Assembly (NCBI RefSeq): GCF_003287285.1
Contig: NZ_QMIG01000043.1
Span: 1 to 40,093, forward strand
Source of the DNA: Phytoactinopolyspora halophila
GTDB taxonomy: Bacteria > Actinomycetota > Actinomycetes > Jiangellales > Jiangellaceae
Length of the DNA: 40,093 nucleotides
Reading direction: 5' to 3'
Position numbers and translations under genes: made by a program. Below, piece after piece: positions 1-40,093 of this stretch. Below the pieces are notes generated by a model. That model did not search any database. It was not told the origin of the DNA and saw only the letters and a list, made by a program, of their open reading frames with translations. Position 1 is the first letter of the stretch. Each line of letters opens with the position of its first letter.

Positions 1-1110
1 CAACTCGAAAAACACCCGCTGATCTTCCTGACCATCAAACGACCACACCGCCCGCTGCCCCGGTGCCGTGGTCGCAAGCTCCACCGGATCACCATCGATA
101 ACCACTTCACCAGTGACATCATTATTGGCCTCACGCACCTGTGCAGTTATCGACCCTGTGTGTGCGGCGTCGGGGTCAAATACGATCTGGTACGTGCCCG
201 ACTGTGGCAACACCGCCGGATCAAACACGCATTCGGTGCCGCAGGATGTGTCGCTCAGCAACTCCGACCCATCCGGCGCCACCACCGACACCGCCGCATC
301 CCACGTACCGAGCGTGCCCGACGACATCGCCAGTTCGATTTCCTGATCTTGCTGGCCATCAAACGACCACACCGCCCGCTGCCCCGGCGCCGTGGTCGCA
401 AGCTCCACCGGATCACCATCGATAACCACTTCACCAGTGACATCGTCGAGCGCCTCGTACAGCTGCGCGGTCAACGACCCCACCTCAGTGCCATCGGGAT
501 CGAACACGATCTGGTACGTACCCGACTGCGGCAACACGGTTGGACCAAACGCACATTCGGTGCCGCAGGATGTGTCGCTCAGCAGCTCCGACCCATCCGG
601 CGCCACCACCGACACCGCCGCGTCCCACGTACCCAACGACCCGTCCGACAACTCGAAGAACACCTGCTGATCTTGCTGGCCATCAAACGACCACACCGCC
701 CGCTGCCCCGGCGCCGTGGTCGCAAGCTCCACCGCATCAGCATCGATAACCACTTCACCAGTGACATCGTCGGGCACCTCGTACAACTGGGCAGTCAAAG
801 CGCCCGTGTGATCGTCGTCGGGATCGAACACGATCTGATACGTACCCGACTGCGGCAACACCGTCGGGTCAAACACACAGCCGACGCCACAGCCGGACTC
901 GCGCAATAGTTGTGATCCGTCGGGGGCAAGCACCATCACCCCATCCGACTGATAGTTGGCCAGCGTCCCGTCCGACATCTCGATCAGCACCTGCTGATCT
1001 TCCTGACCATCAAACGACCACACCGCCTGCTGCCCCGGCGCCGTGGTCGCAAGCTCCACCGGATCACCATCGATGGCCACTTCACCGGTGACGTCGGCTG
1101 CGTTGAACGC
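1..1110 (-). repeat. Tandem about 324-bp coding repeats
   Basis: A block beginning CACCGGATCACCATCGATAA recurs at 82, 406 and 730 (with two changes) and in a more diverged form at 1057, so the period is 324, 324 and 327 bp. Long stretches between are the same or nearly so. In the minus-strand protein each unit is about 108 residues. Two more diverged units, recognisable by WSFEP and WSFDG, lie at about 1110-1660. The array continues beyond base 1. Confidence 0.9.
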
Positions 1111-4100
1111 GCGTGCTGTGATGCTGCCCACGTGGCCGTAGCGGGGATCCCATTCGAGGGTGTATTGCCCCTCCATAGACGCCTCGACTTCGACGGTGCA
1201 ATACAGGCCACAGTTTTCGTCCACGAGTACCGAACCGTCCGGTGCCCGGAGCCGGATTTCGGCGTGATGGTTGTAGTCCATGTTTCCGTTGGTGAATGCG
1301 ATCCCGATCTCGTCAACCGTGGGCTCGAACGACCAGATCACCTGCTGTCCTGGATGGGTAGTCGCCCACTCGACAGCAGGCCCGTCGACGTCAAGCTCGG
1401 TGGTAATGTCAGCAAGCTCATACGCCTGGGCGGTGATTGTCCCGGTACGGGCCTCGTCTGGGTCCCACTCAAGGGTGTATTCACCGTCGGCTGGCAATGA
1501 TGAGACCTCGAGCAAGCACCACGTGCCGCACGAGCTCTCCACGAGCACCGAGCCGTCCGGCCCACGCAGCCGGGCCTTTGCGTCCTGTTTGTACTCCAGG
1601 TCTCCGTCACTTAGCGAGATCCCGATCTCCTGGCCCGCGGTACCGTCGAACGACCAGAACACGTTCTGCCCCGGCGATGTGGTGGTCACCGAGGATTGCG
1701 CGCCGTTCACGGTGAGCACGTCCACCACGTCGCCGTCGAGTTGTGTGACGTTGAGCGAGTAGGTTCCCGTGCTCCCATTGCGGTCGTTCACCACCAGCTC
1801 GTACGTGCCAGCCGACAGGTCATCGATTCGCTTGCCCCTGCAGCGGCTACGCTCCGCGACGACGTTCTCGTCGGCGTCTACAAGGTGCCAGTCCAACCAC
1901 AGCCCCATGCTGCCCAAGCATTGCTGCGGATCGACATACAACGATCCCGCCTCGGGCAAGTCGAACGTGTATACCTCCTGCGACGCCGCCGACTCGAGGT
2001 GTCCCGCGCCCTGATCAGGTTGGTTCTCATCAATCTCGAGTGGGAGCGAGCCGTGGAACGACTCGGGAGGAAGCACCTCGAGGTCAAACGTGATGTTGTC
2101 CAACCCGTATGCCTGGTCCGCAAGCCCGGTAACACCCGTCGATTTGAACGTCACCTCCGCTTGATAGTCCGTATGCGTGAATGGCACCGACACGCGGTAG
2201 GTGTTGAAGGGTACGCCACTTTCCAGCGTGCCACTGTCGAGCAGTTCCTCCGTGACCGGTTCAATCTCGACGTCTTCGTCCCGGTCGAACGTTACCGTGA
2301 TCGTCTCCGTATCCTCGTCCGCAGCCCAATCCCCGATGGCAAGGACGTCAAACGTCAATGTCCCCTCAACGTGTGGGGGAAGTTCCTGCACGTAGAAGCG
2401 GTAGCTTTCCCTGTCGCCGAACGATCCCGCAAACGACGTGGTCGCTTCATCGGATGACACCCGGGAAGGCACAACGTTCGAGGCCATAGGTTCTGTTTCG
2501 TAGTCGATGTCCAGGTTGCCGTTCTCGTCCAGAGACTGCGCCTGCGGATCGACAGTGGCCGCACGGCTGATCATCGACGCGTCCGCGAACGTCTCATCCG
2601 CCGTGATGGCCAGGTCCAGCACACATGAATTGAACTCCACTCCGGCAGGCATCCCAGCCTGTTCACACTGTTCCGACGCCAGTTGAGCCTCGTCTGGGCT
2701 CAGGTCGTGCACCGTCACGATATGTTCCGGGAACTCAAGGTCAGTAAATGTCTCGGTACTCTCCCCCTCTGCGTACGAGAAGAATGATTGATCATTCGTG
2801 ATACGCCACGAATCAGCGAAATCCGCGTGCAGCACCTCTGGCGATGTATCGGCCGGAAGTTGCGTGCCATCGGATAGCCGCAAATCGTTGTCCGGATTGC
2901 CGTCACCGTTCCCGAGCAGGCCCTCCAGGTCATTGTCCGGCCCCGGGGGAAGCCACACGCGGGCAAACCCTCGACGCCAAGACATCACCGGCCCATGCAG
3001 CCCATCCCACGCGACAACATACTGTCCCTCTGTACGAACGATATAGCTATCGTCTCCCAGGTACAGCACGTCACCATCCGCTATTTCGCGCAACTCGCCA
3101 TCAATATATAGATCGTTCTCGTCGAACTCGACGCGGTATCCGCTCACCTCGGTTGCAGCCTGGAACATCACCGACACATCACGATTGCCAGGTGCCGGCG
3201 TCAAACGGCCCTGCACTTCCAGGTTGTATTTCTCCGAGCGCGCCACGATGAATTCCCCGACAGATTGCAAATCGTAACCCAGTCCATCGTTGGTGATGAA
3301 ATGTGGCTCACCCTTGATAGAACCCGCTTCGTGTTCCAGCCAGAACATATAGATCATCGCGATGCAACCGACAATACCCAAACTGGAAATCGCGGCACGC
3401 ACCGTCAGGAAACCCGCCTCGCGAAGGATCACCTGACCAGTCTGTGTCGCCAAGTATCGCTCAACTTGCGACGTCATGTTTGCTGCCGCGGCTTCCACGC
3501 TGCCATACGCGGCCACGTCACCAGCAAGAGACGTGGCCGTCGCCGGCGTGATGCGCTGGATCACCGGAAGAATCACGGGCGGCACATCCCAGTCAAACAG
3601 ACCATCTTCCACATCCTCGGGCTCCTCCCGGGCCTGGTCCTCCGGCCCGGGCTGCCTCTTCTCCTTTTCACATTTCCGTGACTTCTTGCGCTCTTCGATA
3701 TGCAAGAGCCCAGGCTCCGGCGAGGTCGCCCGAAACGTCCGAAGCACATAACCCGCAGTGCCGTCAGCCGTCTTGCACGTCTTTTCCTGCCCGTACACCT
3801 GGAACCAGTCCTCATACGGGCCCCACTGATTAAGAACCGTTCCCGCGAAGGCATTCTCAATGCCATCGGCTTCAAGAGCCGCCGAATAGCGCGCCACCTG
3901 CGCAGACCAGTCCTCATACTTCTGATTGTCGGCGACTTTCGCCTCGATCACATGCGCAAATGTCGAGCCGACACGGTCGTAATACACGATATCCGGGCGG
4001 GACATGCCACCACCAAGGACCGTCTCCCATTGAACTTCCGGGTCGATCACTTCGTTCGATTCGACTCCCGGCGGTGTCCGGCCAAGACGATCACTCAGAT

Positions 4101-4413
4101 ACTTGATCGCGCGCGCCTGACCGATCGACTCTATTCCCCCATTCGGGCTACATTCACTCGCATACTGATAAATATGCGTCCCTAGCTGCGGCCGCGCCTT
4201 TAGACATTGCAACTTAATACGCTTGCGGGTTGAGTACATATGATTAAAAACACACCGTTTATCCCGCTCGCCCGCACGGCGAATGGTCCAGCTATCGCTA
4301 TTCGGTGAACACTCGGCCGCCGCATCAGCCACCGACGGCGACCACCGATCCTGAACCGGAACAAAGAACGCGGTCACCAGCAACGCAGCGACGAACAACC
4401 ACAACCGGCGCAT
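1..4413 (-). CDS. Giant exported protein: RecB-like nuclease motifs, vWD domain and tandem beta-sandwich repeats (3' end off window)
   Basis: The minus-strand frame is open from the ATG at 4413 to base 1, giving 1471 residues with no stop; I translated it by hand. It starts MRRLWLFVAALLVTAFF, a signal peptide with a likely cleavage after the VADA stretch. Residues about 100-200 carry PD (D141), E157-A-K159 and Q172-VAR-Y176, the D/ExK/QxxxY set of RecB-type PD-(D/E)XK nucleases. A hydrophobic helix (IVGCIAMIYMFWL) lies near 345-360. It is followed at once by a von Willebrand type D domain, from GEPHFITNDGLGYDLQ to GLLGNGDGNPDNDL near residue 500. From about residue 800 come repeats of roughly 108 residues with a WSFDG motif, a paired Cys motif (SCGTEC, GCGVGC) and LPQSGTYQIVFDP, resembling bacterial pre-peptidase C-terminal domains. 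An upstream GGTGGGGG may be the ribosome site. Function is unknown; a cell-surface or secreted adhesion/effector role is inference. Confidence 0.85.
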   Translation of the reverse strand, partial: MRRLWLFVAALLVTAFFVPVQDRWSPSVADAAAECSPNSDSWTIRRAGERDKRCVFNHMYSTRKRIKLQCLKARPQLGTHIYQYASECSPNGGIESIGQARAIKYLSDRLGRTPPGVESNEVIDPEVQWETVLGGGMSRPDIVYYDRVGSTFAHVIEAKVADNQKYEDWSAQVARYSAALEADGIENAFAGTVLNQWGPYEDWFQVYGQEKTCKTADGTAGYVLRTFRATSPEPGLLHIEERKKSRKCEKEKRQPGPEDQAREEPEDVEDGLFDWDVPPVILPVIQRITPATATSLAGDVAAYGSVEAAAANMTSQVERYLATQTGQVILREAGFLTVRAAISSLGIVGCIAMIYMFWLEHEAGSIKGEPHFITNDGLGYDLQSVGEFIVARSEKYNLEVQGRLTPAPGNRDVSVMFQAATEVSGYRVEFDENDLYIDGELREIADGDVLYLGDDSYIVRTEGQYVVAWDGLHGPVMSWRRGFARVWLPPGPDNDLEGLLGNGDGNPDNDLRLSDGTQLPADTSPEVLHADFADSWRITNDQSFFSYAEGESTETFTDLEFPEHIVTVHDLSPDEAQLASEQCEQAGMPAGVEFNSCVLDLAITADETFADASMISRAATVDPQAQSLDENGNLDIDYETEPMASNVVPSRVSSDEATTSFAGSFGDRESYRFYVQELPPHVEGTLTFDVLAIGDWAADEDTETITVTFDRDEDVEIEPVTEELLDSGTLESGVPFNTYRVSVPFTHTDYQAEVTFKSTGVTGLADQAYGLDNITFDLEVLPPESFHGSLPLEIDENQPDQGAGHLESAASQEVYTFDLPEAGSLYVDPQQCLGSMGLWLDWHLVDADENVVAERSRCRGKRIDDLSAGTYELVVNDRNGSTGTYSLNVTQLDGDVVDVLTVNGAQSSVTTTSPGQNVFWSFDGTAGQEIGISLSDGDLEYKQDAKARLRGPDGSVLVESSCGTWCLLEVSSLPADGEYTLEWDPDEARTGTITAQAYELADITTELDVDGPAVEWATTHPGQQVIWSFEPTVDEIGIAFTNGNMDYNHHAEIRLRAPDGSVLVDENCGLYCTVEVEASMEGQYTLEWDPRYGHVGSITARAFNAADVTGEVAIDGDPVELATTAPGQQAVWSFDGQEDQQVLIEMSDGTLANYQSDGVMVLAPDGSQLLRESGCGVGCVFDPTVLPQSGTYQIVFDPDDDHTGALTAQLYEVPDDVTGEVVIDADAVELATTAPGQRAVWSFDGQQDQQVFFELSDGSLGTWDAAVSVVAPDGSELLSDTSCGTECAFGPTVLPQSGTYQIVFDPDGTEVGSLTAQLYEALDDVTGEVVIDGDPVELATTAPGQRAVWSFDGQQDQEIELAMSSGTLGTWDAAVSVVAPDGSELLSDTSCGTECVFDPAVLPQSGTYQIVFDPDAAHTGSITAQVREANNDVTGEVVIDGDPVELATTAPGQRAVWSFDGQEDQRVFFEL

Positions 4414-4490
4414 AGTGCCCCCACCCGAAATATCACGCTTGCGGCGAGTTGCCCAGCACGATACAAGATCGTTGATCACCACGCTAGGGG

Positions 4491-4509
4491 CCAAGATCAC
4501 GGATCTTGG
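4491..4509. terminator. Small perfect hairpin between the GMC gene and the giant surface-protein gene
   Basis: CCAAGATC-ACG-GATCTTGG has an 8-bp perfect stem and a 3-base loop. It lies about 120 bp after the stop of the minus-strand GMC gene and about 80 bp before the start of the next minus-strand gene. It could be a terminator or an operator. There is no T-tract. Confidence 0.35.
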
Positions 4510-4630
4510 TCATTGTGACGCGGGAAGACTTCTGGAATGTCGGGAACTGACCAGGAGTCGCCGCGGAGGTTGATTGTCAGCAGCGCAGTGGCCACGCTGT
4601 TCGCTTCCGGTGAGGCGCCAGACCTGCACC

Positions 4631-6157
4631 TCATCGCAGGACGAACGACGCTGCCCGCTCGCCGATCAGGATCGACGGTGCGTTGGTGTTGCCGGTGGTC
4701 ACCCGTGGCATGACGGACGCGTCGGCGATGCGCAGGCCGTTGACGCCGTGCGCGCGCAGCGAGGGATCCACCACCGCCATGGAGTGCACTCCCATCGTGC
4801 AGGTGCCAACCTGGTGGTGGTACGTGATCGCGGCGCGCCGGACGTAGTCCCGAACGGCGGCCTCGCCGGTCACGCCGGGGCCGGGGTAGAGCTCGTAGGC
4901 GCCCCATTCTCCGGCCAACGCCGCCGACCGTCCCATCTCGCGGCATTGCTCCACGGAGGCGGCCAGGCTGTCGACGTCCCGTTCATCGGCCAGCGCGTCC
5001 AGGTCGATGAGCAGCTCGTCGTGCGGGCGAGCGCCGGAGAGCCGGACACGTCCACGGCTCTCCGGCGAGATCATTCCAGCCATGAGGGAGAAGCCGGCCT
5101 CCGGGCCTTGCATCCATGGCTCGTACATGGGCACGCTGAAGTGGATCGGCTGCGTGTCCGGCACCGCAAGGCCGGAGCGGCTGCGCCAGAACAGGTGTGT
5201 CTGTGTCACCGAGCGGCCCGGTCGCGGCGGTTCCACCTGGCGCCGGGTGGTGCCGAAGATCACCGGGCAGAGCAGGTGGTCGTGCAGGTTCGTGCCCACT
5301 CCCGGCAGGTCGGCAGCGACGTCGACGCCCACCGCCCGCAGCTCGTCGGCCGGTCCGATGCCGCTGCGCAGGAGGATGGCCGGGGAGCCGATGGTTCCGG
5401 CGCAGAGGATCACCTGGTCGGCCAGGACGCGATGCTGCCGGTTCCCGATCTCGAACTCGACGCCGGTGACACGCGTACCGGCGAGCAGGAGCCGGCGCAC
5501 GACGGCACCGGTGCGCACGGTGAGGTTTGGCGCGCCCGTGACCGGTGCCGCGTAGGCGGACCAGGTGCTCACCCGCTGCCCGGCGCGCATGGTGACCTGC
5601 TGGACGGAGACGCCGTCGAGCTCGCCGTCGTTGTAGTCCGGGTTGAACTCCAGGCCGAGCTGCATCGCCGCGTCGACGATCGACTGCTGGATCGGGTGCA
5701 GGGGCAGGTTCGGCGCCACGTCGAGCAGCCCTTCGATGCCGGGTGGCCCCGGTGACGTGGCTCCGGTACCGGAGCGGCGCTCGATCGCCGCGTAGATCGG
5801 GAGGACGTCGTTCCAGGACCATCCGGGGTTGCCCAGCTCGGCCCAGTGGTCGAAGTCGTGCGGGCAGCCGCGGACCCAGATCATGCCGTTGAGCGCGTGC
5901 GAGCCGCCCAGAACCCGGCCGCGTGGCAGGTGCAGCCGGCGGCCAGCGGCGTGCTTCTGCGGGACCGTGTAGAAATCCCAGTCCTCCGGACCGTGCCACA
6001 GCTCGCCCATGCGGGACGGGTCGTGAATGGCCGGGTTCGCGTCCGGACCGCCGGCCTCCAGAAGGACGACGCGTACTCCGGCGTCCACCAGCCGCCGGGT
6101 GACGACGCAGCCGGCCGAACCGGCACCCACGACGATCACATCAGCGCGTCCGGGCAT
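4631..6157 (-). CDS. GMC-family FAD-dependent oxidoreductase (choline/alcohol dehydrogenase type)
   Basis: The 508-residue product has the FAD Rossmann motif VGAGSAG (residues 10-16), the GMC signature GRVLGGSHALNG, and a C-terminal HHQVGTCTMG and GNTNAP giving the usual catalytic His-Asn pair (His448, Asn492). The family oxidises alcohols with FAD in the cytoplasm. The ATG at 6157 was chosen because AGGAGGGA precedes it by a normal distance and the FAD motif then begins near the N-terminus; the frame is open 90 bases further upstream without such a site. It is divergent from an aldehyde dehydrogenase, so an alcohol-to-aldehyde-to-acid pair is plausible (choline to betaine, or an aryl alcohol to an aryl acetate). 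The substrate cannot be read from sequence. Confidence 0.88.
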   Translation of the reverse strand: MPGRADVIVVGAGSAGCVVTRRLVDAGVRVVLLEAGGPDANPAIHDPSRMGELWHGPEDWDFYTVPQKHAAGRRLHLPRGRVLGGSHALNGMIWVRGCPHDFDHWAELGNPGWSWNDVLPIYAAIERRSGTGATSPGPPGIEGLLDVAPNLPLHPIQQSIVDAAMQLGLEFNPDYNDGELDGVSVQQVTMRAGQRVSTWSAYAAPVTGAPNLTVRTGAVVRRLLLAGTRVTGVEFEIGNRQHRVLADQVILCAGTIGSPAILLRSGIGPADELRAVGVDVAADLPGVGTNLHDHLLCPVIFGTTRRQVEPPRPGRSVTQTHLFWRSRSGLAVPDTQPIHFSVPMYEPWMQGPEAGFSLMAGMISPESRGRVRLSGARPHDELLIDLDALADERDVDSLAASVEQCREMGRSAALAGEWGAYELYPGPGVTGEAAVRDYVRRAAITYHHQVGTCTMGVHSMAVVDPSLRAHGVNGLRIADASVMPRVTTGNTNAPSILIGERAASFVLR

Positions 6158-6410
6158 CGCGTCCCTCCTGGATCGGTCGAGCCAGCACCGGCCCCACGGG
6201 GATGCGCCGTGTGCGCGCCGGTGCGGGTTGTTGTCTGACCGTGCCACGCGGCGTCATGGCACCGGCATGCCTGGCGATCAGGCCTTCACTCGCCGACAAC
6301 GGCCGTGCCTGCCTGGACAAGACGTGCCGGGAGGCGCCGTTCAATACTGATTCGCGCGGTGGGTCCCTCCCCTTCCGCATGACGCCCCTACGGCAGAGGA
6401 GCAGACGACC
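6158..6410. promoter_or_regulatory. Divergent control region between the GMC and aldehyde dehydrogenase genes
   Basis: These 253 bp must hold the promoters of both the GMC gene and the rightward catabolic operon. The only clear elements are the ribosome sites: AGGAGGGA read leftward at about 6170, and AGAGGAG at 6395-6401 before the ATG at 6411. I could not identify -35/-10 pairs or a convincing GntR operator. Confidence 0.4.
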
Positions 6411-7856
6411 ATGGCCACACGCCTGTTCATCGACGGAGAGTGGACCGGGGCGTCCGGCGGCAGCTTCGCCACGGTCGACCCCGCGAGTGCGCAGGTTATC
6501 GACGAGGTCGGTAGCGCGTCCCGGTCGGACGTGGACGCTGCCGTGGGGGCGGCGCGCCGCGCGCTGGACGCGCCCGAGTGGGCGGGCTTGCTGCCCGTGC
6601 AGCGCGCGGCGCTCCTGTTCCGGCTCGCCGACCTGATCGAGCAGAACTCCGAGGAGATTGCCCGGCTGGAAACGCGGGACCAGGGGCAGCCCATCGGCAT
6701 GTCTCGCCAGGTGAGCGTGGCCGGAGCGGTGGAGCATTTCCGGTACTACGCGGGCTGGGTCACCAAGATCCAGGGCACCACCAATCCCGTGTCGTTCCCG
6801 GACACGTTCCACTACACGCGCCGCGAGCCGATCGGTGTGAACGCGCTGGTGACGCCGTGGAACTTCCCCCTGATGATCCTGGCGTGGAAACTGGCGCCGG
6901 CCCTGGCCACGGGTAACACGGTGGTGATCAAGCCGAGCGAGGTCACCCCGCTGACCACGATCCGCCTGATCGAGCTGACCCGGGAGGCCGGCTTCCCCCG
7001 CGGCGTGGTCAACCTCGTGACCGGTGAGGGCGACGTCGGCGCCATGCTGAGCGCGCACATGGACGTCGACCACCTGTCTTACACCGGTTCCACCGCTGTC
7101 GGGAAGATGATCACGAAGGCCAGCGCGGAGTCCAACCTCAAGCGGCTGACCCTGGAGCTGGGCGGAAAGGCGCCGAGCATCATCGCCGGTGACGCCGACA
7201 TCGACGCGGCGGTGAGCGGCAATATTTTGGGGTCCACGCACAACTCGGGCCAGGTTTGCGCGGCGTGCACGCGGTTCTATGTCGACCGGAAGCGCGAGCA
7301 GGAGTTCGTCGACAAGATGGCGGCCGGAGTGAGCGAGCTCGCCATCGGCCCCGGCCTGGACGAGTCGACGCAGCTGGGACCCCTCGTGTCGGACAAGCAT
7401 CGCCGGCACGTGGAGCGCCTGGTCGGTACCGGCCGCGACGAGGGCGCGGAGCTGGTGGTGGGTGGGACGCGGGTGCACCGGGACGGTTACTTCTTCGCGC
7501 CGACCATCTTCACCGGTGTCACCGACCAGATGACGATCATGCGTGAGGAGATCTTCGGGCCGGTGCTCTCGGTCACCACCTACGCGGACGACGACGAGCT
7601 GGCCGCCCTGATCGCGCGGGCCAACGACACGGAGTATGGCCTGGCGGCGTCGGTCTGGACCCGCGACATCCAGACCGCGCAGCGGCTGACCTCCGGGATC
7701 AAGGCCGGTGGCGTGTTCGTCAACATGCCGCCCATCCCGGACATGGCCGCGCCGTGGGGTGGATACAAGGCGTCCGGCTGGGGTCGCGAGATGGGGCCGT
7801 GGGCCATCGACGCCTACACCGAGGTGAAGTCGGTCTGGGTGAACTATGGTTACTAG
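6411..7856 (+). CDS. NAD(P)-dependent aldehyde dehydrogenase
   Basis: This is a full-length 481-residue ALDH superfamily enzyme. Visible landmarks are PWNF (Asn151), IKPSE (Lys174, cofactor binding), LELGGK (Glu249, general base) and GQVCAAC (Cys283, nucleophile), then EEIFGPV near the C-terminal part. It oxidises an aldehyde to the acid in the cytoplasm. AGAGGAG lies 9 bases before the ATG. It heads the rightward run of ring-cleavage pathway genes and faces the GMC oxidoreductase, so it may make the aryl acetate that feeds the pathway, or a betaine-type product. It is distinct from the HpaE-like ALDH at 10988. Confidence 0.93.
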   Translation: MATRLFIDGEWTGASGGSFATVDPASAQVIDEVGSASRSDVDAAVGAARRALDAPEWAGLLPVQRAALLFRLADLIEQNSEEIARLETRDQGQPIGMSRQVSVAGAVEHFRYYAGWVTKIQGTTNPVSFPDTFHYTRREPIGVNALVTPWNFPLMILAWKLAPALATGNTVVIKPSEVTPLTTIRLIELTREAGFPRGVVNLVTGEGDVGAMLSAHMDVDHLSYTGSTAVGKMITKASAESNLKRLTLELGGKAPSIIAGDADIDAAVSGNILGSTHNSGQVCAACTRFYVDRKREQEFVDKMAAGVSELAIGPGLDESTQLGPLVSDKHRRHVERLVGTGRDEGAELVVGGTRVHRDGYFFAPTIFTGVTDQMTIMREEIFGPVLSVTTYADDDELAALIARANDTEYGLAASVWTRDIQTAQRLTSGIKAGGVFVNMPPIPDMAAPWGGYKASGWGREMGPWAIDAYTEVKSVWVNYGY

Positions 7857-7897
7857 AGATCGTATATGTTTTGAGATATTGTGAGTTTTTGTGAGTT
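7857..7897. promoter_or_regulatory. AT-rich junction with a short direct repeat before the FAH-RraA gene
   Basis: This 41-bp gap is strikingly AT-rich compared with everything around it and contains TTGTGAGTT twice in succession (7880-7897). There is no clear ribosome site for the ATG at 7898. It could be an internal promoter, an operator for the GntR protein encoded downstream, or a translation-control site. No assay or comparison was possible. Confidence 0.35.
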
Positions 7898-9358
7898 ATG
7901 ATGGGTGTTGAAGGCACGGTGCCAGCCAGGCCAGGCAAGGTCATCGCCGTCCATCTCAACTACCGGTCCCGCGCCGAGCAGCGCGGACGCATCCCGGCGT
8001 CGCCGTCGTACTTCCTCAAACCGTCCACGTCAGTGGCCCGGTCCGGCGGGCAGGTCGAGCGGCCGGCCGGCACCGAGCTGCTCGCGTTCGAGGGAGAGAT
8101 CGCGCTCGTCATCGGCCGCCAGGCACGGCGGGTGCGGCCGGAGGACGGCTGGTCGTGCGTGGCCGGGGTGACCGCGGCCAACGATTTCGGGGTCTACGAC
8201 CTGCGGCACGCGGACCGCGGCTCCAACCTGCGATCCAAGGGCGGCGACGGGTTCACTCCCCTCGGCCCGGACCTGATCCCGGCCGCCGACGTCGACCCCG
8301 CGGCGCTGCGGCTGCGCGCGTGGGTGAACGGGGAGCTGGTGCAGGAGGACACGACGGCGACGTTGCTGTTCCCGTTCGCCCAGCTGGTGGCGGACCTGTC
8401 CCAGCTGATCACGCTGGAGCCGGGCGACGTCATCCTCACCGGCACCCCGGCGGGAGCGTCCGTCGTACAGCCGGGCGACGTCGTCGAGGTGGAGGTCGAT
8501 GTACCGCACGCGGAGGGCTCGCGCACGTCCGGCCGGCTGGTCACCACGGTGGTCGAGGGCACGGACCCGCTCCGCGACTACGGCGCGCAGCCGCGGGTCG
8601 ACGACGCGCAGCGCATCGAGGCCTGGGGCAGCGCGGCGGCGGCCGGCCTGGCACCGGAGTTCACGCTCACCGACGAGCTCATCGAGAAGATCAACAGCGT
8701 CGGCACGGCAACCCTCAGCGCGCAGCTGCGCAAGCGCGGGTATAACGACGTGTCCGTCGACGGCCTCGCCACCACCCGCCCGGGCACGCGCCTCGTCGGG
8801 CGAGCCCGCACGCTGCGGTTCGTCCCCTACCGCGAAGACCTGTTCCGCGCGTACGGCGGGGGATACAACGCACAGAAGCAGGCGTTCGACGCCCTGCGTC
8901 CCGGAGAGGTGCTCGTCATCGGGGCGCGCGGGGAGCGCGGCACCGGCACCGTCGGCGACATCCTGGCGTTGCGGGCGCAGACGCGCGGCGCGGCGGGCAT
9001 CGTCACCGACGGCGGCGTGCGCGACCTCGCCGCCGTGGCGGCGCTGGACATCCCCACCTACCACGCGGGCGCCCATCCGGCCGTGCTCGGCCGCCGGCAC
9101 GTGCCGTGGGACGTCGACGTCACCGTCGCGTGCGGCGGCGCGGCGGTACAGCCGGGTGACGTCATCGTGGGCGACGACGACGGCGTCCTCGTCATCCCGC
9201 CGGGGCTGGTGGACGACGTCGTGGCCGGGGCGATCGAGCAGGAGCGCGAGGAGACCTTCATCGCCGAGCAGGTCGCGAAGGGCGAGGGTGTCGACGGGCT
9301 GTATCCGATGAACGACGAGTGGAAGGCGAGGTACGCCGAATGGCGGGCGAATCGGTGA
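7898..9358 (+). CDS. FAH-family isomerase/decarboxylase fused to an RraA-like aldolase domain
   Basis: The 486-residue product has two enzymes in one chain. Residues about 1-235 are a fumarylacetoacetate hydrolase fold of the HpaG type (FEGEIALVIG, ANDFGVYDLR, RSKGGDGFTPLGP, GDVILTGTPAG). Residues about 255-480 are RraA-like (ARGERGTGTVGDILALRAQ, TDGGVRDL with the usual Arg-Asp), a family of class II 4-hydroxy-4-methyl-2-oxoglutarate aldolases and oxaloacetate decarboxylases. In homoprotocatechuate breakdown HpaG decarboxylates and isomerises the open-chain product; the RraA half may supply a decarboxylase or aldolase step. No good ribosome site precedes 7898. A GTG at 7919 preceded by GAAGG is a reasonable alternative start. 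It overlaps the next gene by 19 bp. Confidence 0.85.
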   Translation: MMGVEGTVPARPGKVIAVHLNYRSRAEQRGRIPASPSYFLKPSTSVARSGGQVERPAGTELLAFEGEIALVIGRQARRVRPEDGWSCVAGVTAANDFGVYDLRHADRGSNLRSKGGDGFTPLGPDLIPAADVDPAALRLRAWVNGELVQEDTTATLLFPFAQLVADLSQLITLEPGDVILTGTPAGASVVQPGDVVEVEVDVPHAEGSRTSGRLVTTVVEGTDPLRDYGAQPRVDDAQRIEAWGSAAAAGLAPEFTLTDELIEKINSVGTATLSAQLRKRGYNDVSVDGLATTRPGTRLVGRARTLRFVPYREDLFRAYGGGYNAQKQAFDALRPGEVLVIGARGERGTGTVGDILALRAQTRGAAGIVTDGGVRDLAAVAALDIPTYHAGAHPAVLGRRHVPWDVDVTVACGGAAVQPGDVIVGDDDGVLVIPPGLVDDVVAGAIEQEREETFIAEQVAKGEGVDGLYPMNDEWKARYAEWRANR

Positions 9359-10044
9359 CTCCGGCCGCGCAGAGCAAGTCCCAGCGCGCCTATTGGTGGA
9401 TCCGCGAACGTATCTCCAGCGGCGCGTACAGCCCGGGTTACCGGCTCGTGCTGGGGCAGATCGCCCGGGAACTGGACGTGAGCGTGGTGCCAGTGCGCGA
9501 GGCGATCCGGATGCTCGAAGCAGAGGGCCTGGTGACGTTCGAGCGCAACGTCGGCGCCCAGGTCGCCATGGTCGACGAGATCGAGTACCAGCACACGATG
9601 CAGACGCTGGCGCTCGTGGAGGGATACGCCACGTCGCTGTCCGCGCCGTCGCTGCCCGAGGACGCCCTCCGGCGTGCCCGCGAGATCAACCAGCAGATGG
9701 TGCAGTGCCTCGACCACTTCGACCCGCACCGCTTCACCGAGCTCAACCGCGAGTTCCATTCGGTCCTCTTCGAGTCCTGCCCCAACCCGCACGTCCTCGA
9801 CCTCGTGCATCGCGGCTGGGGCCGGTTGAACGCGCTGCGCGACTCGACGTTCAGCTTCGTGCCCGGCCGCGCCCACGAGTCGGTGAAGGAGCACGAGAAG
9901 ATCCTCGAACTCATCGAGCGCGGCGCCTCCGCCCTGGACATCGAGATGGCCGCGCGCCAGCACCGGATCGCCACCCTGGACGCGTTCCTCCAGTACCGCG
10001 CCGAGCGCCGCAACCGGGATGCCGCGCAGGAAGGACCACGATGA
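9340..10044 (+). CDS. GntR-family transcription regulator, FCD (FadR-like) subfamily
   Basis: The 234-residue product has a winged helix-turn-helix at about residues 15-80 (GQIARELDVSVVPVREAIRMLEAEGL) and an all-helical FCD ligand domain, with histidines in NREFH, KEHEKI and ARQHRI that usually bind a metal and a carboxylate effector. The ATG at 9340 inside the end of the preceding gene is favoured because AGGCGAGG precedes it; the frame could start 21 bases earlier. Its place in the middle of the catabolic run, with 19-bp and 4-bp overlaps on either side, points to control of this operon by a pathway intermediate. That role is inference. Confidence 0.88.
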   Translation: MAGESVTPAAQSKSQRAYWWIRERISSGAYSPGYRLVLGQIARELDVSVVPVREAIRMLEAEGLVTFERNVGAQVAMVDEIEYQHTMQTLALVEGYATSLSAPSLPEDALRRAREINQQMVQCLDHFDPHRFTELNREFHSVLFESCPNPHVLDLVHRGWGRLNALRDSTFSFVPGRAHESVKEHEKILELIERGASALDIEMAARQHRIATLDAFLQYRAERRNRDAAQEGPR

Positions 10045-10985
10045 AATACCGCTCGAACCCGCAGCAGATCAGGGGTTCCATCGCGCCCGTGATGACGCCG
10101 TTCACCGCGTCCGGAGAGGTGGACCACGCCGGCCTGGCCACCCTGGTGGAGTGGCAGCTCGCGTCCGGCTCGCACGGCATCTCGATCGGCGGGTCGACCG
10201 GCGAGCCCAGCTCGCAGACGGTGGCCGAGCGCGCGTCGGCGATCCGTACCGTCGCCGACGTCGTGGCCGACCGGGTGCCGTTCCTGCCGGGTACCGGCTC
10301 GGCCAAGCTGGACGAGACGCTGGAGCTCACGGCCGCGGCGCGGGATGCCGGCGCGGACGCGGTGCTGGTCATCACGCCGTACTACGCGCGGCCCACCCAG
10401 CAGGCACTCTACGAGTGGTACACGACGGTGGCGCTGGAGTTCCCGGACCTGCCGATCGTGGCGTACAACGTGCCGGTGCGCACCGCCGTCGATATCGCCC
10501 CGGAAACCGTCGCTCGCCTGTACCGCGACGTCGACAACTTCGTCGGCGTCAAGGAGACCACCAGGGACTTCGAGCACTTCTCCCGCGTGCTGCACCTGTG
10601 CGGGCGGGACCTGCTGGTGTGGTCCGGTATCGAGCTGCTGTGCCTGCCGCTGCTGTCGCTCGGCGGCGACGGGTTCATCAGCGCCACCGCCAACATCGCT
10701 CCGGCCGCCGTCGCGCAGATGTTCGAGGCATGGGAACGGGGCGATCTGGAGCGGGCCCGCGAGCTGCACTACGGCCTGCACCCGCTGGTCGACCTGCTGT
10801 TCGTGGAGACGAACCCGGCACCGGGCAAGTGGGTGCTCGAGCAGCGCGGGCTCATCGGTTCCGGTTACGTGCGCCCGCCGCTGATCCCGCCTACCGACGC
10901 CGGCCAGCAGCGCATGACGGAGCTGCTGGCGCAGGGCGAGCAGTACCTGTCCCCCGTCGACGGATTCACCCTGGAAGGTGCGTGA
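10041..10985 (+). CDS. DapA-family class I aldolase/lyase, probably a catabolic aldolase
   Basis: This is a 314-residue TIM barrel of the dihydrodipicolinate synthase/N-acetylneuraminate lyase superfamily: GGSTGE (51-55), YNVP with Tyr142, and VKETT with the Schiff-base Lys171. These enzymes make or break C-C bonds next to pyruvate. The ATG overlaps the GntR stop (ATGA) and has AGGAAGG upstream, so the two are translationally coupled. Between ring-cleavage genes it is more likely to cleave a 2-oxo acid to pyruvate (the role HpaI has in enterobacteria) than to make lysine precursors. The exact substrate is not shown by the sequence. Confidence 0.88.
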   Translation: MKYRSNPQQIRGSIAPVMTPFTASGEVDHAGLATLVEWQLASGSHGISIGGSTGEPSSQTVAERASAIRTVADVVADRVPFLPGTGSAKLDETLELTAAARDAGADAVLVITPYYARPTQQALYEWYTTVALEFPDLPIVAYNVPVRTAVDIAPETVARLYRDVDNFVGVKETTRDFEHFSRVLHLCGRDLLVWSGIELLCLPLLSLGGDGFISATANIAPAAVAQMFEAWERGDLERARELHYGLHPLVDLLFVETNPAPGKWVLEQRGLIGSGYVRPPLIPPTDAGQQRMTELLAQGEQYLSPVDGFTLEGA

Positions 10986-10987
10986 GC

Positions 10988-12484
10988 ATGCCCGAGCACT
11001 ACGTCCCCGACAACCTGCCGGAGCGGATCCAGCACTACATCGACGGCTCGCTGGTAGACAGCATCTCCGGCGCGACCCTGGACGTCCTCGATCCGGTGAC
11101 CAACCGGGCGTACGTGACCGCCGCGGCCGGGCAGGCCGCAGACGTCGACCGCGCGGTGGCCGCCGCGAAGCGGGCGTTCGACGACGGCCCCTGGCCGGGG
11201 ATGCTGCCGCGTGCCCGGGCGCGCGTGCTCAACCGGATCGCCGACGCGGTCGAGGCGCAGGACGCCCGGCTGGCCGAACTGGAGACGTTCGACACGGGTC
11301 TGCCCATCACGCAGGCGCTCGGGCAGGCCCAGCGGGCGGCGGAGAACTTCCGCTTCTTCGCCGATCTGATCGTCGCGCAGGCCGACGACGCCTACAAGGT
11401 ACCCGGCCGGCAGCTGAACTACGTCAACCGCAAACCCGTAGGCGTGGCCGGTTTGATCACGCCCTGGAACACCCCGTTCATGCTGGAGAGCTGGAAGCTG
11501 GCGCCCGCGCTGGCGTCCGGCTGCACCGTGGTGCTCAAGCCGGCCGAGTTCACCCCGCTGTCGGCCAGCCTGTGGGCCGAGATCTTTGCCGAGGCCGGCC
11601 TGCCTGACGGCGTGTTCAACCTGGTGAACGGTTACGGCGAGGAAGCCGGCGACGCGTTGGTCAAGCACCCGGACGTGCCGCTCATCTCGTTCACCGGCGA
11701 GACCACCACCGGCCAGCTCATCTACCGCAACTGCGCCGAGCACCTGAAGGGCATGTCGATGGAGCTGGGCGGCAAGTCGCCAGCCGTGGTCTTCGCCGAC
11801 GCCGACCTGGACGCCGCCCTCGATTCCACCCTGTTCGGAGTGTTCTCGCTGAACGGCGAGCGCTGCACCGCGGGCAGCCGGATCCTGGTGGAGCGGTCCG
11901 TCTACGACGAATTCTGCGAACGCTACGCGGCGCGCGCGGCCAACGTCGTCGTCGGCGATCCGCACGATCCGGCGACCGAGGTTGGCGCCCTCGTGCATCC
12001 CGAGCACTACGAGAAGGTGATGCGCTACGTCGAGATCGGCAAGAGTGAGGGCCGGTTGCTGGCCGGCGGGGGCCGTCCCGAGGGCCTGGAGCAGGGCAAC
12101 TACGTCGCGCCGACGGTCTTCGCCGACGTCACGCCGGACGCGCACATCTTCCAGGAGGAGATCTTCGGGCCGGTGGTGGCGATCGCCCCGTTCGACTCGG
12201 AGGACGAGGCGCTGAAGCTGGCGAACAGCGTGACGTACGGGCTGGCCGCCTACATCTGGACGGCCGACCTGACCCGCGCCCACACGTTCGCCCAGCAGGT
12301 GCAGGCCGGCATGGTGTGGCTGAACTCGCACAACGTCCGCGACCTGCGCACGCCGTTCGGCGGCGTGAAGGCCTCCGGCCTGGGCCACGAGGGCGGCTAC
12401 CGCTCCATCGACTTCTACACCCACCAGCAGGCCGTGCACATCACCCTCGGTGACGTGCACACGGCCCGCTTCGGCGCCAACTAA
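10988..12484 (+). CDS. hpaE: 5-carboxymethyl-2-hydroxymuconate semialdehyde dehydrogenase (HpaE-like)
   Basis: This 498-residue ALDH has Asn161 (PWNTP), Lys184 (LKPAE), Glu259 (MELGGK) and Cys293 (GERCTAG). The GERCTAG catalytic loop and the C-terminal tail IDFYTHQQAVHITLG resemble the HpaE group. HpaE oxidises the semialdehyde formed by HpaD with NAD. The ATG at 10988 follows GGAAGG at a normal distance and lies 2 bp after the aldolase stop; an in-frame GTG six bases earlier is possible. The HpaD-like gene follows after 15 bp, which supports the assignment. Confidence 0.9.
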   Translation: MPEHYVPDNLPERIQHYIDGSLVDSISGATLDVLDPVTNRAYVTAAAGQAADVDRAVAAAKRAFDDGPWPGMLPRARARVLNRIADAVEAQDARLAELETFDTGLPITQALGQAQRAAENFRFFADLIVAQADDAYKVPGRQLNYVNRKPVGVAGLITPWNTPFMLESWKLAPALASGCTVVLKPAEFTPLSASLWAEIFAEAGLPDGVFNLVNGYGEEAGDALVKHPDVPLISFTGETTTGQLIYRNCAEHLKGMSMELGGKSPAVVFADADLDAALDSTLFGVFSLNGERCTAGSRILVERSVYDEFCERYAARAANVVVGDPHDPATEVGALVHPEHYEKVMRYVEIGKSEGRLLAGGGRPEGLEQGNYVAPTVFADVTPDAHIFQEEIFGPVVAIAPFDSEDEALKLANSVTYGLAAYIWTADLTRAHTFAQQVQAGMVWLNSHNVRDLRTPFGGVKASGLGHEGGYRSIDFYTHQQAVHITLGDVHTARFGAN

Positions 12485-12499
12485 CGCTACGGAGCAGCC

Positions 12500-13594
12500 A
12501 TGACCGACACGACGCCGACCCCGCCAACGACGCCGTCCCTGCCCACCGTGCCGCCGCCGGACGTGATCCGGTGCGCGTACGCCGAGCTGATCGTCACTGA
12601 CCTGGCCGCGGCGCGGGCGTTCTACGTCGACGTGCTGGGCCTGGTGGTCACCCACGAAGACGACCACGCCCTCTACCTGCGCGCCTTCGAGGAGTACCTG
12701 CACCACTCGCTGATCGTCCGGGTGGGTGCTGTCCCGGCGCTGAGCGTGCTGGCCTACCGGGTGCGCAGCGAGGCCGAGCTGGACGTCGCCGAGGCGTACT
12801 ACCGGCAGCTGGGGGTACGGGTCGAACGCCGCCCGGCGGGCGCGACGCGCGGCATCGGTGCCGCGGTGCGGGTGGAAGATCCGCTGGGTTTCCCGATCGA
12901 GTTCTTCTACACCGCCGAGCACACCGAGCGGTTCACCCAGCGCTACGACATGCACCCGGCCGGCGCGCTGGCCCGGCTGGACCACTTCAACGTCAACACC
13001 CCGGACGTGCCGGCGGCGCGCCGCTACTACGAGGGGCTCGGCTTCCGCGTGTCGGAGGACATCGTCGACGGCGACGGCACCGTCTACGCGGCCTGGCTGT
13101 TCCGCAAGCCGACCGTGCACGACATCGCACTGACCGGCGGCGATGGGCCGCGGCTGCACCACATCGCGTTCGCCGCGCAAGAGCGGCACCAGATCCTGCA
13201 CGTCTGCGACCACCTGGGAGCGCTGCGCCAATCGGACGTGATCGAGCGCGGCCCGGGACGGCACGGCGTGTCCAACGCGTTCTACCTCTACCTGCGTGAC
13301 CCCGACGGGCACCGGATCGAGATCTACACGCACGACTACTACACCGGCGATCCGGACAACCCGGTGATCCACTGGGACGTGCACGACAACCAGCGCCGCG
13401 ACTGGTGGGGCAATCCGGTGGTGCCGAGCTGGTACACCGAGGCGTCGGACGTGCTGGATCTGGACGGGCGGGTACAGAAGGTGGTGCCGCGCACCGACTC
13501 GAACGAGATGGACGTCACCGTCGGCGCCGACGGCTTCTCCTACGCCCGCGAGGGCGACACCAGCACGGGCTTCAAACTCGGCACCCAGATCTGA
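12500..13594 (+). CDS. hpaD: 3,4-dihydroxyphenylacetate 2,3-dioxygenase (HpaD-like, vicinal oxygen chelate fold)
   Basis: The 364-residue type I extradiol dioxygenase has two paired beta-alpha-beta modules (about 24-140 and 158-280). The metal triad is His162 (LDHFNVNT), His221 (LHHIAF) and Glu274 (HRIEIYTHDYY). Their spacing equals that of the Brevibacterium fuscum homoprotocatechuate dioxygenase triad (155, 214, 267) shifted by seven. The tail (NQRRDWWGNPVVPSWY) is also typical. It opens the ring of homoprotocatechuate with O2 using Fe(II) or Mn(II). GGAGC lies before the ATG. It is the last gene of the run. No ring hydroxylase (HpaBC) lies in the window. Confidence 0.93.
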   Translation: MTDTTPTPPTTPSLPTVPPPDVIRCAYAELIVTDLAAARAFYVDVLGLVVTHEDDHALYLRAFEEYLHHSLIVRVGAVPALSVLAYRVRSEAELDVAEAYYRQLGVRVERRPAGATRGIGAAVRVEDPLGFPIEFFYTAEHTERFTQRYDMHPAGALARLDHFNVNTPDVPAARRYYEGLGFRVSEDIVDGDGTVYAAWLFRKPTVHDIALTGGDGPRLHHIAFAAQERHQILHVCDHLGALRQSDVIERGPGRHGVSNAFYLYLRDPDGHRIEIYTHDYYTGDPDNPVIHWDVHDNQRRDWWGNPVVPSWYTEASDVLDLDGRVQKVVPRTDSNEMDVTVGADGFSYAREGDTSTGFKLGTQI

Positions 13595-13621
13595 ACGGGG
13601 AACCCGCTAGACTCGTGGGCC

Positions 13622-14119
13622 GTGACTGGCACGAACCAATCGGTGACCGTACGTCCCCTCGGTGCGGGCGACGACCAAGCCGTCCGGGGTCTTCTGGCCG
13701 ATTCGTGGAGCGAGGCGGCGGTGGCCGCCCACGGCGTCGTGTACGACGCGACGCAGCTTCCGGGCTTCATCGCCGAAGTGCGTGACCAGCTAGCTGGCCT
13801 GCTCACCTACCACACGGACGGCGACGAGTGGGAGATCGTCACGCTCGACGCGACCGTGGCCGGGCGGGGTGTCGGAACGGCCTTGCTCCGGACGGCGGAA
13901 GAGGCCGCCCGCCGGGCTGGCGCGTCCCGGCTCTGGCTGATCACCACCAACGAGAACGTGCACGCCATACGCTTCTACCAGCGACGCGGCTTCGATCTCG
14001 TCGCCGTGCACCGCGACGCCGTGACACGCGCCCGGGCCGAACTCAAACCGTCCATTCCAGTCGAGGTGGACGGCATACCGCTGCGTCACGAACTCGAATT
14101 CGAGCGCCAGCTCACCTGA
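13622..14119 (+). CDS. GNAT-family N-acetyltransferase
   Basis: The 165-residue product has a GNAT fold with the acetyl-CoA loop VAGRGVGTALL (about 79-89), followed by a helix and NVHAIRFYQRRGF, the usual C-terminal motif. The substrate is unknown. The start is a GTG with no clear ribosome site. A TAGACT -10-like box ends nine bases before it, so the message may be nearly leaderless. Its stop lies in a palindrome shared with the stop of the convergent ilvE gene. It has no evident link to the aromatic block. Confidence 0.88.
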   Translation: MTGTNQSVTVRPLGAGDDQAVRGLLADSWSEAAVAAHGVVYDATQLPGFIAEVRDQLAGLLTYHTDGDEWEIVTLDATVAGRGVGTALLRTAEEAARRAGASRLWLITTNENVHAIRFYQRRGFDLVAVHRDAVTRARAELKPSIPVEVDGIPLRHELEFERQLT

Positions 14120-14126
14120 CGTCAGG
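14115..14126. other. Palindrome carrying both stop codons of convergent genes
   Basis: CCTGACGTCAGG is a perfect 12-bp palindrome. Its two TGA triplets are the stops of the GNAT gene (+) and ilvE (-), which are separated by only 2 bp. There is no room for conventional terminators, so the two transcripts probably overlap at their 3' ends. Confidence 0.8.
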
Positions 14127-15219
14127 CGATGCGGTGCATCCAGCCGTGCCGATCTGGTGCCCGGCCGTACTGCACGTCGAGCAGCGCCTCACGCAGAGCC
14201 TGCGTGACCGGGCCCGGACGCTCACCCATGGAGAGCTCGCCGCCGTCCCACGCCAGCCGGCCCAACGGGGTGATGGCCGCCGCCGTTCCGCACGCGAACA
14301 CCTCGGTGATCTCGCCCGAGGCGACACCATCCCGCCATTCGTCGATGGACACGGGACGTTCCTCGACCTTGTGACCCAGATCCGCCGCCAGCGTGAGAAT
14401 GGAGTCGCGGGTGATGCCCTCCAGGATCGTGCCGGTCAACTCCGGAGTGGTCACCGAGCCGTCGGAACGCACGAAGTACAAGTTCATCCCGCCGAGCTCC
14501 TCGACCCAGGTGCCTTCCAGCGCGTCAAGAAAGCACACCTGATCGCAGCCGTTCTCGAGCGCCTCCTGCTGCGCGATCAGGCTGGCCGCATAGTTGCCCG
14601 CGCACTTCGCAGCTCCGGTGCCGCCGGGAGCCGCCCTGGTGTATTCGGAGGTGAGCCAGATACTCACGGGTTTGACCCCCGACGCGAAGTAGGCACCAGC
14701 CGGAGAGGCGATGACCGCATAGGTCACGTGCTTGGCCGGGCGCACCCCCAGGAAGACCTCCGAGGCGAACATGAAAGGACGCAGGTACAGGCTGGCCTCG
14801 CTCCCGGAGGGAACCCACTCCGCGTCCGTGCGCACGAGGAGATCGAGGGACTCGACGAACGACTCGACCGGCAGTTCTGGCAACGCCATGCGCGCCGCGC
14901 TGCGGGCGAACCGCGCGCCGTTCGCCTCCGGCCGGAACGCCCAGATCGAGCCGTCGTCGTGACGGTACGCCTTGAGGCCTTCGAAGATCGCCTGCGCGTA
15001 GTGCAGGGTGGCCGTCGCCGGGTCAAGCGACAGTGGCGCGTACGGCCGCAACCCGGCATCGTGCCAGCCCGCCTCCGGGGTCCACGTGGCGCTGATCATA
15101 TGGTCCGTGAACCGGGTGCCAAAGCCCGGCGACGCGAGGATCTCGGCACGCTGTGCCGCCGGTACCGGATTCGACGACAACGTCGTCGAGAACTCCAATG
15201 CCGGCGTGCTCACTGCCAT
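14122..15219 (-). CDS. ilvE: Branched-chain amino acid aminotransferase
   Basis: This 365-residue fold-type IV PLP aminotransferase has AQAIFEGLKAYR, FRPEANGARF, YLRPFMFASE, and the PLP-binding lysine Lys205 in GTGAAKCAGNYA. VEELGGMN and FACGTAAAITP close the active site. It swaps the amino group between glutamate and the keto acids of Leu, Ile and Val in the cytoplasm. The ATG has GAAAGGGA upstream. leuB lies about 200 bp upstream on the same strand. A near-perfect 18-bp palindrome lies about 80-97 bp upstream. Confidence 0.95.
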   Translation of the reverse strand: MAVSTPALEFSTTLSSNPVPAAQRAEILASPGFGTRFTDHMISATWTPEAGWHDAGLRPYAPLSLDPATATLHYAQAIFEGLKAYRHDDGSIWAFRPEANGARFARSAARMALPELPVESFVESLDLLVRTDAEWVPSGSEASLYLRPFMFASEVFLGVRPAKHVTYAVIASPAGAYFASGVKPVSIWLTSEYTRAAPGGTGAAKCAGNYAASLIAQQEALENGCDQVCFLDALEGTWVEELGGMNLYFVRSDGSVTTPELTGTILEGITRDSILTLAADLGHKVEERPVSIDEWRDGVASGEITEVFACGTAAAITPLGRLAWDGGELSMGERPGPVTQALREALLDVQYGRAPDRHGWMHRIA

Positions 15220-15298
15220 GACGGATCCCTTTCACGAGAAGTGGTGGAACGGGTCGACGCCGATGCGCGCGGCCCTTTTGGAGCGGACAATCCCAAGA

Positions 15299-15316
15299 TA
15301 GTAGGACGTCCAACTA
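15299..15316. promoter_or_regulatory. Palindromic operator candidate upstream of ilvE
   Basis: TAGTAGGAC-GTCCAACTA has 8 of 9 arm positions paired, centred on GGACGTCC. Read on the minus strand it abuts a TATCTT -10-like box (15294-15299), so a bound repressor would block a promoter facing ilvE. Binding partner unknown. Confidence 0.45.
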
Positions 15317-15422
15317 GAGATTACCGCTCCCCCGTCGTCGCGTAAATACCTTCCGCACTCTCGGACCGGACTCGCCGGTGGGAGAGCGCGGCCGGCGTTC
15401 GCTTGTTCGCCGCCCGGAGCTC

Positions 15423-16460
15423 CTAGCTGCGGACCCGGGCAGCGATCGCGTCGCCGATCTCGCTGGTACGGCGGGGAGCGTCACCACGCTCGGCGAGATC
15501 CGAGGCGACCGCCTCGGTCACCCGGCGCGCCTCGTCGGTGTGCCCCAGGTGTTCAAGCAGCAGTGCCACCGACAGCACCGTCGCCGTCGGGTCCGCCGTT
15601 CCGGTGCCCGCGATGTCCGGAGCCGAACCGTGTACCGGCTCGAACATCGACGGCGCCGTGCGATCCGGGTTGACGCTGCCGCTGGCCGCGAGGCCGATAC
15701 CGCCGGAAATCGCCGCCGCCAGATCTGTGACGATGTCGCCGAAAAGGTTGTCCGTGACCACGACGTCGAACCGGGACGGATCGGTCACCAGGAACATGGT
15801 GGCGGCGTCGACGTGCAGGTACTCGACGTCGACCTGCGGGTACTCTGCGGCTACCCGCTCGACAGTGCGCCGCCACAAGTGACCGGCGTGAACGAGCACG
15901 TTGTGCTTATGAATGTAGGTGAGATGGCGACGCGGCCGGGCCTGTGCACGCCGGAAGGCGTCGCGGACCACCCGCTCCACCCCGAACGCCGTGTTGACGC
16001 TCACCTCGTTGGCGATCTCATGAGGGGTGTCGACACGCAGCGCACCGCCATTGCCGACGTACGGGCCCTCGGTGCCCTCGCGGACGACAACGAAGTCGAC
16101 CTCGCCCGGATCGGCCAGCGGCGTCGTCACGCCGGGAAAGATTCGCGATGGCCGGAGGTTGACATAGTGGTCGAACGCGAAACGCAGCTTCAGCAGCAGG
16201 CCCCGCTCGAGTACGCCACTCGGGACGCCCGGATCCCCGACGGCTCCGAGCAGGATGGCGTCGTGCGTACGAAGCTCGTCGAGAGTCGAGTCCGGCAGCG
16301 TCTCACCGGTGGCATGCCAGCGGCGCGCGCCGAGATCGAACTCGGAGCTCGATACCTTCGTGTCCGTGAGGGCGGCGTCCAGGACCTTCAGCCCTTCGCC
16401 GACCACCTCGGGGCCGATACCGTCGCCGGGAACGACGGCGAGGTTGATGTTCTGCGTCAT
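15423..16460 (-). CDS. leuB: 3-isopropylmalate dehydrogenase
   Basis: The 345-residue beta-decarboxylating dehydrogenase has [12 protein letters not shown] at the N-terminus, substrate-loop arginines ([20 protein letters not shown]), the YIHKHNVL lysine region, the Mg2+-binding [16 protein letters not shown], and the NAD site [21 protein letters not shown]. It carries out the third dedicated step of leucine synthesis in the cytoplasm. The start ATG at 16460 lacks a strong ribosome site. A TATCGT box lies about 50 bases upstream. Strong hairpins and a minisatellite lie further upstream. Confidence 0.95.
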
Positions 16461-16534
16461 GGCTCACACCGTAACCCGGATGTCCGAATGCCGGTACGAA
16501 ACTCTCACGATATGGACTTCTCGTGCGGGGCAGC

Positions 16535-16550
16535 GTGCCCGGACGGGCAC
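16535..16550. other. Short perfect hairpin upstream of leuB
   Basis: GTGCCCG-GA-CGGGCAC is a 7-bp GC-rich stem with a 2-base loop about 75 bp before the leuB start. It could be part of a leader structure or an operator. Confidence 0.35.
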
Positions 16551-16570
16551 GGAGGGTGCGCTGTGGTGCT

Positions 16571-16615
16571 GTGCGGCTGCGGGCTCGGGCCGTCGGCGCG
16601 AGCCCGCAGCCGCAC
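16571..16615. terminator. Strong 17-bp GC-rich hairpin upstream of leuB
   Basis: The arms GTGCGGCTGCGGGCTCG (16571-16587) and its exact complement (16599-16615) form a 17-bp perfect stem with an 11-base loop. No T-tract follows on either strand. It could end transcription arriving from the 17-kb side or act as a leader attenuator for leuB. No leucine-rich leader peptide was seen. Confidence 0.5.
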
Positions 16616-16620
16616 CCGGC

Positions 16621-16745
16621 GCGCCAGGTGGCGAACCTCGTGCGCCAGGTGGCGAACCTCGTGCGCCAGATGGCGAACCTCGTGCGCCAGGTGGCGAACC
16701 TCGTGCGCCAGGTGGCGAACCTCGTGCGCCGGTTGATGAACCCGG
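16621..16745. repeat. 21-bp minisatellite, five full copies plus one degenerate copy
   Basis: Units starting GCGCCAGGTGGCG begin at 16621, 16642, 16663, 16684 and 16705. The third has one A for G change. A sixth, degraded unit follows at 16726. Each unit contains CGCCA-GG-TGGCG, a small dyad. On the plus strand the unit would read VRQVANL, a perfect heptad. No convincing gene with start and ribosome site covers it on either strand, so I treat it as an intergenic variable-number repeat. Confidence 0.85.
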
Positions 16746-17320
16746 ACACATGCCGGTTCGAACTCCCGCGTCGATCAGTGGCCGGTCTCGCCGCCGTTGT
16801 CGCGGCGATCCAGGGCCTCCTGCAACGCCTGCTGAGCTGTCTGCTGCTCTTCGGTCATCATTCTGATCATTCCTACTCGGACCCATCCCGCGTACACGGG
16901 ATGCGCATGTCGGCGGAAAACGCCTCGCCCAAAGGCAGTCACCATGCGAACGAACATGGACGACGAGGACGTACCGGTACTCGCGGCGGATCGCGCCGAC
17001 ATCTACGGGAGGTGTCCGGTGCCTCCCACCTGCGGAACCCACACTCGTGGTTTCCGGGTCCGCTGATGAGTGGCCGCTGACCAATGTCCGGGTTTCGGAA
17101 CTGTGCAGTGTCCTCGTCGGGACGGATCGGCCAGCTGGATACGCGAAACTCCGCGACGGGGAGCCGGCCTAACGGGCCCCGCCGCGGCAGCTAAGAATGC
17201 GTACCGACCACTGCATGACAGAATGCAGGTTACGCTCACGCTGCGGGAGTTGTCTCGCCAATCAGCGCAGTATCTCACATTTCAAGACACTCGATCCACC
17301 ACCCCACCTACCCGCGAACC
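16746..17320. other. Intergenic stretch with no recognised gene apart from one possible 28-residue ORF
   Basis: Between the minisatellite and the large inverted repeat I see no ORF with convincing codon use or a known motif on either strand. All the longer open frames here have arginine/proline/serine-rich translations typical of GC-rich non-coding DNA. Confidence 0.5.
16775..16861 (-). CDS. Possible small protein (28 residues)
   Basis: Starting at the ATG at 16861, it would read MMTEEQQTAQQALQEALD and end DRRDNGGETGH. The N-terminal part is a plausible short acidic amphipathic helix, unlike the arginine-rich noise around it. A weak AGGA lies 9-10 bases before the start. I do not recognise it. 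It may be spurious. Confidence 0.25.
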   Translation of the reverse strand: MMTEEQQTAQQALQEALDRRDNGGETGH

Positions 17321-17410
17321 AGAATGATCATGTTTGGTACGTTTCCTCGGGCCGTAACACGTCTGCAGTCGTGTTACGGCCCGAGGAAACGTACCAAACA
17401 TGATCATTCT
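17321..17410. repeat. Large inverted repeat with 41-bp perfect arms, downstream of serA
   Basis: The left arm at 17321-17361 (begins AGAATGATCATGTTTGGTAC) and the right arm at 17370-17410 are exact complements. The 8-base centre TCTGCAGT contains the palindrome CTGCAG. Identical GAACC pentamers touch both ends (17316-17320 and 17411-17415), like a target-site duplication. It starts 72 bp beyond the serA stop, so it could also end the serA transcript. There is no T-tract. It shares TGATCATG near the outer end with three other hairpins in the window. Confidence 0.85.
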
Positions 17411-17482
17411 GAACCCGAGGTGACCGGGTTGGGGCCGAGGATGGTGGTGGAGAGGTGACTGGCTCGCGAGGGCGAAGGCGAG

Positions 17483-19072
17483 TCAGTCGACGAGGTCGAC
17501 GTTACGACCCCACTCGGCGCCAATCGCCTCGATGATGTTGTCGATCACGGGACCGGGCAGCGCCTGGTCGACCGTCATCGCCATGAGGGCGTGCCCACCT
17601 CGCGTATCCCGGCTGACCTGCATGCCCGCGATGTTGATCTCGGCTTCGCCGAGGATGCGCCCGACCACCCCGACGATTCCGGGACGATCGTTGTAGCGGA
17701 AGAAGGCCATGTGCTCGGCGGGGAACGCCTCGATGTCGTAGCCGAGAACCTCGACGATCTTCTCCACGTGCTTCGGTCCGGACAGCGTCCCCGACACGGA
17801 CACCGTGTGCCCGTCGGACATGACACCACGCACGGTGATCACGTTGCGGTAGTCCGACGACTCCTCATGTGCGACGAGGCGCACCTCGACACCGCGGTCG
17901 GCGGCGATCACCGGGGCATTCACGTACGACACGGGATCGTCGACCACATTCGTGAACACTCCCTTGAGCGCGGCCAGCTCCAGCACCTTGACGTCGTGCG
18001 CGGCGATCTCGCCTCGCACCTCGACGTCCAGCTGTGCCGCGACTCCCCCGGCGAGCCCGGTGAAGATCCGGCCGAGCTTCTCCGCCAGCGGGATGCCCGG
18101 GCGAACGTCCTCCGCGATGGCGCCACCCTTGACGTTCACCGCGTCCGGCACGAGCTCTCCGGCCAGCGCCAGCCGCACCGACTTGGCCACCGAGATTCCG
18201 GCGCGTTCCTGCGCCTCTTCAGTCGAGGCACCCAGGTGCGGCGTGACGACCACGGACTCGAAATCGAACAGCGGCGATTCGGTGCACGGCTCCGAGGCGA
18301 ACACGTCGATACCGGCACCGGCCACGCGGCCTTCCTTCAATGCCACGGCCAGCGCGTGCTCGTCGACGATCCCGCCACGCGCGGCGTTGATGATCCGCAC
18401 GTTCGGCTTGACTTTCGCCAGCGCCTGTTCGCCGATCAACCCGGCCGTCTCCGGCGTCTTGGGCAGGTGCACGGTGATGAAATCACTCTTGGCCAGCAGC
18501 TCGTCGAGGCTGACGCTGCGCACTCCCATCTGGGCTGCCCGCGCCGTGGACACGTACGGGTCGTAGGCGATGAGCTCGGCGCCGAATCCGGAGAGGCGCT
18601 GCGCGACTAGCGCGCCGATGCGCCCGAGACCGACGATGCCGACGGTCTTCTCGTACAGCTCGACACCGGAATACTTGCTCCGCTTCCATTCGCCGCCCTT
18701 GAGCGCCTCATTGGCGGGGGCGATGTTTCGCGCGGTGGCGAGCAACAGCCCGACGGCCAGCTCGGCGGCACTCGTGATGTTGGACGTGGGGGCGTTGACG
18801 ACCATGACGCCGGCCTGCGTTGCGGCCTTGACGTCGACATTGTCCAGGCCTACGCCGGCACGGGCGATGACCTTGAGGTTCGAGGCGGCGGAGATCGCTT
18901 CTTCGTCGACCTTGGTCGCGCTGCGGACCAGGATCGCATCGACATCGGCGATGGCCGGCAACAATGCGGAGCGGTCGGCACCGTCCGTATAGCGGATCTC
19001 GAAGTCCGGGCCGAGCGCTTCGACCGTGGCGGGCGAGAGCTCTTCGGCGATAAGTACGACGGGCTTGCTCAC
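17483..19072 (-). CDS. serA: D-3-phosphoglycerate dehydrogenase
   Basis: The 529-residue product is the long (actinobacterial type) form. It has an NAD Rossmann domain with GLGRIGALVAQRL, catalytic residues in the INAARGGIVDEHAL and TPHLGASTEEAQ segments, an intervening ASB domain, and a C-terminal ACT domain (MAFFRYNDRPGIVGVVGRIL) that binds serine. It oxidises 3-phosphoglycerate, the first step of serine synthesis. The GTG at 19072 (VSKPVVLIAEE) was chosen because it fits the family N-terminus and follows GAGGGTG; the frame opens 63 bases earlier without a better site. A TAGAAT -10-like box lies at 19154-19159. The 17.36-kb inverted repeat follows its stop. Confidence 0.95.
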   Translation of the reverse strand: MSKPVVLIAEELSPATVEALGPDFEIRYTDGADRSALLPAIADVDAILVRSATKVDEEAISAASNLKVIARAGVGLDNVDVKAATQAGVMVVNAPTSNITSAAELAVGLLLATARNIAPANEALKGGEWKRSKYSGVELYEKTVGIVGLGRIGALVAQRLSGFGAELIAYDPYVSTARAAQMGVRSVSLDELLAKSDFITVHLPKTPETAGLIGEQALAKVKPNVRIINAARGGIVDEHALAVALKEGRVAGAGIDVFASEPCTESPLFDFESVVVTPHLGASTEEAQERAGISVAKSVRLALAGELVPDAVNVKGGAIAEDVRPGIPLAEKLGRIFTGLAGGVAAQLDVEVRGEIAAHDVKVLELAALKGVFTNVVDDPVSYVNAPVIAADRGVEVRLVAHEESSDYRNVITVRGVMSDGHTVSVSGTLSGPKHVEKIVEVLGYDIEAFPAEHMAFFRYNDRPGIVGVVGRILGEAEINIAGMQVSRDTRGGHALMAMTVDQALPGPVIDNIIEAIGAEWGRNVDLVD

Positions 19073-19303
19073 GTGATGAACACCCTCTTCTAGTGTCGTG
19101 CGTCGTTCACATGATCCATTCAGCGAGCGCGACACTGGGCCCGGTCGCGACCGATTCTAACGGCTCCGTAGCCACCTCGCGACGTCCGAAATCTCACATG
19201 CACTGGTCGGACCAGCCGCCGATGTCGCGAATGTCCAGGTCATCCGCCCGCACGGGCGCAGGTCATCCGCATCCGCCCGCGCCCGGCGACGGGCTGCGCC
19301 CCG

Positions 19304-19969
19304 TCACGGCGTCGGCCAGCTCTCACCGCGGTACGACGCGTCCCAGAACATCCACTCGAACCGCGTCGCCCGCGCGTAGGCCGCGTGCATCTGCTCGACC
19401 TGTCCCGGATCGCCGGCCGCCGCCGCATCCACCAGTTCCTCGGCCCGCCTCGTGTCCGCCTCGAACTCCGGGTCCCCGTACATGGACATCCACGGCGCGT
19501 ACGGGTGGTCCGGGCGTTCGGACAGCACGCCGGCCAGGTGCTGGCCCACCTCGGCATAGATCCGGAAACATGGCAGCAGGCCGGCCAGCGCCACCGGTAC
19601 CGGCGCCAGCGACGCGTCAGACTGCAGCGTGTTCATGTAGGCCAGGCATGTCGGCGTCGGCTCGGCCTCCAGGTCGTCGATGTTCATCCCGCCTTCCTCC
19701 AGCAGGGAGGCGTGTAGCTGGCGTTCGGCCTCGATGGCGCCGGCGGAGAACCGGGCGAGTGACGCCGCACCCTCCGGCTCCGGCCACCGGGCGGCCGTCG
19801 TGGCCAGTGCCCGGGAGAAGCGCACAAGGTAGTGCGCGTCGTCGACGATGTATCGCAGGAAGATCGCGCGATCGAGCGTGCCGTCACCGAGTTCGCGGAC
19901 GAACGGGTGCGCCAGGATCGCCTCGAACCACGGTTTCGCCCGGTCCCAGGCGTCCGCCGAGAAACCCAT
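19304..19969 (-). CDS. tenA: TenA-family aminopyrimidine aminohydrolase / thiaminase II
   Basis: The 221-residue all-helical protein has Asp44 (VDDAHYL), the catalytic Cys134 in LLPCFRIYAEVG, and the C-terminal FEWMFWDASY region with the usual glutamate. TenA hydrolyses aminopyrimidines derived from damaged thiamine so the pyrimidine can be reused. AAGGAG lies 11-12 bases before the ATG. It lies downstream of thiM-thiE-thiD on the same strand, but a strong hairpin separates it from thiD, so its expression may be lower or partly independent. Confidence 0.93.
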   Translation of the reverse strand: MGFSADAWDRAKPWFEAILAHPFVRELGDGTLDRAIFLRYIVDDAHYLVRFSRALATTAARWPEPEGAASLARFSAGAIEAERQLHASLLEEGGMNIDDLEAEPTPTCLAYMNTLQSDASLAPVPVALAGLLPCFRIYAEVGQHLAGVLSERPDHPYAPWMSMYGDPEFEADTRRAEELVDAAAAGDPGQVEQMHAAYARATRFEWMFWDASYRGESWPTP

Positions 19970-20009
19970 ACTGCCTCAACTCCTTCTAGTACGAACGACG
20001 TGTGCCGAC

Positions 20010-20068
20010 ACCCATGATCATGAAGACTAACCGCCCATATAGGTCGGTTAGTCTTCATGATCATGGGT
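20010..20068. terminator. 24-bp-arm hairpin between thiD and tenA (TGATCA family)
   Basis: The left arm at 20010-20033 (starts ACCCATGATCATGAAGACTA) and right arm at 20045-20068 are exact complements around an 11-base loop. The hairpin begins three bases beyond the thiD stop. There is no T-tract. Its TGATCATGAA-ACTAA core closely matches the 38.37-kb hairpin. Confidence 0.75.
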
Positions 20069-20071
20069 CTC

Positions 20072-20926
20072 TCATGGCGAGTGCCACAGGGCGTGGAAAT
20101 GGTGCACGGGGCCGTGACCACCGCCCACGTGCAGCGTGTCCGCCGCCTGCAGGGCCGCTGTCAAGTAGCGCTTGGCCTCCGCGACCGCCTCGTAGACGGA
20201 CCGCTCCCGGGCCAGGCCGACGGCGATCGCCGAGGCGAACGTGCATCCGGTCCCGTGCGTGTTCTTCGTCGCCACCCGCGTGGCGCGCAACTCCTGCGCG
20301 CCGTTCTCGTCGACGAGCACGTCCACAGCCTCCGGACCGCCATCATGTCCACCCTTGACGACGACGGCCGGCACGCCCAGCTCCCGCAGTGCTGCCCCGG
20401 CCTCGGCCATCCTGTCCGGGCGTACCTCATCCCAACCCAGCAGGGTGGCCGCCTCCGGCAGGTTGGGCGTGATGATGCTCGCGCGTGGCACCAGGCGATC
20501 CCGGATGGCGGCCACCGTCTCGTCCGACACGAGGCGATCACCCGAGGCGGCCACCATCACCGGATCGACGACGACGTTGGGCACGCGATAGCGGCCGACC
20601 GCGTCGACGACGGCGTCCACCACGTCGGGCCCTCCGAGCATGCCGGTCTTCGTCGCCCGCACGTCGAGATCGTCGTAGATGGCGCTGAGCTGGTCGGCGA
20701 CGAAGTCGCCGGCGATCGGCAGCACGCCCCGCACGCCCTGGGTGTTCTGCGCGGTCAGCGCGGTCAGCGCGGCGGCGCCGTACGCGCCGAGTGCCGAGAA
20801 GGTCTTCAGGTCGGCCTGGATGCCGGCCCCGCCGGACGGGTCGGACCCGGCAATCGTCAGCACGGTTGGTGTCATGCCCGGCAACCTCGACGAGCTGGTG
20901 CCCGGCGTCGTGGTCGTAGATGTCAT
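20072..20926 (-). CDS. thiD: Hydroxymethylpyrimidine/phosphomethylpyrimidine kinase
   Basis: This 284-residue ribokinase-fold enzyme has LTIAGSDPSGGAGIQADLKTF at the N-terminus, VVDPVMVA, and KNTHGTGCTFASAIA at the phosphate-binding anion hole with the catalytic Asp replaced in place by the family GTGC motif. It phosphorylates the pyrimidine half of thiamine twice. The ATG at 20926 overlaps the thiE stop (ATGA) and has AGGAGGAGAG upstream. It therefore carries about 17 extra residues before the conserved core, for which an ATG at 20875 is an alternative. Confidence 0.94.
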   Translation of the reverse strand: MTSTTTTPGTSSSRLPGMTPTVLTIAGSDPSGGAGIQADLKTFSALGAYGAAALTALTAQNTQGVRGVLPIAGDFVADQLSAIYDDLDVRATKTGMLGGPDVVDAVVDAVGRYRVPNVVVDPVMVAASGDRLVSDETVAAIRDRLVPRASIITPNLPEAATLLGWDEVRPDRMAEAGAALRELGVPAVVVKGGHDGGPEAVDVLVDENGAQELRATRVATKNTHGTGCTFASAIAVGLARERSVYEAVAEAKRYLTAALQAADTLHVGGGHGPVHHFHALWHSP

Positions 20927-21600
20927 GGTTGATCTCTCCTCCTGGCGAGGGCATCGTCGACGGCCGCCCGCAGCGCCCGCGCGGCCTCTTGCGGATCGGG
21001 GGCGGCGAACACGCCGGACACGACGGCGACGCCAGCGGCGCCCGCCGCGATCACCTCGGCTGCCCGCTGTGGAGTGTTGATCCCGCCGATCCCGACGAGC
21101 GGCACGGTGCTGCGCCGGCGTATCGCGGTGACACCCGCGAGGCCGAGCGGGGCGAGCGTGTCGATCTTCGTCGGTGTTTCACACACGGGGCTGGCCGCCA
21201 GATACGAACATGCCGCGAGCGAGGCGGGATCGATCCGCTCCGGGTCGAGCTGCTCCGGTGCCTCAACCGAAAGCCCCACGATCGCCTCGTGGCCCAGCCG
21301 CGCGCGTGCCTGCGCCGGTGTCGCGTCGTGTACACCGAGATGGACACCGCTGCCCGTCGCGGCCGCCACGTCGAGCCGATCGTTGACGACGAGGGGCACG
21401 CGCCACGGTGCCAGCGCCCTGGCCAGGCCGGCAGCCATCGCCGCGAGTTCGCCGTCCGGTGCCTTCTTATCCCGCAGCTGAACCAGGGTCGCACCACCGC
21501 GCACCGCCGCGACGCACATCTCGGCGAGCCGGTCCGCTGGCGTCAACGCCGGATCTGTGACGACGTACAGCCGGACGTCGAGGCCATTCGCGGAGCTCAT
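20923..21600 (-). CDS. thiE: Thiamine-phosphate synthase
   Basis: The 225-residue TIM barrel has LYVVTD at the first strand, TLVQLRDK, VVNDRLDVAAATGSGVHLG, and a glycine-rich phosphate-binding end (IGGINTPQRAAEVIAAGAAGVAVVSGVF). It joins the pyrimidine diphosphate and thiazole phosphate to thiamine phosphate. The ATG at 21600 shares a base with the thiM stop (TGATG). An overlapping GTG at 21603 is possible. The gene is translationally coupled on both sides. Confidence 0.94.
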   Translation of the reverse strand: MSSANGLDVRLYVVTDPALTPADRLAEMCVAAVRGGATLVQLRDKKAPDGELAAMAAGLARALAPWRVPLVVNDRLDVAAATGSGVHLGVHDATPAQARARLGHEAIVGLSVEAPEQLDPERIDPASLAACSYLAASPVCETPTKIDTLAPLGLAGVTAIRRRSTVPLVGIGGINTPQRAAEVIAAGAAGVAVVSGVFAAPDPQEAARALRAAVDDALARRRDQP

Positions 21601-22412
21601 CACGATATCCGGGTCCCGGCGAGCACGGTGGACTGCTCGAGTGCGTACAGCTCGTCGAGCAGACGCCAGCGCAGCGTCCCCGGGCCGACGGCACCGGTGG
21701 CAGCACGTTCACCGGCGAGCCCGAACACGGCCAGCGCGCTGGCCGTGGCCATCAAGGGATCGGCAACGGCGGCCGCATACGCCCCGACGACGGCACTGGC
21801 CGCGCAGCCCATCGCGGTCACCCGTGCCATGAGGGGATGTCCGCCAGCGACGTGCGCCGTCCGGCGCCTGTCCGTCACGACGTCCACGTCGCCGGTCACC
21901 GCCACGACCCCGCCCGTGACCTGGGCCAGCGCAACCGCGGCCTCGAGCGCGTCTCCCGATTCGTCGGTGGCGTCCACGCCCTTGCCCCGGCCGGTCATGC
22001 CGGCCAGGGACAGGATCTCGCTGGCATTGCCGCGAACCACCGTGGGGCGATGCGCCAGCAGCTCGGCGCCCACCTGCGTGCGGTACGACGTCGCGCCCGC
22101 GGCAACCGGATCGAGCACCCACGGGATGCCGCGGTCCGTGGCGGCCCGGACCGCGAGCCGCATCGACTCCACCCAGTTCGGGGAGAGCGTGCCGATGTTC
22201 ACCACGAGCGCATCGGCGAGGAGCGCGAAGTCGACGACCTCCTCGTGCGCGTGCACCATGGCCGGTGACGCGCCGACGGCGAGGAGCGCGTTGGCGGACA
22301 GATCCATGGCGACGTAGTTGGTGACGTTGTGCACCAGCGGGCCGCCACGACGCACCGCATCGGCGCACGCCCAGACGTCGGCCGACCCGGGAAGCGTGGA
22401 ATCGGCCATCAT
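21600..22412 (-). CDS. thiM: Hydroxyethylthiazole kinase
   Basis: The 270-residue ribokinase-like enzyme has PLVHNVTNYVAMDLSANALLAVGASPAMVHA at the substrate site, VLDPVAAGATSYR, RGNASEILSLAG, and VTAMGCAASAVVGAYAAA at the phosphate loop with the catalytic Cys. It salvages the thiazole half of thiamine by phosphorylation. GGAGAGGAG lies just before the ATG at 22412. It is the first gene behind the TPP riboswitch and so the most directly controlled. Confidence 0.95.
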   Translation of the reverse strand: MMADSTLPGSADVWACADAVRRGGPLVHNVTNYVAMDLSANALLAVGASPAMVHAHEEVVDFALLADALVVNIGTLSPNWVESMRLAVRAATDRGIPWVLDPVAAGATSYRTQVGAELLAHRPTVVRGNASEILSLAGMTGRGKGVDATDESGDALEAAVALAQVTGGVVAVTGDVDVVTDRRRTAHVAGGHPLMARVTAMGCAASAVVGAYAAAVADPLMATASALAVFGLAGERAATGAVGPGTLRWRLLDELYALEQSTVLAGTRIS

Positions 22413-22415
22413 GCG

Positions 22416-22437
22416 CTCCTCTCCAGCCGGGAGGGAG
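22416..22437 (-). promoter_or_regulatory. thiM: thiM ribosome site with a facing anti-SD stretch
   Basis: On the transcript CTCCCTCC is followed after a 5-base loop by GGAGAGGAG, the thiM ribosome site. The two can pair, which would let the riboswitch control translation start. The pairing is my reading of the sequence, not a folding calculation. Confidence 0.4.
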
Positions 22438-22477
22438 TGGCGCGGTTGCGACGGGCTGCCGGACCCGTACCGCCGTG

Positions 22478-22553
22478 TCGGCTCCCTGCGCCGGCATGAC
22501 CCGGTTCAGGTTCGGCGGGTGTGATCTCAGCCCTTCGTAGGCACCCCGGCCGA
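22478..22553 (-). ncRNA. TPP (thiamine pyrophosphate) riboswitch aptamer
   Basis: Read leftward, the segment has the invariant TPP aptamer blocks in order: GGGGTGCC, GGGCTGAGA, ACCCG, GAACCTGA, CCGGGTCATGCCGGCG and AGGGA. The ends TCGGC and GCCGA form the P1 stem. It lies 65 bases upstream of thiM. A TAGGTT -10-like box (22568-22573) is well placed to start this RNA. TPP binding should repress the thiM-thiE-thiD run. Confidence 0.95.
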
Positions 22554-22621
22554 TCGGTACGTTTCCCAACCTATCGCGCCGCCCGGCCAAAGAGAAACGT
22601 CGGACTCACGGCCGAACGCGC

Positions 22622-22636
22622 TAGGCTCCTGACATG
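22622..22636 (+). promoter_or_regulatory. Leaderless promoter of the APH-fold gene
   Basis: TAGGCT at 22622-22627 ends exactly seven bases before the ATG at 22634. That is the spacing expected if transcription starts on the A of the start codon. No ribosome site is present. Confidence 0.55.
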
Positions 22637-23326
22637 CCCAGCGGCCCGCTCCCCCTCCTGGCGACCGGACGCACCGCCGACGTCTACGCCGTCGCCGACA
22701 CGCGGGTGCTGCGCCGCTACCGGGACGGATGGGACGTCGCGACCGAAGCGGCGATCATGAACCACGTGCGGGCCCATGGCTTTCCGGCTCCGGACGTGTA
22801 CCGCGCCGAAGGTGCCGAACTGGAGATGGAACGCCTCGACGGCCCGACCATGGTGCATGCGCTGCTGCACGGGCAGGTCGACGTGGATACGGCCGGGCGC
22901 ATCCTCGCCGATCTGCACGCCGGACTCCATGGCGTGCCCCCGTTGCACCCCGCCGGTGCGGGAAGCAGCGTCGTCCATCTCGACCTGCACCCGGACAACG
23001 TGATCCTCACCGCCTCCGGCCCGTACCTCATCGATTGGTGCAACGCCGGCGACGGGCCACCCGACCTCGACGTGGCGCTCTCCGCGCTGATCCTGGCCCA
23101 GGTCGCCATCAGCGAGGAGATGAGCGTGGCCGTCAGTGGCGGCGCGAGCATCGCCGCCACCGCACGCGAACTCGTCGAGATCTTCGTGGCATGTGTGGGC
23201 GGTCAACCGGGCGCGATGCTCGACCATGCGGTGACCTTGCGCACCGCCGACCCGCAGATCACGAAGGCAGAACGGCTCGCCCTGACCGCTGCGGCCGCCC
23301 TCGTCGACGAGCTGGCATCCGCCTAG
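22634..23326 (+). CDS. APH-fold (aminoglycoside phosphotransferase family) kinase
   Basis: The 230-residue small kinase has an N-terminal lobe (TGRTADVYAVADTRVLRRYRDG) and the catalytic loop VVHLDLHPDNVIL (HxDxxxxN), followed by LIDWCNAGDGPPDLDVA, which carries the metal-binding Asp. It is shorter than typical resistance kinases. Many such proteins phosphorylate small sugars or metabolites, and no resistance role can be claimed. It is divergent from the thiamine operon and probably translated without a leader. Confidence 0.85.
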   Translation: MPSGPLPLLATGRTADVYAVADTRVLRRYRDGWDVATEAAIMNHVRAHGFPAPDVYRAEGAELEMERLDGPTMVHALLHGQVDVDTAGRILADLHAGLHGVPPLHPAGAGSSVVHLDLHPDNVILTASGPYLIDWCNAGDGPPDLDVALSALILAQVAISEEMSVAVSGGASIAATARELVEIFVACVGGQPGAMLDHAVTLRTADPQITKAERLALTAAAALVDELASA

Positions 23327-23535
23327 CTGCGCCCAGCTCCGCATCGGCGACGCCGGTCCCGACGCGGACCGACGCGGACCGACTTTGCTGCCCACACGTG
23401 CGAGAAAACCGCCAGATCCACGAATAACTGCACGTCTCGGCATCGAAGTCACCCGCCACGAGGGCGACGGCGGCTTGGCAAACCACGGCGGTCGACGACG
23501 CCGGGCAGGAATAGCCGGCAGGATGGCGGCGCCTT

Positions 23536-24168
23536 CTACGCCACTCCTCGCGGCCGGAACTGGACGCTGATCCGCGGCCCCACGACGCGGGCGCTCTTGG
23601 GCACCGCATGCTCCCATGTCCGCTGGCAGGAGCCGCCCATGACGAGCAGATCTCCATGCCCGAGGCGGTAGCGCAAGGTGTCACCGCCCGTTCGCGGCCG
23701 CAGCAACAGCGATCTCGGCTCACCGAGCGAGACGATCGCGACCATCGTGTCCTCGTGCTTGCTCCGCCCGATGGTGTCCCCGTGCCAGGCGACGCTGTCC
23801 TGGCCGTTGCGGTAGAAACACAGGCCGGCCGTGCAGAACTCCTCGCCGAGCTCGTCGCGGTAGTGATCGCTCAGCGTCTGCCGGGCCTGCTCCAGAACCG
23901 GATCGGGCAGTGCGTCGTGTTCGCCGTACCAGCAGACCAGGCGGGGGACGTCCACCATCCGCTCGTACATCTGCCGCCGCTCGGCGCGCCAGGGCACATC
24001 CTCCACGAGCCGGGAGAAGAGCTCATCCGAACCGCGCACCCATCCGGGACGGACGTCGAGCCACGCTCCGGCACTGAGCTCGCGCCGCGTCACCGACGTG
24101 CCGAGCTCCTCCAGAGCCGGCCCGTCCTGGATGCCGTCGAGCAAGGAACCCTGCAGGGCTATCTCCAT
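23536..24168 (-). CDS. AlkB-type 2-oxoglutarate/Fe(II)-dependent dioxygenase
   Basis: The 210-residue protein has the iron triad His129-x-Asp131 (AWHGD) and His187 (WEHAVP), and the oxoglutarate-binding RISVQFR (Arg199, Arg205). FYRNGQDSVAWHGD and SLGEPRSLLLRP match AlkB homologues that remove alkyl groups from DNA or RNA bases. The ATG at 24168 is preceded at exactly seven bases by TATGTT (24175-24180), so the message is probably leaderless. It is convergent with the APH gene, with a 209-bp gap in which I saw no terminator, and divergent from the PPOX gene. Confidence 0.9.
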   Translation of the reverse strand: MEIALQGSLLDGIQDGPALEELGTSVTRRELSAGAWLDVRPGWVRGSDELFSRLVEDVPWRAERRQMYERMVDVPRLVCWYGEHDALPDPVLEQARQTLSDHYRDELGEEFCTAGLCFYRNGQDSVAWHGDTIGRSKHEDTMVAIVSLGEPRSLLLRPRTGGDTLRYRLGHGDLLVMGGSCQRTWEHAVPKSARVVGPRISVQFRPRGVA

Positions 24169-24174
24169 GCTGCC

Positions 24175-24276
24175 AACATACCGGCTATCGAACGCGTGTT
24201 CCAGTACCGGCGATCGGGTGGTGCCCCGGGGTCCACTGGCGAGCGGTGCGGAAGCAGGCAGTATCGTCGGTCCATG
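24175..24276. promoter_or_regulatory. Divergent leaderless promoters (AlkB and PPOX genes)
   Basis: TATGTT read leftward (24180-24175) ends seven bases before the AlkB ATG. TATCGT (24262-24267) ends seven bases before the PPOX ATG at 24274. Neither gene has a ribosome site. Both transcripts are predicted to begin at the start codon. Confidence 0.55.
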
Positions 24277-24708
24277 AGTTCTGACGTTCTCCCCGATCCC
24301 GCGACACCGTTCGGCCGGCGCGTACGTGAACGGCTGCGCGACGAGTGGCTGATCTGGCTGACCACCGTCGGCAAGGACGGCACGCCCCAGCCGAATCCGG
24401 TCTGGTTCCTCTGGGACGGCGCCGACCAGATCCTCACCTACAACCTGCCCGACGCCTACCGGATGGGCCACATGGCGGCACGGCCCCAGGTATCGCTGCA
24501 CTTCAACAGCAACCAGGACGGCGGCGACATCGTTGTCCTGCGGGGCGTCGCCGAGCGGGTGCACGACGAGGCTCCGCCGCACGAGTCCGGTCCCTATCTG
24601 GACAAGTACCGCAGCGGCATGATCCACGTGAGCGGAAGCATCGAGGCGTTCGGCACCACCTACTCCGCCCCGGTACGGATCCGGATCACCCGCGTACGCG
24701 GTTTCTAG
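24274..24708 (+). CDS. PPOX-class F420/flavin-dependent oxidoreductase
   Basis: The 144-residue protein has a split beta-barrel flavin-reductase fold like actinobacterial F420-dependent oxidoreductases: LIWLTTVGKDGTPQPNPVWFLWDG at the first strands, RMGHMAARPQVSLHFNS, and APVRIRITRVRGF at the end. Such proteins use F420H2 or FMN. The substrate is unknown. The start codon was chosen for the family N-terminus and the leaderless -10 box. Confidence 0.85.
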   Translation: MSSDVLPDPATPFGRRVRERLRDEWLIWLTTVGKDGTPQPNPVWFLWDGADQILTYNLPDAYRMGHMAARPQVSLHFNSNQDGGDIVVLRGVAERVHDEAPPHESGPYLDKYRSGMIHVSGSIEAFGTTYSAPVRIRITRVRGF

Positions 24709-24911
24709 GAACGGTCGCCGAAAACCTCGCGGCCAGCGAACCCTCGAATCGTCGCACGTATCCACCTGGCGACGATGATCAGCCTGGCAGGCGTGGCCGT
24801 CAGTGCGGAATGGCAGTATGTGCATGGTCGATCGTCGGGTTCGCCGTGTTCCCAGCGCCGGCACCGCCGGTATCGGTGTGCGCGCGGCGGGTACGAGTGG
24901 GGTGATGCGAG

Positions 24912-27900
24912 GTGCGGAGATCGGTTGCCGCCACCGCAGCGGTGCTAGGCTGCCTGACGCTGACGGTGGAGCTGGCCGGTGCGCACGGGACGGAGCCGGG
25001 CGGGACGGTGCCGGGCGAGTCCACCGAGCTACGGCCGAACCAGCTCGTGACCGTTGCCGGCACCGGCCAGATGGGGTTTTCCGGCGACGGAGGCCCGGCC
25101 GTGGCGGCACCGCTCACGGAGCACCTGGCGATGGACGTCGGCCCGGATGGCCACCTGTACATCGCGGACGAGGGTGCCGGCCGGCTCCGCCGCGTGGACT
25201 CCACGGGCACGATCGAAACGGTGGCGTCGTTCCCCTCGCCCACACGCTTCGAGGCTCATTTCCTGCCGGTGCCCGCGGCTGAGGAGCCGCGCCGGATCCA
25301 CGATGTCGCGGTGGCCGACGACGGCACGGTGTACGTGGCCGGGCACACGACGGTCGCCCGGATCGCCGAGGACGGCGAGGCGACGGTGATCGCGGGCGGA
25401 GGCGACCACGAGATCCCGGACGGCGGCGGGAGCGCCACGGCCACGGAGCTGGGCCTTCTCCCGAAGAGCGTCGACGTCGATGCCGACGGCACCGTGTACG
25501 TGGCCGACGGCGCGACCGCTACGGTCCTCCGCCTCGACAGCAGTGGCGCTGTCGAGGTCGTATCCGGCGGAGGAGAGATCCCCTCTGATGAGGCGGACGG
25601 TCACCAGGCCACCGAGATCGGCTGGATCAGCCTCGACGACATCGCCGTCGACTCCCGGGGAGTGATCTATGTCACCAGTCACGATCTGGAAAACGATACG
25701 GTGTTGTACCGGGTCGACGCCGACGGCACCGTGTCCGTTCTCGCGGGCCTGGATCGCGACGGTTCCGCGGGTGACGGCGCAGGCGTGGACGACATCGCGA
25801 GCGAAGACCTGGGCGAGGGTATCGCGGTCGACGACACCGACAGCCTCTACTTCACCGACACCGGTGATGGGATCATCCGGAAGATCGATCGTGACGGGAC
25901 GGTCTCCAGCGTTGGACCGGCCCTGCAAGGATTCCCGTATGGTGTTCAGCTGGCCTCGAACGGCGACCTCGCGGTTGCACCCGGCGGCCAGGTTTACATG
26001 TCCAGCGGCGCTCAAGTGATCATGCTCGTGCCGGGTGGTGACCCGTTGCCCGTCGAGACCGAGTCCCCGTCGCCAGCTCCGGATCCGTGGGCCGGCAAGG
26101 AGCCGGGCACCGCCGTCACCATCGCGGGCACCGGCGAGCCAGTGCACCGTCGCGACCTCGATAGCGGCGAGATGCCGCGCTGGGCCCGGCCCACACCGGT
26201 GACCACGCGTCCCGGGGAGCTGGCGGTCGGAGCCGACGACGCGCTCTACTACCCCGATCCCCTCGGGCATCACATCGTCCGGGCGGAGCCCGGCGGGCAG
26301 GCGAGGGTGGTCGCCGGGAGAGGCAACTACGACCAATTCCCGTTCACCGCGACGCAGGGCAATCGCGATGGCAGGGCGAGCGAGGAAAGGCTGTACCGGC
26401 CAGAAGCCGTCGCTGTAGACGGCGACGGAACCGTCTACATCGCAGATTCGGTCGGGATCACCGCGCTGGACGATGGCAGCCTGTCCACGGTGATCGACGC
26501 TCAAGACAGTCTCGCCGATGCCGAGAACGGGCTGGAGGATTCCGGGGGATTCGACGCTGAGGCCGCCTCCGCAATCGATGGTGTCGTGATCGAGCCTCGC
26601 GACCTCGCACCCGGATCAGATGGTCGGGTCTATGTGGCCGAGGCCGCGCGCCGGCGGGTCCTTGCGGTGGATGCGGATGGGACGATCACCACGGTCGCCG
26701 GCGGCGGTGACATCCCGTCGGCCGAGGCCGACGGCTCTGCGGCCACCGAGGCAAGCCTGCGCGAGCCAGAGGACGTCGCGATCGATGCAGACGGCACGGT
26801 TTACATCACCGAGCGCGGCGTGCCCGCGGTGCGCACGGTGGACACGGAGGGGGTACTCGGCACGGTCGCCGGTAATCCCAGAGCCAACGCCGGAGAGGGC
26901 GGATTCTCCGGGGACGGCGGGCCGGCGGCCGACGCGGAGCTGACCGCGCCCTCCGATCTGGCGGTCGGTCCCGACGGCGACCTGTATATCGCGGACACGC
27001 TCAACCATCGCATCCGGCGGGTGGGCGGTGACGGTGTGATCTCAACCGTGGCCGGAACCGGCGATCGGGGCGAGTCCGGCGACGGTGGCCCGGCGACGGA
27101 GGCGGTGTTGGGCGAGCCGCGGGCCTTGGCATTCGACGCGGACGGGAACCTGTACGTGTCGAGTTCACGCGGCAACGCGATCCGCCGCGTCGACCCCGAA
27201 GGCACCATCACCACGGCCGTCGAAACCTCGGCGGCTGGCGGCGTTCCGGCTCGGGAGGTGCCGCTGACCGCGCCGTCGGACGTGGCCGCGGGCCCGGCCG
27301 GTGTCCTGTACCTGGCCGGGGACCCGAACGGCGCCGTGTCCGGCCTGACGCGACTCCGGCCGGACGGGGCGCTGCATTACGTCCGCACCTCGCGAGGCGC
27401 TCCCGTGCCGGCGACCCACGTCGCCGATGCCGGCAACGGCGCGGTTTACATCGGCAACGACGAAGCCGTCGTCGAGCTCCACCCGGATGGGACCGTGGTA
27501 CCCGTAGCAGGCGGCGTGCCGGCTAGCAATCCGCTCGCCGACGACCGGCCGGAGGACGGCCAGCCCGCACTGCACACGTCGCTCGAACCGGCGGGTCTCG
27601 CCTCCGGGCCGCAGGGCCTCCTGTACCTCGTCGATCAGCGGCACGAGAGCCTGTACCGCGTGGACCCGGACGGCGCCCTCTCCACGATCGCCGACCTCCC
27701 TGGCGACGGCCGCGCGGGACCGATCGACGTGGACGCCGAAGGCACCGTGTACATGGCGGACCGCGAAGGGGACACGGTGTTCCGGGTCGATCCGGACGGC
27801 ACGGTGGAGCCGTTCGCCGGCGCCCGCGGCGACGACGTGTCCGGCGACGGCAGCGACGAGGCGTCCCGCAACGAGGGTGACGGGGCGTCCGGTGACGACG

Positions 27901-28325
27901 ATAGCGACCGCGGCGACGGCGGGCCGGCCGTCGCCGCGGCAATCGACGGGCCTACCGACGTCGCTGCCGGCGCCGGGGGCGACGTGTACATCGCCGAGTA
28001 CGGTGGCGTCCGGCGGGTCGATACTGACGGAACCATCAGCACGGTGTACCGGGTCGCCGAGAACGCGTCAGGTGAGTCGACGCGGGACGACGCTCGCATC
28101 CGGCTCGACGCGGATTCGCACGGCAATGTGTACGTGACCGTGCCCGGCGAGCACGTGGTTCGGGCGCTGATCCGCCCGGGCGAGACCGCCGATCCGTCAT
28201 CGTGGGCACCCGTGGCATGGACCGGTGGTGGCCTGGCGGTACTCGCCACCGCCATGGCTGCCGTGCTGGCCTGGCGGCGCAGGCGTGCTGGTGTGGCGTC
28301 GCCGGCCCGCGAGACGGCGCCCTGA
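24912..28325 (+). CDS. Exported NHL-repeat beta-propeller protein with C-terminal membrane anchor
   Basis: The 1137-residue product begins with a signal peptide (VAATAAVLGCLTLTVELAGAHG). It then has more than a dozen NHL-like repeats with the pattern FSGDGGPA..A.L..P.DLAVGPDGDLYIADT.NHRIRRV..DG.ISTVAG, interrupted by acidic linkers. It ends in a transmembrane helix (about 1104-1121) followed by WRRRRAG. NHL propellers bind proteins, peptides or glycans. Here they would sit outside the cell, anchored at the C-terminus. The GTG at 24912 starts the signal peptide; its ribosome site is weak. It ends 18 bp from the convergent pit gene. No enzyme domain was seen and the partner is unknown. Confidence 0.88.
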   Translation: MRRSVAATAAVLGCLTLTVELAGAHGTEPGGTVPGESTELRPNQLVTVAGTGQMGFSGDGGPAVAAPLTEHLAMDVGPDGHLYIADEGAGRLRRVDSTGTIETVASFPSPTRFEAHFLPVPAAEEPRRIHDVAVADDGTVYVAGHTTVARIAEDGEATVIAGGGDHEIPDGGGSATATELGLLPKSVDVDADGTVYVADGATATVLRLDSSGAVEVVSGGGEIPSDEADGHQATEIGWISLDDIAVDSRGVIYVTSHDLENDTVLYRVDADGTVSVLAGLDRDGSAGDGAGVDDIASEDLGEGIAVDDTDSLYFTDTGDGIIRKIDRDGTVSSVGPALQGFPYGVQLASNGDLAVAPGGQVYMSSGAQVIMLVPGGDPLPVETESPSPAPDPWAGKEPGTAVTIAGTGEPVHRRDLDSGEMPRWARPTPVTTRPGELAVGADDALYYPDPLGHHIVRAEPGGQARVVAGRGNYDQFPFTATQGNRDGRASEERLYRPEAVAVDGDGTVYIADSVGITALDDGSLSTVIDAQDSLADAENGLEDSGGFDAEAASAIDGVVIEPRDLAPGSDGRVYVAEAARRRVLAVDADGTITTVAGGGDIPSAEADGSAATEASLREPEDVAIDADGTVYITERGVPAVRTVDTEGVLGTVAGNPRANAGEGGFSGDGGPAADAELTAPSDLAVGPDGDLYIADTLNHRIRRVGGDGVISTVAGTGDRGESGDGGPATEAVLGEPRALAFDADGNLYVSSSRGNAIRRVDPEGTITTAVETSAAGGVPAREVPLTAPSDVAAGPAGVLYLAGDPNGAVSGLTRLRPDGALHYVRTSRGAPVPATHVADAGNGAVYIGNDEAVVELHPDGTVVPVAGGVPASNPLADDRPEDGQPALHTSLEPAGLASGPQGLLYLVDQRHESLYRVDPDGALSTIADLPGDGRAGPIDVDAEGTVYMADREGDTVFRVDPDGTVEPFAGARGDDVSGDGSDEASRNEGDGASGDDDSDRGDGGPAVAAAIDGPTDVAAGAGGDVYIAEYGGVRRVDTDGTISTVYRVAENASGESTRDDARIRLDADSHGNVYVTVPGEHVVRALIRPGETADPSSWAPVAWTGGGLAVLATAMAAVLAWRRRRAGVASPARETAP

Positions 28326-28343
28326 GTCGGTGGAGATGGCGGC

Positions 28344-29303
28344 TCAGCCCGTGGCCGCGCCCACGATCACGCCGGCGGCCGCGCCGAGAACCGCACTGGC
28401 CGGAAGCGTCACCAGCCACGCCACGCCCAGGTTTCGCACGACGCGCCAGCGCACTCGCCGCACGCTGTCGTGAGCGCCCGCGCCGAGCAGGCCGCCCGCT
28501 ATGGACTGCGTCATGCTCACCGGGGTCCCTACGGCCGCGCTGCCCAGCACCGCCGCCGCGGCGGCGAACTCCCCGGTCACGGTATGCGTCGGGCGGCTGC
28601 TCATGATGCCGCCTCCGATACTGCGCGCGACCCTGGGCAGACCCCAGAAGGTACCGATGACGAACGCGACCGCCATCACCGGAAACACCCACCACCGCAG
28701 CGTCGCTCCATCGCCCGCCGCGATACTCGCCGCGAGAAACAGGACGAGGACCTTCTGCCCGTCGTTCGCGCCGTAGGCCAGGCATTGCGCGCCGAACGCG
28801 GCGACGTGGGTGCGGCGCACCGTCGACAGATACGACGAGCTGCGCAGTGCGCGCCAGATCGTGGCTCCCGCGAGACCGAGCAGCGCACCCACGATCGGTG
28901 CGGCGAGACCGATGGCCAGCACGCGCAGTGTCGACTCCCAGCCGACGGACAGGCCTCCGCCGAGCCCGGCGCCGGTGATACCGCCGATGACGGCCAGCGT
29001 CAGGCTGGTCGGCAGGCCGGATCGGGCCAGGATCGCAACGACGACGACGGCGACGAGGAACCCGATCGTCAACGCCGTGATGCCGTCCGTGTTCGGGGGC
29101 ACGATGTCTCGCATCATCGTGTCGGCGACCGCGGTGCTCACTATCAGCGGGTATGCAACGAATGCCGTAGTGAGCAGCGCCAGGCTCGCGGTCACCGACA
29201 ACGCCGGGACGCGCAGGCCCGGCGCGATCAACGCACCACCGTCGTTGGCTCCGGTCACGATCGCGAAGATGACAGCGATCGCGATGAGTACCTCTGGCGG
29301 CAC
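28344..29303 (-). CDS. PiT-family inorganic phosphate permease
   Basis: The 319-residue membrane protein has the two inverted PiT signatures: FAIVTGANDGGALIAPGL near the N-terminus and YGANDGQKVLVLFLAASI in the middle, plus GTPVSMTQSIAGGLLGAG. Hydrophobic segments throughout suggest about eight to nine helices. PiT proteins carry metal-phosphate complexes with protons at low affinity. The start is a GTG seven bases after the stop of the DUF47 gene, so the pair is co-translated, as is usual for this family. Confidence 0.93.
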   Translation of the reverse strand: MPPEVLIAIAVIFAIVTGANDGGALIAPGLRVPALSVTASLALLTTAFVAYPLIVSTAVADTMMRDIVPPNTDGITALTIGFLVAVVVVAILARSGLPTSLTLAVIGGITGAGLGGGLSVGWESTLRVLAIGLAAPIVGALLGLAGATIWRALRSSSYLSTVRRTHVAAFGAQCLAYGANDGQKVLVLFLAASIAAGDGATLRWWVFPVMAVAFVIGTFWGLPRVARSIGGGIMSSRPTHTVTGEFAAAAAVLGSAAVGTPVSMTQSIAGGLLGAGAHDSVRRVRWRVVRNLGVAWLVTLPASAVLGAAAGVIVGAATG

Positions 29304-29310
29304 GCTTGAC

Positions 29311-29979
29311 CTAGTAGCCGCGTTTCAAGGCGCCGTCCGTCAGGACGTCGGCAGCTTCATTGATCCGTATCCCGACCATGTCGAGCCGGCTGATGAGCTC
29401 GCGGTGCTTGAGCGACTGGGACGACACCGCGCCGTCGACGATCTTCGCGATCTCCGACTGGTACTCCCGGCTGATCATGCGCGCGGCCTTCTTCGCCTCC
29501 AGCGCCGTGTGGGGAACGCGCTGGGGCTTGCTCCACAGCGCGTCGACCGCTTCGCCCAGCGATTCGACGGCGGCCACCACTCCGTCGACGAATGGCCGGT
29601 ACGTCTTGCGCTTCTCGATCTGGTAAAGGTCCGCCTCGCGGACGAAGTCCCGGATGGTGTCCAGGATGTCGTCGACCGACCGGGACAGCCGGAACAGGTC
29701 CTCGCGGTCGAGCGGCGCCACCAGGGTGCGGGACAGCCGATCGACCAGCTCGCCACGCATCTCGTCGCCGCGATGCTCGATCTCCGCGATCTGCGTGCGT
29801 GCCTCGGCCGGTGTCACCGTCTTCATCACCATGGCACGTGCCAGCGCGGCGCCGTCGCGTGCGGCACCGATCTGGCCTTTCAACGCCCTGGACAGTCCCG
29901 AGTCGCGGCGTTTCCGCCACGACTTCTTCAGCCGTCGCCAGGGCGTCTTCACCGGCGTCATCTCCTCGCTGATAGTCAT
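29311..29979 (-). CDS. DUF47/PhoU-like phosphate transport regulator
   Basis: This 222-residue helical-bundle protein has EHRGDEMRGELVDRL and SVDDILDTIRDF, the metal-cluster-type motifs of the DUF47 family (PhoU-like), and EYQSEIAKIVDGAV near the C-terminus. DUF47 proteins partner PiT permeases and probably control their activity. GGGAG lies five bases before the ATG at 29979. A candidate PHO box lies about 20 bp upstream. It is the first gene of the two-gene operon. Confidence 0.92.
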   Translation of the reverse strand: MTISEEMTPVKTPWRRLKKSWRKRRDSGLSRALKGQIGAARDGAALARAMVMKTVTPAEARTQIAEIEHRGDEMRGELVDRLSRTLVAPLDREDLFRLSRSVDDILDTIRDFVREADLYQIEKRKTYRPFVDGVVAAVESLGEAVDALWSKPQRVPHTALEAKKAARMISREYQSEIAKIVDGAVSSQSLKHRELISRLDMVGIRINEAADVLTDGALKRGY

Positions 29980-29999
29980 TCAACTCCCGTTAAACTCTT

Positions 30000-30028
30000 G
30001 TTCATTTTTCATTCATCTTAACGTTCGG
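30000..30028. promoter_or_regulatory. Candidate PHO box upstream of the DUF47-PiT operon
   Basis: GTTCATTTTTC and ATTCATCTTAA are consecutive 11-base units, followed by CGTTCGG. This matches the 11-base direct-repeat layout of actinomycete PhoP boxes (GTTCAYY-type half sites). The tract is markedly AT-rich and lies immediately upstream of phosphate transport genes. PhoP binding is inference. Confidence 0.5.
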
Positions 30029-30467
30029 CCTTCTTTTCCCTGTACCCGGCATCGAGCGCATTTCGGCCCAACGGCGCACGACATCTCGGCGCCGCCCGCG
30101 TGCTGCAACGATCTCGGTCACCGGGCCCGCCGCGTCATGACCGGCCCGGGGCGCGGCGTCGGCGCGGCGCCGGCACGACGTCCTCGACACGGAGCGCGAT
30201 CGGCGAGTCCTCCGGCAGCGGCTCGATGAGGCCCACCTCCTGTCCGGCTCCCGCGTGTCCACGGCCCAGCCGGGGGTCGTGGCGCGCTGGTCAACGCCGT
30301 CGACCAGTCCGCCACGATAGGCCTCGGTCACCCGGTGACCGGCTCGCCACCCGGGCACCTCGCCACGATTCCTCGCCTGGTCAATGATACGCGACGTTTC
30401 CCAAATACGCCGAGTTCACACCGGAAGCGCCCACGCGGCACCCGCCGTCCCCGCCCCTGCCCCACCT
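30029..30467. other. Non-coding stretch with a possible gene remnant
   Basis: No intact gene was found in this GC-rich gap. On the minus strand, roughly 30130-30285, a frame of about 50 residues reads AGQEVGLIEPLPEDSPIALR, then VEDVVPAP and a short arginine-rich tail. This looks protein-like, unlike the noise in other frames. It lacks a start and is cut by a stop upstream. A C-run (ACCCCCGG) near its upstream end could mark a frameshift. It may be a decayed gene end or chance. Confidence 0.3.
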
Positions 30468-30523
30468 CGCTGATCATCGGCACTTACCCCCGTCTCAGCC
30501 CAGGTAAGTGCCGATGATCAGCG
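30468..30523. terminator. 21-bp-arm hairpin (TGATCA family)
   Basis: The left arm 30468-30488 (starts CGCTGATCATCGGCACTTAC) and right arm 30503-30523 are exact complements around a 14-base loop. No T-tract follows. No intact gene ends here, so it may be left from a lost neighbour. A single extra copy of TGATCATCGG occurs at about 30587. Confidence 0.7.
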
Positions 30524-30630
30524 GGACCGGGTGAGGCGCTAGGACTACGGCGATGCGGACGCTATGGTGGGCGCGATCAACGAATGATCATCGGACATGG
30601 CAGATCGGCACGGGCACGGAGGGAACGACC

Positions 30631-31350
30631 GTGGAATTCATCAACTGCGCGCAGCGAGGCCTCCGGCGCGCGGCACCCGAGAACACGATCGCGTCCTTCG
30701 AACTCGCAGTTGAGCACGGTGCCAACGAGATCGAACTCGATCTCCGGCTGTCCCGCGACGGGACGATCGTCGTCATGCACGACGCCACCGTCGATCGCAC
30801 CACGAACGGCACCGGCGGCGTTCACGAACTGACCTATGACGAGCTACGCGCCCTCGACGCAGGAGGCGGCGCCCGCATACCGACGTTCGACGAGGTCCTG
30901 GACGCCGTCGACGTCCGGCTCCAGGTCCACCTCAAGGATCCAGCGGTCATCGAGCCGCTTCGCACGCTCCTTACCCGCCGCCGCGACGACCGGGAGCGCA
31001 TCTCGCCGTGCTCCTTCGACCTGGGATGCGTCTCCGTCCTGGCAGACCAGCTACCCGGATGCGTCGTCGGGCTGGTCCGGCGCACCGGCCGGCGCGACGT
31101 CGTGCTCGACGCCGAGGCACACGGCGCGCGGCGCGTGGTGTTCGGCTGGACCGGCATGGACGCCGACCTCGTCGCCTTCGCCCGGGATCGGGGCGTGCAT
31201 TGCAGCGTGTGGCCGGTCAACACCGCCGAGCAGCTGCACGACGCGGTGGCTCTCGGCGTCGACGGATTCACCACCGACCACCCGTCGCTGCTGTTCGACC
31301 ACGGCTACGCGGTGCACGACGGGGCCCTCGTCCTGCCCAGCGGTGTCTGA
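30631..31350 (+). CDS. Glycerophosphodiester phosphodiesterase-family protein with His-to-Gln change
   Basis: The 239-residue TIM barrel of the GDPD family carries LRRAAPENTIASFELAVEHG, EIELDLRLSRDG (Glu and Asp metal ligands) and VVMHDATVDRTTNGTG. The family's first catalytic histidine (in the motif AHRG) is read here as Gln: the DNA GCG CAG CGA GGC gives AQRG, Gln8. The second histidine (MHD) is present. The protein may be a poor phosphodiesterase or have another activity. The GTG at 30631 follows GGAGGG by six bases; the frame is open 78 bases upstream without one. It is convergent with the sugar-binding protein gene. Confidence 0.85.
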   Translation: MEFINCAQRGLRRAAPENTIASFELAVEHGANEIELDLRLSRDGTIVVMHDATVDRTTNGTGGVHELTYDELRALDAGGGARIPTFDEVLDAVDVRLQVHLKDPAVIEPLRTLLTRRRDDRERISPCSFDLGCVSVLADQLPGCVVGLVRRTGRRDVVLDAEAHGARRVVFGWTGMDADLVAFARDRGVHCSVWPVNTAEQLHDAVALGVDGFTTDHPSLLFDHGYAVHDGALVLPSGV

Positions 31351-31365
31351 CCTCGGCGCCGCGCT

Positions 31366-32712
31366 CTACTCGAACAGGGCGTTCACCTGTTCGTTCGCCT
31401 CGGTGAGCGCATCGGTGTCGGAGGAGAATGACACGATCGAGTCCATCGTCGGGCCCATGATGGCGCTGACCTCCGCCCACTCGTCGGTAACGGGCGCGAG
31501 GTAGGTGGTCTCTTCGTCGACGTGCACCGTGAATGGCGCGATGTCAATGTCCTTCTCGGCGAAGGCGTCCACGGCCCGTTCCGTGGATTCTTCGATCGCG
31601 GGGAACACGACCGCGTGCTCGGCCACGATGTCCTGGCATTCCGGAGACGCCAGGAACTTCACCCACTCCCATGCGGCCTCCGGTTCGTCCGTCCCGGCCC
31701 AGATCGAGTCCGCGAGGCCGTTGAACATGCTCGCCCGCTCGCCTTCGGGGCCGACGGGGGTGGGAGCCAGCCCGGTGTCCACACCTTCGAGGTCCACGTA
31801 CGCACTGACGTTCCAGCTTCCCTCGGTCACCATGGCGTAATTGCCGGCACCGTACTGCTCCATCATGCTCACACCGGCGTCCGCCATCTCGAAGCTGGGC
31901 ATGTACCCCTTCTCGATCAGGCCGCGCCACCAATCGATCGTTTCGACGAACGCGGGATCGTCGTAGTTGAACTCCGAGCCCCAGGGGTTCTGGTCGGTGT
32001 GCGTCCAGCCGTTGCTGAACGCGTACATGCTCCATTCGGTCTGCCCGAATCCCTCACCGGCGCTGTTCAGACCGATCCCGTACACGTCCACGTTGTCCGG
32101 GTCGAAGTCCGGTTCGTCGCCACGGTTGCCGTTCTCGTCGACCGTCAGCTTGGCGATGACCTCCTCGTAGCTGCCGCCGTCGTCCGGGTTCCAGTCCAGC
32201 TCGGCCATGTCCTCCGGCGTCAGGCCGGCATCGGCGAGCATCTCCTCGTTGTAGAAGACGGCCACCGTGTCCCAGTCCTTGGGCAGCCCGTAGCGCTGGC
32301 CGTCCTGGCCGACCCAGAGCTCGGCGAGCCCGTCGTGATAGATCGACGTATCGATCCCGTCGCGTTCCACGTACTCGCCGATCGCGAGCAGCTGATCCTC
32401 GGCGGCGAACTGCGGGTATCGGGACAGGTGGTTGGTGAAGACATCGGGAGCGGTACCGCCGACCAAGCTGGTGGTCACCTGGTCCCAGTAGTCCTCCCAG
32501 CCGTACTGCTCGATCGTGACGCGCACGTCGGTGCCGCTCTCGTGGAACGCGTCGGCGCATGCCTCGTAGGCGGGAAGCTGGTTCGCGTCCCACAGCCAGT
32601 AGGTGATCTCGCCGTCGGCGGAGGCATCACCGCCCCCGCCACCACCGCATGCGGCGACGACGAGCGGCACCGCCACGGCGCCGGCGGCGATACGTACACG
32701 TGTGCGTCTCAT
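31366..32712 (-). CDS. ABC transporter sugar-binding lipoprotein
   Basis: The 448-residue type I extracellular solute-binding protein has a lipoprotein signal (LVVAACGGGG, with Cys21 or so lipidated) and a glycine-rich tether. Family landmarks follow: GGTAPDVFTNHLSRYPQFAAEDQL, YGLPKDWDTVAVFYNEEMLADAGL and AWEWVKFLASPECQDIVAEHAVVFPA. It captures sugar outside the membrane for the two permeases just upstream. The ATG at 32712 follows GAAAGGAC. It is the last gene of a four-gene leftward operon headed by the alpha-galactosidase, so an alpha-galactoside ligand is likely. No ATPase gene is present. Confidence 0.93.
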   Translation of the reverse strand: MRRTRVRIAAGAVAVPLVVAACGGGGGGDASADGEITYWLWDANQLPAYEACADAFHESGTDVRVTIEQYGWEDYWDQVTTSLVGGTAPDVFTNHLSRYPQFAAEDQLLAIGEYVERDGIDTSIYHDGLAELWVGQDGQRYGLPKDWDTVAVFYNEEMLADAGLTPEDMAELDWNPDDGGSYEEVIAKLTVDENGNRGDEPDFDPDNVDVYGIGLNSAGEGFGQTEWSMYAFSNGWTHTDQNPWGSEFNYDDPAFVETIDWWRGLIEKGYMPSFEMADAGVSMMEQYGAGNYAMVTEGSWNVSAYVDLEGVDTGLAPTPVGPEGERASMFNGLADSIWAGTDEPEAAWEWVKFLASPECQDIVAEHAVVFPAIEESTERAVDAFAEKDIDIAPFTVHVDEETTYLAPVTDEWAEVSAIMGPTMDSIVSFSSDTDALTEANEQVNALFE

Positions 32713-32765
32713 CTGGTCGTGTCCTTTCGTCGAGTGGGTCGGGGGCCGGGTGGCGATGCAGCGCG

Positions 32766-33710
32766 CTACTTGATCCCGGAGAAGCCGATCGAGTTGACGA
32801 CCCTGCGGCCGAGCACGGCGAACAGGATCATGACCGGCAGCGCCGCGATCAGCGTGGCGGCCATCAGGCCAGCCCAGTCCGGGCTGCCCTGCGGGGTCTG
32901 CGACCGGAAGACCCCGAGCGCGACCGTGAGTACGCGGACGTTCTCCTCCTGGCCCACCAGCAGCGGCCACATGTAGTCGTTCCACGCGTTGATGTAGGTG
33001 AGGATCGACAAGGTGGTGATCGGAGCCGCAGCCATCGGGATGATCAGGCGGAAGAAGATCCGGGCATGTCCCGCGCCGTCGATCATCGCCGCCTCCTCGA
33101 TCTCCCGGCTGAGGCCGACGAAGAATTGACGCAGGAAGAACACCGCGAACGGCGTCATGAACAGGGTCGGCAAGACGATTCCGGCGAAGGTGTTCAGCAA
33201 CCCCAGATCGCGGATCAGGATGAAGTTCGGCAGCGTGGTGAAGATCGGCGGCACCATCAACGCGGTGAGGAAGAGGAAGAACACCTTGTCGCGCCCCGGC
33301 CAGCGCAGCCTGGCGAAGGCGTAGGCCGCCATAGCGCAGAAGAAGACCTGGCCGATGGTGACCACCGTGGCCACCACGATCGAGTTTCGCAGGTAGAGCC
33401 AGAAATTGACGCTAGCCCCGGATCCGCCCTCGGCCAGCGCCTCCTCCGTCGTCGCCATGCCGAGAACGCGCTCGAACGCACCCAGGGTGAGGTCGGCCGG
33501 CAGCGGCGACCCCGCCTCCGCGGCGAGCGCCCGGTTGTTGGACAGCGACGTGCGCAGCATCCAGTAGAACGGGAAGATCGTGACGATGAGCAGGACGATC
33601 AATGCCGCCCACGCCACCACCCGTCCCCAGTTGACGGGCCGGCGCGGCGCCTTCTGACCACTCCGCACGCGTGGTCCGTGCGTGCCCGGCGAGCGGGTCG
33701 CGACCGTCAT
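32766..33710 (-). CDS. ABC sugar transporter permease, MalG type
   Basis: The 314-residue inner-membrane protein has about six helices and the EAA loop EEAAMIDGAGHARIFFRLIIP that contacts the ATPase. ALMVPPIFTTLPNFILIRDLGLLNT and the C-terminal GFSGIK are typical of MalG/LacG-type permeases. The ATG at 33710 was chosen because AGGAGG lies nine bases upstream; a GTG nine bases earlier would sit directly on that site. It pairs with the MalF-type permease upstream. Confidence 0.93.
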   Translation of the reverse strand: MTVATRSPGTHGPRVRSGQKAPRRPVNWGRVVAWAALIVLLIVTIFPFYWMLRTSLSNNRALAAEAGSPLPADLTLGAFERVLGMATTEEALAEGGSGASVNFWLYLRNSIVVATVVTIGQVFFCAMAAYAFARLRWPGRDKVFFLFLTALMVPPIFTTLPNFILIRDLGLLNTFAGIVLPTLFMTPFAVFFLRQFFVGLSREIEEAAMIDGAGHARIFFRLIIPMAAAPITTLSILTYINAWNDYMWPLLVGQEENVRVLTVALGVFRSQTPQGSPDWAGLMAATLIAALPVMILFAVLGRRVVNSIGFSGIK

Positions 33711-33726
33711 GGCCGTCACCCTCCTT

Positions 33727-34659
33727 TCACGAGAGGTCGGACTCGCCGGCCCGGAGCATCCTGAGCTGGGCTATGGCGACACCGCCGAGGATGAGGAACA
33801 GGACGACGGAAATAGCGGCGGCGTAGCCGAAGTCGAACCGTTCGAATGCCAGCTCGAAGATGTAGAAGTAGATCACCCGCGTGGCATCGACCGGGCCACC
33901 GGAGGTGGTGACCGCCACCGTGTCGAAGATCTGGAAGGAACCGATGACGCTGAGGATCAAGACCAGCGCCATGATGGGCCGCAGCAGCGGCAAGGTCACC
34001 GACCAGAACATGCGCCATTCCGAGGCACCGTCGATGGCCGAGGCCTCGTAGACGTACTTCGGGATCATCTGCAAGCCGGCGAAGATCAGCAGTGCGGTGT
34101 AGCCCATGTGCCGCCAGACGTTGACCAGCGCGATCGTGGGGATCGCCCACGTCTCGCTGCCGAAGAAGGAGATGCGCCCGAGCCCGATCCAGTCGAGGAT
34201 CTGGTTGACCACACCCAGCTGGTAGTCGAGCATCCAGAACCACACGAGCGCGACCACCACGTTCGCCACCAGGTAGGGAAGCAGGACGAGGCCGCGGATC
34301 GTCACCGACGTCGTCAGGCGGTGCATCAGCACGGCCAGGGCGAGGGCGACGACGGTCTGCACGCCGATGTTGATGACGACGTAGAGCACCGTCACCCGCA
34401 GCGAGTTCCAGAAGAGCGGATCCCCGATCAGGCGCTCGAAGTTCGCGAGGCCGACGAACTCCGCGTCACCGAGCAGGGAGAACTCGGTCAGGCTGAGGTA
34501 GAAGCCGCGGAGGGTGGGCCACAGGTAGAAGACGGTGAAGCCGAGGGCCGCGGGAAAGAGGAAGACGAGGGCGACGCGCAGGTCACCGAAGCGTCGTCGT
34601 CGCCCGGAAACGGCACCGCTCGCCTTCGCTGCCCGCTTGGGAACGACCTGTGTGGCCAT
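33727..34659 (-). CDS. ABC sugar transporter permease, MalF/UgpA type
   Basis: The 310-residue inner-membrane protein has about six helices, FYLWPTLRGFYLSLTEFSLLG at the N-terminus and the EAA loop YEASAIDGASEWRMFWSVTLP. FDTVAVTTSGGPVDATRVIYFYIFE is typical of MalF/UgpA permeases. It lies between the alpha-galactosidase gene (6 bp upstream) and the second permease (16 bp downstream) in one operon. With no ATPase nearby, it probably uses a shared MsiK-like ATPase encoded elsewhere, as is common in actinobacteria. Confidence 0.93.
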   Translation of the reverse strand: MATQVVPKRAAKASGAVSGRRRRFGDLRVALVFLFPAALGFTVFYLWPTLRGFYLSLTEFSLLGDAEFVGLANFERLIGDPLFWNSLRVTVLYVVINIGVQTVVALALAVLMHRLTTSVTIRGLVLLPYLVANVVVALVWFWMLDYQLGVVNQILDWIGLGRISFFGSETWAIPTIALVNVWRHMGYTALLIFAGLQMIPKYVYEASAIDGASEWRMFWSVTLPLLRPIMALVLILSVIGSFQIFDTVAVTTSGGPVDATRVIYFYIFELAFERFDFGYAAAISVVLFLILGGVAIAQLRMLRAGESDLS

Positions 34660-34665
34660 GAGCCG

Positions 34666-36969
34666 TCATCTCCCCACACCAGCTCGCGTGGAGGTCTCCT
34701 CGCCTCGCGTGCCAGCGGTCGCGACGCGCGTCGCCGCGACGAGAACCAGCCGTTCGGGATAGAGGGTCGGTGCCTGCACGCCGGCGGCGGAAATCACCTG
34801 CCCGGGCAGCTCCACGCCGCTCTCCCACCACCGCAGCGGCGAGCGCGTCGGCCCCGCAGGCTCGTCTCCGGGTGCGAGCGGGCCCAGGCGATACCGCGCT
34901 TCCGGGTCCAGGCCGGGCAGGCGGACGACGCCGGTCGGCGACTGCACGCTGGTGGCCAGCTGCACGACGGCGTAGATGGCGCGCGATCCGTCGCGGGCGA
35001 CCACGCCGTGCACGAGGACGGATGGGTCGGCGTGGTCGGCGCGTACGACGTCGCCGGTGTGCAGCAGGTCCCGGACGTCCTTGTACAGCGCGACCCAGCG
35101 CGCCAGCTCGGCCCGCTCCGCAGCCATCGCTGCCGTCAGGTCCCACTCGATGCCGAAGTGGCCGAACAGCGCGGTCCCGGCCCGGAATGTCAGGGAATGC
35201 GATCGGCCCGTGGTGTGCGCGACTCCGGCGCCGACATGCGCACCGAGCATCTCGGGAGGGACGAGCACCTCGCTCCAGCGCTGGATCTGCTGGCGTTCCA
35301 GGGCATCGATGCAGTCCGAAGTCCAGACACGGTCGGTGCGGGCAAGGATGCCGAGATCGACGCGGCCACCCCCGGACGAGCACGATTCGATCTCCACGCC
35401 CGGGTGCCGCGAGCGCAGCTCGTCGATGAGCCGGTACGTGGCCCGGGTCTGCGCGTGGACCCCGGCGCCCGCGTCGGGACCCTGCCCGGCGTCGACGAGG
35501 TCCCGGTTATGGTCCCACTTGAGGTAGCCGATGCGGTACTCGGTGAGCAGCGCGTCGAGCCGTTCCAGGATGTAGGCGTAAGCGTCCGGATGGGCCAGGT
35601 TCAGCACCTGCTGGTGCCGCGCTTCCGGCGGCATCCGGTGACCGGTGGCGAGGATCCATTCCGGATGGGCGCGCGCCAGATCGGAATCCGGGTTGATCAT
35701 CTCCGGCTCCACCCAGAGACCGAACTGCATCTCGCGCTTGGTGACGTGGTCGACGAGCGGGTGCAGGCCGCGTGGCCACACCGTCTCGTCCACGTACCAG
35801 TCACCGAGGCCCGCGCGATCGTTGCGGCGGCCCCGGAACCAGCCGTCGTCGAGGACGAACCGCTCGACCCCGGCGTCGGCCGCGAGGTCGGCGAGCTCGG
35901 TGAGCCGGTCCAGGTCGTGATCGAAGTACACCGCCTCCCACGTGTTCAACGTGACCGGGCGAGGTGACCGCGGATGTCCGGGTCGCGCGCGCAGGTGGTC
36001 GTGGAAGCGGCGGGACACCTCGTCCAGCCCGTCGCCGTAGGCGCCGTAGATCCACGGCGTGGTGTACTTCTCGCCGGGCGCGAGGCGGACCTCGCCGGGC
36101 AACAGCAACTCTCCACCAGCGAGGATGGACTCGCCCTGCGGTGTCCGCTCGGCAAGAACCCGGTGGTTCCCGCTCCAGCCCACGTGCATGGCCCAGACCT
36201 CGCCGCGGCGGAAGCCGAACCCCTGCTCGCCGGCGGCCAGCACGAGGGAAGCGTCGAGACCGGTCCGGCCGCGGCGGTTCTCCCGAACGTGCGTGCCAAC
36301 AGTGAACTCGGAGCGCTGCGGGCTTCGCTCGCGTAGGTGCCGGCCGGTCAGATCGAGCAGCTCGGTCGCGGCCAGCGGCACTGGCAGGGCGAGCATCACG
36401 CCGTCGAGCGTGTACACGGACTCACCCGCGTTGCGGACCGTCGCCCGCTGCATCACCACCCCGGCGGCGTCGAGACCGAGGTCGAGCGTGAGGGCGATAG
36501 CCGCGTCCGGATCACTCGCGGTCACCGTCACGATCTGCCCGGGCCTGATCGATTCGTCCGGGCCAGCGGGGCCAGCCAAGCCAGCGGGAGCAGCCGGGCC
36601 AGCGGGGCCAGTCGGGTCAGCGGGGCCAGCCGGGCTAGCCGGGTCGGCACGGTCCCCCTGCTCGACCGAGTCGACGGTGAACAGGGCCGAGAAGGCGGCC
36701 CCGTCCCGGTGACCGGTGAGCCCGGGCGTTCCCATCCATCCGGTCGCCGGCTCGGGCAGCACGCTCACGGCGGTCTCGTCGTCCACGGTGTTGGACACCT
36801 GCTGCGGCTGCTGGCTCACCGCCAGCGCCGCGAGCTCGTCGTCACCGAGGTCGCCCAGATCGCGTCCCCAGTAGAGGATGCGGGGCATCCGGGAGTGTGC
36901 ACAGTCGATGACGAGACTCGATCCCGCAGCCCGCAGGTGGACGGGACCGGTCGATGGCTGGTGTGGCAT
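34666..36969 (-). CDS. GH36 alpha-galactosidase
   Basis: This 767-residue glycoside hydrolase family 36 enzyme has an N-terminal beta-supersandwich, a (beta/alpha)8 barrel and a C-terminal beta domain. The barrel shows NTWEAVYFDHD, VLDDGWFRGRRND, GLWVEPEMINPDSDL, the nucleophile Asp486 in YLKWDHNRD, the ESCSSGGGRVDLG loop and the acid/base Asp552 in VWTSDCID. No signal peptide is seen, so it acts inside the cell on imported alpha-galactosides. Residues about 109-138 are an odd Pro-Ala-Gly-rich run. It heads the operon with the importer and is divergent from a ROK regulator. Confidence 0.95.
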   Translation of the reverse strand: MPHQPSTGPVHLRAAGSSLVIDCAHSRMPRILYWGRDLGDLGDDELAALAVSQQPQQVSNTVDDETAVSVLPEPATGWMGTPGLTGHRDGAAFSALFTVDSVEQGDRADPASPAGPADPTGPAGPAAPAGLAGPAGPDESIRPGQIVTVTASDPDAAIALTLDLGLDAAGVVMQRATVRNAGESVYTLDGVMLALPVPLAATELLDLTGRHLRERSPQRSEFTVGTHVRENRRGRTGLDASLVLAAGEQGFGFRRGEVWAMHVGWSGNHRVLAERTPQGESILAGGELLLPGEVRLAPGEKYTTPWIYGAYGDGLDEVSRRFHDHLRARPGHPRSPRPVTLNTWEAVYFDHDLDRLTELADLAADAGVERFVLDDGWFRGRRNDRAGLGDWYVDETVWPRGLHPLVDHVTKREMQFGLWVEPEMINPDSDLARAHPEWILATGHRMPPEARHQQVLNLAHPDAYAYILERLDALLTEYRIGYLKWDHNRDLVDAGQGPDAGAGVHAQTRATYRLIDELRSRHPGVEIESCSSGGGRVDLGILARTDRVWTSDCIDALERQQIQRWSEVLVPPEMLGAHVGAGVAHTTGRSHSLTFRAGTALFGHFGIEWDLTAAMAAERAELARWVALYKDVRDLLHTGDVVRADHADPSVLVHGVVARDGSRAIYAVVQLATSVQSPTGVVRLPGLDPEARYRLGPLAPGDEPAGPTRSPLRWWESGVELPGQVISAAGVQAPTLYPERLVLVAATRVATAGTRGEETSTRAGVGR
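36556..36645 (-). repeat. Low-complexity 9-bp-type repeat inside the alpha-galactosidase gene
   Basis: Repeats of GGGCCAGC-like 9-mers encode an irregular PAGP run (residues about 109-138: PASPAGPADPTGPAGPAAP and on). It keeps the frame and lies in the N-terminal sandwich domain, probably as a surface loop. Confidence 0.8.
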
Positions 36970-37159
36970 GTGTCCTCCGGGCGTCGATACGTTGGAGAGT
37001 TAGTTTCGTAGTAGAATTTATGTCTTGTCAATATCCGGAGCGGAGAGCCAAAGAGCCCGCAGAGTGCCGCCTAATGAGAGCTGAGTCACAGCCAAATATG
37101 TTGAGACAAAATAAAAAGGTCCGGCTACACTGGCGGATCGAGACCTGGAGGAATGTCCG
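36970..37159. promoter_or_regulatory. Divergent promoter region of alpha-galactosidase and ROK genes
   Basis: This AT-rich 190 bp separates the two divergent genes. Rightward, TTGAGA (37101-37106) and TACACT (37125-37130) are 18 bp apart, a good sigma-70-type pair for the ROK gene, whose ribosome site GGAGGA lies at 37147-37152. Leftward, TTGACA (37031-37026) is a likely -35 for the alpha-galactosidase operon, but the -10 is less clear. The ROK operator probably lies here; I could not pick one palindrome. Confidence 0.5.
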
Positions 37160-38350
37160 ATGCGCACCGCATCGCCGTCGTCGCCGTTGTGGAACGGGCT
37201 GACCGACCCGGCGCGATCCGTCGCGCTCGAAGTCCTCTACCACGGCCCGCTCTCGCGCGCCGAGCTCGCACGACGGCTCTCGCTGTCCGCGGGCAGCCTG
37301 ACCCGGCTGTCGAAGCCATTGCTGGACAGCGGCCTGCTCATTGAGGTCGGCACGCAGCTCGACAATCGCATCGGCCGGCCCGCCGTGCTGCTGGACGTCG
37401 AGCCGACATCGCGACACTTCGTCGGCGTCAAACTCACCGGCGATGAAGCACACGCCGTCCTGACCACGCTGCGGGCGGAGGTCGTGGCCAGCCAGCGCGC
37501 TCCCCTGCACAGTCACGACCCGGATCACGTCGTGTCCACCGTGGGCGAGCTCGTCTCCGGGCTCGTCGGTCATGCTCCGGATACTGTCGCGCTGGGTGTC
37601 AGCGTGGGCGGGCGCGCCGACGACAACACCACCGTCACCTCGGCACCGTTCCTTGATTGGACGGACGTGCCGCTCGGCAAGATGGCCAGTGACGCCACCG
37701 GCCTACCGTGCGTCGTCGAGAACGATGTCGTCGCGGTGACCGAGGCCGAGCACTGGTTCGGAGCCGGACGCGACTGCGAGCGGTTCGCGTTGATCACGAT
37801 CGGAGCCGGCGTCGGCTACGGTCTCGTGGTGCACGACCAGCTCGTCGGCAGCCCGGACATCGGTACCGGCCTCGCCGGGCACATCTCGCTCGATCCGGGT
37901 GGTCCTCCGTGCGGGCTCGGCCACAAGGGGTGCGCGGCAGCCATGCTGACGATACCGGCGATCCACGCCGCGGTGTCCGTGGGCCTGCAGCGTGAAGTGA
38001 GCTACGACGAGTGTCTCGACCTCGCACTGCGCGGCGATCCCGTCGCCAGCCGCGTCGTCACCGACGCCGGCCGGGCGCTGGGCAGGCTGATCGCGCTGGT
38101 CGGTAACCTGACGATGCCACACAAGATCATCCTGACGGGCGACGGCATCCGGCTAGCGTCCGTGGCCGAGGACGTCATGCTCCAGCGGATCGCCGACGAG
38201 CGCGACGCCGCGGCCTCGACTCTCGACCTCGACGTTCAGACCTTTGACTTCTTCGAGTGGGCACGCGGTGCCGCCGTCATCGCCATCCAGAAGTACGTCC
38301 TCGGCCACCTCTCCCCGGCCACGTCCTCCCCGCCCTCCCCGTCCCGCTGA
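37160..38350 (+). CDS. ROK-family transcriptional regulator
   Basis: The 396-residue product has an N-terminal winged helix-turn-helix (SRAELARRLSLSAGSLTRLSKPLLDSGL) and a ROK sugar-kinase-like domain (LGVSVGGRADD, ENDV at 187-190, TIGAGVGYG, GHISLDPGG). The usual zinc motif CxCGxxGCxE reads CGLGHKGCAA here: Cys251 and Cys258 are present, the middle Cys is Leu253, and the final Glu is Ala260. His241 is kept, and His255 might help bind zinc. Its position opposite the alpha-galactosidase operon suggests a sugar-responsive repressor of it. Its stop codon lies inside a hairpin arm. Confidence 0.9.
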   Translation: MRTASPSSPLWNGLTDPARSVALEVLYHGPLSRAELARRLSLSAGSLTRLSKPLLDSGLLIEVGTQLDNRIGRPAVLLDVEPTSRHFVGVKLTGDEAHAVLTTLRAEVVASQRAPLHSHDPDHVVSTVGELVSGLVGHAPDTVALGVSVGGRADDNTTVTSAPFLDWTDVPLGKMASDATGLPCVVENDVVAVTEAEHWFGAGRDCERFALITIGAGVGYGLVVHDQLVGSPDIGTGLAGHISLDPGGPPCGLGHKGCAAAMLTIPAIHAAVSVGLQREVSYDECLDLALRGDPVASRVVTDAGRALGRLIALVGNLTMPHKIILTGDGIRLASVAEDVMLQRIADERDAAASTLDLDVQTFDFFEWARGAAVIAIQKYVLGHLSPATSSPPSPSR

Positions 38351-38400
38351 TCATGAACACTAAGCGACCTATGTACTCGCCTAGTGTTCATGATCAGCGG
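38344..38400. terminator. Bidirectional hairpin between the convergent ROK and isomerase genes (TGATCA family)
   Basis: The left arm 38344-38362 (CCGCTGATCATGAACACTA) and right arm 38382-38400 are exact complements. After one mismatch the stem continues for three more pairs. The ROK stop TGA is the TGA of TGATCA in the left arm. The isomerase stop lies 14 bp beyond the right arm. No T-tracts. Confidence 0.8.
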
Positions 38401-38414
38401 AAAGAAGGGAGGGG

Positions 38415-39419
38415 TTACTGGGAGAAGGCGGCGTCGAAGGCACCGCCCTCGGGCGGGTCGAACAGGTTCGACCGGACGAATTCCACCGCTTCGGCCGCCC
38501 CGCGCAGCCGGTCCATGCCGGCGTCCTCCCACTCGATCGACACCGGCCCGCGGTAATCGATCGTGTTGAGCATCCGGAACGCCGCCTCCCATTCCACATC
38601 CCCGTGCCCGGTGGACACGAAGTCCCAGCCACGCCGCGGGTCGGCCCAGGCCAGGTGCGAGCCGAGCCGCCCGTTGCGGCCGTTGCCGATCTGGCGCTTG
38701 GTGTCCTTGCAGTCCACGTGGTAGATGCGATCCCGGAAGTCCCAGAGGAAGCTCACCGGGTCCAGGTCCTGCCATACCATGTGACTGGGATCCCAGTTCA
38801 GCCCAAATGATGGGCGATGCTCGATGGCTTCGAGGGTGCGCTCGGTCGTCCAGTAGTCGTAGGCGATCTCCGAGGGGTGGACCTCGAGCGCGAAGCGGAC
38901 TCCCTCGGCGTCGAAGGCGTCCATGATCGGGTTCCACCGATCGGCGAAGTCGCGGTATCCGGCGTCGATCGCCTCCTGCGAGACGGGCGGGAACATCGCG
39001 ACGTACTTCCAGATCGCCGAGCCGGAGAAGCCCACGACGGTGTCCACGCCGAGCCGCGCTGCGGCGCGCGCCGTGTACGTCATCTCCTCGGCCGCCCGGC
39101 GGCGTACGCCCTCGGGATCGCCGTCGCCCCAGATTCGCTCCAGCAAGATGGCCTGATGCCGGTGATCGATGGGATCGTCGCACACCGCTTGCCCGGCAAG
39201 ATGGTTGGAAATGGCCCAGACGTTCAACCCGTACTTGTCGAGGATGTCCCGGCGCGATTGGACGTACGCGTCGTCCTCCGCAGCTCGGCGCACATCGAGG
39301 TGATCACCCCAGCAGGCGATCTCCAAACCGTCGTACCCCCATCCGGAGACCAGCCGCGCGACCTCGTCAAATGGCAGGTCTGCCCACTGTCCGGTGAACA
39401 ACGTGATCGGCCGGCTCAT
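38415..39419 (-). CDS. Sugar phosphate isomerase/epimerase-like TIM barrel protein
   Basis: The 334-residue protein belongs to the xylose-isomerase-like/AP-endonuclease-2 superfamily. Likely metal ligands lie in FALEVHPSE, NWDPSHMVW, YHVDCKDTK and SIEWEDAGMD. Such proteins isomerise or epimerise sugars and inositols in the cytoplasm. The ATG at 39419 follows GAGGAGGAGG by six bases; the frame continues 27 bases upstream. It faces a second ROK regulator across a 142-bp gap and converges on the first. The exact substrate is not known; conversion of a galactoside-derived or related sugar acid is possible. Confidence 0.88.
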   Translation of the reverse strand: MSRPITLFTGQWADLPFDEVARLVSGWGYDGLEIACWGDHLDVRRAAEDDAYVQSRRDILDKYGLNVWAISNHLAGQAVCDDPIDHRHQAILLERIWGDGDPEGVRRRAAEEMTYTARAAARLGVDTVVGFSGSAIWKYVAMFPPVSQEAIDAGYRDFADRWNPIMDAFDAEGVRFALEVHPSEIAYDYWTTERTLEAIEHRPSFGLNWDPSHMVWQDLDPVSFLWDFRDRIYHVDCKDTKRQIGNGRNGRLGSHLAWADPRRGWDFVSTGHGDVEWEAAFRMLNTIDYRGPVSIEWEDAGMDRLRGAAEAVEFVRSNLFDPPEGGAFDAAFSQ

Positions 39420-39459
39420 GGCGCCTCCTCCTCGGGACATGATCAACGACGTTCTCGTG

Positions 39460-39509
39460 ACGCTATTCCTACTTATGCATGAACGTCAAGCAAAAGTAAA
39501 CCATGCATA
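39460..39509. promoter_or_regulatory. Isomerase promoter and paired ATGCAT operator candidates
   Basis: Leftward, TTGACG (39489-39484) and TAGCGT (39465-39460) are 18 bp apart. Two TATGCATG-type sites, ATGCAT at 39475-39480 and in the other orientation at 39503-39508, lie 28 bp apart. One sits in the spacer and one just upstream of the -35. They are good candidates for the site of the ROK protein encoded at 39562. Confidence 0.45.
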
Positions 39510-39561
39510 CACAACTATCGAAAGTAACCGCATCGCAAGGAAGTCGTGTTTCACTTAGAGC

Positions 39562-40093
39562 ATGACCGAACAAACTGAGTCGCCGCCCACCCGGCGTCCC
39601 GGTGTCGATATCACCGCCGAAGACTCGGGCTTCGGCGTAGGAGCCCTGTTCCAGCTACTGCGCGACGGCCAGCCGCGCACCCGCGCCCAGCTCGCCGCAG
39701 AGACCGGCCTCGCCCGATCAACCATCGCGCAGCGCGTCGACGCGCTGATCGCCGCAGATTTGATCGGACCGGCCGACAAGGCCGCCTCCAGTGGAGGCCG
39801 TCCCCCGGCGATGTTCGCGTTCAATCCCTCCGCACGCGTGGTGCTGGCCGCCGACATCGGCGCTTCCCACGCCAGCGTGGCCATCACCGACCTTTCCGGC
39901 ACGCTCATCGCCCAGCGCAACGACGACCTGCCCGTCGCCTCCGGTCCGGAGAAGGTTCTTGACTGGGTAGCCGAGCAGGCCCTCCAGCTCGTCGCGGAGT
40001 CCGGGCGGTCGACGGCCGACGTCGCCGGTCTCGGTATCGGCTTGCCGGGCCCGGTCGAGCACTCCACCGGCCGCCCCGTCAACCCACCCATCA
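39562..40093 (+). CDS. ROK-family transcriptional regulator (3' end off window)
   Basis: The frame is open from the ATG at 39562 to the window end (177 residues; translated by hand). It has a winged helix-turn-helix (RTRAQLAAETGLARSTIAQRVDALIAADLIG), a GGRPP linker and the ROK nucleotide-fold start VLAADIGASHASVAITDLSG, then LGIGLPGPVEHSTG. It probably controls the divergent isomerase gene through the ATGCAT sites. It is cut before its sugar and zinc motifs. The ribosome site before the ATG is weak. Confidence 0.88.
   Translation, partial: MTEQTESPPTRRPGVDITAEDSGFGVGALFQLLRDGQPRTRAQLAAETGLARSTIAQRVDALIAADLIGPADKAASSGGRPPAMFAFNPSARVVLAADIGASHASVAITDLSGTLIAQRNDDLPVASGPEKVLDWVAEQALQLVAESGRSTADVAGLGIGLPGPVEHSTGRPVNPPI

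What the first reader, a model, noticed from the sequence alone, without database searches (positions are those of the whole stretch)
17321..38400. Family of four intergenic hairpins built on an outer TGATCA core
Hairpins at 17321-17410, 20010-20068, 30468-30523 and 38344-38400 have perfect arms of 41, 24, 21 and 19 bp. All start with or near TGATCAT; two also share AA-ACTAA. The rest of each stem differs although both arms agree, which implies paired change under selection for pairing. Three sit at gene ends (serA, thiD, ROK/isomerase), one overlapping the stop codon, and none has a T-tract. They may be a lineage-specific bidirectional terminator, a protein-binding chromosome landmark or a dispersed repeat family.
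Basis: partly seen in the sequence, partly recalled or inferred. Interest (0 to 1): 0.65.

Follow-up and report, generated by a model that had tools for sequence, protein, structure and literature searches.

The report
Repeated hairpins capping gene ends
These four hairpins belong to a large set of short mirror-image DNA repeats, scattered through this actinobacterium and its relatives, that sit mostly at the ends of genes, often supply the gene's own stop codon, and probably work as two-way transcription stops that keep being replaced by new copies.

Summary
The four hairpins are real and belong to a dispersed superfamily. In the window's genome the loose pattern TGATCAT-N-ATGATCA occurs at 163 places, reversed control 0. 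It matches in 22 of 22 Jiangellaceae genomes (1-211 matches; a few are not hairpins) and at 5-13 places in six genomes of other families. A same-composition control heptamer matched once each in 11 of 393 genomes. Around a constant TGATCAT core the inner stem is lineage-specific; window hairpin 1 is a separate 82-nt type. Elements sit mostly at gene 3' ends; in 43 of 139 tandem or convergent cases the gene's stop codon is the TGA of TGATCA. Orthologous junctions often carry a different hairpin or none. Best reading: a fast-turning-over family of bidirectional, T-tract-less terminator hairpins that spreads as repeats. Its stems are kept perfect partly by replication template switching: flank pairing is site-specific, up to 26 nt, and G-U mismatches do not exceed A-C. 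No RAYT-type transposase was found in 22 genomes. Termination, the spreading route and template switching are inferred.

The parts
17320..17411 (.). Hairpin 1, 82-nt subfamily (core 17325-17406), 71 nt past the serA stop (serA on - strand ends at 17483)
   Evidence: longest perfect run 42 bp; at least 12 other places at 90-98% identity in the genome; ortholog at the same place in G021 and G017
20010..20068 (.). Hairpin 2, 49-nt subfamily TGATCATGAAGACTAA, directly past thiD (- strand, ends 20072)
   Evidence: no TGATCA hairpin called at the orthologous junction in 5 genomes of genus g6, though G020 and G021 hold a longer nested inverted repeat there by eye
30468..30523 (.). Hairpin 3, 50-nt subfamily TGATCATCGGCACTTA, upstream of the GDPD gene (30631-31350 +)
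   Evidence: upstream of GDPD, 4 of 5 g6 genomes carry other hairpins and the fifth (G021) a degenerate one by eye
38344..38400 (.). Hairpin 4, 49-nt subfamily TGATCATGAACACTAA, between convergent ROK (+) and TIM-barrel isomerase-like (-) genes
38348..38350 (+). TGA stop codon of the ROK gene, which is the TGA of the hairpin's TGATCA
   Evidence: gene end 38350; the C-terminal tail is about ten residues longer than in orthologs
17483..19072 (-). serA (D-3-phosphoglycerate dehydrogenase); start by codon-usage caller
   Evidence: Pfam PF02826, PF00389, PF19304 on the longer ORF
20072..20863 (-). thiD (phosphomethylpyrimidine kinase); start by codon-usage caller
   Evidence: Pfam PF08543 on the longer ORF
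37187..38350 (+). ROK-family protein gene ending inside hairpin 4; start by codon-usage caller
   Evidence: Pfam PF00480 on the longer ORF
38415..39419 (-). xylose isomerase-like TIM barrel gene, convergent to the ROK gene
   Evidence: Pfam PF01261 on the longer ORF

Best explanation
The hairpins are members of a dispersed superfamily of palindromic elements (in this family mostly 49-50 nt and 82 nt between the outer TGATCA ends) whose arms share a TGATCAT core and otherwise differ by subfamily and species. They sit mostly at gene 3' ends and most likely act as bidirectional, T-tract-less ('I-shaped') terminators or 3'-end hairpins. TGATCA reads TGA on both strands, so the element can also supply the stop codon. 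New copies arise at gene ends, and at some junctions stand where relatives have another hairpin, by an unidentified copying route. Arms and neighbouring flanks are made complementary at least partly by template switching during DNA replication. Shown: repeat family, core, gene-end position, stop-codon use, differences at orthologous sites, site-specific flank pairing in two genomes. Inferred: termination, how copies spread, replacement as such, template switching as a cause of the perfect stems.
For: Repeat family and core: 163 places, reversed control 0; 22 of 22 family genomes; control heptamer TGTACAT in 11 of 393 genomes, one match each; TGATCA in 35 of 80 strong inverted repeats in 1.62 Mb. 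Position: in six contig stretches plus the window, 18 of 60 intergenic elements convergent against 10.6 expected, 5 of 60 divergent against 14.8, 37 tandem against 34.6. In the pooled set of 168: 81 tandem with median 15 nt past the upstream stop, 58 convergent, 17 divergent, 5 inside, 7 edge. TGATCA repeats lie closer to stops than other hairpins (median 5 against 38 nt, n 31 and 37, p 2.5e-8). Stop codon: 43 of 139 at -3 against 10 at the in-arm stops; 13 of 55 against 5 in the contig set. Turnover: before GDPD 4 of 5 g6 genomes have a hairpin of four sequence types, while 8 of the 10 g5 genomes read there have an overlapping stop/start and no gap. In tandem gaps, orthologs of element-bearing sites have a hairpin in 33 of 73 comparisons against 67 of 518 for sites without one (not independent). 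Template switching: mean flank pairing 5.08 against 1.60 shuffled (own genome, 25 elements) and 7.22 against 3.80 (P. limicola, 51 elements), 0 of 500 shuffles reaching either. T-tract-less terminators within 50 bp of stops are described for mycobacteria (PMC12288462, passages).
Against: No transcript data. No G-U excess along the transcript (73 against 75 A-C), which RNA-level selection would predict over long times. In convergent gaps the ortholog of an element-bearing site had a hairpin in 0 of 9 comparisons, against 15 of 45 for sites without a hairpin. Of 97 adjacent orthologous comparisons of element-bearing sites, 67 had no hairpin by the finder; that is an upper bound, since it missed some degenerate copies seen. 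P. halotolerans shows no flank pairing beyond its consensus (3.18 against 3.13, 44 elements). 17 of 168 elements lie between divergent genes, where no gene ends. [quoted passage not shown] paper not read).
Confidence: 0.55

Rival explanations
1. Non-functional mobile palindromic repeats (REP- or MITE-like). They insert widely and survive mainly at gene ends because there they do least harm; any terminator effect is a by-product.
For: Copies within a species are more alike than between species; many orthologous sites lack the element (67 of 97 without a called hairpin, an upper bound); gene ends are shifted into elements; no G-U bias; 20 of 24 P. halotolerans copies share one fixed mismatch in one or the other orientation, as descendants of one master would.
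Against: No Y1/RAYT transposase in 22 genomes, though other transposases were not searched; no target-site duplication of usual length; solitary arms few; other hairpins stand at some of the same junctions in relatives; fewer divergent sites than expected although these are also non-coding.
Confidence: 0.3
2. A DNA landmark: a sequence-specific protein binds the paired TGATCA half-sites, for chromosome organisation or as an uptake-type signal.
For: TGATCA is itself palindromic and is the constant part across subfamilies and families; in Neisseria inverted pairs of uptake sequences double as terminators (PMC2397512, passages).
Against: The longer arms were found as close inverted pairs, with few solitary cases, most with a diverged partner; pattern counts swing from 1 to 211 within one family; tight tie to stop codons.
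Confidence: 0.1
3. Ordinary independently evolved terminators that share TGATCA by chance or composition.
For: Hairpins without TGATCA are also common, 45 of 80, mostly tandem or convergent.
Against: Shared 14-nt arms in up to 87 copies per genome, 0 in reversed controls; TGATCA enriched 32-fold in arms; a same-composition heptamer gives at most one match per genome.
Confidence: 0.02

Closest known systems
I-shaped (T-tract-less) intrinsic terminators of GC-rich bacteria
   Same: Stable hairpin shortly after the stop codon, no U-tract; also considered for U-lacking 3' ends of Streptomyces clavuligerus (PMC8269248 and PMC12288462, passages)
   Different: As described in those passages they are a structural class; these share a TGATCAT core, form dispersed subfamilies and often contain the stop codon
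Neisserial DNA uptake sequences (DUS) in inverted pairs acting as terminators
   Same: A short constant sequence as an inverted repeat serving as terminator (PMC2397512, passages)
   Different: DUS also occur singly and serve DNA uptake; here arms occur nearly always as pairs, inner stems are also repeated, and no uptake role is known
REP / GTAG- and CGTC-tagged palindromic repeats with RAYT transposases
   Same: High-copy short palindromes, species-specific families (PMC3733652, passages)
   Different: No Y1 transposase in the family; long near-perfect stems; gene-end and stop-codon bias. The terminal tags were not tested for
Template-switch mutation in hairpins
   Same: Creates and repairs perfect stems with multi-base compensatory changes and stem extension (PMC8794818, abstract and passages)
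   Different: Studied there in RNA genes; here offered to explain dispersed elements whose flanks are site-specifically complementary

Membership tests
Dispersed palindromic repeat family | many copies with shared sequence in one genome | tested here: met
   163 places with the loose pattern, reversed control 0; 87 with the strict 14-nt arms
REP/RAYT elements | cognate Y1 (RAYT) transposase in the genome | tested here: not met
   PF01797: 0 of 22 family genomes; 5 of 14 control genomes positive
REP/RAYT elements | GTAG or CGTC tag at one end | not tested
   tag known from PMC3733652 passages; not scored on these elements
MITE of a DDE transposon | target-site duplication | tested here: inconclusive
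   mean longest flanking direct repeat 1.78 against 1.41 shuffled (own), 1.17 against 0.81 (P. limicola), 1.23 against 1.24 (P. halotolerans): none of usual length, slight excess in two
MITE of a DDE transposon | autonomous element sharing the same ends | not tested
   only solitary arms were looked for in the contig stretches; no transposase family beyond PF01797 was searched
I-shaped intrinsic terminator | stable hairpin shortly after a stop codon, no U-tract | tested here: met
   68 of 81 tandem elements within -40 to +60 of the upstream stop; predicted RNA energies -38.5 to -81.1 and no T-tract for the four window hairpins; T-tracts not scored for the rest
I-shaped intrinsic terminator | causes transcription termination | not testable with these tools
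   no transcript data
DUS-type uptake/terminator repeat | signal also occurs as single copies and promotes DNA uptake | tested here: inconclusive
   few solitary arms, most with a diverged partner; uptake not testable
Rfam RNA family | match at or above gathering score at the hairpins | tested here: not met
   only a TPP riboswitch elsewhere in the window

The most novel reading that the evidence does not exclude
A class-spanning superfamily of self-spreading 'gene-ender' cassettes. One short palindrome with a constant TGATCAT core carries, on both strands, a stop codon and a terminator hairpin. It is copied into gene ends by an unknown non-RAYT route, displaces the resident terminator and can split operon junctions.
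Probability: 0.3. Interest if true: 0.8.

Novelty: new variant of a known kind. Interest (0 to 1): 0.6.

Why it matters
If right, transcription-end signals in these bacteria are supplied and renewed by a repeat family and not only evolved in place. That would help explain fast terminator turnover and give a natural system for watching perfect hairpins arise by template switching. It also warns that covariation in dispersed palindromes need not mean selection on RNA structure. The constant core across several families points to an unidentified recognising factor.

Tried and rejected
Chance: rejected by shuffles and controls. REP/RAYT membership: rejected for lack of a Y1 transposase. Ends of a larger transposon: solitary arms were few in 1.6 Mb; most have a visible diverged partner, while two places with the short 11-nt arm TGATCATCGGC look truly solitary; no wider transposase search was made. 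Target-site duplications: none of usual length. Known RNA family: none at the hairpins. Viral carriage: 0 exact matches of the strict pattern in viral contigs. RNA selection as the sole cause of covariation: not supported. Clean empty sites: attempted; intergenic DNA is too diverged for base-exact boundaries. The overlapping stop/start of g5 genomes before GDPD is the nearest thing, and the direction of that change is not proven. A description in print was not found; one search listed only 20 of 1,428 papers holding the letters TGATCATG, so this is weak.

Limits of the counts: genes were called by a home-made codon-usage caller; stops are exact, starts and some small genes are not. Orthologous comparisons are directional and not independent. 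The inverted-repeat finder misses degenerate copies, so 'none' is an upper bound: it said none for G018/G019 (202469/139568) and for G021 past serA, where searches show the element. The contig set was not wholly blind: the stretch of the window's own genome was picked as a large contig already listed with elements, and the window is the finding itself; the other five contigs were picked for holding serA. The pooled set adds loci fetched by the element pattern. For convergent elements the smaller of the two stop distances was counted. In one search, 16 loci from other families gave 15 contexts (L118 none), using the codon model of the window's genome. In one search minus-strand loci were shown unturned; one search repeated this turned. 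There the printed G000 stretch is not the junction (motif misplaced; one search shows it), G014 and G012 have other sequence upstream, and G007 and G016 had no close GDPD match. G018 has Ns near serA.
Full report
Observation. The four hairpins are present with longest perfect runs of 42, 24, 21 and 19 bp and no T-tract on either side. The hexamer TGATCA occurs 29 times in the window against 6.5 expected. In 400 kb of another contig of the same genome 22 strong inverted repeats were found, 8 with TGATCA, and none in an order-3 Markov shuffle. In 1.62 Mb from six genomes plus the window there were 80, 35 with TGATCA, and none in an order-4 shuffle.

Family. A loose pattern (TGATCAT, 20-50 nt, ATGATCA) gives 163 places in the window's genome and 0 for the reversed control. 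The strict 14-nt arms give 87 there, and 0, 5, 52, 86 and 38 in the five genomes of genus g6 (G017-G021), and 0 in the other 16 family genomes. In 393 genomes of the class the loose pattern with a 28-40-nt gap matches in 22 of 22 family members, 1-211 times; the single match of G004 and some in G002 and G003 do not look like hairpins. Of 371 genomes of other families 125 have a match, nearly all with 1-4, many of them coding sequence by look. The six with more are G026 (13), G168 and G256 (12 each), G109 (10), G050 (6) and G101 (5); with a wider gap G109 has 30. These share TGATCATG but mostly have their own inner stems. The same-composition heptamer TGTACAT matched in 11 of 393 genomes, once each. 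So the TGATCAT core is constant and the inner stem is lineage-specific.

Subfamilies. Hairpins 2 and 4 belong to the 49-50-nt type TGATCATGAA(C/G)AC. Hairpin 3 is a 50-nt type TGATCATCGGCACTT, also common in G001. Its ortholog past serA is present in G021 and G017. Of 42 pair columns 41, 34 and 37 pair in G000, G021 and G017, and in 14 columns two of the three species differ on both sides while both pair.

Position. In six contig stretches plus the window 62 elements were found: 37 tandem, 18 convergent, 5 divergent, 2 inside a called gene. Against available intergenic room convergent is in excess (18 of 60, 10.6 expected, p 0.017) and divergent depleted (5 of 60, 14.8 expected, p 0.002); tandem is as expected. 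Pooled, 168 elements: 81 tandem (median 15 nt past the upstream stop; 68 within -40 to +60), 58 convergent, 17 divergent, 5 inside, 7 at locus edges. TGATCA repeats lie closer to stop codons than other hairpins (median 5 against 38 nt). Of 16 loci from other families: 5 convergent, 5 tandem, 3 divergent, 1 inside, 1 edge, 1 without a call.

Stop codon. In 43 of 139 tandem or convergent elements the nearest gene's stop is the TGA of TGATCA, against 10 ending at in-frame stops further inside the arm. In the contig set it is 13 of 55 against 5. In the genes compared, tails of element-ended genes are of ortholog length in some and differ by a few to about a dozen residues in others. The window's ROK protein has about ten extra residues, encoded by the hairpin's C-rich flank.

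Turnover. Of 97 comparisons of element-bearing junctions with adjacent orthologous genes, the finder called no hairpin in 67 (an upper bound), a TGATCA hairpin in 14 and another in 16; a further 30 were not adjacent. In tandem gaps the ortholog had a hairpin in 33 of 73 comparisons when the source had an element and 67 of 518 when it had none. In convergent gaps the contrast runs the other way (0 of 9 against 15 of 45). These comparisons are not independent. Some elements are shared at orthologous sites (serA; G018/G019). The clearest case of difference is the junction before the GDPD gene, upstream of which window hairpin 3 lies. G018, G019 and G020 each have a TGATCA hairpin of a different subfamily, G017 an unrelated perfect hairpin, and G021 a degenerate relative of G017's that the finder did not call. 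Eight of the ten g5 genomes read there have the upstream stop overlapping the GDPD start (TGATG in seven, ATGA in one), with no gap.

How the stems stay perfect. Pairing continues outside TGATCA, different in each copy. Mean contiguous flank extension is 5.08 against 1.60 for flanks shuffled between copies of a subfamily in the window's genome (25 of 32 elements usable), and 7.22 against 3.80 in P. limicola (51 of 53) with a maximum of 26 nt. In P. halotolerans there is no excess (3.18 against 3.13, 44 of 47). Oriented along the upstream transcript, mismatches that would be G-U in RNA (73) do not exceed A-C (75); in the other contexts 80 against 94. Replication template switching creates and repairs such stems (PMC8794818, abstract and passages). 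I take it as at least part of the cause, so covariation here is not by itself proof of RNA selection.

What it is not. No Y1 (RAYT) transposase in 22 family genomes, with 5 of 14 control genomes positive. No Rfam family at the hairpins. No target-site duplication of usual length. No exact match of the strict pattern in viral contigs.

Mechanism. I commit to T-tract-less bidirectional terminators, like the I-shaped ones described for mycobacteria and considered for Streptomyces (passages), supplied by a spreading repeat family, at 0.55. The main rival is a tolerated mobile repeat (0.3).

Noticed in passing
22466-22558 (-): TPP riboswitch above gathering score, next to the thiamine genes
   Followed up: no
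16571-16615: A strong GC-rich hairpin without TGATCA
   Followed up: no
30585-30599: A lone TGATCATCGG core between hairpin 3 and the GDPD gene, perhaps a decayed element
   Followed up: no
L162 and L161 (G021, G020), tenA-thiD junction: A longer nested inverted repeat with TGATCGT ends, possibly a relative of the TGATCAT superfamily
   Followed up: partly
G000 C12 28289 and 150194 (in L088 and L094): Two related 68-nt hairpins at convergent gene ends, another repeat type
   Followed up: no
49-50-nt elements, several genomes: The apex is often CTATG/CATAG or CTATAG by eye, also in G026 of another family
   Followed up: no
element flanks: The left flank is C-rich and the right flank G-rich in many copies, on whichever strand it is read
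   Followed up: partly
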